Part shown: piece after piece, positions 1-64,000 of the stretch
Layout of the letters: each line of letters begins with the position of its first letter
Numbering within the stretch: the first letter of the stretch is position 1
NCBI GenBank assembly: GCA_030524545.1
Contig: JAUNGM010000004.1
Coordinates: forward strand, 1 to 64,000
Origin: Eubacteriales bacterium
GTDB taxonomy: Bacteria > Bacillota > Clostridia > Lachnospirales > Lachnospiraceae
Length of the DNA stretch: 64,000 nucleotides
Reading direction: 5' to 3'
The notes under the pieces: generated by a model
What the model was told of the DNA's origin: nothing
Database searches by the model: none
The model's input: the letters and a program-made list of their open reading frames with translations, nothing else
Position numbers and translations under genes: made by a program

Positions 1-76
1 TAAATCTTATCAGAAAGATTCACTTTCCAAAGACACAAGATTTTTTACATCCTCAGCTGCATATGTCCTTCTTCTG

Positions 77-3000
77 CTACTCGATCACTACCCTGCTGCC
101 GGCTTCATTCCGGCATTTATTTTTTGTAACAATGATCTTCCTGTCGATTCGCTCTTTCAATTCCGAAACATGGGAAATGATTCCCACCATGCGTTTTCCC
201 TCCGAAAGACCTGCAAGAGCCTTGATCGCCTGATTCAGGGCTTCTTCGTCCAAAGAGCCGAAGCCTTCATCCACAAACATAGAGTCCATCTGAATTCCGC
301 CCGCCAGAGACTGGATTTCATCAGACAATCCGAGTGCCAGGGACAACGATGCCTGAAAAGATTCGCCGCCGGACAGGGTTTTGACACTTCGTTCCGTTCC
401 GTTATAGTGGTCAATCACATTTAACTCCAGCCCGGCCTTTTCTTTTTTATTATCAGCCTCTTCCTGACGTTTCAGCTCATACTGGCCGCTGCTCATGGTC
501 ATCAGGCGGAGATTCGCCTTTCGTAAGATCCTGTCCAGATATGCCATCTGCACGTAGGTTTCCAGCTCGATCTTCCGTTTGCCGCCAAGGGTTCCGTTTG
601 CCGTATCAGACAGGGACTTTACCCAGATATACTCCTGCTCCACAGCGACCATGGTTTCCTGCCTGCCGCAGACAGCGCCGTAGATTTTGCGGTTGTTCTC
701 TATCGCAGAAAATTGTACCGTGCGTTTTTTCGTAAGAATTTCTTTTTTCTCAAGCCACTCTTGTTTTCTGGCGGAAATCGCATCTTCGTTCAGTTCCCCG
801 CTCTCCCGGATCTGGCTGACATACGCGGCTGCGGCTGCACGCAGCCTGGTTTCCTTTGTTCCGGCATCCCGATAGGATTGTTCCGCACTTTTCTGCTCTT
901 CTTCCAGTCTCTGTTTTTCCCTGGTACAGGATGTGATTTCTTTTTCTGTTTCTTCTTTCGTCTGATTTCCCAGAGAGAGAAGCAGCTCTTCCATTGTTTC
1001 CTCAAGTTTTCTTTTTTCTGTTTTCATGGAGGCAAGAGTGATGTCCGTTTTTTGGATGGATTCACCCAGGCTGCCGATCTGCTGTTCTTTTGCAGGAATC
1101 TGCCTTTCCAGGATTCCCTTCCGATCTATTTTTTTCTGATTTTCCAGTATTTGATCCTGAAATTCTTCCAGTTGTCCCTTGAGTCCCTTTTCTGCCAGAC
1201 ATACGGACTGCTGCACATCCATGATGGAATTAACGGAAAACATCTGTTTTTCCAAGGCATCACGCAGCCTGGCTGACTTTTCCTTCTGCTGTCCCTCTGC
1301 AACTGCACACTCCCGCTCTTTTTTCTGTATTGCTGTCTGCATATCCTGAAGGCACGCTTCTTCCTGCCGGATCTGCACAGACAATTCTTTTTCCCGGCCG
1401 CACTCTTTTTCCGTTTTGCTGTATGCAGAAGAGAGCTCCTCCGCTTCTGTTTTCAGGTTTTTCTGATATTCTTCCAGATACTTTCCCACAGCCGCCCATT
1501 CGGTGCATCCAAATATCTCCTCCCCTTTCTGAAGGATCTGCTCTTTCAGCTTCTCAATCTGGCTGTTTCCGGCGTTTGACTCCGCACTGAGTTTCTCTGC
1601 CATGGCCTCCGCAGCCGTCACATTCTTTTTTTTCCGATCCAGCGCTGCCTTTTCTGGCACATGTTCGGAAAGCACGGCAGGATAAGGGTGCTCCAGGGAA
1701 CCGCAGACAGGACAGCGTTTTCCTTCCTGCAGTGTACGCGCCAGCATTCCCGCCTGTGCATCCAGAAAATACTGTTCCATCTGCTGGTATTCCCGGCGTA
1801 AAACATCCCGCTTTTCTACAGCAGCAACGTACTTCTGCTGGGTTTCATGCAAAACATTTTGCTGCTCTGAGAATGTTTTATAAAGCGTTCTCAGATCCCC
1901 CAGGGCTTTCCAGTCTGCTTTGATTTTTTCTTTTTTCTGTTCCAGCCGTGCCAGGCGAAGCTCCGCATCTTTGATCTGTTCCCACTCCTCCTGGTGCTTC
2001 CGGTATTCCGTTCGTTTCTCGTTCTCCCGGGTACGGAAGTCCACAAGCTCCTGTCCGGCTTTTTTCAGGGCGGCCTCCGCCTTTTTCCGCTCTTCCTCAA
2101 GAGAAATAATCTCCATCAGGCTGCCCTCCAGTTTTTCCTTCTCATGGAAAAGCCGTTCCCGCTCCTCCCCGGTATTCATTAAGGTCTGAAGCTCTGTCTT
2201 TTCATTGCCAAGCGCTGTTTCCTGTGCCATCTTCTGTTTCTGCTTCTCTTCTCTGGCTGCCAGCAGCGCTTTTATCTCAGCTTCTTTTTTCCTGACCGTC
2301 TCCCGGCCTTCTTCCAGCTTTCTGTATGTTTCCAGTTTTTCCTCATAAGCCCGTATTTCCCTTTCCAGCCCGCCCGTTTTCAGGGCAGCCTTTTTCGCTT
2401 CCTCCCAGACTTTTTTCTTTTCTTCCAGCTCCGGTGCCAGACCGTCCAGCTCCTGGCGGCACTTTTTCAGCTCCTGGGCCAGCCTGGCATTCTGTCTGGC
2501 TTTACCAAGAAGCTGATCCTCTTTCTGAATCTTCTGTTCCAACTCTCCAATCTGTTTTTCCAGTTCTGCTAAAGAACACTTTTCCTGCTCCAAAAGGCCG
2601 CTTAATAATTCCAGGCCCCGTCCCACGCTTCCCTCAAATTTTTCTTTTTTCAGACGTTCCAGCTCCGGCAAAAACACAGAATCCTCCTCACACACCACGC
2701 TGCTCAGATACTGGGAAATGCTTCTGCAGATCTCATCGTACTCTTTCCAGCGTTTTTTCACCTCATCCTTCAGGCGGTTCTGCAGTTCCTGATAAAGCCC
2801 CGTGTGGAAGATCTGCCGAAAAATCTCGCTTCTCTGTGCAGTTCCCGCAAACAGCAGCTTCTGGAAATCTCCCTGGGCGATCATGGCGATCTGGGTAAAC
2901 TGCTGATAGTCCAGTCCCAGCAGCTCCGTAACGGCCTTTGTCACTTCTCTTGATTTTGTAACGGGCTGGCGTTCGTCCGGATAAATGAGCTGTGCATCTC

Positions 3001-3337
3001 CTTTTTGTGCGGTAAACCCGGTTCCCCTGCCTTTTGGCCGCTGATACTCCGGATTACGGGTCACTATATACGTTTTTCCCTGATAACGAAAGTGCAGTTC
3101 CACATAAGTTGGTGTCTCCGGTTTCGCATATTTGCTCCGGAACATCCCCGCTTCCCGCACTTCCCCGCTGGCTTCTCCATATAGGGCAAAGGTAATGGCA
3201 TCAAAAATCGTAGTTTTCCCGGCCCCGGTATCCCCGGTGATCAGAAAAAGTCCCTGATTCCCCAGCTTTTCAAAATCAATTTCCGTCTTTCCTGCATATG
3301 GGCCAAATGCGCTGATGATCAATTTCTGCGGTTTCAT
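77..3337 (-). CDS. sbcC: SbcC, ATPase subunit of the SbcCD DNA exonuclease
   Basis: Rad50-like SMC-family ATPase that, with SbcD, trims DNA ends and cuts hairpins formed by long inverted repeats. The 1086-residue length is normal for the family. Visible: N-terminal Walker A (GDTGAGKTT, about residue 35), two long charged coiled-coil arms around a zinc-hook CPVC at about residue 543, the ABC signature LSGGES near residue 987 and Walker B with VDEGFGSLDEE near residue 1025. The ATG follows an AGGAGG ribosome site and lies 15 bases after the sbcD stop, so the two are an operon in the usual D-C order. Nothing recognisable lies in the 76 bases beyond its stop. Confidence 0.97.
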   Translation of the reverse strand: MKPQKLIISAFGPYAGKTEIDFEKLGNQGLFLITGDTGAGKTTIFDAITFALYGEASGEVREAGMFRSKYAKPETPTYVELHFRYQGKTYIVTRNPEYQRPKGRGTGFTAQKGDAQLIYPDERQPVTKSREVTKAVTELLGLDYQQFTQIAMIAQGDFQKLLFAGTAQRSEIFRQIFHTGLYQELQNRLKDEVKKRWKEYDEICRSISQYLSSVVCEEDSVFLPELERLKKEKFEGSVGRGLELLSGLLEQEKCSLAELEKQIGELEQKIQKEDQLLGKARQNARLAQELKKCRQELDGLAPELEEKKKVWEEAKKAALKTGGLEREIRAYEEKLETYRKLEEGRETVRKKEAEIKALLAAREEKQKQKMAQETALGNEKTELQTLMNTGEERERLFHEKEKLEGSLMEIISLEEERKKAEAALKKAGQELVDFRTRENEKRTEYRKHQEEWEQIKDAELRLARLEQKKEKIKADWKALGDLRTLYKTFSEQQNVLHETQQKYVAAVEKRDVLRREYQQMEQYFLDAQAGMLARTLQEGKRCPVCGSLEHPYPAVLSEHVPEKAALDRKKKNVTAAEAMAEKLSAESNAGNSQIEKLKEQILQKGEEIFGCTEWAAVGKYLEEYQKNLKTEAEELSSAYSKTEKECGREKELSVQIRQEEACLQDMQTAIQKKERECAVAEGQQKEKSARLRDALEKQMFSVNSIMDVQQSVCLAEKGLKGQLEEFQDQILENQKKIDRKGILERQIPAKEQQIGSLGESIQKTDITLASMKTEKRKLEETMEELLLSLGNQTKEETEKEITSCTREKQRLEEEQKSAEQSYRDAGTKETRLRAAAAAYVSQIRESGELNEDAISARKQEWLEKKEILTKKRTVQFSAIENNRKIYGAVCGRQETMVAVEQEYIWVKSLSDTANGTLGGKRKIELETYVQMAYLDRILRKANLRLMTMSSGQYELKRQEEADNKKEKAGLELNVIDHYNGTERSVKTLSGGESFQASLSLALGLSDEIQSLAGGIQMDSMFVDEGFGSLDEEALNQAIKALAGLSEGKRMVGIISHVSELKERIDRKIIVTKNKCRNEAGSRVVIE

Positions 3338-3352
3338 TCTCTTTTGCCTCCT

Positions 3353-4570
3353 CTACTTACCAAATCCTTTCTCCTGAAGCTCCTGAATGAGATTTTTCGC
3401 AAAAATCTGCTGCTGCTCACTCATCTGCCGGTTATTCTGTATTTCAAAGAAATCCCCAAACAGCTCCAGCTCCGATTTCTGCTCTATGGTTCTGTCTGCT
3501 TCCACAGAACGGTTCTCCCTGGTTCTCTGATTGTCATACTCTAAGCGCATAAGATTCGGATAAATAATACGCAGCTTCTGCAAGCCATCCGGAATGTCTT
3601 CTTCATCTGTCAGTGTGACATGGAGATAATCCTCTGTATTGGTACCTTCGTAAAAGGATCTTTCCGTAATCTGAAGATAAGTTCCTCGGATTTTCCGCAT
3701 ATCCCGAAGAGGGCTTAGGGGAATCTTGCAGATTTCAATATTTCCCTTTTCTTTCATCTCCACGATCGTCACAGATTTCTGCTGTTCTGCCTCGGAAAAG
3801 GAATATTTCAGCGGTGTCCCACAGTAACGGACGGTCTCACGGCCAACCTTCTGCGGGCTGTGCAGATGTCCGAGCGCCACGTAATCAAATGCATCGAACA
3901 CAGAAACATCCACCTGATCCAGACCGCCCACCATGATTTCTTCCGATTCACAGCGACTGGCGCCTGTCACAAACTGATGCGCCACCAGGATATTCCGGCC
4001 GGAGGGAGCCGGCTCTATCGCGTCCACGGCTGCTTTTACCGCATCCTGATAGCTGCTGATTTCCATTTCCTTCTTTTCCGGCGGACACCCGCCATTCGCT
4101 TCTGCTCCCTGTTCCCTGGCACAGGCGGCCTGGCCAGTCCTGCCTTCAAGCGCATGACGTACGGTTGCCGGCTTTAAAAACGGCAAAAGATAAATACACA
4201 CCTCTCCATATTCATCCGTAAGGGTCACTTTTTCCACGTTTCCGTCATACACCCTGGAAATATGTACGCCTCTGTCAGCCATAAGCTGCGCACCGAATGA
4301 CACGCGCTCAACGGAATCGTGATTCCCGCTGATTACAAAAACAGGGATTTTTCTATCTGCAAGCCGCGTCAGAAAGCTGTCAAATACCTGAACAGCCTCC
4401 ACACCCGGAATAGGCTTGTCATAAATGTCTCCCGCCAGGATCACGCCATCCACCCTTTCCTCATCCAGAATGGCTAAAATCTGGGACAATATATATTTCT
4501 GATCTTCCATCATAGAAAATTCATTTACGCGTTTCCCAAGATGAAGATCGGATAAATGCATAAATCTCAT
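3353..4570 (-). CDS. sbcD: SbcD, nuclease subunit of SbcCD
   Basis: Mre11-type metallophosphoesterase, the nuclease half of SbcCD. Metal-binding motifs appear in order: DLHLG (residues 8-12), GDIYD (about 48), GNHD (about 83), then VAHQF and GHLH further on. I place the start at the ATG giving MRFMHLSDLHLG (405 residues), because GGAGG lies 8-9 bases upstream; a longer reading adds 17 residues without family similarity. Cotranscribed with sbcC. About 195 bases separate it from the upstream PBP stop; a TATACT -10-like element near 4700 could be its promoter, but I see no good -35. Confidence 0.96.
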   Translation of the reverse strand: MRFMHLSDLHLGKRVNEFSMMEDQKYILSQILAILDEERVDGVILAGDIYDKPIPGVEAVQVFDSFLTRLADRKIPVFVISGNHDSVERVSFGAQLMADRGVHISRVYDGNVEKVTLTDEYGEVCIYLLPFLKPATVRHALEGRTGQAACAREQGAEANGGCPPEKKEMEISSYQDAVKAAVDAIEPAPSGRNILVAHQFVTGASRCESEEIMVGGLDQVDVSVFDAFDYVALGHLHSPQKVGRETVRYCGTPLKYSFSEAEQQKSVTIVEMKEKGNIEICKIPLSPLRDMRKIRGTYLQITERSFYEGTNTEDYLHVTLTDEEDIPDGLQKLRIIYPNLMRLEYDNQRTRENRSVEADRTIEQKSELELFGDFFEIQNNRQMSEQQQIFAKNLIQELQEKGFGK

Positions 4571-4765
4571 ATGATTACAGCCTCCATAAAATGATTTCCT
4601 GCCATTTTGCGCACTTCCCAAAGAACGTCTGCATTGTGCTGCCCTCTCCTCTTTTGTATGTAAAACTGCAATGGCTGAATGTGGTTTCTTTTAAGTATAT
4701 CATAGATGGTACGAATTGAAGTAGTACATTTTTCGGCAGTAGTTAATAGAATATGAAATTTCCCG

Positions 4766-6877
4766 TCATACACCTTTTAAATACAGATTCAACACCGCTT
4801 TATCCTTTTCGACCACGTAACCGCTGCCACCGATTTCCTTTACATTTTCCGCCATACTTACCAGCAATATGGGGCTTTCTGCATCCGGATCTGCTGTAAA
4901 AATCGCCAACCAGCCTAACTCCGTTCCTGAATGATCATCTTTTGACGCTTTAATTTCTGCGGTTCCGGTTTTGCCGGCCAGCAGAATATCCTCTCTATGG
5001 GCAGCATACCCGGTGCCATTTGGATCATTGATCACCTTTTTCATTCCGTTTAGCACCTCTTCCACAGCAGCTTCCGAAAAAACCTGAGAAAGCCATGTGA
5101 CCGGATTGGCCTGCTCCTGATAGAAAAGCCGCGGCTGCAGCACATCTCCCTGATTGCAGAATGCCGTATACAAAGCTGCCAGATGTATAGGATTGACCAG
5201 AATCTGCCCCTGCCCATAGCCACTGTCTGCCAGTTGTACCTCTGAATCGATTCCTTCCGTATTCGAATACTGGGATTCGGTCACGGTAATCTCAAATGGC
5301 AGTTCTTCCCCAAAACCAAGATTTTGCAGGGACTTTATCAGTTCCCCGGCTCCTATCCTCAGGGCTGCTTTTGCAAAATAAATATTATCCGAATACATCA
5401 AAGCATTTTCCAAAATTACCGGCTCGTATTCATGAAGGGTAGTAACATAATAGTCACCCCAGGAGGTATCTTTCTGCCAGCTCATTCCTTCGTTCCCAAA
5501 GTCTTCCAGGGGATTCAGTGTTCCTGCATTCAGCCCGATGGCCGCAATAATCGGTTTAAAGGTTGAGCCAGGACACCATGTCTGCCGGAAACGGTTATAC
5601 AGCGGTTTCTTTTCATCCTCATTCAAATCTGTCCACTGTCTGTCAGACAACCCCAGAATAAAATCATTGTTATCAAATGACGGTGTACTTACCAAAGCAA
5701 GCACCTCACCTGTATATGGATTTATCGCAACGGAACAGCTCTCATCCTCCCGAAACTGTTCATACAAAGCTTTTTGAAGCCCTGCATCAATAGTCAGACG
5801 CACATCCTCTCCGTCACGGACATTAGAAACTGCCAGAAGCGCCTTATTATCCCCGTAGGCATCCTTGATCAAAATCTGATATCCGTCCTGCCCCTTCAGT
5901 TCCTTTTCATAGAGGCCTTCCATTCCGCTTCGTCCGATCATGCTGCCGGAGGTATATCCTTCTCCTGCATGTTCTTCCAAATCCTCGGCACTGACACTCT
6001 GCACATAACCAATGAGATGGGCAGCCGCTTCTCCGAGAGGATATGACCTCACGGATACGTCCGTAATCATTACCCCTGGAACCTCCAGAAGGGCCTGCGT
6101 CAGACTATTCTCTTCGAAGAATGCTTCTCCAAGAAGCATATCCGTCACATCCGGTTCTCCTGTTTTTGGAATGGTTTTCACCGGGACAAAAGAATCCTCT
6201 TTTACCCACTGGGCAGAAAGTTTTCCTTCGATTGCTTTCTCATCCATCTCAAGCAAAACGGAAAGCTGACGGATGGACTCCTCCTTATCCGTCATTTTGC
6301 CGGGTACGAGGCCCACAGACAAGGCTACTCCTTCGCCCGCAATAACCTGACCATTCCTATCCAAAATCCGTCCTCTCTTCGCTTCTGTAACGGAAATCTG
6401 CACCCTGTCACTTTTTCCAAGTTGCGGAAAAATCAATCCATCCTCCCAGGCAAGCTTGTAACCAAAGGATTTTTCCACAAACCGTGCCTCATTTTCAAAG
6501 TTGATTTCTCCTGCTATGGTATCAAAAGAACATCTGTATATCACCGTCTTTCCGCCATCACGTTCTTCTATAAGAGCAATCTGCATATTTTCCGCCTCAA
6601 TTCCTTCATATATGGCAGAATTCCGTTTTATAAATTCTTCCTCACTGATGTTTCCGGAGCTTTCCGGATCGATCATCTGATACATCTTTCCGTATTCCTG
6701 CTCTGTAATATATCCCATATACTCTGCCAGAAGCTCCTTCGTCTTTTTCCGAGCCATTCTCCTGACCAGGAAGCCTGCCGCCAGCAAAACTCCCAGAAGA
6801 ACCAGCACCAGAACACAGAAAAGTATCCCCTTCCCAATATTGTGCTTTCTTCTTATTCTTTTCTTATGTATTTTCAT
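4766..6877 (-). CDS. Class B penicillin-binding protein (MecA/PBP3-type transpeptidase)
   Basis: Membrane-anchored D,D-transpeptidase that cross-links peptidoglycan outside the cell. 703 residues: basic N terminus, one membrane segment (about residues 15-37), an NTF2-like MecA_N region (about 45-160), a PBP dimer domain, then the transpeptidase with the active-site tetrad STFK (about residue 436), SDN (about 495) and KTG (about 636). All catalytic motifs are intact. The start is the ATG preceded by GGAGAGG; the in-frame TTG five codons earlier overlaps that ribosome site. The gene stands alone, and BlaI/MecI-like operators lie over and upstream of its promoter, suggesting beta-lactam-responsive control. 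No blaI/mecI or sensor gene is in the window. Whether it confers low-affinity resistance cannot be told from sequence. Confidence 0.93.
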   Translation of the reverse strand: MKIHKKRIRRKHNIGKGILFCVLVLVLLGVLLAAGFLVRRMARKKTKELLAEYMGYITEQEYGKMYQMIDPESSGNISEEEFIKRNSAIYEGIEAENMQIALIEERDGGKTVIYRCSFDTIAGEINFENEARFVEKSFGYKLAWEDGLIFPQLGKSDRVQISVTEAKRGRILDRNGQVIAGEGVALSVGLVPGKMTDKEESIRQLSVLLEMDEKAIEGKLSAQWVKEDSFVPVKTIPKTGEPDVTDMLLGEAFFEENSLTQALLEVPGVMITDVSVRSYPLGEAAAHLIGYVQSVSAEDLEEHAGEGYTSGSMIGRSGMEGLYEKELKGQDGYQILIKDAYGDNKALLAVSNVRDGEDVRLTIDAGLQKALYEQFREDESCSVAINPYTGEVLALVSTPSFDNNDFILGLSDRQWTDLNEDEKKPLYNRFRQTWCPGSTFKPIIAAIGLNAGTLNPLEDFGNEGMSWQKDTSWGDYYVTTLHEYEPVILENALMYSDNIYFAKAALRIGAGELIKSLQNLGFGEELPFEITVTESQYSNTEGIDSEVQLADSGYGQGQILVNPIHLAALYTAFCNQGDVLQPRLFYQEQANPVTWLSQVFSEAAVEEVLNGMKKVINDPNGTGYAAHREDILLAGKTGTAEIKASKDDHSGTELGWLAIFTADPDAESPILLVSMAENVKEIGGSGYVVEKDKAVLNLYLKGV

Positions 6878-6896
6878 GATTCCTCTCCTCAAGCCA

Positions 6897-6950
6897 TAAT
6901 CTTACATTTGTAGTATTTAGTATTATGCAATCTATTCTAAATTCTGTCAA
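6897..6950 (-). promoter_or_regulatory. PBP promoter with BlaI/MecI-like operator
   Basis: On the minus strand TTGACA (6945-6950), a 17-base spacer and CATAAT (6922-6927) form a strong sigma-A promoter. Just downstream, at 6897-6918, lies AATACTACAAATGTAAGATT. Its TACAAATGTA core and flanks closely resemble the operators bound by BlaI/MecI repressors ahead of beta-lactamase and mecA genes. It covers the expected transcription start, a classic repressor position. Confidence 0.7.
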
Positions 6951-6985
6951 TATCTTTCTTGTAATTTACGTTTCCCTGCATTATA

Positions 6986-7002
6986 ATTACTACAAAAGTA
7001 AT
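6986..7002. promoter_or_regulatory. Second BlaI/MecI-like dyad
   Basis: ATTACTACAAAAGTAAT is an imperfect palindrome with the TACA...GTA core of BlaI/MecI operators. It lies about 85 bases upstream of the first site and next to a TATAAT element on the minus strand. Paired operators are usual for this repressor family. Confidence 0.5.
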
Positions 7003-7103
7003 ATTCAGCCGCCAACCCTGGCATGATTTCCCCCTTCGAAACAAAGCACGGATAATCTTCAAAGAAGCTCCTTGCAGTTCTTATACATAGAAAGTTAAAA
7101 AAC

Positions 7104-7146
7104 AAAAAAGTCTTAGCAAACTTCCTCCTGTCTGCCAAGACTTTTT
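7104..7146 (-). terminator. Intrinsic terminator of leuA
   Basis: On the minus strand AAAAAGTCTTGGCA pairs with TGCTAAGACTTTTTT across a loop of about 16 bases, ending in a T-run. It lies about 55 bases past the leuA stop. Confidence 0.8.
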
Positions 7147-7198
7147 CCCCACATATTCTATTTCTCAAATACAGCGATATTCTCAAAAACCTCTCTGA

Positions 7199-8851
7199 CT
7201 ACCGGTTATTAATTGCAGTCACAAGGGCATCAATGGATGCACGGATAATATCCGGGTCTACGCCGGCGCCCCAGGAGAGGGTTCCATCCGGTTTGCGGAT
7301 TCCTACATATGCGATTGCTTTGGAACTGGAACTCTGTTCCAGAGCGTGTTCCTGATAAGTTACCAGATCATATTTCAGCTCATATGCTTTCTTCAGTGCA
7401 TTACTTACTGCATTAAGGCGTCCGTTTCCGGTAGCTTCAGTAGTAATCGTCTTTCCGCGGAAGGTAGAAGTTACCTGAGTAGTGATTCCGTCTTTCTGCT
7501 GGAAGTGAACCTCATTAATGCTGTATGGCTCGACCACATTTTCGAAGGTTTTCTTAAACAGATCAAAAATCTCTTCCGGAAGCAGTTCTTTATGCAGATG
7601 GTCTGAAACAGCCTTTGCAGTGTAACCCATTGCTTCGCGCATCTTTGCCGGAAGGTTCAGGCCGTATTTGGTTTCCAGAATATATCCTACGCCGCCTTTA
7701 CCGGACTGGCTGTTAATGCGGATAACATCTGCATCATAGTTACGCCCAACGTCTGTCGGATCAATCGGCAGGTACGGAACCGTCCAGTGATTCGGGTCTT
7801 TTTCTTCGATCCAGTGCATTCCTTTGGCAATGGCATCCTGATGGGAACCGGAGAATGCGGCAAATACCAGTGCTCCACTGTACGGACTCCTCTCATCGAC
7901 TTTCATGCCTGTGCAGCTTTCATATACTTCACAGATATGCGGCATATCGGAAAAATCGAGTTTCGGGTCAACCCCCTGGGAATACATATTCATGCCAAGC
8001 GTTACGATATCCACATTTCCGGTGCGCTCACCGTTTCCAAAAAGAGTTCCCTCGATTCTGTCAGCTCCTGCCAGCAGTCCCATTTCGGAGTCTGCCACAC
8101 CACATCCCCGGTCATTGTGCGGGTGCAGGGAAACAATCACATTTTCGCGATACTTCATATTTTCACACATATATTCAATCTGGCTTGCATAAACATGCGG
8201 CATGGAATGCTGAACCGTTACAGGCAGATTGATGATACATTTATTATCCGGAGTAGGCTGCCAAACATCCAGCACTGCATTGCAGACCTCCAATGCATAT
8301 TCCGGTTCTGTTCCTGTAAAGCTCTCCGGGCTGTATTCAAACTGGAAATTTCCTTCTGTTTCAGATGCCAGCTTTTTCAGAAGTGCCGCACCATCTACGG
8401 CAATCTTCAGAATCTCTTCTTTCGATTTTTTAAAAACCTGCTCTCTCTGAGCAACGGAGGTAGAATTATAAACATGTACAATAGCCTTAGGCGCACCTTT
8501 GACAGCCTCAAAGGTTTTGCGGATGATGTGCTCTCTGGCCTGAGTCAACACCTGGATGGTAACGTCATCCGGAATCAGGTTCTGCTCAATCAAAGTGCGA
8601 AGGAAGGTGTATTCCGTCTCAGATGCTGCCGGAAATCCTACTTCAATCTCTTTAAACCCAATATCCACCAGAAGCTTGAAAAATTCAATCTTCTGTTCCA
8701 GGCTCATCGGAATAACAAGTGCCTGATTACCGTCGCGAAGATCCACGCTGCACCAGATAGGCGCTTTATCCACATACTCTTTTTCAGCCCATTTCATACA
8801 TCTCTGCGGCGGCATATAATACTGTCTCTGATACTTGCTAGCATTCATCAT
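7199..8851 (-). CDS. leuA: 2-isopropylmalate synthase
   Basis: Condenses acetyl-CoA with 2-oxoisovalerate, the committed step of leucine synthesis. 550 residues, the longer LeuA class. The HMGL-like TIM barrel carries DLRDGNQAL (about residues 38-46) and the metal-binding HPHND near residue 246; the C-terminal LeuA dimer/allosteric domain contains TSTFRGKTITTEATGNGRLNAV-type sequence (in two parts, about residues 460-490). The start is the first of two adjacent ATGs, 9 bases after GGAGG. It stands alone behind a T-box leader and ends at its own terminator, so it is controlled separately from leuCD and ilvNC. Confidence 0.97.
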   Translation of the reverse strand: MMNASKYQRQYYMPPQRCMKWAEKEYVDKAPIWCSVDLRDGNQALVIPMSLEQKIEFFKLLVDIGFKEIEVGFPAASETEYTFLRTLIEQNLIPDDVTIQVLTQAREHIIRKTFEAVKGAPKAIVHVYNSTSVAQREQVFKKSKEEILKIAVDGAALLKKLASETEGNFQFEYSPESFTGTEPEYALEVCNAVLDVWQPTPDNKCIINLPVTVQHSMPHVYASQIEYMCENMKYRENVIVSLHPHNDRGCGVADSEMGLLAGADRIEGTLFGNGERTGNVDIVTLGMNMYSQGVDPKLDFSDMPHICEVYESCTGMKVDERSPYSGALVFAAFSGSHQDAIAKGMHWIEEKDPNHWTVPYLPIDPTDVGRNYDADVIRINSQSGKGGVGYILETKYGLNLPAKMREAMGYTAKAVSDHLHKELLPEEIFDLFKKTFENVVEPYSINEVHFQQKDGITTQVTSTFRGKTITTEATGNGRLNAVSNALKKAYELKYDLVTYQEHALEQSSSSKAIAYVGIRKPDGTLSWGAGVDPDIIRASIDALVTAINNR

Positions 8852-8904
8852 AATTTCGTTCCTCCATTTTGGTTAGTGAATTTTTCATATAGTTTTTCTG
8901 CAAC

Positions 8905-9217
8905 AAAAAAAATCCTTCGTCCTGCACTATATCTGCAAGAGACGAAAGACTATACATGTCCTACGCGGTACCACTCTTCTTTATGAACAAAGTCATACAC
9001 TCATGGGATACGGAATGCCTCCATTAGCATCCTTATATCCTCTCCAGGTAACGGTGGACGCCGTCTGCGCCTACTCTCTTCTATCAGCTAAAAGATTTGG
9101 GGCAGATGCTCCGAGGCGAGTTCCACACTTTCCGTCCACTGCTTCTCACCAGCCAGCAGTTCTCTGTGCTCCAGTCCCTGTGTACTATTCCTCATCATAG
9201 CATTTCTCATATGCGAT
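8905..9217 (-). ncRNA. T-box leader (leucine) of leuA
   Basis: Minus-strand 5' leader. The near-invariant T-box AGTGGTACCGCG lies at 8964-8975 and is followed by a terminator at 8905-8950 (CTTTCGTC paired with GACGAAGG, then eight T). Upstream lies Stem I sequence, including the AGAGAACTGCTGGCTGGTGA stretch and GGAACTCGCCTCGGAG. I take CTC at 9118-9120 as the specifier codon, fitting tRNA-Leu and the downstream leuA. When uncharged tRNA-Leu binds, the antiterminator forms and leuA is read. Presence of the T-box is certain; the specifier is inferred from position. Confidence 0.92.
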
Positions 9218-9223
9218 ATGGAT

Positions 9224-9252
9224 AGATTAACACTTTCTCTAAGTTTTGTCAA
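9224..9252 (-). promoter_or_regulatory. Promoter of the leuA T-box transcript
   Basis: TTGACA (9247-9252), a 17-base spacer and TAATCT (9224-9229) on the minus strand. This puts the start near 9217, just ahead of Stem I of the T-box. Confidence 0.75.
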
Positions 9253-9304
9253 CAGAAAAATCTTCCCTGATTTCCGCACAGAAAAATCTTCCCTGATTTC
9301 CGCA
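9253..9304. repeat. Two tandem copies of a 26-bp sequence
   Basis: Two direct copies (9253-9278 and 9279-9304) of a unit beginning CAGAAAAATCTTCCCTGATT, immediately upstream of the leuA -35. Near-identical, so probably a recent slippage duplication. No function is evident. Confidence 0.8.
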
Positions 9305-9361
9305 GAAAAGTCGTGGCTGAAATCTTGGTTGAAATCTTTTATTCAAAAGCAGAAAAAACAG

Positions 9362-9390
9362 TTGATTTTTCTCCTGAAGATTGTTATAAT
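9362..9390 (+). promoter_or_regulatory. Promoter of tRNA-Pro
   Basis: TTGATT (9362-9367), 17-base spacer, TATAAT (9385-9390); the start falls about five bases before the mature tRNA 5' end. Confidence 0.75.
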
Positions 9391-9401
9391 ATCAATCGTT
9401 A

Positions 9402-9475
9402 CGGGGTATGGCGTAGCTTGGTAGCGCGCACGGCTGGGGGCCGTGAGGTCGCAGGTTCAAATCCTGTTGCCCCGA
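9402..9475 (+). tRNA. tRNA-Pro (anticodon GGG)
   Basis: A 74-base cloverleaf. Acceptor CGGGGTA pairs with TGCCCCG (one T-G pair); the D arm contains AGCTTGGTAGCGC; anticodon stem CACGG/CCGTG encloses CTGGGGG (anticodon GGG); the T arm is GCAGG-TTCAAAT-CCTGT; discriminator A. No CCA is encoded. A single-gene transcript with its own promoter and terminator. Confidence 0.96.
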
Positions 9476-9491
9476 TTTAGTATTATACATG

Positions 9492-9522
9492 AAAGGATTT
9501 CCGTTAATGGAAATCCTTTTTT
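9492..9522 (+). terminator. Terminator of tRNA-Pro
   Basis: AAAGGATTTCC, loop GTTAAT, GGAAATCCTTTTTT; stem of about 11 pairs plus T-run, 17 bases after the tRNA. Confidence 0.85.
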
Positions 9523-9561
9523 CTATGGACAATACCTGTCAAAAGAGAAAACATTAAAAAC

Positions 9562-9579
9562 TCAATAGGCTTTGCACTC
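9562..9579 (+). repeat. Left inverted repeat flanking the coiled-coil gene
   Basis: TCAATAGGCTTTGCACTC. The reverse complement of 10110-10127 reads TCAATAGACTTTGCACTC, a 17/18 match in opposite orientation. A CTGTCAA also precedes both copies on the outer side (9536-9542, and reversed at 10143-10149). The pair encloses the coiled-coil gene. Confidence 0.7.
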
Positions 9580-9600
9580 CAAGCGGTACCGGTTATTTAG

Positions 9601-10062
9601 TTATGATGCCATGATTGCCTTTTCCAGATTATCCACTCTCATTTCTAAATCGGCAACTTTAGCATTGGTTTCCATGTTTTCTTTTCTATGGCGGATTTCA
9701 TCCACACGTCCATCAAACAAAGCATCAATTTTTATACTGATCTCGTTCTCTATAGTTAGTTCAATGTTTCTTACTGATTTTTCCAAACCTGCAATCACAC
9801 CATAAAGATTTTCTTTGGTCTCTTCTATTTCATTATGAAGGTTTTCTTTCGTATCTTCTATTTCATTATGAAGGCTTTCCCGCGTCCCCTCTATTTCACT
9901 GTGAAGACTTTCTTTTGTCTCTACAATTTCATTGTGAAGATCCTCTCGAGTTTCTACTATTTCATCGTGAAGACTTCTTTTGGTTTCTGCAACTTCATCA
10001 TGAAGGTTTATCACACTATTCTGAATCGTAAGAAGTATGTCCTTTAATTCCGCGTCATTCAC
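9601..10062 (-). CDS. Small hendecad-repeat coiled-coil protein, unknown function
   Basis: About 153 residues from a GTG start (MNDAELKDILL); an upstream in-frame ATG lies on the promoter's -10, so I prefer the GTG, although its ribosome site is weak. The middle is five to six 11-residue repeats of the type [S/D/N]LH[D/N/S]EIxxT[R/K]E, mirrored as 33-bp repeats in the DNA (about 9830-9990). The tail contains a second coiled coil (ADLEMRVDNLEKAI). No signal peptide, membrane segment or enzyme motif. Hendecads favour right-handed or straight coiled-coil bundles, so a soluble oligomeric rod is likely. It lies alone next to tRNA-Pro between inverted repeats, suggesting an inserted unit. Function not recognised. 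Confidence 0.7.
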   Translation of the reverse strand: MNDAELKDILLTIQNSVINLHDEVAETKRSLHDEIVETREDLHNEIVETKESLHSEIEGTRESLHNEIEDTKENLHNEIEETKENLYGVIAGLEKSVRNIELTIENEISIKIDALFDGRVDEIRHRKENMETNAKVADLEMRVDNLEKAIMAS

Positions 10063-10094
10063 ACTACCACATCCCACTTCAAAAATATGCATGA

Positions 10095-10123
10095 AGTATA
10101 CCACAAACCGAGTGCAAAGTCTA
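10095..10123 (-). promoter_or_regulatory. Proximal promoter of the coiled-coil gene
   Basis: Minus strand TAGACT (10118-10123), 17 bases, TATACT (10095-10100). The -35 lies inside the right inverted repeat. Confidence 0.5.
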
Positions 10124-10127
10124 TTGA
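10110..10127 (-). repeat. Right inverted repeat flanking the coiled-coil gene
   Basis: Inverted partner of 9562-9579 (17/18 identical). It is followed outward by TTTTCAAGGTAC; the same word in reverse complement (GTACCTTGAAAA) recurs at about 49779-49790 upstream of amt. Confidence 0.7.
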
Positions 10128-10225
10128 ATTTTCAAGGTACGATTGACAGTTGGATATCCGATTCTAAGGAAGGGTAACAGAAACAAACTCAGATTTTAAC
10201 ATGGATGTTTTCTTCTATAAGGAAC

Positions 10226-10254
10226 AGTATAGCACAATACGTTCCTATCAGCAA
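10226..10254 (-). promoter_or_regulatory. Distal promoter with embedded dyad, reading toward the coiled-coil gene
   Basis: Minus strand TTGCTG (10249-10254), 17 bases, TATACT (10226-10231). ATAGGAAC and GTTCCTTAT form an inverted repeat around the spacer and -10, a plausible repressor site. It would give a leader of roughly 155 bases. No other gene lies downstream. Confidence 0.45.
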
Positions 10255-10284
10255 GAACAATTTCACTTAAATTAAACAGAAAAT

Positions 10285-10397
10285 CTCGTTACTGTTAACT
10301 CCGTTCTCAGTAACGAGGCCAAAATTCATTCCAGATTGCCTTCGGCAATGGAATTTTGGCTTGTATGTCTCGGGATTTTGGCATATTCATGCCAAAA
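10285..10397. other. Cluster of three consecutive hairpins, no gene
   Basis: Gene-free stretch between the coiled-coil gene and leuD. CTCGTTACTG...CAGTAACGAG (10285-10317), GCCAAAATTC...GAATTTTGGC (10318-10360, with inner ATTGCC-TTC-GGCAAT) and TTTTGGCAT-ATTC-ATGCCAAAA (10376-10397) follow one another almost without gaps. Hairpins 2 and 3 share the word TTTTGGC. There is no coding frame. None has a T-run typical of a terminator. Confidence 0.7.
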
Positions 10398-10429
10398 CAC
10401 CTTGCGGGATATTACCTATAAACAGCAAT

Positions 10430-10472
10430 AAAATCTCTGCTGCCGGTTCTTTCTCCTTGCAGCAGAGATTTT
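10430..10472 (-). terminator. Terminator of leuCD
   Basis: AAAATCTCTGCTGC pairs perfectly with GCAGCAGAGATTTT across a 15-base loop, about 25 bases past the leuD stop. T/A-rich on both sides, so possibly bidirectional. Confidence 0.8.
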
Positions 10473-10496
10473 ATATTCATTTAGTATTCTTCATTC

Positions 10497-10988
10497 TTAC
10501 GCATTCTGACCGTTAATATAGTTTACCAATCCTTCTGCTTTGATGATTTTCTGCATGAATTCCGGGAATGCCTGGCCTTTAAACTCGGTTCCTTTCGTAC
10601 GGTTATAAATCATACCGGAATCGAAATCCACTTCCACTTCGTCGCCGTCCTCAATACCTTTGCTCGCTTCCGGACATTCGATGATGGCAAGACCGATATT
10701 GATTGCATTGCGGTAAAAGATTCTTGCAAATGTCTCTGCAATAATACAGCTAACGCCTGCTGCTTTAATAGCCATAGGTGCATGTTCCCTGGATGAGCCG
10801 CAGCCAAAATTCTTTGCGGCAACAATGATATCTCCTTTGGAAACTTTATTTACAAAATCCTTGTCAATATCTTCCATACAATGGGTAGCCAGTTCTGCCG
10901 GATCTGATGAGTTCAGATAACGTGCCGGAATGATAACGTCTGTATCTACATTGTCTCCATATTTAAATACTCTGCCTTTTGCCTGCAT
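10497..10988 (-). CDS. leuD: 3-isopropylmalate dehydratase small subunit
   Basis: Small (swivel) subunit of isopropylmalate isomerase, leucine pathway step two. 163 residues, typical for the short clostridial/archaeal-type Leu[19 protein letters not shown] near the N terminus and [18 protein letters not shown] (about residues 62-79) are the family hallmarks. ATG after a GGAGG-like site, 14 bases past leuC; the two form one unit. Confidence 0.96.
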
Positions 10989-11002
10989 AATCTTTTCCCT
11001 CC

Positions 11003-12271
11003 TTATAATCCCAGTTCTTCCGGTACGGAAATCTTACCTGTAACAGCACTTGCTGCTGCTACTGCCGGACTTGCCAGATAAACTTCGGAATCCACATGTC
11101 CCATACGTCCGACAAAGTTACGGTTCGTTGTGGAAATACAACGCTCTCCTGCTGCCAGAATGCCCATATATCCACCAAGGCACGGTCCGCAGGTAGGAGT
11201 GCTCACCACAGCCCCTGCCTCAATAAAGATCTTCAGCAGCCCCTCTTCCATTGCCTGAAGATAAATTGCCTGGGTTGCCGGGATTACAATACAGCGGATG
11301 CCCTTTTTCACCTTGCGTCCTTTCAGAATCTCTGCTGCAATACGCAGGTCATCGATACGTCCGTTTGTACAGGAACCAATCACAGACTGGTCAACTATCA
11401 CATCATCTTTGATTTCAGAAATCGTCTTTGTGTTCTCCGGAAGATGCGGGAACGCGATTGTCGGCTCCAGTGTACTCAGGTCAATGGTGTATTCCTCATC
11501 ATAAACCGCATCCGGGTCAGCTTCATAAATTTTATACGGTCTTGTGGAATGCTCTTTCATATAGGCAATAGCCAGATCATCCACAGGGAAGATTCCGTTC
11601 TTGCCGCCGGCTTCGATTGCCATGTTTGCAATTGTAAAGCGGTCATCCATAGTCAGATTCTGAATACCCTCTCCGACAAATTCCATAGATTTATAAAGAG
11701 CACCGTCCACACCGATCATACCGATGATATGTAAGATCACATCCTTGCCGCTGACCCATTTCTTTGGTTTGCCGACGATGTTAAATTTAATCGCAGACGG
11801 AACCTTAAACCACGCCTTACCCGTAGCCATACCCGCTGCCATGTCCGTACTTCCCACACCTGTGGAAAATGCTCCTAATGCTCCGTATGTACAGGTATGA
11901 GAGTCTGCACCAATGATCACGTCTCCTGCAACAGACAATCCCTTTTCCGGAACGAGTGCATGCTCGATTCCCATCTCTCCTACATCAAAATAATTGGTGA
12001 TATCATGCTTACAGGCAAACTCCCGTACACATTTACAGTGTTCCGCAGATTTGATATCTTTATTTGGGATAAAATGATCCATTACCAGAGCAATCTTGTC
12101 TTTATGAAAAACGGTGTCTACCGTCATCTTATCCATCTCATGAATGGCTACCGGAGAAGTAATGTCATTTCCCAAAACAAGATCTAACTCCGCCTCAATC
12201 AACTGTCCTGCTTCTACATGATCCAGTCCGGCATGTGCAGCCAGAATCTTCTGCGTCATTGTCATTCCCAT
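11003..12271 (-). CDS. leuC: 3-isopropylmalate dehydratase large subunit
   Basis: Aconitase-family large subunit that with LeuD interconverts 2- and 3-isopropylmalate. 422 residues. The [4Fe-4S] ligands are in GSCTNGR (about residue 301) and the CGPC motif (about residue 362); [13 protein letters not shown] supplies further active-site residues. First gene of leuCD, divergent from the LysR regulator across 149 bases. leuB is not in the window. Confidence 0.96.
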
Positions 12272-12319
12272 TTTTCGTTTCCTCCTGTTTTCTATTGATT
12301 ATGAATCCCTTCATTTATG

Positions 12320-12349
12320 TTGCTATTTTATCATGCTTTCTGTTATAAT
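12320..12349 (+). promoter_or_regulatory. Promoter of the LysR gene in the leuC/lysR divergent region
   Basis: TTGCTA (12320-12325), 18-base spacer, TATAAT (12344-12349). The AT-rich stretch downstream (12340-12385) holds overlapping dyads of the form TTATAAT...ATTATTATAA, the expected location for LysR-type binding in a divergent promoter. The leuC -10 is probably TAAAAT on the other strand near 12330, without a convincing -35. Confidence 0.5.
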
Positions 12350-12420
12350 GCTAATACATATTAATCATAATTATTATAACTTGCAGTTATGGAATATTAT
12401 CAAACCAACCAGGAGGAATC

Positions 12421-13323
12421 ATGCAGGAAAATTTATCCTTATACCATATCTTTTATACTGTCGGACGCACGGGTAATATCTCCCAGGCCGCCAAGGAACT
12501 ATTTATCAGCCAGCCAGCCATCAGCAAATCCATCCAGAGACTGGAAGGGAATCTTGGCACGGTACTGTTTCACCGCAGTTCCCGCGGCGTTACCCTCACT
12601 CCGGATGGTGAGACTCTTTTTGCCAAAGTAAAAGAAGCCTTTTCCCTTTTGTCTGAGGGAGAGGACTCCATTCTTCACAACCGCTGCCGTAATATCCCAC
12701 GCATCCGTCTTGGTGCCAGTTCGACTCTGAGCAAATACGTATTGCTGTCACATCTGAAATCTTATGTTCTGGATCATCCGGAGGTGCGCATCAATATATC
12801 CTGCCAGTCCACCTATCAGACCCTCCAGCTCCTGGACGCGGGAAAGATTGATGTTGGCCTGATCGGCCGCCCAAAAAGCCTGCAGGGCTATCACTTTCGT
12901 CCGCTTCTCCATATCCGTGATACCTTTGTTGCTACCAGGCAATATCTGAAAAACCAGGCAGAACTTTACCCTGAAGGCGCCCTCTTTCACACGGCTACGT
13001 TTATGATGCTGGACGAAGAAAATATCTCCAGACAATCCGTCAACAGCCAGTTGAAGGAACACCAGCTTGAACTGAGCCACATTCTGGAGGTAACTTCTAT
13101 GGATCTTCTGATTCAGTTTGCAGAAATCGGACTTGGAATCGCCTGTGTCATCCGGGAATTTGTCCGTAAGGAACTGGAGGAAGGAATCCTCGTCGAAGTA
13201 CCTATGGGAATTGATTTCTCTGACCGTGAAATCGGATTTGTCTGCCGAAAAAAAGAAGAGCACCTTCCGTTGCTGGCGCATTTTTTTCCGGTATCAGAGG
13301 AACCGTCAAAAACATCCCGTTAA
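12421..13323 (+). CDS. LysR-family transcriptional regulator
   Basis: 300 residues: N-terminal winged helix-turn-helix (SQAAKELFISQPAISKSIQRLE, residues 21-42, quoted in part from the DNA-binding helices) and a C-terminal type 2 periplasmic-binding-like effector domain from about residue 90. ATG 6 bases after AGGAGG. LysR regulators usually control the divergent gene, here leuCD; the effector may be a leucine-pathway intermediate, but that is inference. The CysL/CysB-like N terminus does not settle the ligand. Followed by a terminator. Confidence 0.92.
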   Translation: MQENLSLYHIFYTVGRTGNISQAAKELFISQPAISKSIQRLEGNLGTVLFHRSSRGVTLTPDGETLFAKVKEAFSLLSEGEDSILHNRCRNIPRIRLGASSTLSKYVLLSHLKSYVLDHPEVRINISCQSTYQTLQLLDAGKIDVGLIGRPKSLQGYHFRPLLHIRDTFVATRQYLKNQAELYPEGALFHTATFMMLDEENISRQSVNSQLKEHQLELSHILEVTSMDLLIQFAEIGLGIACVIREFVRKELEEGILVEVPMGIDFSDREIGFVCRKKEEHLPLLAHFFPVSEEPSKTSR

Positions 13324-13357
13324 AAAACCTGCCCGGAAAATTCCGGACAGGTTTTCT
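13324..13357 (+). terminator. Terminator of the LysR gene
   Basis: AAAACCTG-CC-CGGAA/TTCCGG-A-CAGGTTTT hairpin directly after the stop codon. Confidence 0.75.
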
Positions 13358-13374
13358 ATTCCTAAGTATATTAA

Positions 13375-13508
13375 GTATTCACGGGAACCTCAAACTCCGC
13401 TCTGCTGCGTTTGAGTAGCGCAAAATACTCCGTTACACTTCGTATTCACGGGAACCTCAAACTCCGCTCTGCTACGTTTGAGTAGCGCAAAATACTCCAT
13501 TACACTTC
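13375..13508. repeat. 67-bp tandem repeat, two copies
   Basis: Copies at 13375-13441 and 13442-13508 differ at about two positions. Each contains CTCAAAC...GTTTGAG. The junction and the end form GCAAAATAC...GTATTTTGC on the minus strand. The repeat lies between the converging LysR and ilvC genes. It resembles dispersed intergenic palindromic repeats rather than a CRISPR, since there are no spacers. Confidence 0.85.
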
Positions 13509-13517
13509 GTATTTTGC

Positions 13518-14540
<1,023 letters not shown>

Positions 14541-14638
14541 TTACTTCCTCCTAGTATTTGGTAAAATTTTTTCATAATATCGTTAAGGGACACTCCTCCC
14601 CTAGCAAACTTCCATATGTAACACTGCGGTTACTTCAA

Positions 14639-15136
14639 TCAAAGAAATGTTACATCATCGGAGCCTCTGGAAAGCCCTGTCACACCTGTACGTGCCAGCT
14701 CCAGAATCTCATAATCGCCCAGAAGATCAATGAATGCTTCCAGTTTCGTCTTACTTCCTGTCATCTCAATGATCAGGGACTCTTTGCTCACATCCACAAC
14801 CTTTGCACGGAAAATATCGGCCACTGCGATGATTCCCTGTCTCTGCTCCGGCTTCGCTGCTACCTTGATCATAACAAGTTCATGGCTTACACAATTTGCC
14901 GGATCCAGCACCTTAATAGTTCTTACGTCCACCAGTTTGGCAAGCTGTTTCGTAATCTGTTCCAGAATCTGCTCATCGCCGCTGCATACAACAGTCATTC
15001 TGGAAAAACGCTCGTCTGCAGTCACACCAACGGTAAGACTGTCAATATTATAACCTCTGCGGCTGAATAATCCGGCTATCCGGCTAAGTACACCTGCGGT
15101 ATTGTCTACCAGCAGGGACAAAATTCTCTTTTGCAT
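14639..15136 (-). CDS. ilvN: Acetolactate synthase small (regulatory) subunit
   Basis: 165 residues: N-terminal ACT domain (ILSLLVDNTAGVLSRIAGLF, residues 5-24, then RRGYNIDSLTVG) and the C-terminal ALS_ss_C domain. It confers valine feedback inhibition on, and activates, the catalytic subunit. The catalytic subunit (ilvB) is not nearby, so ilvN-ilvC is a split arrangement. Promoter immediately upstream. Confidence 0.95.
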   Translation of the reverse strand: MQKRILSLLVDNTAGVLSRIAGLFSRRGYNIDSLTVGVTADERFSRMTVVCSGDEQILEQITKQLAKLVDVRTIKVLDPANCVSHELVMIKVAAKPEQRQGIIAVADIFRAKVVDVSKESLIIEMTGSKTKLEAFIDLLGDYEILELARTGVTGLSRGSDDVTFL

Positions 15137-15202
15137 ACCCCACCTGCTTTCAACACTTTAAACTAGTAAACATTTAAATGGATAAATGCTTACACTTTTT
15201 AC

Positions 15203-15230
15203 ATTATAACAAGAATCACAATTTTGTCAA
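15203..15230 (-). promoter_or_regulatory. Promoter of ilvN-ilvC
   Basis: TTGACA (15225-15230), 16-base spacer, TATAAT (15203-15208) on the minus strand. No T-box or leader hairpin follows, unlike leuA. Confidence 0.75.
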
Positions 15231-15288
15231 TGAAAAATTATGTTTCCAACAAGATGTAAAAACTATGTTTTCAACAAGACGCAGCCCT

Positions 15289-16341
15289 TCAGACAAGATA
15301 TTTATTCTGCAGATCCTCCATTGCCTTAGGCGTCAGATACAATGCTTTTCTTAAAAACCGTTCCACAGAACCGTAATTCTGCTCAATCGTATCAAATACC
15401 GCATCCAGATACTCCTCCTTTACCCGATAAAGGCTGTTGATCCGATCCATGATTCCCGGATCCACAATAGTCTTCGTTTCCATAAGACGAATGATATATT
15501 CCATATCATTTTCCAGACAGGCATTTGTTTTCATGAAATCTTCCAGAACATCCTCCTTAGAGGCACCTAATGCACACAAAAGCAGTGCCGTTCCCACTCC
15601 GGTGCGGTCTTTTCCGGTACTGCAGTGCCATAAAACGGCACCGTCATCCTGACGAAGAAGAAGATCCAGAAATCTTGCATACTGCTTTACAGAAAACTGA
15701 TCCCGGATCAGGCTCTGATACTGCCGGATCATAAATTCATCCGGATCCCCCTGAAAATTCATGATCACATCTGCAATTCCCTGATTCCGCGGAATCCGTA
15801 CGGATTCCTCATCTACAATGGGAATCTCGTGATAAATGACTCCTTCCGGTATCATATCCGGCCTTCTCTCACGCTCAAAACAATTTCTGAGATCAATCAC
15901 CGTGGACAGATGGTATTCATTCATCAGAACTGCCTGATCCAAAAGAGACATATGATAAAGATTCCCGCTCCGCAGCAATTTTCTTGGCAGAATATGGCGT
16001 CCGTCTCTTACTGTGATCGCACCAAGGTCACGGGTATTCGGAAGGCTCTGCAGTACAATACGCCCTCCTCTTGGAAATCCTACCGCCATTTCCGGATTCA
16101 GAACCCGAAGCAGCGTCATACATTCATGAACCTCTTTTTCTGTCATATCAAATTTATAGCGTTTTCTTCTTCTGGTAACGATTACCAGATAGTTTGTGAT
16201 GATCTGCCGGCCAGCTTCTCCTTCATTTCCTTCCCGGCGCATGTATGCCCACAGAATATCACGGCAGGGAAGGCTGTTCATCATCATATGTTTGGTAAAA
16301 ATCAGATAACCATCTTCAATTCGAATTTTTCCGTATTTCAC
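15289..16341 (-). CDS. Tyrosine/dual-specificity-type protein phosphatase with extra N-terminal domain
   Basis: 350 residues. The C-terminal two thirds match the bacterial tyrosine phosphatase family (Y_phosphatase3/COG2365), with the P-loop HCSTGKDRTG (about residues 242-251; nucleophile Cys, Arg at +6) and a DLRNCFERERRPD element. The first ~85 residues, KIRIEDGYLIFTKHMM onward, look like a small beta-rich PH-like domain and are not part of the usual catalytic unit. Start is GTG, overlapping the upstream hydrolase stop as GTGA, with GGAGGG five bases upstream, so translation is coupled. Substrate unknown; the family includes phosphoprotein and phosphoinositide phosphatases. Confidence 0.85.
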   Translation of the reverse strand: MKYGKIRIEDGYLIFTKHMMMNSLPCRDILWAYMRREGNEGEAGRQIITNYLVIVTRRRKRYKFDMTEKEVHECMTLLRVLNPEMAVGFPRGGRIVLQSLPNTRDLGAITVRDGRHILPRKLLRSGNLYHMSLLDQAVLMNEYHLSTVIDLRNCFERERRPDMIPEGVIYHEIPIVDEESVRIPRNQGIADVIMNFQGDPDEFMIRQYQSLIRDQFSVKQYARFLDLLLRQDDGAVLWHCSTGKDRTGVGTALLLCALGASKEDVLEDFMKTNACLENDMEYIIRLMETKTIVDPGIMDRINSLYRVKEEYLDAVFDTIEQNYGSVERFLRKALYLTPKAMEDLQNKYLV

Positions 16342-17528
16342 ACGCAGCCCTCCAACTCTCTTTTTTGCTTTTCTTCTCCGATACTCAGGAGAATCTTATA
16401 TATCGCTTCCAGGCTATAAGGAAGGATTTCTTCATCGAGAACAAATTTTGGATGATGAAGAGGGTAGCTCTGTCCCGGAATTCCCGCAAGAAAAACAGTG
16501 AACAGGCCCTTTGTCTTCTGGAAATACCGATAGGCATTGTCTCCGGAAAGAAATACTTCCTCTTCTCCTTCCAGCACAAACCTTTCACCAAATACTTCTT
16601 CCCCTACCCGGATTCCGATTTCCGTAAGCCCGGGATCATTGGCAAACGCCAGCACAGGATCTTTGGTAAAGGACATCCTGATCAAAGTTCCCGTCTTTCT
16701 CTCAATCTCTTTTAAAGCAATACCCAGCCGTCTGTACAGTTCATAAAAGTCCTCTTCCTTAACTGCCCGGATATTTGCATTGATCACCGCATAGTCCGCG
16801 ATAATATTGGGATATTCACCCCCGTGAATCGTTCCTGCTCCAATCAGGCAGGGTGCACTTCCCTGATATGCTTCGTTCAGATCATGCATGGCCGTAACCA
16901 CCAGCGAGGCAGCATAAATGCTGTCAATGCCTTTATGAGCTTCGCTCCAGTGACTGGATTTGCCGTGAACCTCTATACGAACGCCTCCGATCATGGCAGA
17001 TGCCTGTCCCTCATGTACAGCCATGCCAAGATTCATATCCGTAGCAAAGTGGAACATAAGAAACGCATCCGGAACCGGATTCTCCAGTGCCCCGGCTGCC
17101 AGCATACGGCTGGCCCCCTCCCCGATCTCCTCTGCCGGCTCAAACAAAAAGCGCACTCTGACAGGAAATGACTCCCCTTCCTCTGCCAGAATCTTTGCTA
17201 TGGTAAGAGCAGTTGCCACAATGGCATCATGGCCGCAGGCATGCATGCAGCCATCATGTAAAGACGCATAGGGAAGGTCTGTCTTCTCCTGTATGGGAAG
17301 TGCATCCATTTCTGCGCGCAGCACCACTGTACAGGATTTTTTCATCAATGCCGGAAGCTCTGCGATCCATCCCGTCGGAGACACAGATTCCAGCACATAA
17401 CCAAGATTTTTCAGATAATCTCGGATAAACGCCGATGTTTTTTCTTCTTTCAGCCCAAGCTCCGGAAAACGATGGAAATGTCTCCGAAGCCTGAAAAGCT
17501 CCTCTCTATACTCTTCTCTGTTTTTCAT
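16338..17528 (-). CDS. M20-family amidohydrolase (N-acyl-amino-acid/hippurate hydrolase type)
   Basis: Zinc or manganese-dependent hydrolase of N-acylated amino acids. 396 residues, normal length. Metal-site residues lie in MHACGHD (about residue 98), EPAEEIGEGA (about 132-141) and the HHPKF segment near the C terminus; the central dimerisation domain carries GKSSHWSEAHKGID. No signal peptide, so cytosolic. First gene of a two-gene unit with the phosphatase. Exact substrate unknown. Confidence 0.9.
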   Translation of the reverse strand: MKNREEYREELFRLRRHFHRFPELGLKEEKTSAFIRDYLKNLGYVLESVSPTGWIAELPALMKKSCTVVLRAEMDALPIQEKTDLPYASLHDGCMHACGHDAIVATALTIAKILAEEGESFPVRVRFLFEPAEEIGEGASRMLAAGALENPVPDAFLMFHFATDMNLGMAVHEGQASAMIGGVRIEVHGKSSHWSEAHKGIDSIYAASLVVTAMHDLNEAYQGSAPCLIGAGTIHGGEYPNIIADYAVINANIRAVKEEDFYELYRRLGIALKEIERKTGTLIRMSFTKDPVLAFANDPGLTEIGIRVGEEVFGERFVLEGEEEVFLSGDNAYRYFQKTKGLFTVFLAGIPGQSYPLHHPKFVLDEEILPYSLEAIYKILLSIGEEKQKRELEGCV

Positions 17529-17575
17529 CAGTCCAACTCACTCTCCAACGTCTTTCTCGCAACGACCCTCCGAAA

Positions 17576-18382
17576 CTAAATCAGCCCCAGCTTTGTAAGC
17601 CCGTTTTTGATCCCGTAATGGAACATATCTGTAGTCACATAATCTGCCAGCTCACGGATTCTTTTGGAACCGTTGCCCATAGCCACCCTGGTTGCCGCAT
17701 ACTCGAACATGGACAGATCGTTGTTGCTGTCGCCAAAAACAACCGTATCCTCCCAGGGAATCTCAAACAGTCTGCATACAGCCGCAATTCCCACCGCCTT
17801 ATTCAGCCCCTTTGGTACCATTTCTATAGTAGTTCCTGCAAAAGAGCCGCTTTCGTGCCGGATAATATCATAATAAGAGGAGAGCTCTTCACATGCTTTT
17901 TCCGCATTGCATCCCTCCACCATCTTGGCACTGATCTTATTAATACGCATACAATCTTCATTTCCTCTGATCGGTCTCCACTTATCCCCCAGTGCTTCTG
18001 TGATCAGATCGCAGTACCAGTTAATGTCATTGTTGTATTCGTCTTTGTCATAATACATAAAATCGGCGCCTTCCATAACCGGAATCAGGCCATACCTGCG
18101 CAGCACTTCCACAGACAGCCTGGCCACCTCCGGGGACATCTCTCTGTTAAAAAGCCTCTTGCCGTCTTTCTCAATGGTCGCCCCGCAGGCACTGATCATC
18201 CCGGTAAACGGAATCTCCTCCAGGTATCCCGGAACGAAAGCCCTGCTCCGCCCTGTACAAAGCCATGCCTCATGGCCGTTTTCCCGTAAGCGCCGGATGG
18301 CTTCTTTTGTACTCCCCGGCACTCCTTTTTCAATGTCGCAGACAGTCCCGTCCGCATCAAAAAAAACTGCTTTCCTGCTCAT
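17576..18382 (-). CDS. HAD-superfamily (Cof-type) phosphatase
   Basis: 268 residues from MSRKAVFFDADGT, chosen because AGGAGA precedes that ATG. HAD motif I is DADGT (nucleophile D9), motif II is in LCTGR, motif IV is GDSNNDLSMFEYA; the C2-type cap lies between. Cof-like proteins dephosphorylate sugar phosphates or FMN-like molecules. It sits 44 bases after the aminopeptidase stop, probably in the same transcript. Substrate not predictable. Confidence 0.9.
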   Translation of the reverse strand: MSRKAVFFDADGTVCDIEKGVPGSTKEAIRRLRENGHEAWLCTGRSRAFVPGYLEEIPFTGMISACGATIEKDGKRLFNREMSPEVARLSVEVLRRYGLIPVMEGADFMYYDKDEYNNDINWYCDLITEALGDKWRPIRGNEDCMRINKISAKMVEGCNAEKACEELSSYYDIIRHESGSFAGTTIEMVPKGLNKAVGIAAVCRLFEIPWEDTVVFGDSNNDLSMFEYAATRVAMGNGSKRIRELADYVTTDMFHYGIKNGLTKLGLI

Positions 18383-18426
18383 GGTTTTCTCCTGACCATT
18401 CCTTTTATCCAATTTTATTCTGTTAT

Positions 18427-19695
18427 TTATGCATAAAACTCTTCCAGAGCCCTGCAAAGATACCAGGTATCCTTCACCCCTGCCGTTTCGTAAGGGGAAT
18501 GCATAGCAAGCTGAGGAAGCCCGATATCAACCGTATTTACTGCCACCTGTGTGTTGGAAATATTTCCAAGTGTAGATCCTCCGGGAATATCGGAGCGATT
18601 TACATATGTTTGGTAAGGAACTTCCGCCCTGCTGCACAGCTCTTTGAAAAATGCACCGGAAACTGCATCTGTACAATACTTCTGATTGGCATTGTATTTA
18701 ATCACAATTCCTCCGTTTAATACCGGCCGATTAACCGGATCGGCTTTTTCCCCATAATTCGGATGGACGGCATGGGCATTGTCTGCGGAAATCATAAAGC
18801 TGCCTGCCAGTGTCATCAGATACGCTTCATAGTCCCTTCCAAGGCCGCAGTTGATCCGCAGGAGTGTGTCACGCAGAAAAGTAGAAGCAGCCCCCTGTTT
18901 CGTACTGCTCCCCACTTCCTCATTATCCAGCATACAATGAACAGCAATGCAATTTTTCCTTTTTCCTGACAGAAATCCTTCCATAGATGCAAAAGCGCAC
19001 TGCAGGTCATCCAGTCTTCCGGCTGAAAGGAATTCCTTACCGGCACCCCAGATCGTTCCCGGCACCCTGTTATAAAGAAACAGGTCATGTCCCAGGATTT
19101 CCTCTTTCCGAACCCCTGCCTCTTTAGCGATCATTTCCCAGAATACCCCTTCTTCTTCCGCACATCCGAACAGCGGAAGCAGATCCTTCTGGGGATTGTA
19201 TTGATATCCTTCATTGATTTCCCGGTTCATATGGATGGCAAGGCTTGGAATCATCAGCAGATCCCTGTCCAGATTCACCAGTTTTTCCTGAATCTGTCCG
19301 TTTTCCTTCACTACAATGTGGCCTGCAACAGACAACGGCCTGTCAAACCACGGTGCCATCAACATTCCTCCGTACTTCTCCACGTTCAGCTTGATATAAG
19401 CATCTCCGACCTTCATCTCCGGATTCTCTTTAATCTTTAAAGAAGGGGAATCGCTATGGCTGGCAGTAATATGAAATTTCCGGTTTTCCTGTTCCGGAAT
19501 AGAAAAGGCAATCAAAGCCGATCTGTTCCTGGTGACAAAATACCTGCCTCCCTTTTCCAGTTTCCAGCGTTCCTGCTCCTTTAATTCTGTAAATCCTTCT
19601 GTCAAAAACCGCCTTTTCATCACATCCACTGCTTGAAAAGACGATGGACTATTTTTCAAAAATTCCAGTAGTTTCTCTGCTGTCTCGTAATACAT
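18427..19695 (-). CDS. M18-family aminopeptidase
   Basis: Metallo-aminopeptidase removing N-terminal residues, often acidic, from peptides. 422 residues. Metal ligands are visible in ASHSDSPSLKIK (His), LDNEEVGS (Asp-Glu-Glu) and SADNAHAVHPNY (Asp/His), and a last His in LAMHSPYE. Cytosolic. ATG with a weak AGGGAGCAG-like ribosome site. Followed closely by the HAD gene. Confidence 0.93.
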   Translation of the reverse strand: MYYETAEKLLEFLKNSPSSFQAVDVMKRRFLTEGFTELKEQERWKLEKGGRYFVTRNRSALIAFSIPEQENRKFHITASHSDSPSLKIKENPEMKVGDAYIKLNVEKYGGMLMAPWFDRPLSVAGHIVVKENGQIQEKLVNLDRDLLMIPSLAIHMNREINEGYQYNPQKDLLPLFGCAEEEGVFWEMIAKEAGVRKEEILGHDLFLYNRVPGTIWGAGKEFLSAGRLDDLQCAFASMEGFLSGKRKNCIAVHCMLDNEEVGSSTKQGAASTFLRDTLLRINCGLGRDYEAYLMTLAGSFMISADNAHAVHPNYGEKADPVNRPVLNGGIVIKYNANQKYCTDAVSGAFFKELCSRAEVPYQTYVNRSDIPGGSTLGNISNTQVAVNTVDIGLPQLAMHSPYETAGVKDTWYLCRALEEFYA

Positions 19696-19751
19696 GATCT
19701 GCTCCCTGTTTTATTCTTTCATGCCCCTTCCGGCATACTTCTGATATTATG

Positions 19752-20777
19752 CTAAAATAATTCCAGCAGTCTGTCAATGCTTTCTTTTTTTGTCGCCCAG
19801 CTTGTAGCCAGTCGGATCACCGTATGCTCCTCATCCAGCTTCTCCCAGAAACTGAATGCTGCCCTTTTCCCGAGTTCTTCCATCTCCGAATTTTCCAGAA
19901 TGATAAACTGCTGGTTTGTAGGCGATTCCAGATAAAACCGAACTCCTTTTTTAAGAAGGCCTGATTTCATATATTCTGCCATTTCAACAGCGTGTCTGCT
20001 GATTTTAAAGTACAGGTCATCTGTGAACAGGGTATCAAACTGTATTCCCAGAACACGGCCCTTGGCAAGCAGGGCGCCGTGCTGCTTTACTATGGTCAGA
20101 AAATGCACAGGCATATTTCTTTTTGTAAACACAACTGCTTCTCCGCACAGTGCGCCCACCTTCGTACCTCCGATATAAAATACATCACAGTATTCCGCAA
20201 TCTTTGGAAGGGTGACATCCGTTTCGCTGCTCATCAGCCCATAGCCGAGACGTGCACCGTCCATATAAAGAGGAATTTTATATCTCCTGCAAACGCCCGA
20301 GAGTTTTTTCAGTTCTTCTTCACTGTACAGTGTCCCGTATTCCGTAGGGTGGGAAATATAAACCATGCCGGGAAATACCATATGTTCATGGTTTTCATCA
20401 CTCCAGAATTCTGACAGAAGACTTTCCAGATCCTCCGCATCCATTTTTCCCTGATATTCCGGAAGTGTCAATACTTTATGTCCGCTGTGTTCAATGGCAC
20501 CTGCTTCATGAACGCTGACATGTCCTGTTTTTGCAGCCACAACACCCTCATAGCTCTGGAGCATGGCATCGATCACCACTTCGTTTGTCTGGGTTCCTCC
20601 CATAAGAAAAAAAATCTGTGCATCCGGGCAGCCGCATGCCATGCGGATCTTTTCTTTTGCCTGTTCACAGTATTTATCGCTTCCATATCCGGAAAGCTGT
20701 TCCATATTTGTCTCAAGAAGACGCGCCAGAACTTTTTCATGTGCGCCTTCAGAATAATCACACTCAAATGAAAGCAT
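19752..20777 (-). CDS. ltaE: Low-specificity threonine aldolase-type PLP enzyme
   Basis: PLP fold type I enzyme cleaving L-threonine/allo-threonine to glycine and acetaldehyde. 341 residues from MLSFECDYSEGAHEKVL, preceded by GGAGG; a longer frame would add 53 unrelated residues. Signature features: PLP-binding Lys in FYIGGTKVGALCGEA (about residue 205), MDGARLGYGL (Asp binding the pyridine nitrogen) and HPTEYGT. It lies 56 bases upstream of the aminopeptidase. Could equally be a beta-eliminating lyase relative; threonine aldolase is the best family match. Confidence 0.87.
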   Translation of the reverse strand: MLSFECDYSEGAHEKVLARLLETNMEQLSGYGSDKYCEQAKEKIRMACGCPDAQIFFLMGGTQTNEVVIDAMLQSYEGVVAAKTGHVSVHEAGAIEHSGHKVLTLPEYQGKMDAEDLESLLSEFWSDENHEHMVFPGMVYISHPTEYGTLYSEEELKKLSGVCRRYKIPLYMDGARLGYGLMSSETDVTLPKIAEYCDVFYIGGTKVGALCGEAVVFTKRNMPVHFLTIVKQHGALLAKGRVLGIQFDTLFTDDLYFKISRHAVEMAEYMKSGLLKKGVRFYLESPTNQQFIILENSEMEELGKRAAFSFWEKLDEEHTVIRLATSWATKKESIDRLLELF

Positions 20778-20873
20778 TCTTTTTTCCTCCGTTTCTCCTG
20801 TACCTGCGTACTCCATCCTATTATAATCCCCTCCTCCTCCAAAATCCAGCAAAACAACCGGAAATTTCCGCAG

Positions 20874-20904
20874 AAAAACAGCCGGAGTATTCCTCCGGCC
20901 GTTT
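20874..20904 (-). terminator. Terminator after the cytidylate-kinase-like gene
   Basis: Minus strand AAACGGCCGGAG-GAATA-CTCCGGCTGTTTTT, about 45 bases past the stop; ends the transcript coming from the right. Confidence 0.8.
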
Positions 20905-20945
20905 CTTGGCAGATCCGCTCTGCTCACAGCTTCCATTCCGTTTAT

Positions 20946-21584
20946 TTATCGAATTTCTCTTCCAAGTCTTTTTTCCACATAATCGCAGATAAAGTCCACA
21001 CATCCCTGATAGCCCAGAGCCTCCGTATTCAGGCAGAGATCATAGTTTTCCGGATTCTTCCATTTCTTTCCTGTGTGATATTTATAATACTGGCTGCGGT
21101 AGCGGTTAATACTGTCAATACGCCTGTTTACTGCCAGGTCATCTGATTGCAGCAGCTCTTTTTCCCTCTTAAAGCATGCTTCAGGAGATGCGGAAAGGAA
21201 AATACTTACCGCATTTGGGTGTTTTTTCAGGACAACATCTGCAGCACGTCCCAGAACCACAAAACTCTCTCTGTTCAAAAGCTCTTTCAATACTTTTGCC
21301 TGATATTCAAAAAGATTCCGATCCGAAAGGAAATTACCGCTCTCCGGCGGAATGATTTCTCCCCTGTACACATCTCTTGATACTTTATAGAGCAGCGTCT
21401 TTTTTACATCCTGATCTGCCCTTGCAAAAATTTCCTCGCTGATGCCGGAATCATCAGAAGCCAGCCGCAGCAGCTTGCGGTCATAAACATCAATATTCAG
21501 CTGCTCTGCCAGCATTTTTCCAATCTCCGTTCCGCCTGAGCCGCAGGTTCTTGAAATACAAATCGCATAATATTTATGATCCAT
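20946..21584 (-). CDS. Cytidylate kinase-like family protein
   Basis: 212 residues from MDHKYYAICISRTCGSGG, with GGAGGG seven bases upstream. The P-loop-like CGSGGTEIGKMLAEQL (residues 13-28) and the RAADVVLKK segment mark the cytidylate_kin_2 family, which is distinct from housekeeping Cmk and whose function is unknown. The R-rich lid region (RREK..., NRRIDSINRYRSQYYKYHTG) is present. It follows livF by about 105 bases and may be the last gene of that transcript. Confidence 0.82.
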   Translation of the reverse strand: MDHKYYAICISRTCGSGGTEIGKMLAEQLNIDVYDRKLLRLASDDSGISEEIFARADQDVKKTLLYKVSRDVYRGEIIPPESGNFLSDRNLFEYQAKVLKELLNRESFVVLGRAADVVLKKHPNAVSIFLSASPEACFKREKELLQSDDLAVNRRIDSINRYRSQYYKYHTGKKWKNPENYDLCLNTEALGYQGCVDFICDYVEKRLGREIR

Positions 21585-21689
21585 ACAACCCTCCATAATT
21601 TTCTCCATAAATGTCTCTGTAACTGTTCATCAGCAAATAATACCTTCCAAACAGTTCCCTGCTTTCTATCCGTTCCTGTCATCTTCTCA

Positions 21690-22394
21690 TTACTGTCCGA
21701 GATATGCCTTCTTCACACGTTCATCATTCAGAAGCTCCTCCGCATCGCCGCTGATGGAAATTTTTCCGGTTTCCAGCACGTATGCTCTGTCTGCAATGGA
21801 CAGGGCCATTTTTGCATTCTGTTCGTTAAGAAGCACTGTGATCCCGGCCTTGTGGATTTCCTCAATAATGGCAAATACTTCTTTTACAAGAAGAGGGGAC
21901 AGCCCCATGGACGGTTCGTCCATCAAAATGATGCTGGGATTTCCCATGAGGGCACGCCCAACAGCAAGCATCTGCTGTTCACCGCCGGATAAGGTACCGG
22001 CAAGCTGTCTGCGGCGTTCCTTTAATCTGGGAAATTTTTCGTAAACACTCTTTAAGATTTCTGTTATCTTTCCCTTATCCTTTCCTGCATAGGCACCCAT
22101 TTCCAGATTTTCTTCTACTGTCATCTCCGGAAAAACATGGCGTCCCTCCGGCACATGGGCAATTCCAAGGGTAATGATCTTAGACGGATCGGTTTTTAGC
22201 AAATCTGTTCCGTTATAGGTGATAGAACCGCTTTTTGCCTTTGTCAGACCGGAAATGGTATGCAGCGTTGTTGTTTTTCCCGCTCCGTTGGCACCGATCA
22301 GGGTGACGATCTCTCCCGGTTTTACCGTAAAACTGATACCTTTTATCGCTTCCACAGCACCGTAATTTACATATAAATCTTTTACCTCTAACAT
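21690..22394 (-). CDS. livF: Branched-chain amino acid ABC transporter ATPase LivF
   Basis: 234 residues from MLEVKDLYVNYG, preceded by GGGAGG; ten bases after the livG stop. Walker A GANGAGKTT (about 36-44), signature LSGGEQQMLAVGRAL, Walker B IILMDEPSMGLSP. One of the two cytosolic ATPases of the importer. Last of the five liv genes. Confidence 0.96.
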   Translation of the reverse strand: MLEVKDLYVNYGAVEAIKGISFTVKPGEIVTLIGANGAGKTTTLHTISGLTKAKSGSITYNGTDLLKTDPSKIITLGIAHVPEGRHVFPEMTVEENLEMGAYAGKDKGKITEILKSVYEKFPRLKERRRQLAGTLSGGEQQMLAVGRALMGNPSIILMDEPSMGLSPLLVKEVFAIIEEIHKAGITVLLNEQNAKMALSIADRAYVLETGKISISGDAEELLNDERVKKAYLGQ

Positions 22395-22404
22395 GGCAGC
22401 CTCC

Positions 22405-23184
22405 CTACTCGTCTTTTCCAAGGTATGCTTCAATTACCTTGGGGTGGTTGGCAATTTCCTCCGGTGTACCGGATGCAATCGTCACACCGTAGTCAATCAC
22501 CTGAATCCTCTCACAGATTTTCATTACCAGGGACATATCATGTTCGATCAAGAGTACGGATATTCCGAACGTATCACGGATATGATTAATGATATCCAGA
22601 AGCTCTGCTGTTTCTGTAGGGTTCATTCCTGCCGCCGGCTCATCCAGAAGAAGGAGTTTCATCCCTGTAGCAAGTGCCCTCGCAATCTCCAGCCTTCTCT
22701 GTTCTCCATAGGGAAGGTTCTCAGCCACATAGGAGGCTTTTTCTTCCAAATGGACGATCTTCAGAAGTTCCAGGGCACGCTTATCCGTCTCATCTTCCTC
22801 TGTCCAGTATTTACCGGAACGGAAAATAACGGAGACCATAGAATATTTCATATCCTTATTCATCGCAACCTTAACGTTTTCAAGTACCGTCATCTTCTTA
22901 AAAAGGCGGATATTCTGAAAGGTTCTGGCAATTCCGGCCTCTACTACCTGATGGGTCTTTTTGCCGTTCATCTTTTTGCCGCAGAGATAATATGCGCCCT
23001 CCGTAGGCTGGTAAACACCTGTGAGTAAGTTGAATACGGTTGTTTTTCCTGCACCGTTCGGCCCGATCAGTCCCACCAGCTCCGACTCTCCGATTTCCAT
23101 GTTAAAATCATCCACAGCCTTCAAACCGCCGAACTGGATGCCCAGATGGGATGCCTTCAGTACAGGTACGTTTGCTTCACTCAT
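22405..23184 (-). CDS. livG: Branched-chain amino acid ABC transporter ATPase LivG
   Basis: 259 residues. Walker A GPNGAGKTT (about 41-49), signature LPYGEQRRLEIARAL (the variant typical of LivG), Walker B LLLLDEPAAGMNP, and the family's C-terminal VIEAYLG. Five bases after livM, ribosome site GGAGG. Confidence 0.96.
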   Translation of the reverse strand: MSEANVPVLKASHLGIQFGGLKAVDDFNMEIGESELVGLIGPNGAGKTTVFNLLTGVYQPTEGAYYLCGKKMNGKKTHQVVEAGIARTFQNIRLFKKMTVLENVKVAMNKDMKYSMVSVIFRSGKYWTEEDETDKRALELLKIVHLEEKASYVAENLPYGEQRRLEIARALATGMKLLLLDEPAAGMNPTETAELLDIINHIRDTFGISVLLIEHDMSLVMKICERIQVIDYGVTIASGTPEEIANHPKVIEAYLGKDE

Positions 23185-23189
23185 CTCGT

Positions 23190-24185
23190 CTATGCCTCCT
23201 TCCCTTTTGCTTTTTCGGTGATCTTATCCAGAATTCTTCCAAGGGAAAATTCCCAGGTGCCGAAGATTCCGCCCGGACGGAAAATCATGATCAGTACCAG
23301 AACTACCGAATAGCCCAGCATCCGGTATCTGGAAAATGCCCTCATGGCTTCCGGAAGAGCTGACAGAAACGCAGCTCCGATAATGGATCCCGTCATGGAT
23401 CCGGTACCTCCAATGATCACCTCCGTAAGAAACTCTGCAGAATACATGAAGTTAAAGGAGGTGGGAATCATGGCTGTCATATAATGCGCATAAATGGCAC
23501 CTGCAATTCCTGCAAAAAAAGCCGAAACCGTAAAGGTCATAACCTTGTAGAAGGTGACATTCACACCGGATGCGGATGCTGCTATGTAGTCCTCCCGAAT
23601 AGCCTTCACCGTACGGCCGAAACGGGATCGGATAAACATATACATCACCGTCACGCAGATGACCATTACCCAGAAGACCCAGTAAAAATCAGAGAGCTTT
23701 GCAATACCGGACATCGTTCTTCCTCCCCCGGTAATCTCAAAGTTGGTAAACGCCACACGGATGATCTCTGCAAATGCTACCGTAACGATAGCAAGATAAT
23801 CGCCCCGAAGCTTCAGTGTCGGGATACCTACCAGAACACCTGTGATGGCTGCTGCAATTCCGCCGATCAGAAGTACCAGCACAAAGAGCAGAAAGTCCGG
23901 AATCCCTTTTTCTGCCAGCATATTGGAGACCACTGCAGACGCATATGCGCCGACAGACATGAATCCGGCATGTCCCAGGGAAAATTCACCCATGATTCCA
24001 ACCAGAAGGTTCAGGGACGTTACCATGATAATCGTATAGCAGGCGGTCGTTGCGATTCCCTTAAAATAATTGGTTCTGGAGCCGAACACGCCATTTTCAA
24101 AAACCAGCAGCAGAGCGGCAAACAGAATCAGCAGTCCAATAAAATTGATTACATAATTTCGTTTGATCTTTCCCGGCATTTTCAT
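23190..24185 (-). CDS. livM: Branched-chain amino acid ABC transporter permease LivM
   Basis: 331 residues with about eight to ten membrane segments. The EAA-like cytoplasmic loop is GRTVKAIREDYIAASASGVNV (about residues 205-225, in part), which docks LivG/F. I start at the ATG of MKMPGKIKRN, with AGGTG six bases upstream; earlier GTG/ATG codons are possible. Confidence 0.95.
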   Translation of the reverse strand: MKMPGKIKRNYVINFIGLLILFAALLLVFENGVFGSRTNYFKGIATTACYTIIMVTSLNLLVGIMGEFSLGHAGFMSVGAYASAVVSNMLAEKGIPDFLLFVLVLLIGGIAAAITGVLVGIPTLKLRGDYLAIVTVAFAEIIRVAFTNFEITGGGRTMSGIAKLSDFYWVFWVMVICVTVMYMFIRSRFGRTVKAIREDYIAASASGVNVTFYKVMTFTVSAFFAGIAGAIYAHYMTAMIPTSFNFMYSAEFLTEVIIGGTGSMTGSIIGAAFLSALPEAMRAFSRYRMLGYSVVLVLIMIFRPGGIFGTWEFSLGRILDKITEKAKGKEA

Positions 24186-24195
24186 TCTCATCACC

Positions 24196-25083
24196 TCACA
24201 CTTTCTCGCCTACGCTCTTGCCCAGGATTCCCGAAGGCTTGATCAAAAGAACAACGATCAGGATTCCGTAAGTGATGGCTTCATACCATCCCGGAGCAAT
24301 GTAGATTTTTACAAAAATTTCTATGAGGCCTACGATCAATCCGCCAAGCATGGCACCCGGAATGATACCGATTCCGCCTAAGACTGCGGCAATAAAGGCT
24401 TTGATTCCCATCATGGAGCCCATGTCTGTTGTACAGCGCGGATAAGTGGAACAGTACATCATAGCAGCCACAGCCGCTAAACCGGAACCGATGGCAAATG
24501 TGATGGTAATGATCTTATTCACGTTGATTCCCACAATGGTAGCTGCTGCCCTGTCCTGTGGAACTGCACGCATGGCTTTTCCAAGCTTTGTCATCTTTAC
24601 GAAAAGTGTCAGGGCAACCATGATCGCAAGTCCGATTCCCAGAGTCAGCAGATATTTTAACTGAATCTTGGCTCCCAGGATCTCAATCATGGGCAGGTCA
24701 AAGATTTTCACCACAGTCTTGGGATTTCCCCCGAAAAGAACCATTGCAAGATTTTCCAAAAACAGGCTCATTGCCAGCGCCGTGATCAGCGCAGACATAG
24801 AACCGGAATTACGAACCGGTTTATACGCGATACGCTCTACCAGTACGCCCACCACCGTGCACGCAATGATTGCCAGAAAAACAGCCATCCAGGCAGGCAT
24901 ACCATAGCTGATCATCAGCGGTGCGGTATAAAACATGGTGTAAGCTCCTACCATGATGAAATCACCATGGGCAAAATTGATCATACGCAGAATTCCGTAA
25001 ACCATGGTATACCCAAGAGCGATCAGTGCATAAATAGCGCCCTGATTCAGCCCGTTTATAATACTTTGTATGAATATTGACAC
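24196..25083 (-). CDS. livH: Branched-chain amino acid ABC transporter permease LivH
   Basis: 295 residues. Start is a GTG (VSIFIQSIINGLNQGAIYAL) with GGGAGG six bases upstream; no upstream ATG fits. About eight membrane segments and the docking loop GKAMRAVPQDRAAATIVGINV (in part) are visible. Separated from livK by 146 bases that contain a terminator, so it is probably made at a lower level than LivK. Confidence 0.95.
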   Translation of the reverse strand: MSIFIQSIINGLNQGAIYALIALGYTMVYGILRMINFAHGDFIMVGAYTMFYTAPLMISYGMPAWMAVFLAIIACTVVGVLVERIAYKPVRNSGSMSALITALAMSLFLENLAMVLFGGNPKTVVKIFDLPMIEILGAKIQLKYLLTLGIGLAIMVALTLFVKMTKLGKAMRAVPQDRAAATIVGINVNKIITITFAIGSGLAAVAAMMYCSTYPRCTTDMGSMMGIKAFIAAVLGGIGIIPGAMLGGLIVGLIEIFVKIYIAPGWYEAITYGILIVVLLIKPSGILGKSVGEKV

Positions 25084-25108
25084 TGTTATCCTCCCTTTCC
25101 AAAAACTC

Positions 25109-25133
25109 AAAAAACGTCCGACGGACGTTTTTT
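25109..25133 (-). terminator. Internal terminator between livK and livH
   Basis: Perfect hairpin AAAAAACGTCC-GTC-GGACGTTTTTT. A second stable stem-loop (AGGTTC..CAGGG/CCCTGG..GAACCT, 25152-25195) lies just upstream, after the livK stop. Together they should truncate and stabilise livK mRNA, giving excess binding protein. Confidence 0.8.
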
Positions 25134-25229
25134 ATCGTAGCCTTGGCAACCAAAGGTTCCTGCCAGGGGAAGTCTTTCCCTGACAAGAACCTGGCCTTCT
25201 GCCCTATTCTATGATGTCTTGTATTGTCC

Positions 25230-26378
25230 TTATGCTTCAGGGGCAAGAGTCTCAAGCCATTTGATGGAACCGTCTTCGTATGTATTAACAACCACCGGTT
25301 TGATGGCATCTCCCTTTTCATCCAGATAGATATCTCCTGCCACACCGCTGAACTTCATTTCGGTCATGCCCTTTACAAGAGATTCTGTGTCACTGCCGCC
25401 GCCATTCTCCGCCGCCTGAACAAGCATGTACATTGCATCATAGTACAGAGCTGCGCAGGCATTCAGGCTTTCGGCACCATATTTTTCTGTATACTTGCTT
25501 ACAAATTCCTGAACTGCAGGAGCAGTATCCTCAGAGGAATAATGATTTGTGAAATAGCAGTTTTCAAAGTAATCTTCCAGTCCGGTGGTATCGGAACCGT
25601 CCCATCCGTCACCGCCCATGATTGCTCCTTCAAATCCGGCATCTCTTACCTGCTGAACAAGAAGAGGAACCGTATCCAGGAAGCAGGGATAGAATACAAA
25701 ATCTGCACCGGAGCCTACAGCCTGTGTAGCCTGTGCGGTGAAGTCCGTATCGGTCGTGGTACACTCGCCAACATAGGCCACTTCAATTCCAAGTTCTTCC
25801 GCACTTTCTACGAAAGCGTCTTTCAGTCCGTTGGAATAGTCATCGTCTTTTGCATAGATTACGGCTGCTGTTTTATATCCCTGTTCATTTGCAAACTGTG
25901 CAGCCATTTTGCCCTGATACGGGTCAATAAAACAGTTACGGAAAATTGTCGGTCCGATCTCAGTGACTTTGTAGTTGGTAGCACCTGTTGCCAGAAGAAG
26001 CATGTCATCTTCCGCTGCCAGTTCAGCCATAGGAAGTGTTACTGCAGAGAAGAAGGAGCCAACCACTGCTTCCGGTTCTTCTGCCATCAGAGAGTTATAT
26101 GCATTGACAGCCTGTTTCGCGTCTTTTGCATCATCTGCAACTTTGCCGCCATTTACGATCTCGATCTTATATGCAGAGTCAGAATCATTGATTTCCTCTA
26201 CAGCCATGTCAATGGCGTTCTGAGCACCTTCGCCGTACACCGCAGAGCCGCCGGTCATCGCACACACGGCTCCCACCTTTATCACATTGTCCTCTTCTGC
26301 TGCAAAGACGGCGGTACTGCCCACCATGGATACAGTCATTGCAAATGCCAGTGTCATACAAAACGCTTTTTTCTTCAT
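25230..26378 (-). CDS. livK: Branched-chain amino acid-binding protein LivK/LivJ
   Basis: Extracellular type 1 periplasmic-binding protein feeding LivHMGF. 382 residues: signal peptide of about 27 residues ending STAVFAAEE, then VIKVGAVCAMTGGSAVYGEG (about residues 33-52), the ligand-binding start of the family. No lipobox Cys is evident at the cleavage site, so surface retention by lipid is not predicted, which is unusual for a Gram-positive importer. ATG after GAGGAGG. Preceded by a hexaloop/terminator leader. Confidence 0.94.
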   Translation of the reverse strand: MKKKAFCMTLAFAMTVSMVGSTAVFAAEEDNVIKVGAVCAMTGGSAVYGEGAQNAIDMAVEEINDSDSAYKIEIVNGGKVADDAKDAKQAVNAYNSLMAEEPEAVVGSFFSAVTLPMAELAAEDDMLLLATGATNYKVTEIGPTIFRNCFIDPYQGKMAAQFANEQGYKTAAVIYAKDDDYSNGLKDAFVESAEELGIEVAYVGECTTTDTDFTAQATQAVGSGADFVFYPCFLDTVPLLVQQVRDAGFEGAIMGGDGWDGSDTTGLEDYFENCYFTNHYSSEDTAPAVQEFVSKYTEKYGAESLNACAALYYDAMYMLVQAAENGGGSDTESLVKGMTEMKFSGVAGDIYLDEKGDAIKPVVVNTYEDGSIKWLETLAPEA

Positions 26379-26442
26379 AATCTTCTTTCCTCCTCATAAT
26401 TGTTCTGACTCACGGTTTTTATTCTCATGAAATCAGTAAAAC

Positions 26443-26525
26443 AAAAAAGGCGCTGACGATACAATCTGTATCGACAAACGCCTTTGTTATTTACTGACTA
26501 TAACTCAAACTTTCGGTTCTGTCAA
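26443..26525 (-). promoter_or_regulatory. livK promoter with ANTAR-type hexaloop/terminator leader
   Basis: Minus strand TTGACA (26520-26525), 17 bases, TATAGT (26497-26502). Predicted start near 26490. AAC-AAAGGC-GTT (26477-26488) is a short hairpin with a six-base loop (A1, G4). The terminator uses AAGGCG from that loop and stem as its outer 5' arm: AAGGCG...CGATACA-GATT-TGTATCG...CGCCTTTTTT-type fold (26443-26484). The two folds exclude each other, so binding of the hairpin would release transcription. The three-pair stem is the weakest of the six leaders here. Confidence 0.72.
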
Positions 26526-26555
26526 CCAATTTTCGCTTTTTCTCCGGAAATCTTT

Positions 26556-28766
26556 TTACAACAGTTTCTCATATTCCAGACAAGGAAGCGGCCTGGAATA
26601 ATAGAAGCCCTGAATGTCATTACAGCGAAGCTTCTGCAAGAATCCCACCTGTTCCTTGGATTCCACGCCTTCTGCGGTAATCTTCAGTCCCAGGCTTTTT
26701 ACAAGATTCACAATATGGTAAAGAAGCTTTTCTCCGTTCCTGTCACCAATGTGATCAATCAGGCTCTTATCCAGCTTCAATACATCAAAATGCATCTCAT
26801 TCAAAGACGACAGGGATGAATATCCGTTTCCGAAATCATCCAGAAGAAGCTGAAAGCCTGCCTTATGAAACTGATCGATCAAATCCTGAATTTCCTTATT
26901 GTCCACAGTAGCGCTCTCCGTAATCTCAAGCTGGATATATTGAGAGTCTACTTCACACTCTTCCAGAATCGCCCTGTATTTCTCCACAATATTCGAATAA
27001 TACAGGCTTGCACGGGAAATATTAATGGAAACCGGAAGAACCTGCTTTCCCTCCTTCAGCCAGCTCTTCTGCTGAGCGCACACTGTGCGGAACACATATT
27101 CATCCAGTTCTGCGATCATACCGTTCTTCTCAAACAGCGGAATAAATATGCCTGGCGGCACAAGGCTGCCGTCCTCCATACGCCAGCGCACCAATGCCTC
27201 AGAACCCACAATCGATGCATCGCTGGTACTGTATTTCGGCTGATACCATACTTCAAACCGATGATCACGGATGGCTTTTTCAAACCCGTCCTCCAGTCTG
27301 CGGTTCTTCAGCATGAGCTGGAAATCCGATTCCTCATAAAACGCATAATTCTGGTCACGCCTTCCTTTCACCTGATGGCGGGCGTGACTGGCGTAACTAT
27401 AATTTGTCTCCACCTCCGACAGATCGTCGGAATGATAAATACCGAAATACGGCACGACACGAGGCACATTCATAGTTTCTGACAGACCGGAAATTCTCTC
27501 GATCAGATGTTTCACGCGTATTTCCACCTGTTTCCGCTCTTCTTCTTCCAGATACAGGATAAAACGGTCCGCATTAATATGCGCAGCTAATTCCTCTCTC
27601 CGAATCTCGGAAGCCAGAATTTCCCAGACTGATTTCAGAATCATATTTCCCTTGCTTATTCCGCAGGTATTATTAATAATCTTAAATTCACTCAGATCCA
27701 TGGAAATAATATAGCCGGGAACATCCTTTTTCCGCTTGATTTTCTCCTGAAAGCAGGCATAATTATCTCCGCATGTCAGCGGATCCTGATAGGCAAGACT
27801 ATAAAGATCCTTCTTGCTTCTCTGATAAGAGTACACATAAACACAAAATGCAATTCCCAGCACCATGACCATAATAGCAAACAGGGTGTTGATATCTTTT
27901 AAGACCGGATTGACTTTTGCTTCCAGCACTTCTGCAGGGACTACAGTAAAAATAAACCATCGCCCTTCCTCCATTGAAAGATTCATGGGCATACAATAAT
28001 AATAACGCTTCCCTTCCAGATAATAACTTCCTCCGCCGCTCTTACCGCTCTTCAAAAGAGGGCTGATCTCATCTGTTGCTGTTTCGTTCTCATCCCGTCC
28101 CTCTGTCAACGCGTCAAAGAGATTTTCTTTCCCGTACATAGGTGACCTGGGAGAATCTGCGATAAGTGTACCATCCTCTTTTACAACAAGGCTATATCCT
28201 TCTCCGCTGAAGGATGTCACATTTAGCTGTTCCTTAAACATCTCAGTCCGGTAGGTTGCAAAAAGCACCCCTGCTGTCTGATCATTCTCCCGGTTGTAAA
28301 CAGGTACGCTGATCACATTGATCTGTTCTTCTTCCCCCAGACTGTCCGTCAAAACATCCGTAATATACGTTTCGCCTTTCATACTTTTCTGGAAAAAGTC
28401 CCTGAAAGACAGATTCTGTTTATAGCCGTCTGTTGTATAGGCCTGCCCGTCAGGATATACGAATCCCATCCGCTTAAAATGGTAATCCTCTGCAACGTCA
28501 CCCAAACCGGCGATCACATCTTCCTCTTCCCCGTTCTCCGGCACCTGCAGTTCCCGCGCAATCCCTTCCAGAAAGTTTTGCTTTCCCTGAATTTCCCTTT
28601 CTAAGGCAAGAGCATTTTGTTCTGCCACATTCTGAAGCGTATCCAGCATCTGGGTTCCAAGCTCATCCCTTAATCTTCTGTTGTAAATTCCTATGGAAAT
28701 CAATAGAACTGCCGCTGCTGCAATAAAAATAACAGCCCTGATTCCTTTCCCTTTTCCTGTCTGCAT
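26556..28766 (-). CDS. Membrane sensor with dCACHE, degenerate GGDEF and intact EAL domain (c-di-GMP phosphodiesterase)
   Basis: 736 residues: membrane segment (about 8-25), extracellular dCACHE-type sensor (about 40-280), second membrane segment (about 288-310), GGDEF-fold domain (about 325-480) and EAL domain (about 490-736). The GGDEF motif is replaced by NADRF, so no diguanylate cyclase activity is expected. The EAL side keeps EALVRW (about 523), SINIS, DDFGNGYSS (about 643), KLD and AEGVES, so it should hydrolyse c-di-GMP. Own promoter upstream. It sits between dapL and livK; a link to amino acid sensing is conceivable because dCACHE domains often bind amino acids, but this is inference. 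Confidence 0.9.
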   Translation of the reverse strand: MQTGKGKGIRAVIFIAAAAVLLISIGIYNRRLRDELGTQMLDTLQNVAEQNALALEREIQGKQNFLEGIARELQVPENGEEEDVIAGLGDVAEDYHFKRMGFVYPDGQAYTTDGYKQNLSFRDFFQKSMKGETYITDVLTDSLGEEEQINVISVPVYNRENDQTAGVLFATYRTEMFKEQLNVTSFSGEGYSLVVKEDGTLIADSPRSPMYGKENLFDALTEGRDENETATDEISPLLKSGKSGGGSYYLEGKRYYYCMPMNLSMEEGRWFIFTVVPAEVLEAKVNPVLKDINTLFAIMVMVLGIAFCVYVYSYQRSKKDLYSLAYQDPLTCGDNYACFQEKIKRKKDVPGYIISMDLSEFKIINNTCGISKGNMILKSVWEILASEIRREELAAHINADRFILYLEEEERKQVEIRVKHLIERISGLSETMNVPRVVPYFGIYHSDDLSEVETNYSYASHARHQVKGRRDQNYAFYEESDFQLMLKNRRLEDGFEKAIRDHRFEVWYQPKYSTSDASIVGSEALVRWRMEDGSLVPPGIFIPLFEKNGMIAELDEYVFRTVCAQQKSWLKEGKQVLPVSINISRASLYYSNIVEKYRAILEECEVDSQYIQLEITESATVDNKEIQDLIDQFHKAGFQLLLDDFGNGYSSLSSLNEMHFDVLKLDKSLIDHIGDRNGEKLLYHIVNLVKSLGLKITAEGVESKEQVGFLQKLRCNDIQGFYYSRPLPCLEYEKLL

Positions 28767-28882
28767 ATATGCCCTCTGTTCTCCGGACTTTATCCGCGAA
28801 TCCGTCCATCATAAAAAACCAAAAACCGTTACTGGCCTTATAACTTTCTGAATATTTTATATTATTTCCAAAATATACTACT

Positions 28883-28911
28883 ATTGTATCACTAGAAACC
28901 GTGATTTGCAA
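28883..28911 (-). promoter_or_regulatory. Promoter of the EAL protein gene
   Basis: TTGCAA (28906-28911), 17 bases, TACAAT (28883-28888) on the minus strand; leader of about 110 bases without an obvious fold. Confidence 0.6.
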
Positions 28912-28961
28912 GAAATGCACCACGAAAACACGTTACGAAAATGTGTAGACCAGAGAATAGC

Positions 28962-28984
28962 AAAAGGCGGGCCGGTATGCCGCC
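28962..28984 (-). terminator. Terminator of the aspS-gatCAB-dapL operon
   Basis: Minus strand GGCGG-CATACCGGC-CCGCC-TTTT, about 40 bases past the dapL stop. Short stem, moderate T-run. Confidence 0.6.
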
Positions 28985-29025
28985 CGGTCCACCTCTCCAA
29001 AAAATATGTGCAGTTCCCCTGCATC

Positions 29026-30240
29026 TCAAAGTTTTGCAATTCGTTCGATAGCCTCGACCGTATTCTCATAAGTGCCAAATGCGGTCAGACGGAAAAATCC
29101 CTCGCCATGTGCCCCAAAACCGGAACCCGGCGTTCCTACGATATGAACCTTTTCCAGAAGGTAATCAAAGAATTCCCAGGAGGTCATCTGATCTGGTGTC
29201 TTCAGCCAGATATACGGCGCATTGACACCGCCGGATACGGAATAGCCGGCATTCTTAAGGCCTTCATAAATGACCTTCGCATTGCGCATATAATAAGCCA
29301 CCTGTTTCCTCAGCTGCTCCTTTCCTTCTGCCGAATATACGGCTTCTCCGGCACGCTGTACAATATAAGGGGCACCGTTAAACTTTGTTCCGTGACGTCT
29401 TGCCCAAAGATTGTGAAGCTTCACACCATCCCGTTCCAATTCTTTCGGAACTACGGTAAAACCAAGGCGTACGCCTGTAAATCCGGCATTTTTTGAAAAA
29501 CTGCGAAGCTCAATGGCACAGGTTTCGGCACCATCGCATTCATAAATCGTATGAGGAATATGATCCTCCGTGATATATGCTTCGTAAGCAGCATCATAAA
29601 TGATAACTGCTCCTGTCTTATTGGCATAGTCCACCCACTCCTGAAGCTTGTCCTTTGTAATCGCGGCTCCGCTTGGATTATTTGGGAAACACAGGTAGAT
29701 CAGATCCGGAGTCTCCTTTGGCAGCTCCGGAAGAAATCCGTTCTCTTCCCTGCACGGCATGTAGATCACACCGTCAAAATTTTCATGTGCAGGATTAAAT
29801 GCTCCTGTACGGCCGGCCATAACATTTGTATCCACATAAACCGGATAAACAGGATCGCAGACAGCCACTTTATTATCCAGGCCGAAAATCTCCTGGATAT
29901 TTCCGGAATCGCTCTTAGCTCCGTCTGAAACAAAAATTTCATCTGCTTCGATCCGGCATCCGCGGGCCTGATAGTCATTTTTTGCAATGGCGCTGCGCAG
30001 GAATTCATACCCCAGATCCGGTGCATATCCCCGGAATGTTTCCGCATTTGCCATTTCATCTACTGCTTTGTGAAGAGAATCAATAATAGCCGGAGCCAAC
30101 GGCTGGGTCACGTCACCGATACCAAGACGGATGATCTTTACATCCGGATTGGCTTCCTGATATGCGGCAACTTTTCTGGCAATCGTAGAAAACAGATAGC
30201 TGCCCTGTAATTTCAGATAATTTTTATTTACTGTAACCAT
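29026..30240 (-). CDS. dapL: LL-diaminopimelate aminotransferase
   Basis: Converts tetrahydrodipicolinate directly to LL-diaminopimelate using glutamate as amino donor, bypassing the acyl routes to lysine and peptidoglycan. 404 residues, right length. Hallmarks: RLGIGDVTQPLAP (about 38-50), SDGAKSDSGNIQEIFG, and the PLP Lys in SFSKNAGFTGVRLG (about residue 250). ATG 21 bases after the gatB stop with AGGAGAG, so it is the last gene of the aspS-gatCAB operon. It consumes glutamate, which fits a nitrogen-controlled unit. Confidence 0.96.
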   Translation of the reverse strand: MVTVNKNYLKLQGSYLFSTIARKVAAYQEANPDVKIIRLGIGDVTQPLAPAIIDSLHKAVDEMANAETFRGYAPDLGYEFLRSAIAKNDYQARGCRIEADEIFVSDGAKSDSGNIQEIFGLDNKVAVCDPVYPVYVDTNVMAGRTGAFNPAHENFDGVIYMPCREENGFLPELPKETPDLIYLCFPNNPSGAAITKDKLQEWVDYANKTGAVIIYDAAYEAYITEDHIPHTIYECDGAETCAIELRSFSKNAGFTGVRLGFTVVPKELERDGVKLHNLWARRHGTKFNGAPYIVQRAGEAVYSAEGKEQLRKQVAYYMRNAKVIYEGLKNAGYSVSGGVNAPYIWLKTPDQMTSWEFFDYLLEKVHIVGTPGSGFGAHGEGFFRLTAFGTYENTVEAIERIAKL

Positions 30241-30261
30241 GTCTTATAACTCTCCTGAATT

Positions 30262-31704
30262 TTAATTTTTACGTTTCTCAATCTCTTTCGTCAAAGCTTC
30301 CCTGACGGCATCCGGGCTTGCTTTGCCTTTTAATTCTTTCATCATTTTGCCTACAAAGAAACCAAATACCTTTTCCTTGCCCCCCAGAAGTTCAGAAAGA
30401 GGGCCGGGATTCTCTTCCAGGATCCGGTTCAGGGTATCGTTCAAAAGACCTGTATCTTCCACGATCCTCAGTCCTTTTTCTTCAATATAGGCAACAGGAT
30501 CGATATCCTCGTCAAATACAAGTTCAAATACCTTCTTGGCATTCTGGGCACTGACCTCTTTCTTTTCTACCATAAGAATCAGATCCGCCAGATGCTTCGG
30601 CGTAAAACATATCTGTTCCGGTTCCAGGGATTTTTCTTTCATGAGGCGCAATACCTCCACCATGAACCAGTTCGCTGCCTTTTTCGCATTTCCGCAAAGC
30701 CCTGCCACTTCCTCAAAAAGGGCGGAAAGAGCTCTGGACTCCGTAAGCAGACCGGCATCATAGGCCGGAAGGCCGTACTCCTCCTGATATCGTATAAGCT
30801 TCTCCTCACGAAGCTCCGGTTGGGAAGCACGAAGTTCTTCAATCCAGGCATCGGAAATGTGGATCGGAGGAAGATCCGGATCCGGGAAATAGCGGTAATC
30901 CTTGGCATCTTCCTTGGATCGCATAGCGTGGGAAGATTCTTTGTTGTCATCCCATCGGCGGGTTTCCTGAATCACAGGTTTTCCCATTTCCAGAAGCTCT
31001 ATCTGGCGTTCCCGTTCCCCTTCAATGGCCCTGGCAATGGCTTTGAAAGAGTTCAGGTTCTTCATTTCTGTTCTTGTCCCGAACTTCTCCGTTCCTGCTT
31101 CCCGCACGGAAAGGTTGACATCCGCACGCATGGAACCCTCCTGCAGCTTACAGTCTGATACGCCCAGATACTGCATCATACAGCGAAGCTTTTCCAGGTA
31201 CGCAATAACCTCCTCGGCACTTCGCATGTCCGGCTCGGAAACAATTTCGATCAGCGGTACGCCGCTTCGGTTAAAGTCTACAAGGGAACAATCCTCCCAT
31301 TCATCATGGATAAGCTTGCCGGCATCCTCCTCCATATGCATTTCATGGATACGGATTTTCTTTTTTCCTGCGGATGTTTCGATCTCTACCCACCCGTCGT
31401 GACAGATTGGCAGATAAAGCTGGGATATCTGATAGTTCTGCGGGTTATCCGGATAAAAATAATTCTTCCTGTCAAATTTGCAGTACTGATTGATCTTACA
31501 GTTGGCAGCGATTCCTGCCTTCAGGGCAAACTCCACTACCTGCCTGTTCAATACAGGAAGGGAACCCGGCATACCGGTACATACCGGGCAGGTATGGGTA
31601 TTGGGTGCTCCGCCGAATTCTGTGGAGCAGCCGCAGAAAATCTTTGTTTTGGTGGCAAGTTCTACATGAACTTCCAGACCAATGACTGTCTCATACTGTT
31701 TCAT
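30262..31704 (-). CDS. gatB: Asp-tRNA(Asn)/Glu-tRNA(Gln) amidotransferase subunit B
   Basis: 480 residues. Binds misacylated tRNA and phosphorylates its aminoacyl group. EVHVELATKTKIFCGCSTEFG (in part, residues 10-30) and CPVCTGMPG carry the zinc cysteines; the cradle domain and C-terminal YqeY/tail domain are present. Starts with ATGA overlapping the gatA stop, hence coupled translation. Confidence 0.97.
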   Translation of the reverse strand: MKQYETVIGLEVHVELATKTKIFCGCSTEFGGAPNTHTCPVCTGMPGSLPVLNRQVVEFALKAGIAANCKINQYCKFDRKNYFYPDNPQNYQISQLYLPICHDGWVEIETSAGKKKIRIHEMHMEEDAGKLIHDEWEDCSLVDFNRSGVPLIEIVSEPDMRSAEEVIAYLEKLRCMMQYLGVSDCKLQEGSMRADVNLSVREAGTEKFGTRTEMKNLNSFKAIARAIEGERERQIELLEMGKPVIQETRRWDDNKESSHAMRSKEDAKDYRYFPDPDLPPIHISDAWIEELRASQPELREEKLIRYQEEYGLPAYDAGLLTESRALSALFEEVAGLCGNAKKAANWFMVEVLRLMKEKSLEPEQICFTPKHLADLILMVEKKEVSAQNAKKVFELVFDEDIDPVAYIEEKGLRIVEDTGLLNDTLNRILEENPGPLSELLGGKEKVFGFFVGKMMKELKGKASPDAVREALTKEIEKRKN

Positions 31705-33173
31705 GCTCTTTTGCCTCCTTCCACAGCCATGGGAAATGCCCCGCGGCCCGTTTCATATCCCTTTGCCGCACGCAGGATCTTCTTTTCCATGAAGCAGTCA
31801 CCGATCATCTGGATGCCCACCGGGAGCCCGGTGCTGTCCTGACCGCAGGGAACCGTAATTCCCGGAAGACCGCAGAGGTTTACAGCTACAGTATAAATGT
31901 CTCCCAGATACATGGCAAGAGGATTTTTTAAGCTTTCCCCGATCTTCGGCGCAGTAAAAGGAGCAGCCGGAGCAAGAAGGACATCGTATTTTTCAAATGC
32001 ACTGTCAAATTCCTGTTTGATCAGCGCCTTTGTCTTCAGCGCTTTCAGGTAGTAGGCATCATAATAACCGGAGCTTAATACGAAAGAACCAAGCATGATG
32101 CGGCGTTTCACCTCTTCGCCAAAGCCCTCGGTTCTGGTCTTTTTGTACATATCGTGGAGGCCTTCATAATCCTTTGCGCGATAGCCGTATTTGACACCGT
32201 CAAAACGTTCCAGGTTGGAGCTTGCTTCCGCACTGGCAATAATATAGTAGGCAGGAATCATATATTCCGTTGTTTTCATAGAAAAAAATTCGACGATTGC
32301 TCCCTGCCGGGTCAATACTTTCAGCGCATCCATAAAGGCACTCTTTACTTCCGGATCCAGTCCCTCTGCAAGATACTCCTTCGGAACCCCGAATTTCATG
32401 CCTAACAGCTTTCCTGACATCTCTTTGGAAAAATCCAGATCCTGTCTGTCAATGGATGTACTGTCTTTCGGGTCATGGCCTGCAATGATCTCCAAAAGTG
32501 CTGCGCAGTCCGCCACATCCTTTCCTACAGGTCCGATCTGATCCAGGGAAGAGGCATAGGCAACAAGACCATAACGCGATACCGTTCCGTAAGTAGGTTT
32601 CAGCCCTGTCACTCCGCAGAACGAACTGGGCTGTCTGATAGAACCGCCGGTATCAGACCCGAGAGCCAGATACGTTTCCCCTGCGGCCACGGCTGCGCAG
32701 GAACCGCCGGAAGAACCTCCCGGTACATGCTCCGTATCCCACGGGTTTCTGGTAATGCCGTATGCGGAAGTTTCCGTGGTACTTCCCATGGCAAATTCAT
32801 CCATATTCGTCTTGCCGATAATCACAAGGCCAGCCTTCTCCAGGCGGTCAATCACCTCGGCATTATACTGCGGTACAAAATTCTCCAGAATCCTGGAGGC
32901 ACACGTTGTCTTCTTTCCTTTGATACAGATGTTATCCTTGATCGCAATGGGAACACCTGCCAAAGGTCCTGTATAAGTGCCGTCGGCAATTCCCTTTTCC
33001 ACCTGTTTTGCCCTTGCGTAGGCTTCTTTTTTGTAGGTGTCAAGATAGGCGTGGATTTTTGGTTCGCTTTTTTCGATCTGTTCGAATACGTGCTTTACGC
33101 CATCCAGGACACTGATCTGATTCTGTTTTATTTTTTCCGCAAGCTGCAGTGCGGTAAGTTTATCCAGATCCAT
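31701..33173 (-). CDS. gatA: Asp-tRNA(Asn)/Glu-tRNA(Gln) amidotransferase subunit A
   Basis: 490-residue amidase-signature glutaminase that releases ammonia from glutamine for GatB. The Ser-cisSer-Lys triad is supplied by the Lys in AIKDNICIKG (about residue 76) and the serines in GGSSGGSCAAV and GSDTGGSIRQPSSFCG. Twelve bases after gatC. Confidence 0.97.
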   Translation of the reverse strand: MDLDKLTALQLAEKIKQNQISVLDGVKHVFEQIEKSEPKIHAYLDTYKKEAYARAKQVEKGIADGTYTGPLAGVPIAIKDNICIKGKKTTCASRILENFVPQYNAEVIDRLEKAGLVIIGKTNMDEFAMGSTTETSAYGITRNPWDTEHVPGGSSGGSCAAVAAGETYLALGSDTGGSIRQPSSFCGVTGLKPTYGTVSRYGLVAYASSLDQIGPVGKDVADCAALLEIIAGHDPKDSTSIDRQDLDFSKEMSGKLLGMKFGVPKEYLAEGLDPEVKSAFMDALKVLTRQGAIVEFFSMKTTEYMIPAYYIIASAEASSNLERFDGVKYGYRAKDYEGLHDMYKKTRTEGFGEEVKRRIMLGSFVLSSGYYDAYYLKALKTKALIKQEFDSAFEKYDVLLAPAAPFTAPKIGESLKNPLAMYLGDIYTVAVNLCGLPGITVPCGQDSTGLPVGIQMIGDCFMEKKILRAAKGYETGRGAFPMAVEGGKRA

Positions 33174-33185
33174 TGCTATTCTCTC

Positions 33186-33479
33186 CTATCCTATGGTCTT
33201 TGGAACCTGATACTGGTATTCTTTGGCTTTCGGGGCATTGGCAAGCATTTCCTCCTTCGCATCGCCGTTTGTGACAACATCTTCCCGGAAAACATTGGAA
33301 TCCCCGAAAATATGGGATAGCGGTTCTACATTCTCCGTATCCAGTTCATCCAGTTTCTCTACATAGTCCAGCATCTTCTGCATATCTTCTTTTGCTTTTT
33401 CTTTTTCCTCGTCACTTAAGGAAAGCTTGGCAAGAATGCAGACATTCTCCATTGTTTCATCATCTATTATTTTCGCCAT
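33186..33479 (-). CDS. gatC: Asp-tRNA(Asn)/Glu-tRNA(Gln) amidotransferase subunit C
   Basis: 97 residues, the small subunit that wraps GatA and GatB together. LAKLSLSDEEKEKAKEDMQK, then LDELDTENVEPLSH and FREDVV, are the family pattern. Ribosome site GGAGG precedes the ATG; 44 bases after aspS. Confidence 0.95.
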   Translation of the reverse strand: MAKIIDDETMENVCILAKLSLSDEEKEKAKEDMQKMLDYVEKLDELDTENVEPLSHIFGDSNVFREDVVTNGDAKEEMLANAPKAKEYQYQVPKTIG

Positions 33480-33523
33480 GTTCGGCCTCCTTTTTTGCTG
33501 CCGGACAGCAGCTTCTTCTATGA

Positions 33524-34855
33524 TTACGGCTCAAGTCTGTTCAGATCACGCGGGAACAGACATGCCTCTCTTACATTCTCTTCTCCCAAAAGCTGCATGG
33601 TAAGACGTTCCAGTCCGATGCCAAGGCCTCCGTGAGGCGGCATACCATGCTTAAAGGTATCCAGGTACTGCTCCATACCTTCCTCTTCCATCCCTCTTGC
33701 GGCAATCTTTTCCCGGAGGGCTTTGTAATCATGAATACGCTGTCCGCCGGTAGTCACCTCAAGGCCATGGAACAAAAGGTCAAAACTCAGTGTAAATCTT
33801 TCATCTGCCGGATCGTCCATTGCATAGAACGGTCTCTTTTTAGATGGGTAATGGGTGACAAATACAAAATCCGCATCATATTCTTCTTTAAAATACTGCC
33901 CGATCAGAGCCTCTTCCTCCGGCTCCAGATCGTAAGGGTTACGGATCTTTCTGTCATATTTCTTTGCAACAAGCTGTTTCGCTTCGTCAAAGCGGACAGC
34001 GGGGATTCTGGAGACGTCCGGAAGCTCTGCCTTCAGGATGGAAAGCTCCTTTGCATACTCCTTCTTCAGTAGTTCCATGGCGTACTGAAGATAACCTGTC
34101 TCCATAGCCATGATTTCTTCAAAACCGTCGATATATCCCATCTCGAAGTCCAGACTGGTATATTCATTCAGATGGCGCTTGGTATTATGCTTTTCTGCAC
34201 GGAATACAGGCCCTGTCTCAAATACACGGTCAAACACTCCTACCATCATCTGTTTATAAAACTGCGGGCTTTGCGCAAGAACTGCAGGTTTGTGGAAATA
34301 GCTGAATTTGAACAGGTTGGCACCGCCTTCCGCTCCTCTTGCACCGATCTTCGGCGTGTGAATTTCCGTGAAACCTTTTTCATAAAGGTAATCGCGGAAT
34401 GCTCTTGTCAAAGCTTCCTGTATCTTGAATTTAGATCTTTCCTGGATATTACGGAGGGCGATGGATCGAAGGTTCAGTTTAGCCTCCAGAGAAGTATTCA
34501 GTTTCCATTTATCTATAGCCATCGGCATAGGCTCTGCCGGTGCTGACAGGATCTCAATACTGCGGATACGAAGTTCTCTGCCGTGGGGAGCTCTCTCCTC
34601 TTCACTGACAGTTCCCCGAACACGAACGGTCATTCCTTCCTTCAGGTCATGAATCGATACATTCACCTGCTCACTCTCAAAAACTGTCTGAAAAAGTCCC
34701 TCTCGTCTCCGCAGGATCACAAATGCCACATCTCCCATATGACGGATGCTGTGAATCGCACCTTCCAGGACTGCTTCCTGATTCAGGACGGAATCTCCAA
34801 GCAGAGTTTCCCAGTCACAAACTTCTTTTTTCCATGTTCCATCCAAAAATTCCAT
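33524..34855 (-). CDS. aspS: Archaeal-type, probably non-discriminating aspartyl-tRNA synthetase
   Basis: 443 residues, lacking the GAD insertion domain of the ~590-residue bacterial AspRS; thus the archaeal/AspRS2 type. OB-fold anticodon domain (about 20-125), then class II core with motif 2 FRAEKHNTKRHLNEY and motif 3 GGLGIGLERLTM. The position taken by a discriminating Trp in archaeal AspRS (GWVH...IRD) reads GAIHSIRH, consistent with charging both tRNA-Asp and tRNA-Asn. Cotranscription with gatCAB supports tRNA-dependent asparagine formation. Start at MEFLDGTW, eight bases after GGAGG; an upstream ATG overlaps that site. Non-discrimination is inferred. Confidence 0.9.
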   Translation of the reverse strand: MEFLDGTWKKEVCDWETLLGDSVLNQEAVLEGAIHSIRHMGDVAFVILRRREGLFQTVFESEQVNVSIHDLKEGMTVRVRGTVSEEERAPHGRELRIRSIEILSAPAEPMPMAIDKWKLNTSLEAKLNLRSIALRNIQERSKFKIQEALTRAFRDYLYEKGFTEIHTPKIGARGAEGGANLFKFSYFHKPAVLAQSPQFYKQMMVGVFDRVFETGPVFRAEKHNTKRHLNEYTSLDFEMGYIDGFEEIMAMETGYLQYAMELLKKEYAKELSILKAELPDVSRIPAVRFDEAKQLVAKKYDRKIRNPYDLEPEEEALIGQYFKEEYDADFVFVTHYPSKKRPFYAMDDPADERFTLSFDLLFHGLEVTTGGQRIHDYKALREKIAARGMEEEGMEQYLDTFKHGMPPHGGLGIGLERLTMQLLGEENVREACLFPRDLNRLEP

Positions 34856-34912
34856 TTCCTCATCCTCCATTCAAGTCTTTTGACATATCTATGTGCCGTT
34901 GATAACCGGCAT

Positions 34913-34996
34913 AAAAAATCCTGCCATACCCGTAATCACCCGGGTAAGCCAGGATTGGATATCTTGATCACGCCTTTGTGATCACAAAACTGTATA
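34913..34996 (-). promoter_or_regulatory. aspS operon promoter with ANTAR-type hexaloop and terminator
   Basis: GATCAC-AAAGGC-GTGATC (34966-34983) is a perfect six-pair hairpin with six-base loop (A1, G4). TATACA (34991-34996) precedes it by seven bases, with a weak TTTTTG -35 at 17 bases, so the hairpin starts at about +1. Nine bases later comes a terminator (34913-34956): AATCCTG.CTTACCCG paired with CGGGTATG.CAGGATTTTTT. Unlike the other leaders, hairpin and terminator do not share bases, so release must work differently or through the linker. Confidence 0.72.
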
Positions 34997-35022
34997 CAAT
35001 TACCATTCTGAAACAAAAATCA

Positions 35023-35577
35023 TTAAATCTCATCATAAAACAGCATCAGCAGCATCTGTGCCGTTTCCACCATGTTGGTGCCGGAGTCCATGCTGCATTT
35101 CTGTATATAGCGGTACGCTTCCTCCTCGCTGAGGTGGTTCCGCTGCATAAGCATCATCTTGGCATTGGAAATGTAATTCTGTTCCTTCCATGTCCGAAGC
35201 TTAGGTTTTTTCTTATCTCTTCGTGCCCGGCGTTCCATCTGCCCAAGCACCATATTCACTGTGTTCAGCAGATCACTTGCTTTCATGGGCATTTCTACGG
35301 TCAGCACGGAAGACGGAACTTCGCTGATCACTCTTGCCGATGCCAGAAGGAGCATTTCAAAGCTCTTCGGCAGGCATTCTTTCAGATCATGATAATACAT
35401 ATCCACCAGATGATATCCGCAGATCAGGATGCCGCTGTCAAGCTCTGATATACTTGCAAGAGCATTAGAAGCTGAATTGCACACCGCAGCTACTGCAAAA
35501 CCATGCCGCACCAGTATCGTACGGATCTTTTTTGCATCTTCAATTTTCGGTAAAGCAATCACGATGCTGCTACTCAT
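35023..35577 (-). CDS. ANTAR-domain RNA-binding antiterminator with pseudo-receiver
   Basis: 184 residues. Residues 1-115 have the response-regulator alpha/beta pattern but lack the phosphorylation chemistry: the acidic pair of beta-1 is P10-K11, the Asp position in GILICGYHLVDM is Cys/Gly, and the usual KP is MP. Residues about 125-184 are an ANTAR domain (NYISNAKMMLMQRNHLSEEE, then AYRYIQKCSMD), the RNA-binding module of AmiR, NasR and EutV. The gene starts 75 bases after glnA with no terminator between, so it is cotranscribed. The target is most likely the hexaloop leaders of this region. With no phosphorylation site, its signal is probably protein-protein or ligand-based; glutamine synthetase or PII are candidates (inference). 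Confidence 0.9.
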   Translation of the reverse strand: MSSSIVIALPKIEDAKKIRTILVRHGFAVAAVCNSASNALASISELDSGILICGYHLVDMYYHDLKECLPKSFEMLLLASARVISEVPSSVLTVEMPMKASDLLNTVNMVLGQMERRARRDKKKPKLRTWKEQNYISNAKMMLMQRNHLSEEEAYRYIQKCSMDSGTNMVETAQMLLMLFYDEI

Positions 35578-35652
35578 ATAATGTTACTCCTCTTTCGCCC
35601 CATCCCATCAAAATATAAATCTCATTACTGCTGCCAAAACATGGCTGCTTTA

Positions 35653-36975
35653 TTATATTCGGTAAAGATAATTCTCAATTTCCCAATCTGTTACCTGCCT
35701 TGTATACCGCAGCCACTCTTTTCTCTTGGATGCTGCATATTTCTCGCAGAAATCCCTTCCCAGGATTTCTTCAACCCAGGCACTCTGTTCAAAAAGATCA
35801 ATGGCTTCTTTTAAATTTTCCGGAAGGTTTTCCACCGGAGCTGCCTGCTGTGCGGAATCTTTATTGGAACGATTGGACGCTTCCGTCGGAGAAATCTTCT
35901 TATGGATTCCGTCCAGACCTGCAGCAAGGCAAACTGCAAATACCAGATACGGATTGGATGCCGCATCAGGGCTTCTCAGTTCAATCTTCGTATCTCCTTT
36001 TCTGGCAGCCGGAATCCTTACCAGAGAATTCTGATTATTCTTTGTCCATGTCAGTTCTGTAGGAGCCTTGTATCCCGGAACAAGACGTTTATAGGAATTT
36101 ACCAGAGGATTCGTGATCAGCGCCATCTCTCTGCTGTGCGCAAGAAGACCTCCGATAAAATAGTATGCCTCATCACTCAGCTCTCCGGAATTCTCCTGAC
36201 ACTCAAAAATATTCCTGCCGTCTTTAAAAACAGAAAAGCTGATATGCATACCGGAACCATCTGAATCTGATCTTGGCTTCGGCATAAAAGTGGCATGAAG
36301 TCCGTGACGTTTGGCAATCGTACGGACAGTCATTTTAAATGTCATAATACGGTCAGCCATCTGATTGACTTCCCCGTATTTAAAGTCAATTTCGTGCTGG
36401 GCAGGAGCCAGTTCATGATGAGAAGATTCCACCTCAATCCCCATCTCCTCCAGATTCAGTACCATGTCACGTCTCGCATTTTCTCCCAGATCCAACGGAC
36501 TCATATCAAAATATCCTGCTTTTTCATGTGTTAAGGTAGTCGGCACGCCGTTGTCATCTGAATGGAACAGGAAAAATTCGCATTCCGGGTCAATAAAGCA
36601 GGTATATCCCTCAGCCCGGGCCTCCTGGGAAACTTTTTTCAGGAGATATCTGGAACTGTTTTTATAGGGAGTTCCGTCAATCCCGTATAAGTCGCACAAC
36701 ATACGCGCAACCTTTCCCTGCTGGGGACGCCACGGAAGGATCGTAAACGTATCAGGATCCGGCCGAAGAAAGAGATCAGGCTCTGTCTCATCCGCAACTC
36801 CTGCAATAAAACTTCCGTCAATAATATAACCATCCTTCAGTACCCGGGGAAGTTCCCGAGCGGTAACTGCAATATTCTTCAGAGTGCCTAACATATCAGT
36901 AAACTGAAGCCGGATAAATTCCACATCCTCTTCTTCAGCCATCTGTAAGACTTCCTCTCTGGTATAATTCCCCAT
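35653..36975 (-). CDS. glnA: Glutamine synthetase type I (GSI-alpha-like)
   Basis: Makes glutamine from glutamate, ammonia and ATP. 440 residues, the length of Gram-positive/archaeal GSI-alpha. Beta-grasp N domain (to about residue 100), then catalytic motifs DPECEFFLF, NLEEMGIEVESSHHELAPAQ (in part), GSGMHISFS-type loop (DGSGMHISFSVF) and IPAARKGDTKIELRSPD. No adenylylation tyrosine loop is evident. ATG after GGAGAG. First gene of glnA-ANTAR; its promoter and hexaloop leader are directly upstream. A second, type III synthetase lies 11 kb away. Confidence 0.96.
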   Translation of the reverse strand: MGNYTREEVLQMAEEEDVEFIRLQFTDMLGTLKNIAVTARELPRVLKDGYIIDGSFIAGVADETEPDLFLRPDPDTFTILPWRPQQGKVARMLCDLYGIDGTPYKNSSRYLLKKVSQEARAEGYTCFIDPECEFFLFHSDDNGVPTTLTHEKAGYFDMSPLDLGENARRDMVLNLEEMGIEVESSHHELAPAQHEIDFKYGEVNQMADRIMTFKMTVRTIAKRHGLHATFMPKPRSDSDGSGMHISFSVFKDGRNIFECQENSGELSDEAYYFIGGLLAHSREMALITNPLVNSYKRLVPGYKAPTELTWTKNNQNSLVRIPAARKGDTKIELRSPDAASNPYLVFAVCLAAGLDGIHKKISPTEASNRSNKDSAQQAAPVENLPENLKEAIDLFEQSAWVEEILGRDFCEKYAASKRKEWLRYTRQVTDWEIENYLYRI

Positions 36976-37113
36976 TTTAATCTCTCCTTATCATTCAAAT
37001 AAATATATCCAAAAAGTACACCGCACATTCTGGTAATTTCTTGTATCTGTTCAGTACCCTCACAGATCTTGCCTGCGGAACAGTTACATTTCTTCATTAT
37101 ATCTGCATCTATC

Positions 37114-37208
37114 ATAAAAAAGAAAGGCGCACTTTTGACAGGTTACCCCAATCAAAAGAACGCCCTTGTTCATGCAGGTATTATAACAACCGCATTCTTC
37201 TTTGTCAA
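37114..37208 (-). promoter_or_regulatory. glnA promoter with ANTAR-type hexaloop/terminator leader
   Basis: Minus strand TTGACA (37203-37208), 17 bases, TATAAT (37180-37185). Predicted start about 37173. GAAC-AAGGGC-GTTC (37158-37171) forms a hexaloop hairpin (A1, G4) within the first few bases. The terminator pairs AAGGGCG with CGCCTTT and CTTTTGA with TCAAAAG and ends in TTTCTTTTTT (37114-37167); its 5' arm is the loop and 3' arm of the hairpin. A strong promoter with a near-immediate terminator implies expression set mainly by antitermination. About 140 bases follow before the ATG. Confidence 0.82.
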
Positions 37209-37227
37209 CTCCCTTTTTCAAAGGATT

Positions 37228-38712
37228 TTACAGGTTTGTATATCCCATCAGGGATTCATCCACAGCTTTTGCAGCCTCCCGGCCCTCACGAATCGCCCAG
37301 ACAACAAGAGATTGTCCCCTGTGCATATCACCTGCTGTAAATACCCTTGGAACAGATGTATCGTAGCAGTCCGGTTTTGTATCTACGTTGGTGCGGGCAT
37401 TGATTGCCACATGGAATGCGTCTGTCACGTATTTTTCACTTCCAAGGAAGCCTGCCGCAATCAGAACAAGATCTACAGGAATCACTTCCTCGCTTCCCTC
37501 TACCGGAACCATCATCATTCTTCCGGTCTTTTCATCCTTTTTGCTTTCCAGCTTCACAATCTTTGCTTTGCATACATTTCCCTTTTTGTCAGGAATAAAT
37601 TCCGTAACTGTAGTCTGATAGATACGCGGATCACTGCCGAATACGGCAATTGCCTCTTCCTGGCCATAGTCTGTCTTCAGCACTCTCGGCCACTGCGGCC
37701 AAGGGTTGCTCTCCAGTCTCTCTACCGGAGGTTTCGGCATCATCTCAAGCTGTTTTACAGACTTCGCACCAAGGCGGATCGAGGTGCCCACACAGTCATT
37801 TCCTGTGTCACCACCACCGATGACAAGTACATGTTTGCCTTTCGCCAGTTCGTAAGGCACTTTGGCAAAATTGCTGTCCAGCAGAGATTTCGTTACTTCT
37901 TTCAGGAAATCCACTGCAAAGTAGATTCCTTTCGCTTCTCTTCCCGGAACCTTAATATCTCTTGGATTAGAAGCCCCGCAGGCCAGGATCACACGGTCAT
38001 ACTTCTTCAGAAGCTCTTCCGAAGTGATATCCACACCGACATTTGTATTCGTTACAAATTTTACGCCTTCCTCTTCCATGAGACGGATTCTTCTGTCGAT
38101 AACGGATTTCTCCAGCTTCATGTTAGGGATTCCATAACGAAGCAGTCCTCCGATCCTGTCACTTCTCTCATAAACCGTTACACTATGCCCTCTTCTGTTC
38201 AGCTGCTGGGCTGCAGCAAGACCGGAGGGACCGCTTCCGATGACTGCGATTGTCTTTCCAGTACGTACATTCGGCTTCTGAGGTGTTACCCAGCCTTCTT
38301 CAAAAGCGGTTTCAATAATGGCTCTTTCATTTTCTTTTGTTGCAACAGGCTCACCGTCAAGATTGCAGGTACAGGCAGCTTCGCACAATGCCGGACAAAC
38401 TCTGGAAGTAAATTCCGGAAAGCTGTGTGTCTTGCTCAGACGCAGATAAGCCTGTTTCCAGTTGCCTGTATATACCAGATCATTCGTTTCCGGTACCAGA
38501 TTGTGCAGCGGGCATCCGCTGGCCATGCCCCCAAGCATGGCACCGGACTGGCAGAAAGGAACGCCGCAGGCCATACAGCGTGCTCCCTGTAATTTCTGTT
38601 TTTCTTTATTTAAAGGAACCCGGAATTCATTAAAATTGGTAATCCGGACCTTCGGCGGCAGTACCTTTGCCGTCTCTCTATGATATTCCAAAAAACCGGT
38701 TGGTTTTCCCAT
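37228..38712 (-). CDS. gltD: Glutamate synthase small subunit
   Basis: NADPH-dependent reductase half of glutamate synthase. 494 residues from MGKPTGFLEYHRE, with GGAGG upstream. N-terminal [4Fe-4S] cysteines CMACGVPFCQ...GCPLHN (about residues 41-62) and CPALCEAACTCNLD; FAD motif GSGPSGLAAAQQL (about 151-163); NAD(P) motif GGGDTGNDC. Its ribosome site is the inner copy of a 52-bp duplication. The stop lies 20 bases from the glnA -35. Confidence 0.96.
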   Translation of the reverse strand: MGKPTGFLEYHRETAKVLPPKVRITNFNEFRVPLNKEKQKLQGARCMACGVPFCQSGAMLGGMASGCPLHNLVPETNDLVYTGNWKQAYLRLSKTHSFPEFTSRVCPALCEAACTCNLDGEPVATKENERAIIETAFEEGWVTPQKPNVRTGKTIAVIGSGPSGLAAAQQLNRRGHSVTVYERSDRIGGLLRYGIPNMKLEKSVIDRRIRLMEEEGVKFVTNTNVGVDITSEELLKKYDRVILACGASNPRDIKVPGREAKGIYFAVDFLKEVTKSLLDSNFAKVPYELAKGKHVLVIGGGDTGNDCVGTSIRLGAKSVKQLEMMPKPPVERLESNPWPQWPRVLKTDYGQEEAIAVFGSDPRIYQTTVTEFIPDKKGNVCKAKIVKLESKKDEKTGRMMMVPVEGSEEVIPVDLVLIAAGFLGSEKYVTDAFHVAINARTNVDTKPDCYDTSVPRVFTAGDMHRGQSLVVWAIREGREAAKAVDESLMGYTNL

Positions 38713-38715
38713 GTA

Positions 38716-38807
38716 TATTTCCTCCTTACCGCGCATGTTCTCAGCGCATAATGGTATACCCCCAGGGTATTTCCTCCTTACCGCGCATGTTCTCAGCGCA
38801 TCATGGT
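38716..38807. repeat. 52-bp-period tandem duplication carrying the gltD ribosome site
   Basis: A 40-base sequence occurs at 38716-38755 and 38768-38807 (39/40 identical). On the minus strand each copy holds ATGCGCTGA (a Met-Arg-stop mini-frame), a second ATGCGC and TAAGGAGGAAATA. Both lie in the gltB-gltD gap; only the copy nearer gltD is positioned to start translation. Confidence 0.85.
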
Positions 38808-38834
38808 GTGATTTTCCCTTTTTGCCGCATCTGC

Positions 38835-41800
38835 TTAGTGTTTTGCTCCGATGCTTTCGTAGAATGCTTCCATCTGCGCCTGCTCATTCGTCAGACCTTT
38901 TTCTTCCAGTTTGGCGCTTAAGGTAATCATTCTCTTATACTCATCCGGAATCAGTTTCTTAAAGTGCGGCAGATACGTCTCAAAATCCGCCAGAATCATT
39001 GCCCCGAGTTTCGAGCCGGTTGCTTCCACATGGGCTTCAATCAGGTCACGCAATTCCTTCTTATCATATTTGTTGTCCACTTTTTCAATGGAGATCATAG
39101 CTTTGTTGATATTCTTGTAAAGCTCGTTATGCACGTCCAGTACATAGGCAATGCCGCCGCTCATACCTGCTGCAAAGTTTTTGCCGGTTTTTCCAAGAAC
39201 TACCACACGTCCGCCTGTCATATATTCGCATCCGTGTTCTCCGACACCTTCTACAACAGCATATGCACCGGAATTACGAACTGCAAAACGCTCGCCTGCC
39301 ACACCGTTGATAAAGGCTGTTCCGCTTGTTGCGCCGTAGAGAGCTACGTTTCCTACAATAATATTTTCTTCAGCTTTATAAGCAGCCTTTTCCGGAACCT
39401 TCACGATCAGCTTACCGCCGGACAGTCCCTTACCAAAGTAGTCATTGCTGTCTCCGGTCAGATTCAGCGTCAGGCCTTTCGGGATAAATGCACCGAAGCT
39501 CTGTCCGCCTGCACCTGTACAATTTACTACGATCGTATCTTCCGGAAGTCCATCTTTGTTCTGTCTGGTAATCTCAGCACCAAGGATCGTACCGAATGCA
39601 CGGTCCGTATTGGTAACCTGCACATCGATCTCCGTATGTTCTCCTGTAGAGATGGCTTTTGCACATTTCTTCAAAAGGACTTTTTCATCCAGGGTTTTAT
39701 CCAGTTCAAAATTATACTCTGCCTTCGGGTCAAAAGTAACCTTCTCTGAGCTTCCTGCATACGGATTGTTCAGGATGGCACTCAAATCCACTTTCCCTTT
39801 ATGAGGCTCCGCAACATCGGCTGCCGGAGTAAGAAGATCCGTTCTTCCTACCATTTCATCAATGGTATGTACCCCAAGACGTGCCATATATTCTCTCAAT
39901 TCCTGAGCGATAAAACGCATAAAGTTTTCTACATATTCCGGTTTGCCGCGGAAACGCTTTCTAAGCTCCGGATTCTGGGTGGCAACGCCGACCGGACACG
40001 TATCCAGGTTGCAGACACGCATCATCACACATCCCATCGTTACAAGAGGTCCGGTAGCAAAGCCGAATTCCTCTGCACCCAGAAGGGCTGCAATGGCTAC
40101 GTCACGCCCGCTCATAAGCTTACCGTCTGTCTCAATACGTACACGGTTGCGCAGTCCGTTCATCAGAAGTGTCTGATGGGTTTCTGCAAGTCCAAGTTCC
40201 CACGGAAGTCCTGCATTATGGATGGAACTTCTCGGAGCCGCACCGGTACCTCCGTCATAGCCGGAAATCAGGATGGTCTGTGCACCGGCTTTTGCAACAC
40301 CTGCCGCTACGGTACCGACACCTGCCTCAGAAACCAGTTTTACGGAAATATCCGCATATTTATTTGCATTTTTCAGATCATAGATCAACTGCGCCAAATC
40401 CTCGATGGAATAGATATCGTGATGAGGCGGCGGGGAGATCAGGCTGACACCGGGTGTGGAATGACGGGTCTTGGCAATCCACGGATATACCTTCTTTGCA
40501 GGAAGATGTCCGCCTTCGCCCGGTTTTGCACCCTGTGCCATTTTGATCTGGATTTCTTTAGCAGAAACCAGATAACGGCTGGTCACACCGAACCGTCCGC
40601 TTGCCACCTGCTTGATAGCAGAACAACGGTCATTTACGGAACCTGCGGAATCAATACGCTCGTCACTTTCACCGCCCTCACCGGTATTGGATTTGCCGTG
40701 AAGATGATTCATTGCAACAGCCAGTGTCTCATGAGCTTCCTGAGAAATGGATCCATAAGACATCGCACCTGTCTTAAAGCGTTTTACGATCTCATCCACA
40801 CTTTCTACTTCTTCCAGCGGGATCGGTTTCTCTGCATATTTAAATTTCATCAGGCCTCTTAAATTGCCGTGGCTCTCCTGATCCACCAGCTTGGTGTATT
40901 CCTTAAACATCTGGTAATCACCGCATTTGGTAGACTGCTGCAGAAGATGGATAGTCTGCGGATTATAGCGGTGTTCTTCACCCTGGCTTCTCATCTTATG
41001 AGCGCCCACACTGTCAAGCGTCAGGTCCGTATTCATGCCCAGCGGATCAAATGCCTCGGAATGAAGCTTTTCTACATTATCTTCAATATCTTCCAGTGTG
41101 ATACCGCCCACACGGCTTACCGTACCTGTAAAGTATTTATCAATGACATCCCCGGAAATACCGATCGCTTCAAAAATCTGTGCACCCTGATAGGACTGCA
41201 GTGTGGAAATACCCATCTTGGATGCAATCTTGACAATACCGCTTAATACCGCATGGTTATAGTCATCCACTGCTGCATAGTAATCCTTGTCCAGCATATG
41301 GTTATCAATCAGTTCCCGAATGGTTTCCAGTGCAAGATACGGATTGATGGCACTTGCACCATAGCCCAGAAGCGTTGCAAAATGATGCACTTCTCTCGGC
41401 TCTCCGGATTCTACGATAATTGCCAGGGAGGTACTCTTCTTTGTTTTTACCAGATGCTGATGTACGGCGGAAACGGCCAGGAGAGAGGGAATCGGCATAT
41501 GATTCTCATCCACACCTCTGTCAGAAAGCACCAGAATATTGGCACCCTCACGAAAAGCCTTATCCACTTCCACAAAGAGGCGGTCAATCGCACGCTCCAG
41601 CTTTGTGCTCTTATAATAAAGGGTGGATACGACTGCAACCTTGAACCCTTCCTTTTTCATGGTCTTGATCTTCAGCATATCGGTATTGGTCAGGATCGGA
41701 TGAACGATCTTCAGTACCTGACAGTTTTCCGGCTGCTGAACCAGAAGATTTCCGTCCTTGCCTACATAAACACTTGTGGAAGTGACAATTTCTTCACGGA

Positions 41801-43382
41801 TACAGTCAATCGGCGGGTTGGTAACCTGCGCAAAAATCTGCTTAAAATAATCAAATAATGGTCTGTGTTCTTTGGAAAGAACAGCAAGCGGAGTGTCCAC
41901 ACCCATAGCACCGATGCTCTCAGCCCCATTCAGTGCCATATTGCGGATAGAGGTGCGGTACTGTTCATAAGTATATCCAAAAGCCTTCTGCAGACGGGCA
42001 CGCTGTTCTTCCGTATACTCTTCCACCCTCTGGTTCGGTATCTTAATATCTTTCAGAAGAACAAGATTGCTGTTCAGCCATTCGCCGTACGGCTGCATTT
42101 TGGCGTATTTTTCTTTTAATTCATTGTCATCGATGATCCTGCCCTGAACAGTATCCACCAGAAGCATCTTGCCGGGATGCAGACGTTCCTTTAAGACGAT
42201 CTTCTCTTCCGGTACAGGCATAACGCCAACTTCTGAAGAAAGGATCACATATCCATCGGAGGTCACATAATATCTGGACGGACGAAGGCCGTTTCTGTCA
42301 AGCACTGCACCCATCACATCACCATCAGAAAACAGGATGGATGCCGGGCCGTCCCATGGTTCCATCATAGTTGCATAATATTGGTAGAAATCTCTCTTTT
42401 CCTGGGAAATGGTATCGTTGTTGGCCCATGGTTCCGGGATAGTGATCATAACTGCCAACGGAAGATCCATGCCGCTCATAACCAGAAATTCCAGAGTATT
42501 GTCAAGCATTGCAGAGTCAGAACCTGCTCTGTTGACAACCGGAAGGACTTTATGCAGTTCCCCTTTCAGATACGGAGACTCCATGTTCTCTTCTCTTGCC
42601 AGCATCTTGTCCGCATTTCCGCGGATAGTATTGATTTCTCCGTTGTGTACCATAAAGCGGTTCGGATGTGCACGTTCCCAGCTTGGGTTGGTATTGGTAC
42701 TGAAACGGGAATGTACCATGGCAATTGCTGATTCATAATCAGGACTCTGAAGATCCGCAAAGAACGTGCGGAGCTGTCCTACCAGAAACATACCTTTATA
42801 TACGATCGTACGGCTGCTCATAGATACGACATACGTATTGTCATTACTCTGTTCAAATTCCCGGCGTGCAATATACAGCATCCTGTCAAAAGGAAGCCCT
42901 GTCTCCACATCCTCCGGTTTTTTGATAAATGCCTGCATGATACACGGCATACATTCTCTTGCCTTATGCCCCAGAACCTCCGGGATCACAGGCACGGTTC
43001 TCCATCCGAGAAGTTCCAGTCCCTCCTTGCGGATGATGATCTCAAACATTTTTTTCGCCTGGGCACGTTTGATCTCATGCTGCGGAAAAAAGAACTGTGC
43101 AATGCCGTATTCTCTTTCCTGGCCGATTTCGATGCCCTCTTTCTTACAGGCTTTTTTGAAGAATTTATGGGAAATCTGCAGCAGGATTCCTACACCGTCA
43201 CCGGTTTTTCCTTCCGCATCCTTTCCGGCGCGGTGTTCCAGATTTTCCACGATCTTCAGCGCATTGGCAACTGTCTCATGGGTTTTCTTTCCTTTGATGT
43301 TGACTACCGCGCCGATACCGCAGTTGTCATGTTCGAATTGGGGACGGTAAAGTCCCATCTCTTCCTTTCTCACTTCTCTCAT
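38835..43382 (-). CDS. gltB: Glutamate synthase large subunit
   Basis: Produces two glutamates from glutamine and 2-oxoglutarate. About 1515 residues: class II glutaminase with autocatalytically exposed Cys in FEHDNCGIGAVV, central domain, FMN-binding synthase domain (KPGEGGHLPAKKVYPWIA), [3Fe-4S] cysteines CVMMRVCNLDTCPVG and a C-terminal GXGXG beta-helix (GGRVVVLGKTGKNFAAGMSGG, in part). The frame continues upstream into pyrG; I place the start at MREVRKEE, eight bases after AAGGA, with MGLYRPQ (43358) as a real alternative. It sits 52 bases after pyrG in a pyrG-gltB-gltD unit. Confidence 0.95.
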   Translation of the reverse strand: MREVRKEEMGLYRPQFEHDNCGIGAVVNIKGKKTHETVANALKIVENLEHRAGKDAEGKTGDGVGILLQISHKFFKKACKKEGIEIGQEREYGIAQFFFPQHEIKRAQAKKMFEIIIRKEGLELLGWRTVPVIPEVLGHKARECMPCIMQAFIKKPEDVETGLPFDRMLYIARREFEQSNDNTYVVSMSSRTIVYKGMFLVGQLRTFFADLQSPDYESAIAMVHSRFSTNTNPSWERAHPNRFMVHNGEINTIRGNADKMLAREENMESPYLKGELHKVLPVVNRAGSDSAMLDNTLEFLVMSGMDLPLAVMITIPEPWANNDTISQEKRDFYQYYATMMEPWDGPASILFSDGDVMGAVLDRNGLRPSRYYVTSDGYVILSSEVGVMPVPEEKIVLKERLHPGKMLLVDTVQGRIIDDNELKEKYAKMQPYGEWLNSNLVLLKDIKIPNQRVEEYTEEQRARLQKAFGYTYEQYRTSIRNMALNGAESIGAMGVDTPLAVLSKEHRPLFDYFKQIFAQVTNPPIDCIREEIVTSTSVYVGKDGNLLVQQPENCQVLKIVHPILTNTDMLKIKTMKKEGFKVAVVSTLYYKSTKLERAIDRLFVEVDKAFREGANILVLSDRGVDENHMPIPSLLAVSAVHQHLVKTKKSTSLAIIVESGEPREVHHFATLLGYGASAINPYLALETIRELIDNHMLDKDYYAAVDDYNHAVLSGIVKIASKMGISTLQSYQGAQIFEAIGISGDVIDKYFTGTVSRVGGITLEDIEDNVEKLHSEAFDPLGMNTDLTLDSVGAHKMRSQGEEHRYNPQTIHLLQQSTKCGDYQMFKEYTKLVDQESHGNLRGLMKFKYAEKPIPLEEVESVDEIVKRFKTGAMSYGSISQEAHETLAVAMNHLHGKSNTGEGGESDERIDSAGSVNDRCSAIKQVASGRFGVTSRYLVSAKEIQIKMAQGAKPGEGGHLPAKKVYPWIAKTRHSTPGVSLISPPPHHDIYSIEDLAQLIYDLKNANKYADISVKLVSEAGVGTVAAGVAKAGAQTILISGYDGGTGAAPRSSIHNAGLPWELGLAETHQTLLMNGLRNRVRIETDGKLMSGRDVAIAALLGAEEFGFATGPLVTMGCVMMRVCNLDTCPVGVATQNPELRKRFRGKPEYVENFMRFIAQELREYMARLGVHTIDEMVGRTDLLTPAADVAEPHKGKVDLSAILNNPYAGSSEKVTFDPKAEYNFELDKTLDEKVLLKKCAKAISTGEHTEIDVQVTNTDRAFGTILGAEITRQNKDGLPEDTIVVNCTGAGGQSFGAFIPKGLTLNLTGDSNDYFGKGLSGGKLIVKVPEKAAYKAEENIIVGNVALYGATSGTAFINGVAGERFAVRNSGAYAVVEGVGEHGCEYMTGGRVVVLGKTGKNFAAGMSGGIAYVLDVHNELYKNINKAMISIEKVDNKYDKKELRDLIEAHVEATGSKLGAMILADFETYLPHFKKLIPDEYKRMITLSAKLEEKGLTNEQAQMEAFYESIGAKH

Positions 43383-43434
43383 TACCCTCATCCTTTCTGT
43401 CTGTTTTTCTATAGGAACAGTTCCGGAATATCCG

Positions 43435-45051
43435 TTACTGCTTTTTTGCATTTGCATTATCAAGTGCTGCCTGAACAAATCCGCCAAACAAAGGATGCGC
43501 ATGATTTGGACGGGATTTAAATTCCGGATGGCCCTGTGTGCCGATAAAGAACGGGTGGGATACCACCTCCACCATTTCCACAATATGTCCGTCCGGTGAT
43601 GTCCCGGCGATCATCATTCCCTTTTGCGCCAGTTCCTCTCTGTAGGCGTTATTTACCTCATAGCGGTGTCTGTGACGCTCCTGAATCTCCTTTTTGCCAA
43701 ACAGCCTGATAGATTTAGAATCATCTGCGAGTACACAGGGATAGCTTCCCAGTCTCAGGGTTCCTCCCAGGTCTTCCACGCTTTCCTGATCCGGCATCAG
43801 TGCAATTGCCGGATGTTTCGTCTCCGGATCCAATTCAATGCTGTTGGCATCTTCATATCCCAGAACGTGACGGACAAATTCCACAATTGCCATCTGCATA
43901 CCAAGACAAATGCCAAGATATGGTATTTTATGCACTCTGGCATACTGTGCAGCCAGAATCATTCCTTCCGTACCTCTGTTGCCGAAACCTCCGGGAACCA
44001 GGATTCCGTCCGCGCTGTAAAGCATCTGATCCAGATTCTTCTCATTCAGTTCCTCGGAATCCACCCAAAGCAGATCCACCTTGGCTCTGCAGGCGATTCC
44101 GCCATGCTTCAGGGCTTCCACAACACTTAGGTATGCATCATGAAGCTGTGTATATTTTCCCACAATAGCAATCTTTGCAGTTCCTTCCGGATTCCTTAAG
44201 CTGCTGACCATTTCTTCCCAGTCTGTCAGATCCGGCTTTCGATTTTCAAGGCGAAGGGTCTGGAGAACCACATCTGCCAGCTTCTCTCTCTCCATCGCAA
44301 GAGGCGCTTCATATAAATATTCTACGTCCAGATTCTGCAATACATGACTGACCGGTACATTACAGAACAAGGCGATCTTTTGTTTGATTTCATCCGTTAC
44401 CGGATGCTCGCTCCTGCATACCAGTACATCCGGCTGGATTCCCATTCCCTGCAGTTCTTTTACGCTTGCCTGGGTAGGCTTGGTCTTCATCTCTCCGGAA
44501 GCCTTCAGATACGGAATCAGAGTTACATGGATCAGTACGGCGTTGTCATGTCCGACTTCATGCTGAAACTGACGGATAGATTCCAGAAACGGCTGACTCT
44601 CGATATCACCAACTGTTCCTCCCACCTCAATAATGGCAATCCTGTCTTCGTCCGGCGCTTTGGCTCTGTAAAAGCGGCTCTTGATCTCATTCGTAATATG
44701 CGGAATGACCTGTACCGTACCGCCGCCGAAATCTCCGTGACGCTCCTTCTGCAGTACAGACCAATAGATTTTTCCTGTTGTGACATTCGAATTTTTATCC
44801 AGAGACTCATCAATAAAACGTTCATAATGACCCAGATCCAGGTCTGTCTCCGTCCCGTCATCCGTCACAAATACTTCCCCATGCTGGATCGGATTCATCG
44901 TGCCCGGGTCAATATTGATATATGGATCAAATTTCTGCATCGTTACCTGATAGCCTCTCGCCTTCAAAAGTCTGCCAAGAGATGCTGCCGTAATGCCTTT
45001 TCCAAGTCCGGAAACAACACCTCCGGTGACAAACACATATTTTACTGCCAT
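43435..45051 (-). CDS. pyrG: CTP synthase
   Basis: Aminates UTP to CTP with glutamine. 538 residues: N-terminal synthetase ([20 protein letters not shown], residues 6-25) and C-terminal class I glutaminase with Cys in GICLGMQMA (about residue 382) and the GHPEF tail. ATG preceded by GGAGGAGG. First gene ahead of gltBD, behind a hexaloop/terminator leader; its glutamine demand explains that placement. Confidence 0.97.
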
Positions 45052-45143
45052 CTGTGATTTCCTCCTCCATTGTCCTGTTCCATAACTTATGCCTTATCCG
45101 GCATATCACTGCCGGCACAGCAGTTGCGCCGAATTATTAAAAT

Positions 45144-45237
45144 AAAAAAACGTCCGAAGCAGAGATTATGGGTATAATATTCCCCCTCTGCTCCTGACGC
45201 CTTTGTCAGAACTGATTATGACCTTTGTTACATTATA
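45144..45237 (-). promoter_or_regulatory. pyrG-gltBD leader with ANTAR-type hexaloop/terminator
   Basis: CTGAC-AAAGGC-GTCAG (45194-45209) is a clear hexaloop hairpin (A1, G4), extendable by further pairs. Its 3' arm (CGTC) is also the base of the terminator CGTC.GGAGCAGAG...CTCTGCTTC.GACG-TTTTTTT (45144-45199), so the folds compete. Two possible -10 elements exist: CATAAT (45215-45220, putting the hairpin at about +1) and TATAAT (45232-45237). Neither has a good -35. A second AAAGGT word at 45222-45227 lacks pairing arms. Confidence 0.72.
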
Positions 45238-45327
45238 AAGCGGGCATTTCTGCCTACATATGAGCATAACTATAACCTATTTTTTTTCATTTGTAAATAT
45301 GAAAATTTTGCTTTTCCTGATTTTTCT

Positions 45328-46731
45328 TTAGTTTTTTGCCTTTTCTGCAGTCTCACCAGGAATTTCCATGGGGTAATTGCCGTCAAAGCATGCCTTACAG
45401 AGAGGAAGCCCTCCTGCCATCCCTTCCAGATAATCAATTTCCATATATCCCAGCGAATCCGCCCCGATCAACTGACGGATTTCTTCCGTACTGTTGCTGC
45501 TTGCGATCAACTGGTCATTGGAAGGCACGTCCGTTCCAAAATAGCAGGGATGCAAAAACGGCGGGGAGGAAATCCTTACATGTACTTCCAGGGCACCTGC
45601 CTCCTTCAGCATCCGGATCAGGTTTTTAATCGTAGTGCCCCTTACAATGGAATCATCCACCAGAACGATCCTTTTCCCTTTTACAACGGATTCCAGCACA
45701 CTGAGCTTCAGATGCACGCTGGATTCCCGCTCTTTCTGCGTGGGCTTGATAAAAGTTCTGCCGATATAACTGTTTTTATAAAAAGCAAATCCAAACGGTA
45801 TGCCGGATTCCTCAGAAAAGCCCTTGGCCGCAGGAATCCCTGACTCCGGAACACCTGTTACCAGATCAGCTTCCACAGGATAAGACTTTGCCAGGGATTT
45901 GCCGCCGCGGATACGGGCATCATAAATCTTCACGCCGTCCATGGTACTATCCAGTCTTGCAAAGTAGATATATTCGAAAACGCAGTGCGCATGTTTCTTT
46001 ACAGCAAGGCTCTTATCTGAAAAGATGCCTTTCCGGGTAATGGTAACGATTTCTCCCGGCTCCACATCACGGATAAATTCCGCACCGACAGAAGTGAGGG
46101 CACAGCTCTCAGAAGCCAGCACATAGGTGTTGTCTCTTTTTCCAATGCACAGCGGCTTCAGTCCGTAGGGATCACGTACACCGATCAGCTTGCGGGGGCT
46201 CATAATGACCAGGCCGTAAGCGCCTTTTATTTTCCTTGCCGTTTTCAGTATAGCTTCTTCTACGGTTTTGGAATGTACACGCTCTCTCGCAATATGGAAC
46301 GCGATAACCTCAGAATCTGTGGTCGTGTGAAAGATCGCGCCTGTCTGGATCAGATCCCATTTCAGTTCCTCCGTGTTTACCAGATTTCCGTTATGGGCAA
46401 GCGCCAGGGTACCCTTTACATAGGATAAGACAAGCGGCTGGGCATTCTCAGCCACAGATGCTCCGGTAGTGGAATACCGCACATGTCCTACTCCAATATC
46501 CCCCTCCATCTTGTATATCGTATCTTCTCTCAGCACTTCGCTTACAAGACCGAGATCCTTATGGAACTGGACATTTCCAATTTCCCCATTTGTCTTCGAC
46601 ACAGCCAGCCCGCAGGATTCCTGTCCCCTGTGCTGCAGCGAGGTTAGGCCGTAATAAATTGACGGGACAACATTCCCGCCGTCCAGGTCATAAATCCCGA
46701 ATACTCCGCATTCTTCTTTGAGTTCTGCCAT
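45328..46731 (-). CDS. purF: Amidophosphoribosyltransferase
   Basis: First committed step of purine synthesis: PRPP plus glutamine to phosphoribosylamine. 467 residues from MAELKEECGVFG, with GGAGG eight bases upstream; the short propeptide is removed to expose Cys8 as the glutaminase nucleophile. PRPP loop IVLVDDSIVRGTT (about residue 360). The C-terminal LCKACF resembles the paired cysteines that bind a [4Fe-4S] cluster in the B. subtilis-type enzyme. It stands alone, outside the usual pur operon, and has no hexaloop leader. Confidence 0.96.
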   Translation of the reverse strand: MAELKEECGVFGIYDLDGGNVVPSIYYGLTSLQHRGQESCGLAVSKTNGEIGNVQFHKDLGLVSEVLREDTIYKMEGDIGVGHVRYSTTGASVAENAQPLVLSYVKGTLALAHNGNLVNTEELKWDLIQTGAIFHTTTDSEVIAFHIARERVHSKTVEEAILKTARKIKGAYGLVIMSPRKLIGVRDPYGLKPLCIGKRDNTYVLASESCALTSVGAEFIRDVEPGEIVTITRKGIFSDKSLAVKKHAHCVFEYIYFARLDSTMDGVKIYDARIRGGKSLAKSYPVEADLVTGVPESGIPAAKGFSEESGIPFGFAFYKNSYIGRTFIKPTQKERESSVHLKLSVLESVVKGKRIVLVDDSIVRGTTIKNLIRMLKEAGALEVHVRISSPPFLHPCYFGTDVPSNDQLIASSNSTEEIRQLIGADSLGYMEIDYLEGMAGGLPLCKACFDGNYPMEIPGETAEKAKN

Positions 46732-46879
46732 CTGAACATCCTCCATCAGTATTGATCAATATTTGTCTGAAATCCTCATAATACCTTATTCATTTTCTTC
46801 ATTATCATCTCAAACATCACATTTAGAGTACCATTTAACGTGCCTGCAAAATCTGCAAAATGAATCTTATACTTTTTGA

Positions 46880-46907
46880 ATTATAATTAACGAAAAATAT
46901 TTGTCAA
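46880..46907 (-). promoter_or_regulatory. Promoter of purF
   Basis: TTGACA (46902-46907), 16 bases, TATAAT (46880-46885). The 145-base leader contains no terminator or purine-type riboswitch that I can recognise. The rest of the purF-glnN gap (about 46910-47020) holds only AT-rich sequence. Confidence 0.75.
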
Positions 46908-47023
46908 CCCTTGTCTAAAAAAAAGTCCGGCACAGGCGGAAAGAAGGGGCAAAAAACCAGACACAGGAGAGATGCCCTCTTCCGCTCTCCCACAATTTTT
47001 TTTAATTTTTTTCGAAAAATCCA

Positions 47024-47101
47024 TTGACAAGATTTTTTTTTGGTGTATACTACGTCACATAAGCAACGGCGCTTTGGATGATATCCAAGGCGCTTTTTTT
47101 G
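47024..47101 (+). promoter_or_regulatory. glnN promoter with ANTAR-type hexaloop/terminator leader
   Basis: TTGACA (47024-47029), 16 bases, TATACT (47046-47051, preceded by TG). Start near 47058. AAGC-AACGGC-GCTT (47061-47074) is a hexaloop hairpin (A1, G4) at about +3. It shares its loop end and 3' arm with the terminator GCGCTTTGGAT-GAT-ATCCAAGGCGC-TTTTTTT (47069-47101). The two folds cannot coexist. A leader of about 65 bases follows before the ATG. Confidence 0.8.
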
Positions 47102-47166
47102 TTTATATACACATATTCAAGATTATAAAAGGATTAATGGATCTCAATCGAAAGGAGCGTACCTAT

Positions 47167-49266
47167 ATGGCACAAAATATTCCTGAACTGTATGGCAGTC
47201 TTGTATTCAACGACAAGATCATGCGTACCAAATTACCAAAAGACATGTACAAGGCACTGAGAAAAACCATCCAGAACGGATCGCATCTGGAACTGGATGT
47301 TGCCAATTCCGTAGCAGTTGCTATGAAAGAATGGGCAATCGAAAACGGTGCTACCCATTATACTCACTGGTTCCAGCCGATGACCAACTTTACTGCTGAA
47401 AAGCACGACAGCTTCATCTCACCGACCGGTGACGGACAGATCATTATGGAGTTCTCCGGTAAAGAACTCGTAAAAGGCGAGCCGGATGCATCCAGCTTCC
47501 CTTCAGGAGGACTTCGTGCCACATTTGAGGCAAGAGGATATACAGCATGGGACCCGACATCACCGGCTTTCATTAAAGACCGTACCCTTTATATTCCTAC
47601 CGCATTCTGTTCCTACAGCGGTGAAGCACTGGATAAGAAAACTCCTCTTCTCCGTTCCATGGACGCATTAAATGTAGAAGCGCTGAAAGTTCTCCGTGTT
47701 CTGGGCAACACAGAGGTAAAACACATTACCACTACCGTAGGACCGGAACAGGAATACTTCCTTGTTGACAAAGAACTTTACAACCAGAGAAAAGACCTGA
47801 TTTACTGCGGCCGTACTCTGATCGGTGCTCCTGCTCCAAAGGGACAGGAAATGGAAGACCACTATTTCGGAACCCTGAAGCCAAGAGTTGCCGCTTATAT
47901 GCATGATCTGGATGAAGAACTCTGGAAACTGGGTATCCCGGCAAAAACAAAGCATAACGAGGTTGCTCCTGCTCAGCACGAGCTGGCACCTGTTTTCGAT
48001 ACCACCAACGTTGCAGTTGACCACAACCAGCTTACCATGGAAATCATGAAAAAAGTGGCTGACAAACACGGTATGGTATGCCTGCTTCACGAAAAACCAT
48101 TTGAAGGCATCAACGGAAGCGGCAAACACAACAACTGGTCCATGAGTACAGATACCGGCGTGAACCTTCTTGACCCAGGCAAAACACCTGCTGAAAACAC
48201 CCAGTTCCTGGTATTCCTGGTAGCCGTTATCAAAGCAGTGGACGATTATGCAGATCTTCTTCGTATCTCCGTTGCAAGTGCAGGAAACGACCACAGACTT
48301 GGCGCTAATGAGGCACCGCCTGCAATCGTATCCATCTTCCTCGGGGATGAACTTACCGAAGTATTAAAGGCCATCGAAAATGACGAATTCTTCGCCGGAC
48401 ATGGTGCCATTCAGATGGATATCGGTGCAAAAGTTCTTCCGCACTTTGTAAAAGACAACACCGACAGAAACCGTACTTCACCATTTGCATTCACAGGAAA
48501 CAAATTCGAATTCCGTATGCTTGGCTCTTCCGCTTCTGTCGCTAACCCGAACATCATCCTGAACACTGCCGTAGCTGAAGTTCTCAGCCAGTTCGCAGAG
48601 AAACTGAAGGATGTGCCTGCGGAAGAAATGAACCAGGCTGTTCACAATCTGCTGAAAGAAACCATTATTGCTCACAAACGCGTTATCTTTAACGGCAACG
48701 GATATACGGATGAGTGGGTAGAAGAAGCAGAAAAACGTGGCCTTTACAATCTGAAATCCACACCTGACGCACTGGAGCAGTTCGTCAGCCCGAAGAATGA
48801 GGCACTGCTTACAGGACATAACATCTTTACGAAGGGTGAACTTCACTCCCGCTACGAGATCAAGCTTGAAAATTATGTGAAGACCCTGCATATTGAGTCC
48901 TGCACAATGGCTGAACTCATCCAGAAGGATATGCTGCCGAGCATAACTACCTATATGGAACAGGTTGCACGCACAGCAAGTCTGAAGAAGTCCGTAGTTC
49001 CGGATATTTCCGTTGCAAGCGAAGCAGATCTTCTCACTAAGCTTACTGCCCTGTCCGAATCCATGATTGCAGGACTCGCAACCCTGAAAGAGGATACTGC
49101 AAAGGCAGAAGGCTGCGAAGATATTCTTGCAAGCGCCAAAGCTTATCAGTCCACTGTACTGGCCGATATGGAAGCTCTTAGAAAATCTGCTGACGAGGCA
49201 GAAGCTCTGCTTCCGGAGAGCGTTCTTCCGTATCCTACATACGGCAAGCTGCTGTTCTCCATCTAA
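47167..49266 (+). CDS. glnN: Glutamine synthetase type III
   Basis: 699 residues, typical of the large hexamer-of-dimers GSIII found in Bacteroides, cyanobacteria and Clostridia. GSIII-specific N domain (YGSLVFNDKIMRTKLPKDMYK, in part), then TTVGPEQEYFLVD, KHNEVAPAQHELAPVFD, GINGSGKHNNWS and NDHRLGANEAPPAI carry substrate and metal residues; the C-terminal GSIII helical region follows. The start MAQNIPELYG has AAAGGAG nine bases upstream; the open frame extends 65 codons further into the leader and promoter and is not coding there. Confidence 0.96.
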   Translation: MAQNIPELYGSLVFNDKIMRTKLPKDMYKALRKTIQNGSHLELDVANSVAVAMKEWAIENGATHYTHWFQPMTNFTAEKHDSFISPTGDGQIIMEFSGKELVKGEPDASSFPSGGLRATFEARGYTAWDPTSPAFIKDRTLYIPTAFCSYSGEALDKKTPLLRSMDALNVEALKVLRVLGNTEVKHITTTVGPEQEYFLVDKELYNQRKDLIYCGRTLIGAPAPKGQEMEDHYFGTLKPRVAAYMHDLDEELWKLGIPAKTKHNEVAPAQHELAPVFDTTNVAVDHNQLTMEIMKKVADKHGMVCLLHEKPFEGINGSGKHNNWSMSTDTGVNLLDPGKTPAENTQFLVFLVAVIKAVDDYADLLRISVASAGNDHRLGANEAPPAIVSIFLGDELTEVLKAIENDEFFAGHGAIQMDIGAKVLPHFVKDNTDRNRTSPFAFTGNKFEFRMLGSSASVANPNIILNTAVAEVLSQFAEKLKDVPAEEMNQAVHNLLKETIIAHKRVIFNGNGYTDEWVEEAEKRGLYNLKSTPDALEQFVSPKNEALLTGHNIFTKGELHSRYEIKLENYVKTLHIESCTMAELIQKDMLPSITTYMEQVARTASLKKSVVPDISVASEADLLTKLTALSESMIAGLATLKEDTAKAEGCEDILASAKAYQSTVLADMEALRKSADEAEALLPESVLPYPTYGKLLFSI

Positions 49267-49311
49267 TAATTAAGAGGAATTTTTTCAGCAACAACTTTAT
49301 ACCGGTAAAAT

Positions 49312-49394
49312 CAGGGGATATCATTATGAACATCCACTTCATAATTCATTATCGATTTCCTCATCCATTAATCACACGATACGGATATCCCCTG
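49312..49394 (+). terminator. Large stem-loop ending glnN
   Basis: CAGGGGATATC (49312-49322) pairs with GATATCCCCTG (49384-49394) and is followed by TTTTAC. Inside, ATTATGAA pairs with TTCATAAT. The long loop makes it an unusual terminator, but its position just after glnN fits. Confidence 0.55.
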
Positions 49395-49430
49395 TTTTAC
49401 ATATATAGCATAAAAGTCCCGGACAGCAGA

Positions 49431-49613
49431 CATGAGACAGGGCATGCTTGCATGCAATGACTCATGGATATTGGACGGGCTGACCCCTATGAGGAAGTAG
49501 AGCGATAGCTCGAATTCCGTTGCTGAGCGCCAGTGGCGCTCGTTTAGCAACGACCGAAGCGGAGCGTAGACATATGGGGTGCGATTGTGAAAGCGCAAAG
49601 CGCGAAACAATCG
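49431..49613. other. Densely folded intergenic segment, unidentified
   Basis: Helices in order: CATGAG...CTCATG around GCATGC-TT-GCATGC (49431-49466); CCCCTATG (49484-49491) with CATATGGGG (49571-49579, one bulge) closing a multiloop; GAGC-GATA-GCTC (49500-49511); GTTGCT-GAGCGCC-AGT-GGCGCTC-gttt-AGCAAC (49519-49551); CGATTGT...ACAATCG enclosing GCGC-AAA-GCGC (49582-49613). A minus-strand frame covers it but looks like a by-product of the repeats. It lies between glnN and amt, upstream of the amt hexaloop. Either a structured RNA or a dispersed repeat element. Confidence 0.65.
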
Positions 49614-49660
49614 ACTTTTATTTAATACTGATGTCTGCGTAAGCAGACATATCCAATTAG

Positions 49661-49702
49661 TTCGCAAAGGCGCGGAGGATTTTTCAGTCCTCCGCGTTTT
49701 TT
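49661..49702 (+). promoter_or_regulatory. amt leader with ANTAR-type hexaloop/terminator
   Basis: TTCGC-AAAGGC-GCGGA (49661-49676, with a T-G pair) has the same six-base loop (A1, G4). Its 3' arm is the start of the terminator CGCGGAGGA-(8)-TCCTCCGCG-TTTTTT (49671-49702), so the two exclude each other. No convincing promoter is visible upstream; a hairpin TGTCTGC-GTAA-GCAGACA at 49633-49650 lies where one would be expected. Confidence 0.72.
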
Positions 49703-49745
49703 CGATAAAAATCCCACAAGGGATATGATCACCTTTTCATCGTTC

Positions 49746-49771
49746 TGATGCTTTGGTGGTTCAAAGCATCA
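49746..49771 (+). other. Hairpin in the amt 5' leader
   Basis: TGATGCTTTG-GTGGTT-CAAAGCATCA, a perfect ten-pair stem 55 bases before the amt ATG. No T-run, so not a terminator. The following GTACCTTGAAAA word matches the flank of the coiled-coil gene at about 10129-10140 (inverted). Confidence 0.5.
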
Positions 49772-49825
49772 TGACTGGTACCTTGAAAAGTTGATATTTT
49801 TTCTTAGGAAAGGGAGGAAATTATT

Positions 49826-51562
49826 ATGGAATTTTCATCTGTAAACACTATTTGGGTGCTCTTAGGAGCTGCTCTGGTCTTCTTTATGCAGGCCGGATTT
49901 GCAATGGTTGAGACCGGTTTCACCAGAGCAAAAAATGCAGGTAACATCATCATGAAGAACCTTATGGACTTCTGTATCGGAACACCGACCTTCTGGATCG
50001 TTGGTTTCGGTATCATGTTTGGTGCAGGAAACGGTTTCTTTGGTTCCATCCACGGAATCGCATCTGAAGCCAACTATGGAAATGCAATGCTTCCTGACGG
50101 CGTTCCGTTCTGGGCATTCCTGATCTTCCAGACTGTTTTCTGTGCAACATCTGCAACCATCGTTTCCGGTGCTATGGCAGAACGTACCAAATTTTCCGCT
50201 TACTGTGTATACAGCTTTTTGATCAGCCTGATCGTATACCCGGTTTCCGGCCACTGGATCTGGGGCGGCGGTTTCATCAGCCAGATGGGCTTCCACGATT
50301 TCGCAGGTTCCTGTGCCGTACATATGGTAGGCGGTGTCGCAGCATTCATCGGCGCCATCGTTCTCGGACCTCGTATCGGTAAATACACAAAAGACGGCAA
50401 GTCCAAAGCAATTCCGGGCCACAACCTGACTGTAGGCGCATTAGGTGTATTCATCCTCTGGTTCTGCTGGTTCGGCTTTAACGGCGCTTCTACTGTAAGC
50501 ATGGAAGGTGACGCCATTGTAAGTGCAGGTAAGATTTTTGTAACGACAAACCTTGCTGCAGCAGTTGCAACTGTCACTGTTATGATCATCACATGGGTTC
50601 GTTACAAAAAACCGGATGTTTCCATGTCCTTGAATGGTTCTCTGGCTGGTTTGGTAGCGATTACCGCAGGATGTGATACCGTTTCTCCTACATCTGCTGC
50701 AATCATTGGTATTGCTTCCGGATTTATTGTAGTATTTGGTATTGAGTTTATTGACAAAGTTCTGAAAATCGATGATCCGGTAGGTGCTGTTGGTGTTCAC
50801 GGATTAAACGGCGCTTTTGGTACTCTGGCCGTAGGTCTTTTCTCCGACGGTGCCGGTACTGAATGGAAAGGTCTTCTTGTAGGCGGCGGCTTCCATGGAT
50901 TCGGTGTACAGCTCATCGGTATGCTCATCACCATCGCATGGGTTGCAGTTACCATGACCATTATTTTCCAAGCGATCAAACACACGATGGGACTTCGTGT
51001 ATCTCCGGAAGAAGAAATCGCTGGTCTGGACGGCAAAGAACACGGTCTTACAAGCGCATACGACGGTTTTGTGGTTCATGATACTATGACAACGGTTCCT
51101 ACTCCGATGGGCGTTACAAAAGCAGCTCCCGTGATCAACACCGCTGCTGCTTCCGCTCCTGTGGAATCTATCCCGGAAATACCTGCAGAGGGTGTACACA
51201 AGCTTACCAAAGTTGTTATCATCACCCGTCAGAGCAAGCTGGAAGACTTCATGCATGCAATGAACGAGATCGGTGTTACCGGTATCACGATCACAAATGT
51301 TATGGGATGCGGCGTTCAGAAGGGTGCACGCTCCTACTATCGTGGCGTTGAGATGGATATGAATCTTCTTCCGAAGATCAAGATTGAAATCGTTGTCAGC
51401 CTGGTACCTGTACAGAAAGTCGTTGAGACAGCGAAAGCAGTTCTTCACACCGGACAGTACGGCGACGGTAAAGTATTTGTATACGATATCGAAAACGTTG
51501 TAAAGATCCGTACCGGCGAAGAAGGTTTTATGGCTCTTCAGGATACCCATCCGCTTGATTAA
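49826..51562 (+). CDS. amt: Ammonium transporter fused to a C-terminal PII (GlnB/GlnK) domain
   Basis: 578 residues. Residues 1-400 are an Amt channel with about eleven membrane segments (AGFAMVETGFTRAKNAGNIIMKNLMDF, in part; conserved pore His residues in HMVGG and GGGFHGFGVQ). A linker rich in Ala/Pro (about 420-455) leads to a full PII domain (about 457-572): T-loop GARSYYRGVEMDMNLLPK, B-loop TGQYGDGKVFV and C-terminal KIRTGEEG. The gate protein is therefore tethered to the channel. The T-loop keeps a Tyr next to RG at the classical modification position. ATG after GGGAGG. Controlled by the hexaloop leader upstream; terminator downstream. Confidence 0.95.
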   Translation: MEFSSVNTIWVLLGAALVFFMQAGFAMVETGFTRAKNAGNIIMKNLMDFCIGTPTFWIVGFGIMFGAGNGFFGSIHGIASEANYGNAMLPDGVPFWAFLIFQTVFCATSATIVSGAMAERTKFSAYCVYSFLISLIVYPVSGHWIWGGGFISQMGFHDFAGSCAVHMVGGVAAFIGAIVLGPRIGKYTKDGKSKAIPGHNLTVGALGVFILWFCWFGFNGASTVSMEGDAIVSAGKIFVTTNLAAAVATVTVMIITWVRYKKPDVSMSLNGSLAGLVAITAGCDTVSPTSAAIIGIASGFIVVFGIEFIDKVLKIDDPVGAVGVHGLNGAFGTLAVGLFSDGAGTEWKGLLVGGGFHGFGVQLIGMLITIAWVAVTMTIIFQAIKHTMGLRVSPEEEIAGLDGKEHGLTSAYDGFVVHDTMTTVPTPMGVTKAAPVINTAAASAPVESIPEIPAEGVHKLTKVVIITRQSKLEDFMHAMNEIGVTGITITNVMGCGVQKGARSYYRGVEMDMNLLPKIKIEIVVSLVPVQKVVETAKAVLHTGQYGDGKVFVYDIENVVKIRTGEEGFMALQDTHPLD

Positions 51563-51600
51563 GTTTCCACTCATCATATTTTCATACAGTCCGAAAGGAC

Positions 51601-51638
51601 AAAAAAGAGACTGCCGCAAATGTGCAGTCTCTTTTTTT
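51601..51638. terminator. Bidirectional terminator between amt and the UPF0126 gene
   Basis: AAAAGAGACTGC-CGCAAATGT-GCAGTCTCTTTTTTT, with A- and T-runs on both sides, between converging genes. Confidence 0.85.
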
Positions 51639-51670
51639 GCAGTTCTCAACATAACGGCAGTTCCTGTGTT

Positions 51671-52339
51671 TCAGCGTTTTTCAGACAGCTTCTTCTCATC
51701 CAGCCTCGGCAGATTCCAGTGATAATGCGCAGCCAGATACCGGATCAGAATAACCACGGCAGAAGATACTACCATCGCTTCTACCGCCCCAAAGGCTCTG
51801 TAAATATAAACGCAGGCAATCGCACCTACAATCGATGCGCAGGCATAGACATGCCTGACAAATATATAGGGCGGAACACCGGCCATCATGTCACGCAGCA
51901 GCCCGCCGCCCACACCTGTAATGGTTCCCAGAAACACCAGCAGGAACGCATTGTGGAGATATCCCTGGCCAATCCCTGTGTTCACACCCACAACAGTAAA
52001 GATTCCAAGCCCAATGGAGTCCATGACCAGCATAACCTTATCATACGTTTCCCGGAGATGTCCTTCCAGAAGCTCTTTTTTCAGATAAAGCACTGCAAAT
52101 ACAATGCAGGAAGTCACTGTGGCAACAGCTGCATATACCGGATTCTGAAATACCCCCGGCGGGGTAATTCCAAGTATGATATCCCGGATCATTCCGCCTC
52201 CTACCGAAGTCACAACTCCCAAAACACAGACGCCGAAAATATCCATTCCGCGCCCAACTCCAACCATGGCGCCTGATGCCGCAAATGCCACAGTTCCAAG
52301 TATCTCCATAATAAAAATGATCGCTTCCTGATAATCCAT
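51671..52339 (-). CDS. UPF0126/TRIC-family membrane protein
   Basis: 222 residues from MDYQEAIIFIMEILG, with GGGGGAAG upstream; an ATG eight codons earlier abuts its ribosome site and is less likely. Seven membrane segments arranged as two UPF0126 repeats, each with a GG-containing kink (SVGGGMIRDIILG at about 50 and GVGGGLLRDMMAG at about 135). Relatives form trimeric cation channels; some clostridial members sit near glycine riboswitches, but none is seen here. Physiological role unknown. Confidence 0.85.
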   Translation of the reverse strand: MDYQEAIIFIMEILGTVAFAASGAMVGVGRGMDIFGVCVLGVVTSVGGGMIRDIILGITPPGVFQNPVYAAVATVTSCIVFAVLYLKKELLEGHLRETYDKVMLVMDSIGLGIFTVVGVNTGIGQGYLHNAFLLVFLGTITGVGGGLLRDMMAGVPPYIFVRHVYACASIVGAIACVYIYRAFGAVEAMVVSSAVVILIRYLAAHYHWNLPRLDEKKLSEKR

Positions 52340-52490
52340 GTACTGCTTCCCCCATACAATCATTCCTCTAATACTGTTTCTTCAATTGATTCATTATCTT
52401 ATCATTTGCATATATTCTATCATTATATCAAAGAAGCATCCGGTTTTGTATTCTTTTTTTCCAAAATAAAAGAATTTGCGATTTCATCAG

Positions 52491-52530
52491 AAAAGCCCCG
52501 CACAGGTCTATCGACCTGATACGGAGCTTT
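52491..52530 (-). terminator. Terminator of the sugar ABC operon
   Basis: Minus strand AAAGCTCCG.ATCAGGTC-GATA-GACCTG.GCGGGGCTTTTC, 40 bases past the last permease gene. Confidence 0.8.
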
Positions 52531-52569
52531 CCTGATTGTAATAATTATTTTATGCCTTGCAAGAAGCAC

Positions 52570-53439
52570 TCAGCCTTTCACACCGCCAAGAGCCACACCG
52601 GCTACAATATACTTGGATAAGATCAGATATACGATAACCAACGGGATAATGGTAACAAAAAGTCCTACATAAACAACACCATAGTCCGTACGGAACTGGT
52701 TGGAGCTTAAGAGCTGTACAAAAATAGGCAGTGTTTTCTTGGAATCTGTCGTCAGCATGATCGTCGGTGTAAACAGGTTATTCCACTGAGCAATGAACTG
52801 GAAGATAGCCTGTGTTGCAACAGCCGGCTTCATGATCGGAACAATGATCCTGTTAAATGTATGAAGCTCTGTAGAACCATCGATTCTCGCTGCCTCAACC
52901 ATTTCCAGAGACAATGTGCTTTCCATGTACTGTTTCATGAAGAAAACAACCGTCGGAGCAGCAATGGTAGGGATGATCAGCGGGATGTAGGTATCCACCA
53001 GCTTCAGATTCAGCATAAAACGGTAAAAACCGATAATAGAAATCTGGCTTGGCACCATCATAACTGCCATAATAAACGCCCATGCAAGTTTTTTGAATTT
53101 GAAATCATATACATGGATGCCATATGCTGTCATGGAAGAAAAGTATACGGACAGGAAGGTTCCCGGAACCGTAATCGTCAAGGAGTTCAGAGCTGCTTTC
53201 TGCAGGGTAATCTGCATACCGTTCTGCTTAAGCATCAGGTTTTTCCAGTTCTCAATCAGATGTGTAGATGGAATCAGGGAAATACCTGCTTTGATCGAGT
53301 CTGAATCTCTCGTAGCATTCATAACCAGGAGTAAAAACGGCAGCAATGCGATCAAACAAAATAATACACAGATCACAGTTCTGAAAATTCTCTGGCGCAT
53401 CAGAGCGCCGCTGTAGCTTTCGGACTTATTCATGATCAT
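52570..53439 (-). CDS. Carbohydrate ABC transporter permease (MalG-like)
   Basis: 289 residues, six membrane segments, inner-membrane half of a CUT1 sugar importer. The EAA loop EAARIDGSTELHTFNRIIVPIMKPA (in part, about residues 185-205) contacts the ATPase. The ATG overlaps the upstream permease stop (ATGA). No ATPase gene is in the cluster, so a shared MsmK-type ATPase encoded elsewhere is presumed. Confidence 0.93.
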   Translation of the reverse strand: MIMNKSESYSGALMRQRIFRTVICVLFCLIALLPFLLLVMNATRDSDSIKAGISLIPSTHLIENWKNLMLKQNGMQITLQKAALNSLTITVPGTFLSVYFSSMTAYGIHVYDFKFKKLAWAFIMAVMMVPSQISIIGFYRFMLNLKLVDTYIPLIIPTIAAPTVVFFMKQYMESTLSLEMVEAARIDGSTELHTFNRIIVPIMKPAVATQAIFQFIAQWNNLFTPTIMLTTDSKKTLPIFVQLLSSNQFRTDYGVVYVGLFVTIIPLVIVYLILSKYIVAGVALGGVKG

Positions 53440-54410
53440 GCACCTGCCTTTCTTGCTTTTTTCTCAGCCTTTTTCAGTTTTTTCGCTTCATTATCGCCCA
53501 TGGAAACGAAGAGAACAAGACTGACTATCAATGTAACAGCAAACAGGATAACAGAAACGGCTGCCGCCTTTCCTACATCACTGTTGTACAAACGCATGAT
53601 GTACATTGCCATTGTAGTGGTCTTATCATCCGGTAGTCCGATCAATCCTGTTTCAGGCACGTTGAACAACGCCGGAATATCGTACATCTGCAGACCGCCG
53701 ATTGCGGAAGTTACAAGGGTATACAACATAATTGGTTTCAAAAGCGGCAAAGTAATATACTGGAATTTCTTAAATCCTGTCGCCCCGTCAATATCAGCCG
53801 CTTCAAAAAGACCGGGGTCAATACCAAGCACACCGGAAATCAGCAGAAGGGTCGTATTTCCGAACCACATCCACCACAGGATCGTTGAAATAAGTCCACG
53901 GCTTCCCGCTACGCTTGACATAAAATCGAAATTCTGGCTAATCACGCCCCAGTTACGAAGGGTCTGTGTGATCGGACCATACTGGGTAAATAAAGCTTTG
54001 AACAATACGGAAACGGATGCTGCAGTGATAATACTCGGGAGATAAACAATAACCTTTACTGCACCTGTTCCCTTGATCTTTACTTTCTGGTCAGTCAGCC
54101 ATACTGCCAGAAGAAGGGAGACCAGAATCTGTGGTACAAAGTTGCATCCCCACATTACCAATGTATTCTTCAGATAACTCAGTACATATGCACGCTCTCC
54201 TGCGGTGATACCAAGCACATTGGCAAAGTTTGCAAGCCCTGCAAATTCAATAAATTCTCTTCCGTTTCGTTTATAATACGACAATGTACTGTAATAAAAC
54301 GTATTAATCAACGGCCAAAGCTGAAACAACAGATACGTAATGAAAAAAGGCGCTATGAAAAAATATCCATATTTGCCGTAACTTACTTTCTTTTTCTTCT
54401 TTTTGCCCAT
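53436..54410 (-). CDS. Carbohydrate ABC transporter permease (MalF-like)
   Basis: 324 residues from MGKKKKKKVSYGKYGYFFIAP, with AGGAGG five bases upstream. Six membrane segments; EAA loop EAADIDGATGFKKFQYITLPLLKP (in part, about residues 220-240). A lysine-rich start is usual for these permeases. Partner of the MalG-like permease, with coupled translation. Confidence 0.93.
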   Translation of the reverse strand: MGKKKKKKVSYGKYGYFFIAPFFITYLLFQLWPLINTFYYSTLSYYKRNGREFIEFAGLANFANVLGITAGERAYVLSYLKNTLVMWGCNFVPQILVSLLLAVWLTDQKVKIKGTGAVKVIVYLPSIITAASVSVLFKALFTQYGPITQTLRNWGVISQNFDFMSSVAGSRGLISTILWWMWFGNTTLLLISGVLGIDPGLFEAADIDGATGFKKFQYITLPLLKPIMLYTLVTSAIGGLQMYDIPALFNVPETGLIGLPDDKTTTMAMYIMRLYNSDVGKAAAVSVILFAVTLIVSLVLFVSMGDNEAKKLKKAEKKARKAGA

Positions 54411-54500
54411 AACTGCCTCCTGTCTGCTCATTGCACTGTCTGCTGAATGCAACGTTTCAGCCAGACCGCTTTCAAATCACAGTTTCTAATACAACATATA

Positions 54501-54537
54501 ATGTGCTGCTCCTTCTTTGCCGGAAGAAGCAGCACAT
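54501..54537 (-). other. Intercistronic stem-loop after the sugar-binding protein gene
   Basis: ATGTGCTGCTTCTT-(6)-AAGAAGGAGCAGCACAT on the minus strand, about 44 bases after the binding-protein stop and without a T-run. It probably stabilises the upstream mRNA, favouring binding protein over permeases. Confidence 0.65.
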
Positions 54538-54580
54538 ATGAATTAGCTATACTACTATTGACTCTTCTCTGGTATAAAGA

Positions 54581-55936
54581 TTATTCTACACTCAGGTAAG
54601 AGAATGTATCATGGATAGAAGCTTTCAGATCTGCAATTGCGGTATCCAGATCTTTTTCGCCTGTTGCGTAAGCTTTTGTCTGAGTATCCAGAAGGGACAG
54701 GATCTGCTGATCTTCTGCTGTTACTGTAGAAGCATCAAGTCCGTCTGCCAGCGGCAGGAAGAATTCCATAAAGTTCTGTCCGGCATCTGCATACAGGAAT
54801 CCATTACCATCTGCGGAAGCGCCGCTTTCAATGATTGCGCTTACTGCTGCTGTGTTGTTTACATAGTCAGAGTTCAGAGCGTTGATTGCGGTCATGCCTT
54901 CTGTATCGCAGGTGAAGAATTTCATGATCTTAGCTGCAAGTTCGGTATCAGCACACTGTGCGGAAGCTGCAAGGCCTGTGCCGCCCCAGTAGCATTTATT
55001 CTGTGTAGGAACAAGGATGGTGTTGCCTTTCCATGTATCCTGTAAGCTCCAGTATACGAACCACGGGCATCCCATGTAAGCGATTGCTGCATTGGACTCT
55101 ACGCCGTCGCCGGTCATGTTAGCGGTCCAGTCAGTGCTCCACTGGTCTGTATTGTAGGTAAGGTCTCCATCGTACAGCTTCTTAGCTGTCTCAAGATATG
55201 TAGTGATGTTTTCATCCAATGTGATTACGTCGTTTTCATCATAGAATCCAACAGTTCTGGAACCTGTCAGGGAACGTTTGATTTCATCATAGCCGGAGAA
55301 CAGTTTACATTTTCCGCCGGAAGCTTCATTTACTTCTTCTGCTGTTGCAACGATGGTATCAAGATCTTTAAATTTCTCAGCCAAAGCTGCAGGATCTGTA
55401 GTTCCGAGGTATTTTTCTGCAAGGTCAGCACGAACAGCGTAGCATCCTGGTGTAGCCTGCCAGAACAGAGCTCTTACATTTCCGTCTACATCTGTACCAA
55501 GGTCAAGGTTGTACTGATACATATTTGCAGTATCCTCTTCTGTGATACCAAGATCAGCAACACTCATAACCCAATCAGAGTTATTTACATATTTCTGAAC
55601 GTAGTCAACTTCAAGGCCCATCATATCCGGATAAAGTTCGTTGGAAGAATCATCCAGTACAGGATCCAGTTTGCTCTGATAGTAGTCAGATCCGCCGGTG
55701 TTTACGAATACGATTCTCTCATAGTCTTCCGGATAAGCTTCTTTGAACGGTCCATCAAGGATTTTCTTAATATCGTCGTTCCATCCCCAAACTACGAATG
55801 CGTCTTCTGATGCTGCATCACCGGTAATGGTGTTTTCCGGAGTCTCTGCCTCTTCTGCGAAAACCGGAACTGCACAAACAGTCATACCTGCCAACATGGC
55901 TGCTGTTAAAACAGCACTAATCATTTTTTTCTTCAT
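54581..55936 (-). CDS. Extracellular sugar-binding protein of the ABC importer
   Basis: 451 residues from MKKKMISAVLTAAML, preceded by AAGGAGG. Signal peptide of about 27 residues ending VPVFAEEA, with no standard lipobox Cys at the cleavage site. The mature part (FVVWGWNDDIKKILDGPFKE) has the family 1 extracellular solute-binding fold. Sugar unknown; the divergent cellobiose phosphorylase and shared LacI regulator point to cellobiose or a related beta-glucoside. Confidence 0.92.
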   Translation of the reverse strand: MKKKMISAVLTAAMLAGMTVCAVPVFAEEAETPENTITGDAASEDAFVVWGWNDDIKKILDGPFKEAYPEDYERIVFVNTGGSDYYQSKLDPVLDDSSNELYPDMMGLEVDYVQKYVNNSDWVMSVADLGITEEDTANMYQYNLDLGTDVDGNVRALFWQATPGCYAVRADLAEKYLGTTDPAALAEKFKDLDTIVATAEEVNEASGGKCKLFSGYDEIKRSLTGSRTVGFYDENDVITLDENITTYLETAKKLYDGDLTYNTDQWSTDWTANMTGDGVESNAAIAYMGCPWFVYWSLQDTWKGNTILVPTQNKCYWGGTGLAASAQCADTELAAKIMKFFTCDTEGMTAINALNSDYVNNTAAVSAIIESGASADGNGFLYADAGQNFMEFFLPLADGLDASTVTAEDQQILSLLDTQTKAYATGEKDLDTAIADLKASIHDTFSYLSVE

Positions 55937-56010
55937 TGATGCTACCTCCTTAAATTTTGCTTTTTGCAAGTGCATTTATCTCATATTACAACCTCGTGTA
56001 ATAGAAATGC

Positions 56011-57027
56011 CTATTTTGGTTCGATTCGTCTTACGGAAGCGCCCTTAAATAAGATTCCGCTTACTGTAAACTTATCAATCAACGTGGTTTTGGGATTTTC
56101 AATCAAATCCACCAGTTTCTCTGCTGCAATTCTTCCGATAGCCGCCGTGTCCTGACAAATCGTCGTCAGCTTCGGCTCCAGAACTCTTGCAACGGTAATT
56201 CCGTCATATCCTGCAATGGAAATATCCTGCGGGATCCGAAGTCCCTTCTCACGGATTTCATTAATTCCTCCAAGAGCTGAGAAATCATCAGGATATAAAA
56301 TACATGTAGGCGGATTCTTCAAATTCAGAAGCTGTCCGGTTGCGATAGCAGCCGCATCAGCATCTCTATAAGGAATCGTGATCATGTACTCATCCGGAAT
56401 CTCCACTCCTTCTCTCTGGAGAGTTCTGTAAAATGTATTCAAACGGCTTCGTGTTACCGACGAATCTTCTCCATGAACGTAAGCAATCTTTCGGTGTCCC
56501 ATACTATATATATAGGAAACAAGTTCTTCCATTCCCTGGATATTATTCGATACGACAGCGATTCTTCCATCAAACACATGGTCAATAGTTACTACGGGGA
56601 TCTCTGACCTTACCAATTCCTGTACTTCTTCTGAGTAGAAGTTCACACAGGCGATCACTACTCCGTCCACGCCGCGGTAACGGCAGTGTTCATAATAGGT
56701 CATCTTCTGGCCGGAAATATTCCCGTTGGCAAACGTAATATCGTAGCCCTTCTCTTCTGCAGTGCTTTTAAAGCTCTCCAGTACATGATTAAAAAAATCA
56801 TGTGTCAGACCACTCATTGCTTCATCCATAAACAGCACTCCGAGATTGTGACTCCTCTTGGTCTTCAAAGCTCTGGCAGAGGAATTCGGCAGATACCCCA
56901 TTTCAGATGCTGTCTTTAATATGAAGTTTCTGGTCTCTTCGCCAATGTCCGAGTAGCCGTTTAAAGCTTTGCTGACGCTGGCTATGGAAACGTTGCATCT
57001 TTTGGCAATCTCTTTCATGGAAACCAT
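56011..57027 (-). CDS. LacI-family transcriptional repressor
   Basis: 338 residues: N-terminal helix-turn-helix with hinge (KEIAKRCNVSIASVSKALNG, residues 5-24) and periplasmic-binding-like sensor domain ending in VSGILFKGASVRRI. It is the first gene ahead of the binding protein (74-base gap) and divergent from cellobiose phosphorylase, so it very likely represses both units until the sugar arrives. Own promoter upstream. Confidence 0.93.
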   Translation of the reverse strand: MVSMKEIAKRCNVSIASVSKALNGYSDIGEETRNFILKTASEMGYLPNSSARALKTKRSHNLGVLFMDEAMSGLTHDFFNHVLESFKSTAEEKGYDITFANGNISGQKMTYYEHCRYRGVDGVVIACVNFYSEEVQELVRSEIPVVTIDHVFDGRIAVVSNNIQGMEELVSYIYSMGHRKIAYVHGEDSSVTRSRLNTFYRTLQREGVEIPDEYMITIPYRDADAAAIATGQLLNLKNPPTCILYPDDFSALGGINEIREKGLRIPQDISIAGYDGITVARVLEPKLTTICQDTAAIGRIAAEKLVDLIENPKTTLIDKFTVSGILFKGASVRRIEPK

Positions 57028-57059
57028 AAGCCCGCCTCACTCTTTCTTTGTTTTTTCCT

Positions 57060-57107
57060 AAATCGTTTTCGTGATTTTATTCTATTCTCTTTCGCACAAA
57101 AAATCAA
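57060..57107 (-). promoter_or_regulatory. LacI gene promoter with candidate operator
   Basis: Minus strand TTGATT (57102-57107), 17 bases, TAGAAT (57079-57084). AAATCGTTTTCGTGATTT (57060-57077), an AAATC...GATTT dyad, lies over the start region and may be an autoregulatory operator. Confidence 0.6.
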
Positions 57108-57219
57108 GTGCTTTTTTTATTTTTTTGTGCGTTTTGGATATTTTGGCTTTATTGTACAAAACGGTTCTTTCGATTTTTTCTATTTTCACCATGTTTTTTA
57201 GCGATTTCAGCATCTTTTA

Positions 57220-57241
57220 ACGAAAATTTTCGTAAACGAAT
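57220..57241. promoter_or_regulatory. Candidate LacI-type operators in the divergent region
   Basis: ACGAAAATTTTCGT (57220-57233) is a perfect palindrome and overlaps TTTTCGTAAACGAA. Similar TTCGTTTTCGT-like words recur at about 57460. The 564-base region from 57028 to 57591 is very AT-rich and holds no gene; these dyads and the two promoters are all I can assign. Confidence 0.45.
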
Positions 57242-57378
57242 CTAAACAATTTTCGCTTTTCATTTTCGTAATACGGGTATTCAGCACCTTTTCATCCATA
57301 TTCTCAGTGTAATTCCTTGCAGATTGAATTTGTTCCGCATTGATCTCCTTATTTTTTTCCCTATATTAAGAAATTATA

Positions 57379-57407
57379 TTGATTTTTTTCTTATTTTCGG
57401 CTATACT
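57379..57407 (+). promoter_or_regulatory. Candidate promoter of cellobiose phosphorylase
   Basis: TTGATT (57379-57384), 17 bases, TATACT (57402-57407). It would leave a leader of about 178 bases. Confidence 0.55.
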
Positions 57408-57540
57408 ATGACCAAGCATATGCATTGTTTCCCTGCTTTTTCTATGTTTTATCTTAACTCATTCGTTTTCGTATTTAAATTTTCTGTATTTTCCTAAATC
57501 ATACCTTATCATGCCACAAACATCAGCGCAGAAAAAGCGC

Positions 57541-57561
57541 AAAACGATAGTTCATCGTTTT
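57541..57561. promoter_or_regulatory. Palindromic operator candidate ahead of cellobiose phosphorylase
   Basis: AAAACGAT-AGTTC-ATCGTTTT, a perfect eight-base inverted repeat 30 bases before the ATG. It shares the ATCGTTTT half-site with the dyad at the LacI promoter, so both may bind the same repressor. Confidence 0.55.
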
Positions 57562-57591
57562 TTACTATAAAATAACTCAGGAGGTTTCATT

Positions 57592-60027
57592 ATGAACTTC
57601 GGTCATTTTGATGATGCAGCAAAAGAATATGTGATCACCACCCCTAATACCCCGCTTCCATGGATCAATTATCTGGGAAGCCAGGATTTCTTTACTTTGA
57701 TTTCCAACACCTGCGGCGGATACAGCTTCTATAAGGATGCCAAGCTCCTCCGTATCACAAGATACCGCTATAACTCCCTTCCGCTGGACTCCAACGGAAA
57801 GTATTACTACATCAATGACAACGGCACGATCTGGAATCCGGGAACCATGCCTTCCCAGACTCCGGTAGATTCCTATGAATGCCGACACGGCCTGGGTTAC
57901 AGCCGTTTCTGTTCCTCTAAAAACGGCCTTAGCGCCAACCTGCTGGCTTTTGTACCGGTAGATGCTACCTGCGAAATCAACCACTTAAAATTGAAAAATA
58001 ACTCTGACGAAGAAAAAAGCATTTCTCTTTTCTCCTATGTAGAGTTTTGTCTTTGGAATGCAGTAGATGATATGAACAATTTCCAGCGTAACTTAAGTAT
58101 CGGTGAAGTGGAAATTGAAGGAAGTACGATTTATCACAAAACCGAATACCGTGAACGCCGGAAGCATTACAGCTTCTTTAGTGTCAATTCACCTGTTGAC
58201 GGCTATGACACCAGCCGTGATATTTTCCTTGGCTATAACAACAGCAATGCTTTCCCGGATGCTGTAAAAGAAAAGAAATGCCGCGGTTCCGTTGCCAGCG
58301 GCTGGTATCCCATTGCCAGTCATCAGATCAATATCACTCTGGCTCCGGGCGAAGAAAAAGACTTTGTCTTCATTCTTGGCTACTGCGAAAATCCGGAAGA
58401 CCGGAAATGGGAAGCTCCCGGTGTGATCCGCAAGGATGGCGCCCACGAGCTGCTGAATCGTTTCGCTACATCCCGTCAGGTGGAGGACGCTTTTGCCCGG
58501 TTGAATGACTACTGGAACAGCCTGCTTTCCAAATATGTCGTTAAGAGTAATGATGAGCATATCAACCGTATGGCAAATATCTGGAATCAATACCAGTGTA
58601 TGGTCACCTTCAACATGTCGCGCTCCGCTTCCTATTACGAATCCGGTACGGGCCGCGGAATGGGCTTCCGGGATTCCTGCCAGGATCTCCTTGGTTTCGT
58701 ACATCTGATTCCGGAACGCGCCAAAGAACGTATCCTGGATATTGCTGCTACTCAGTTTGAGGACGGCAGCGCTTATCATCAGTACCAGCCTCTGACCAAA
58801 AAAGGAAATCTGGACATCGGAAGCGGATTTAATGATGATCCGCTCTGGCTCATCGCTGCTGTTGCTGCTTATTTGAAAGAAACCGGAGATTTCTCCATTC
58901 TGGATGAAATTGTTCCGTTTGATAATCAGGAAGACAAGGCAAAACCTCTGTTTGAACATTTGTACCGATCCTTCCATTATATCTGCACACATCTCGGTCC
59001 GCACAAGCTGCCGCTGATTGGTCGTGCAGACTGGAATGACTGCCTGAACCTCAACTGTTTCTCCAAAGAACCGGGTGAAGCTTTCCAGACTACCGGCCCT
59101 TCCGAAGGCCCTGTTGCGGAATCCGTATTTATTGCCGGCATGTTTGTAAAATACGGCAAAGAGTTTGCGGAAATCTGCCATCATATCGGCAAGGCTGATC
59201 TTGAAAAAGAAGCCCTCGATGCCGTAGCGGAAATGTATCAGTCCGTTCTGGATGCAGGCTGGGACGGCGAATGGTTTGTCCGTGCTTATGATGCAGAGTC
59301 TAAGAAAGTCGGTTCCAGGGAATGCAGGGAAGGACAGATTTACATTGAGCCGCAGGGATTCTGCGTTATGGCCGGAATCGGCGTAAAAGAAGGGCTTGCA
59401 GAAAAAGCTCTCGATTCCGTAAAAGAACGCCTGGATACCAAATACGGCATCATGATCCTTCAGCCGGCCTATACAGAGTATTATCTGAATCTTGGAGAAA
59501 TTTCCTCTTACCCTCCGGGATATAAAGAAAATGCCGGTATTTTCTGCCATAACAATCCATGGGTTTCCATTGCGGAAACGACGATCGGACGCGGTGACAG
59601 GGCATTTGAAATTTATAAAAAGACCTGTCCGTCCTATATTGAAAATATCAGTGAAATCCATAGGACAGAACCATATGTTTATTCCCAGATGATCGCCGGT
59701 GCGGATGCATTCTATCACGGCGAAGCAAAAAACAGCTGGCTGACCGGTACTGCTGCATGGACATTTGTAAATGTTTCACAGGCAATCCTGGGTGTACAGC
59801 CGGATTATGACGGACTGAAGATCGATCCTTGTGTACCGTCAGAGTTTGGGGATTTTGAACTGATCCGTAAGTTCCGCGGAGCCACCTATTTTATTGATGT
59901 GAAGAAGCCGGACGGTGTTCAGAAAGGTGTCTCAAAGATTTGTGTAGATGGCAAAGAAATGAACGGTAATCTGATTCCGTTGGAAAATGGAAAAACAGAA
60001 TATCATGTAACTGTTTATATGGAATAA
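57592..60027 (+). CDS. Cellobiose phosphorylase (GH94)
   Basis: Phosphorolyses cellobiose to glucose 1-phosphate and glucose in the cytosol. 811 residues, the same length class as clostridial cellobiose phosphorylases and shorter than cellodextrin phosphorylases. N-terminal beta-sandwich (to about 280), helical linker, (alpha/alpha)6 barrel with the general-acid Asp in [12 protein letters not shown] (about residue 483), and C-terminal beta domain. ATG after AGGAGG. Divergent from the LacI-importer unit; imported disaccharide would be its substrate. Other GH94 specificities (e.g. laminaribiose) cannot be excluded but fit less well. Confidence 0.92.
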
Positions 60028-60037
60028 ATTCTATTTT

Positions 60038-60074
60038 AAAATCCGGTCATTCCAGATGGAATGGCCGGATTTTT
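60038..60074 (+). terminator. Terminator of cellobiose phosphorylase
   Basis: AAATCCGGTCATTCC-AGAT-GGAATGGCCGGATTTTT, just past the stop; also usable on the minus strand for the converging MATE gene. Confidence 0.85.
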
Positions 60075-60103
60075 CAGAGCTGCCGGGCATACGATTCGTG
60101 TCC

Positions 60104-61483
60104 TTAACGTGTACCTGTAAATTGCATTGGTGATATCTCGTTTTTGTAGAGGTATCGCAAAAACAGGGCACATACCAGGGCAGAGACCACTTCTGCTATG
60201 GGGAAGGACCACCAAATCGCAGTAAGACCTCCCAGTCTGGAAAGAATATAGGCAGACGGAAGAAGGACGAACAACTGTCTCAGCACGGATACGATCAGAC
60301 TTAAAACACCATGGCCCAGAGCCTGGAAGGAAGACGAACACACAATACTGAATCCGGCCAGAAGGAAATGGACGCTGATAATCCTCAGAGCAGGAGTACC
60401 AATCTCCAGCATAGTATCGGAGGCGTTGAATATTCTAAGCAGCAATCCCGGAAGTATCTGAAAAGCAGCCAAACCCAGGAGCATAATGCATACTGCATAG
60501 GTAATGGCAAGACGTATGGTTTTCATGATCCGATCCGGCTTCCGGGCACCATAATTATAGGCAACGATGGGAACCATTCCGTTATTCATGCCGAAAATCG
60601 GCATAAATACAAAGCTCTGGAGCTTAAAATATACTCCAAATACTGCAGTTGCCGTAGAGGTAAAAGCCATCAGGATCTTATTCATTCCAAAAGTCATGAT
60701 AGAACTGATAGACATCATAATGATAGATGGGATGCCTACGCTGTAAATATTTTTCACCACAGATGCGGATAAACGGTATTTTCTCGGTGCAATGGTCAGT
60801 TCGGTATTTTTATGTTTGTTGAACCAGAACCCGAGAAGCGACGCGATAATCTGCCCGGTCACTGTTGCAAGTGCAGCTCCCGCCACCTCCAGCCGCGGAA
60901 AACCAAACAGGCCGAAAATCATGATCGGATCCAGAATAATGTTGATGACCGCACCCAGTGACTGCGTGAACATCGTATAGATCGTCTTGCCTGTGGACTG
61001 AAGAAGGCGTTCTGTTACAAACTGGAAAAACAATCCAAATGACATCATTCCGCAAATGCGGATATAAGCGGTTCCGTACTTCAGGATCTCCGGATCACTT
61101 GTCTGTACAGAAAAAAATGCGCCGCCAAAACATCCTGTCAACAGGGCAAATGCCAAAAAGCTGAACAATGACAGATAAATACCATTATTGGCAGCCCGAT
61201 TGGCATATTCCGTATTCTTTTCCCCCAGTGACCTGGATACCAGAGCATTGAGGCCGACGCCTGTTCCGGAACCAACCGCAATCATCAGATTCTGCACAGG
61301 AAAGGCCAGGGATACTGCTGTCAGCGCATTTTCGTTCAGCTGCGCCACGAACATGCTGTCAACAATATTATACATTGCCTGCACCAGCATGGAAATCATC
61401 ATGGGAACCGACATACTGATCAGCAGCCTGTTCACAGACATAACCCCCATTTTGTTTTCTTTCAAAGATGTACTTTCTTCCAC
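60104..61483 (-). CDS. MATE-family multidrug/toxin exporter
   Basis: 459 residues, twelve membrane segments in two bundles. The family start is MSVNRLLISMSVPMMISMLVQAMYNIVDSMFV (in part), then GSGTGVGLNALVSRSLGEKN; MepA/DinF-like sodium or proton antiporter. Start is a GTG with GGGGGA six bases upstream. Substrate unknown. Not linked to the cellobiose unit except by convergence. Confidence 0.92.
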   Translation of the reverse strand: MEESTSLKENKMGVMSVNRLLISMSVPMMISMLVQAMYNIVDSMFVAQLNENALTAVSLAFPVQNLMIAVGSGTGVGLNALVSRSLGEKNTEYANRAANNGIYLSLFSFLAFALLTGCFGGAFFSVQTSDPEILKYGTAYIRICGMMSFGLFFQFVTERLLQSTGKTIYTMFTQSLGAVINIILDPIMIFGLFGFPRLEVAGAALATVTGQIIASLLGFWFNKHKNTELTIAPRKYRLSASVVKNIYSVGIPSIIMMSISSIMTFGMNKILMAFTSTATAVFGVYFKLQSFVFMPIFGMNNGMVPIVAYNYGARKPDRIMKTIRLAITYAVCIMLLGLAAFQILPGLLLRIFNASDTMLEIGTPALRIISVHFLLAGFSIVCSSSFQALGHGVLSLIVSVLRQLFVLLPSAYILSRLGGLTAIWWSFPIAEVVSALVCALFLRYLYKNEISPMQFTGTR

Positions 61484-61527
61484 AAAAATCCCCCACTTCT
61501 TACAAAATAGAATATATGCTGCGCTCT

Positions 61528-61556
61528 ATTTTAACGAAGTATTGTATATCTGTCAA
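61528..61556 (-). promoter_or_regulatory. Promoter of the MATE gene
   Basis: TTGACA (61551-61556), 17 bases, TAAAAT (61528-61533) on the minus strand. Confidence 0.7.
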
Positions 61557-61606
61557 TGTCATTTTCCCAGTCGGGAACTCAAGGCCTGTAGTTCCCGGCC
61601 TCCTTT

Positions 61607-61756
61607 TTATTTATGCAATTTTTTCTCCTGCTGTATTTTTAATCTCTTTTTCTGCCGTTTTGCCTCCCGGACAGCATTTCGCTCTCTCTGCAGGCTTTCG
61701 AATCGTTCCATTTCTTCCGGTGTTGCATCCCTGATTTCCCCAATAATCTCAATCAT
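61607..61756 (-). CDS. Small basic protein, unknown function
   Basis: 49 residues from MIEIIGEIRDATPEEMERFE, with AGGAGAG nine bases before the ATG; a longer frame adds 34 residues over likely promoter sequence. One predicted helix throughout, ending in a Lys/Arg-rich tail (KRQKKRLKIQQEKKLHK). No membrane segment. It could bind nucleic acid or ribosomes, but nothing supports a specific role. Confidence 0.55.
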   Translation of the reverse strand: MIEIIGEIRDATPEEMERFESLQRERNAVREAKRQKKRLKIQQEKKLHK

Positions 61757-61915
61757 CAGTCTCTCTCCTTCATCAATATTTGTGTTTCTATAATATATGA
61801 CACGCCAAAATAGTAAAGTATACCGTAGTAATTCAAAAAAATTTCCAAATATTTCCAATTATTACCATATTTCGACTTATTGCTGCATGTTATAATCAAA
61901 CAGGGGTGAAAATGC

Positions 61916-62404
61916 TTGAGTCAGTTGAATTCAGATTTCCACAAATACTATTTCGATAATTGGCAATTTGTCTATTATGCAGCCCTGAAAATCCTCAAAA
62001 ACCGGGAGGCTGCAGAAGATGTGGCAAATGATGTTTTTATGTCTCTCTATGAGTATATGCTGATCAACCGTCCTCCAATAAGGAAAATCCGCCCATTTTT
62101 GGCTGTTTCTGTCAAAAGAAGGGCATATAATTATATCAGGGACAATCACCGGATTTTTCCCATTGATACAGTTTTTACAGAAAATGCTTCTCCCGGGATT
62201 GCAGATGCAGAAAACAGGCTCTTTACCGGAAATATGCTGGAATCCTTATACAGGCAAAACGAAAAGTGGTTTGATATCGTCGAAAAATATTATCTGCTTG
62301 AGTTGAGTATCAAGGAGATTGCCAAAGAATACGGCTGTTCTGAACAGGCCATCCGCAACATGCTTCAGAGAGCCAAAGATTTTCTCAGAAAAAAATATCC
62401 GTAA
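61916..62404 (+). CDS. ECF-like sigma-70 family RNA polymerase sigma factor
   Basis: 162 residues. Region 2 (FVYYAALKILKNREAAEDVANDVFMSLYEYM, in part, about residues 17-47) and region 4 helix-turn-helix (LSIKEIAKEYGCSEQAIRNMLQRAK, in part, about 130-155) are clear. Start is TTG: AGGGGTG lies seven bases upstream, and the nearby ATG at 61912 is out of frame. A TGT-TATAAT extended -10 (61889-61896) precedes it. No anti-sigma gene follows; the next gene is on the opposite strand. Regulon unknown. Confidence 0.88.
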   Translation: MSQLNSDFHKYYFDNWQFVYYAALKILKNREAAEDVANDVFMSLYEYMLINRPPIRKIRPFLAVSVKRRAYNYIRDNHRIFPIDTVFTENASPGIADAENRLFTGNMLESLYRQNEKWFDIVEKYYLLELSIKEIAKEYGCSEQAIRNMLQRAKDFLRKKYP

Positions 62405-62420
62405 CGCCAAAAAGCCGATT

Positions 62421-62460
62421 AAAAATGGCTGGAAGCAGTGTTGTCTGCTTTCAGCCATTT
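62421..62460 (+). terminator. Hairpin terminator after the sigma factor
   Basis: AAATGGCTG.AAGCAG-(6)-CTGCTT.CAGCCATTT, about 20 bases past the stop; weak T-run. Confidence 0.65.
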
Positions 62461-62530
62461 CAATACCTCAATCAATTTATTGTAATATTTTTTATACCAG
62501 TATTTCCAGGAGCCTTGTCTTCCATCTTAC

Positions 62531-64000
62531 TTACCCTTTATCCAGCCGCACTTCACAATCCTTCCGGTAAAAGGAAATACCATAGCAAATAATATCACGA
62601 TATCCTTCTGTTTGGAGTTCAGCTATATATCCTTTATCATGAATCTGCTGCACAGCAGCTTCTGCATCTTTCTCCAAATCATCTATCTCCTTCGATATTT
62701 TCACTTCGCAAATAAATGCTTTCCCCCGCAGAGAAGGACTTTTTACCATCAGATCAGAACGCCCCTTTCCAGACTCTCTGTTCGATTTCACCAGATACCG
62801 TTCACTCTGGCTTAATATACCCGCAAGGAATCCATGATAAAAATTCTCGGCACTGTCATAGAAACTGATTGTGGATATCAACTGTTCATTCAGAATTTCA
62901 CTCATCTTATCGGCATCTTTATTTTCCATAGCATGATACAAATCCCTGAAATCCTGTTTCTTTATATTTTCACGAAACCAGTTCAAAATCGTATTCTGAT
63001 AAATAGTCTTTATCTCCACATTTGGAATCCGCACTTTCAGAAAAATGTTAGACTCTTTAAAATATTCCTCTTTCTTCGTCAAGTATCCGGTAAAATACAG
63101 GAAATTCCATAGATTATCCCCATTTTCATACATATCACCATAAGTAATCTCTTCATGTACAGGAATATCCATTGTCTTCCCATCCAAAAGCATTTCAAGA
63201 TGTCCTCTCATTTCGCGGTCAGCTCGTCCGACCATATCTTTAATAATCGCATTTGAACTGGTGTTGCTCCAGTACGGACGTGGAAATGCATTGACATCCG
63301 CATCAAGGTCGTATAGAAACTTAATTACACTCCATGGATTATATACCTCAGTATCTCCAAATGTATATCCGTCATACCACTTTCTCATATCATGAAAACG
63401 CTCTTCCACACCATAATATGCCATTGCCTGACGCACTTCCATTTCTGTAAATCCAAAGTGTTCGCTGTACCTCTTATCCATTACAGACATAATATTCAGA
63501 TGATTCAACCCGGTAAAGATACTCTCCTTGGATATACGAAGACAACCAGTAATCACCGCAAATTTTAAAAAGTCATTCGTTTTCAGTGCAGATTCAAAAA
63601 GGGAGCGAATAAGTTCAGCCATTTTATCATAAAAGCCCGAAAAGTATGCATTTTCCAATGGTACATCATATTCATCTATCAGAATAATTACGGGCTGGTT
63701 CGTTACTGTATAAAAACACTCACTAAGGAACCGCAGCGCCCCGGAATATGCATCGTAAGATGCTTTCTTGTTCATAATGTCCCGAAACAGCTGCTTATCT
63801 GTTTCTAACAAATTTTTTGATTCGAGAAGAATATCATGCTTTTTGAATTCTCTTGCGATTTCTTCCTTTATCTTGTAATACGCCGATTCAAAAGTACCTT
63901 GCTTGGCAGATTTTAGTGTCATATTGATTACCGGATATTTTCCCATCTGATCCACATATTCCTCGCCAGCCGACATAATCCGCAATCCATGAAACAGTTC
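62531..64000 (-). CDS. AAA-ATPase-like protein with C-terminal PD-(D/E)XK domain (5' end outside window)
   Basis: 489 codons present, open to the window edge, so the N terminus with Walker A is missing here. ATPase core with Walker [16 protein letters not shown] (about 105 codons from the edge) and sensor-like [20 protein letters not shown]-type region; C-terminal PD-(D/E)XK-like [10 protein letters not shown]...AFICEVKIS. This AAA-ATPase_like plus DUF1703/PDDEXK_9 pair is common and multicopy in Lachnospiraceae and Bacteroidetes; its role is unproven, with mobile-element or defence functions suggested. No partner gene is visible. Confidence 0.88.

Follow-up and report, generated by a model that had tools for sequence, protein, structure and literature searches.

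The target RNAs described for ANTAR-domain regulators consist of two hexaloop hairpins separated by a short linker, and the nitrogen-related targets listed in the same paper are P-II, ammonium and urea transporters, and glutamate and glutamine synthases (Ramesh 2012, PMC3369931). The structure of EutV indicates that one dimer cannot hold both hairpins, and the P1 hairpin was proposed to serve for recruitment (PMC8934654). P1 is essential in eutP, and NasR binds a single hairpin weakly (~12 µM), two being needed for full affinity. NitR of Clostridium saccharobutylicum (Stutz 2007) is described in a review as an ANTAR antiterminator of the GS/GOGAT genes that is induced by nitrogen limitation (PMC6316151).

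The leaders analysed here lie in a 64,000-nt stretch of DNA from Eubacteriales bacterium (GCA_030524545.1, contig JAUNGM010000004.1, positions 1 to 64,000, forward strand), referred to below as the window. The original prediction placed a hairpin with the loop AAAGGC, AAGGGC, or AACGGC, followed by an intrinsic terminator, in front of six transcription units, and all six leaders were found (Table 1). Each of the six loops has A at its first and G at its fourth position (A1 and G4), in agreement with the ANTAR recognition rule, and the A-C/G-U closing pairs also agree with the eutP rule. The hexamer by itself is not enriched in the window (158 occurrences vs 150 expected) and was dropped as evidence; the significance sits in the combination of hairpin, promoter, and terminator. 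The stem begins 8 nt past the -10 box in the livK (TTGACA/TATAGT) and glnA (TTGACA/TATAAT) leaders, and the spacing is about the same in the glnN leader (TTGACA/TATACT at 47024-47051) and in that of oppA, a seventh leader located in the same genome outside the window. No consensus promoter was found for the aspS or amt leader. The livK stem has only 3 bp. Rfam searches at gathering scores left the leaders unmatched in the window and in seven further loci. A Clostridiales-1 RNA precedes the amt hairpin.

Table 1. Leaders and associated genes in the window
Feature	Positions	Strand	Loop (positions)	Description
LivK-type substrate-binding protein	25230-26378	-		Peripla_BP_6; scores under NCBIfam cut-offs
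livK leader	26443-26491	-	AAAGGC (26480-26485)	AAC-AAAGGC-GTT hairpin, terminator overlaps
gatA, gatB, dapL	29026-33173	-		follow aspS and gatC; gatB and dapL identified by NCBIfam, gatA named in the original prediction
aspS	33524-34870	-		non-discriminating aspartyl-tRNA synthetase; NF003483, TIGR00458
aspS leader	34912-34984	-	AAAGGC (34972-34977)	TGATCAC-AAAGGC-GTGATCA hairpin, then separate non-overlapping terminator
nitR-like ANTAR regulator	35023-35577	-		184 aa; pseudo-receiver, long helix, ANTAR domain 132-177
glnA	35653-36975	-		type I glutamine synthetase; TIGR00653
glnA leader	37116-37173	-	AAGGGC (37162-37167)	GAAC-AAGGGC-GTTC hairpin, terminator overlaps
gltD	37228-38736	-		glutamate synthase; NCBIfam TIGR01317
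gltB	38835-43583	-		glutamate synthase; named in the original prediction, served as BLAST query
pyrG	43435-45051	-		CTP synthase (glutamine-hydrolysing); profile matches
pyrG leader	45144-45212	-	AAAGGC (45199-45204)	TTCTGAC-AAAGGC-GTCAGGA hairpin, terminator overlaps
glnN leader	47059-47100	+	AACGGC (47065-47070)	AAGC-AACGGC-GCTT hairpin, terminator overlaps
glnN	47167-49266	+		type III glutamine synthetase; GSIII_N; start shifted from 46972
amt leader	49660-49702	+	AAAGGC (49666-49671)	TTCGC-AAAGGC-GCGGA hairpin, terminator overlaps
amt-PII	49826-51562	+		578 aa; ammonium transporter fused to P-II domain; PF00909 10-409, PF00543 461-565

Folding predicts that the hairpin and the intrinsic terminator are mutually exclusive in five of the six window leaders and in that of oppA, with the terminator favoured over the hairpin by 7.9-16.7 kcal/mol in these six of the seven leaders. 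The aspS leader differs, since its hairpin and terminator can coexist, and the idea that it acts as a classical antiterminator in this genome was not borne out. A second hairpin, P2, concealed in the aspS terminator (TCCAATCCTGG) was considered and rejected, as by eye the candidate loop lacks G4. With its hairpin clear of its terminator and no consensus promoter detected, the aspS leader may be an attenuator within a glnA-nitR-aspS operon rather than a separate unit. All six predicted leaders are real. In the predicted amt-PII unit, Amt and P-II form a single fused protein. The glnN reading frame probably starts near 47167, on the 3' side of the leader, rather than at 46972.

The genome contains 23 distinct AANGGY-plus-T6 sites; five are window leaders, and outside the window only that of oppA (C72) is leader-like. 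Site C25, with a stem of 5 including G-U, has no overlapping terminator by eye. The C50 site scored 17.1 bits.

The loop and its pairing are kept upstream of orthologous glnA, pyrG, glnN, and some aspS genes, and the stem covaries strongly, in two leader sets. In the ortholog comparison, which drew on 111 loci including two that are the window's own, AANGGY followed by T5, with no stem demanded, occurs in 45/74 glnA, 31/38 pyrG, 13/47 aspS, and 6/6 glnN upstream regions. A stem of at least 4 bp is present at 43, 31, 9, and 5 of these sites, respectively. Upstream of the control genes gltD, dapL, gatA, and gltB, the site was found in 10 of 180 regions, every time with a stem of 0-1 bp. This comparison of sequences excludes a chance origin of the leader pattern.

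An alignment was made of 68 of 100 collected leaders, which, apart from the six of the window, had been preselected for a stem of 4 bp or more. Thirteen leaders were excluded, namely those of aspS but one and five of pyrG with a misplaced T-run; another 14 near duplicates and five others are also absent from the alignment. Within the window, the glnA, pyrG, livK, and glnN leaders score 29-41 bits with the model R1 (livK 31.5). The aspS leader, matched in its hairpin part only, reaches 14.9 bits and that of amt 13.7, no better than a chance match at 54344 (15.0), so that both rest on reading and on their relatives. In congeners, the leaders detected by model search lie in front of asnB, amt-PII, amino-acid transporters, and aminotransferases. 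Among 40 regions fetched out of 98 matches, eight had no leader-like arrangement, and 26 of the remaining 32 leaders precede nitrogen genes, which upholds the assignment of the targets to nitrogen metabolism.

The proposal that one ANTAR regulator serves the regulon agrees with its gene being the sole ANTAR gene found in the whole genome and adjoining glnA. When Lachnospiraceae genomes were searched with a model of the leaders, as had been suggested, matches accompanied ANTAR genes: 41 of 66 genomes with an ANTAR gene had a match, vs none of 11 without (E 0.03; raw counts that ignore kinship). The cut-offs were chosen after the E-values were known, and the family comparison is shown at three; at E 1, five of the 11 ANTAR-lacking genomes show a match. 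These 77 genomes, of 100 in the family set, include all 28 with no or a weak NitR match. In the class, matches were found in 46/104 genomes with an ANTAR gene vs 6/92 without a detected one, again as raw counts that ignore kinship. At the cut-offs used, 25/66 ANTAR-bearing family genomes and 58/104 ANTAR-bearing class genomes have no model match. The first look of this search scores few candidates and missed the glnN leader of the window's own genome. A loose pattern run over the 77 genomes was unused as evidence, its reversed control often being matched as well among the matches listed.

The regulator, NitR, matches the ANTAR domain PF03861 with 57.8 bits (cut-off 27.3) and corresponds in fold to a complete, full-length ANTAR response regulator. 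In the VIA-align structural comparison, EutV is the only ANTAR protein among the 50 matches listed, which include neither AmiR nor Rv1626. Of 111 loci surrounding the ANTAR gene, the window's own (35023-36975) among them, 106 contain glnA. The EutV residues that hold G4 (Lys149, Glu160, Tyr164, and Met172) are retained: K140, E151, and M163 are kept in 31 of 31 NitR sequences, and position 155 is Y, F, or H. The phospho-acceptor Asp is absent; motif and numbering relate the site to position 54, where all 31 sequences have G, S, or A, and receiver positions 9-10 are L and P (29/31 each) in place of the acidic pair.

From these sequence features, we consider it likely that a NitR-type ANTAR protein governs a nitrogen regulon, acting as a transcription antiterminator on one hexaloop hairpin per leader. 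By default, each leader except that of aspS would fold into an intrinsic terminator whose stem incorporates the hexaloop or the arms flanking it. In the glnA, glnN, livK, and oppA leaders, the hairpin would be approximately the first thing transcribed. When nitrogen is limiting, active NitR would catch the A1/G4 hexaloop as it emerges from the polymerase and hold the weak hairpin closed, so that the terminator would be blocked and the polymerase would read through. Since the receiver lacks a phosphorylation site, the signal is presumably gated by protein contact or a ligand and not by a kinase; glutamine synthetase and P-II are candidates.

The leaders do not correspond to an ANTAR target RNA of the described type, a departure that the original prediction passed over: each contains one hexaloop hairpin instead of two. 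A second hexaloop occurs upstream in 12/106 leaders vs 14.1 ± 3.4 in shuffles and in 2/32 of a further set vs 3.6 ± 1.7, and downstream in 24/106 vs 20.4 ± 4.0; in other Clostridia, too, its frequency stays at shuffle level. In the comparison that covered other Clostridia, L231 and L246 were assigned wrong, longer hairpins. It is possible, if unlikely, that control is of the canonical two-hairpin kind and that the site is completed by a further hexaloop, either degenerate, far away, or carried by a different transcript. The requirement for both hairpins in eutP and for the full affinity of NasR speaks for this explanation. There is also room for P1 in the pyrG leaders, where the stem lies 13-63 nt past the -10 box, and in several leaders of other families, and an A1/G4 hexaloop of some kind stands upstream in 6/29 leaders of the class, a little more than the 3.9 ± 1.8 expected. 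However, the second hexaloops remain at shuffle level on both sides, and the ones observed mostly do not recur in orthologous leaders. Furthermore, the stem begins 7-12 nt past the -10 box in 44 of the 48 glnA leaders having a promoter, and most glnA and glnN leaders would have no upstream room if transcription starts ~7 nt past that box. Control by NitR through a single hairpin thus appears, as judged from the leaders, to depart from two-hairpin ANTAR targets.

It is very improbable that the AANGGC loop is a mere 5' arm of a terminator (AAAGGCG..CGCCTTTT) and that the leaders are plain attenuators or terminators with no protein reader. The loop does pair within the terminator in several leaders according to folding, and a convergent terminator at C40:29964, which has a gene identified by eye as a putative prs on one side and a stretch lacking any downstream gene on the other, fits the pattern too; that site was rejected as a leader. 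Against this, the stem covaries, the predicted terminators of livK, pyrG, and glnN leave the 5' arm of the hairpin unused, and an association with ANTAR genes is unexpected for plain terminators. The 106-leader set was selected by its AANGGY loop and therefore provides no test of the loop rule. In 11 aspS leaders with a separate terminator, whose hairpins were chosen without the rule, A1 is nevertheless kept in 11/11 and G4 in 10/11, while positions 5-6 vary; the G4 exception, L058, was assigned a wrong, longer hairpin.

Equally hard to credit is that the hairpin is recognized by a different RNA-binding factor, or that it acts in message stability or translation, next to an ANTAR gene that is just a neighbour of glnA: co-occurrence is no proof of binding and its counts ignore phylogeny, a 5'-end hairpin could protect the message, and matches exist in six of the 92 class genomes where no ANTAR gene was detected, but the loop and closing pairs follow the ANTAR rule, NitR keeps the G4-holding residues, the association is seen in both family and class, and the overlapping terminator suggests action at the level of transcription.

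Antitermination by NitR at a single hairpin may be part of something broader. The evidence leaves evenly balanced the proposal of a distinct Clostridia ANTAR class in which one 5'-end hexaloop hairpin would be the whole target, P1 would be dispensable, and the protein would catch nascent RNA. Its non-phosphorylatable receiver would get the signal when a nitrogen sensor, either glutamine synthetase or P-II, touches it directly, and Lachnospiraceae as well as many related families would use the switch as their general circuit for nitrogen limitation. A large natural set without P1 would allow a direct test of why ANTAR RNAs carry two hairpins. No account of a nitrogen regulator in common gut Clostridia, Blautia for example, was found in the literature consulted; the regulon would give them a named regulator and its targets, and the 51-position model lets such regulons be read from genomes.

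Compared with known systems, the leaders resemble the dual-hairpin ANTAR RNAs as described in PMC3369931 in the A1/G4 hexaloop, the short stem closed by C-G under A-U or G-C, the overlap with an intrinsic terminator, and the nitrogen genes that follow. They differ in having one hairpin, positioned near the 5' end of the transcript in many leaders. Unlike EutV (PDB 6wsh, 6ww6), as presented in PMC8934654, NitR lacks a phosphorylatable Asp, and a kinase gene was not seen adjoining it. The counterparts of EutV Arg142, Lys143, Lys147, and Arg168 are mostly Q/E, N, N, and Q, and the two lysines, described there as the second chain's contact with the same hexaloop, are thus mostly Asn. NitR resembles AmiR (PDB 1qo0) in being an ANTAR protein with a pseudo-receiver, a term taken from PMC3369936, but the sequence match is weak (E 0.16) and no AmiC-like partner gene was noticed adjoining nitR. 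The breadth of the regulon had been put forward as worth describing; a broad ANTAR nitrogen regulon as such is already known (Ramesh 2012; NitR). As far as the review's description of C. saccharobutylicum NitR goes, the two systems share the ANTAR gene beside glnA and the link to GS/GOGAT, and the regulon described here extends beyond it to pyrG, glnN, amt-PII, asnB, urea-type and amino-acid transporters, and aspS.

When the sequence is read at the six places for which a hexaloop/terminator leader had been predicted (livK, aspS, glnA, pyrG, glnN and amt), each shows a short hairpin whose loop has six bases and, behind it, an intrinsic terminator. The loop is AAAGGC in four leaders, AAGGGC in one, and AACGGC in one. 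The hexamer by itself is not enriched in the window (158 occurrences against 150 expected), whereas the arrangement of hairpin and terminator is above chance. Profile matches identify a binding protein of the LivK type, the product of a non-discriminating aspS, and those of gatB, dapL, glnA, gltD and pyrG, as well as a type III glutamine synthetase. The ammonium transporter and P-II form a single fused polypeptide of 578 residues, and the same fusion of 590 residues occurs in a congener. A Clostridiales-1 RNA lies between glnN and amt, immediately 5' of the amt hexaloop. On the strand that carries dapL and the livK leader, a Cache-GGDEF-EAL protein is encoded between the two. Elsewhere in the window, a T-box leader is located close to a tRNA gene.

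Locations of features in the window and in regions fetched from outside it
Feature	Location	Strand	Basis or detail
T-box leader	window 8935-9207	-	
tRNA gene	window 9402-9475	+	
Cache-GGDEF-EAL protein	window 26556-28766	-	
ANTAR protein	window 35023-35577	-	PF03861
Clostridiales-1 RNA	window 49411-49620	+	RF01699, 66 bits
Fused ammonium transporter/P-II	window 49826-51562	+	profiles
oppA-type binding protein gene and leader	L146 1-1640 (C72)		pattern searches; loop AAAGGT
Tandem switches of amt-PII, congener	L228 2228-2426	-	
Second hexaloop leader, congener	L242 391-447	-	

The leaders are conserved around relatives of the ANTAR gene. AANGGY with a T5 run behind it was sought, with no stem required, in 111 such loci, two of which belong to the window. 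The motif is present upstream of glnA in 45 of 74 cases, pyrG in 31 of 38, aspS in 13 of 47, and glnN in all six, and a stem of at least 4 bp accompanies it in 43, 31, 9 and 5 of these, respectively. The control genes gltD, dapL, gatA and gltB have a site in 10 of 180 regions, always with a stem of 0-1 bp. The covariation of the stems put forward in the original prediction is borne out. In an alignment of 68 leaders, most of them preselected for a stem of at least 4 bp, which biases the share of paired cells (the 111-locus count is free of this bias), both sides changed in 110 hairpin cells against 40.3 in shuffles, and the score is 0.616 against 0.251. When the partner is shifted by one column, the score falls to 0.16 or 0.28. 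Covariation is again strong among leaders matched in 40 congener regions, an alignment fitted to the covariance model (59 against 22.0 cells; score 0.631 against 0.244).

The covariance model of the single-hairpin leader, R1, spans 51 positions. It assigns 29-41 bits to the glnA, pyrG, livK and glnN leaders of the window, while aspS (14.9, from the hairpin part only) and amt (13.7) do not rise above a chance match at position 54344 (15.0). Loop and pairing are kept 5' of orthologous glnA, pyrG, glnN and some aspS genes. The first stage of genome searches with R1, those counted below included, is lossy and missed the genome's own glnN leader. Pattern searches of the same genome identified one convincing leader outside the window, 5' of an oligopeptide-type binding protein (SBP_bac_5) and with a weak promoter (9/12), so that five of the six pattern-found leaders lie within 23 kb.

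Within the genus, 37 of 41 genomes, the present one included, have an R1 match at E 0.5. The 98 matches outside this genome were sampled by fetching 40 regions, 32 of which contain a leader-like arrangement with a downstream gene (two genes start 318 and 466 nt away). Nitrogen genes follow 26 of the 32 leaders: glnN (5), glnA (2), asnB (4), family-3 binding proteins (6), which presumably bind amino acids, class III/GABA-type aminotransferases (4), and one each of agcS, a urea-type binding protein, amt-PII, dapL and a purF-like gene; names in regions L210, L215 and L220 are taken from near-identical partners. The remaining six are two PPDK_N proteins (one named via its partner), a LacI regulator, an ABC ATPase, a cytidylate-kinase-like protein, and one that matches nothing in Pfam at 1e-10. 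One amt-PII gene is preceded by two hexaloop/terminator switches about 110 nt apart, which might sharpen the response. In another congener region a second hexaloop leader is located after asnB, and the following gene may therefore be switched separately.

The ANTAR gene had been noted as the only one in the window, and no second ANTAR protein turned up when the whole genome (4.34 Mb) was searched. Its closest named relatives are from Blautia, so that the source organism probably belongs to that genus or stands near it. The NitR-like protein is matched in 85 of 100 family genomes, its own counted, 72 of them with E below 1e-20. The ANTAR domain is missing from 11 of 77 of these family genomes, and four of the 11 are less than 90% complete. 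R1 matches at E <=0.03 occur in 41 of 66 ANTAR-bearing genomes and none of the 11 lacking the domain (p 9e-5, ignoring phylogeny); at E 0.01 and 0.001 the counts are 38 and 24 against 0. With the genomes that feed R1 through their own loci removed, the result is 35/59 against 0/11, although same-species records may still be within R1. When relaxed to E 1, 5 of the 11 ANTAR-lacking genomes show a match. In the class, 196 genomes at least 90% complete were compared, 104 with an ANTAR domain above the cut-off. R1 matches 46 of these at E 0.02 against 6 of the 92 others (p 6e-10, ignoring phylogeny), and 26 against 1 at E 0.002.

Described ANTAR targets consist of two hexaloop hairpins (P1 and P2), whereas one is seen in the leaders here. 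Induction of eutP was lost when P1 was deleted, and linkers cut to 3 or extended to 14 nt failed (PMC3369931); excerpts of PMC7496416 give binding of NasR to a single hairpin at about 12 µM. A consensus promoter precedes 48 of 56 glnA leaders, and in 44 of the 48 the stem starts 7-12 nt past the -10 box. The distance is 6-9 nt for glnN (7/7), 8 nt for livK and 9 nt for oppA. With the usual initiation some 7 nt past the -10 box, the hexaloop hairpin would stand at the 5' end in these four leader types. The pyrG stem lies 13-63 nt past the -10 box (27/32 leaders with promoter); there would be space for P1, and its apparent absence there rests on the hexaloop scan. No consensus promoter was found for eight aspS leaders or for amt.

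The scan sought a second loop with A and G at positions 1 and 4 (A1/G4) on a stem of at least 3 bp. On the upstream side, 12 of 106 leaders have such a loop (14.1 ± 3.4 in shuffles), as do 2 of 32 congener leaders (3.6 ± 1.7) and 6 of 29 class leaders (3.9 ± 1.8); on the downstream side it occurs in 24 of 106 (20.4 ± 4.0). P1 would fall outside the single-hairpin R1, and therefore the model does not select against two-hairpin leaders. Of the 29 class leaders, 27 come from 17 other families, and in 19 of the 23 with a promoter the stem lies 6-28 nt past the -10 box; genomes without a detected ANTAR gene supply two of the 29. Ammonium transporters, glnA, gltB, class II glutamine amidotransferases and a glutamate dehydrogenase follow these leaders, as do an MCP, a PucR regulator and further genes.

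In the livK, glnA, pyrG, glnN, amt and oppA leaders the terminator is the predicted default fold, favoured by 7.9-16.7 kcal/mol over the best structure in which the hexaloop hairpin is retained; the hairpin alone has +1.3 to -7.2 kcal/mol. A factor holding the hexaloop hairpin during the passage of polymerase would cause antitermination. Two observations speak for recognition of the loop rather than mere pairing with the terminator. One is the covariation of the stem, together with a predicted terminator that leaves the 5' arm of the hairpin unused in livK, pyrG and glnN. The other comes from 11 aspS leaders whose separate terminator is conserved and whose loops were chosen without the loop rule: A1 is kept in 11 and G4 in 10 (in L058, the one exception, the wrong hairpin was picked), and positions 5 and 6 are variable. 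In contrast to the other leaders, the aspS hairpin and terminator coexist on folding. The start of the aspS terminator, TCCRRTCCTGG, is conserved 4-7 nt past the hexaloop stem in 10 of 11 leaders (e.g. L036, L038, L064); pairing with the hexaloop hairpin is not required.

Neither single-hairpin ANTAR leaders nor this Lachnospiraceae regulon came up among the titles and abstract openings listed, in largely open-access literature, or in passages of PMC3369931, PMC8164766, PMC6316151, PMC4676874, PMC3369936, PMC8934654, PMC7496416, PMC6759348 and PMC2864571. A review describes the NitR protein of Clostridium saccharobutylicum as an antiterminator of the ANTAR type acting on GS/GOGAT genes (PMC6316151), and Clostridium thermocellum carries a similar gene (PMC4676874). 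Ramesh 2012 described two-hairpin targets at P-II, ammonium/urea transporters, glutamate synthases and glutamine synthases; Desulfotomaculum acetoxidans has 13 such RNAs across six units (PMC3369931). An ANTAR nitrogen regulon is therefore not new in itself. The original prediction holds as an observation and was right about the kind of system, but did not notice that the target RNA is without the second hairpin, a defining feature of the known target. The new part is best filed as putative single-hairpin ANTAR antitermination via a NitR that is not phosphorylatable in the usual way.
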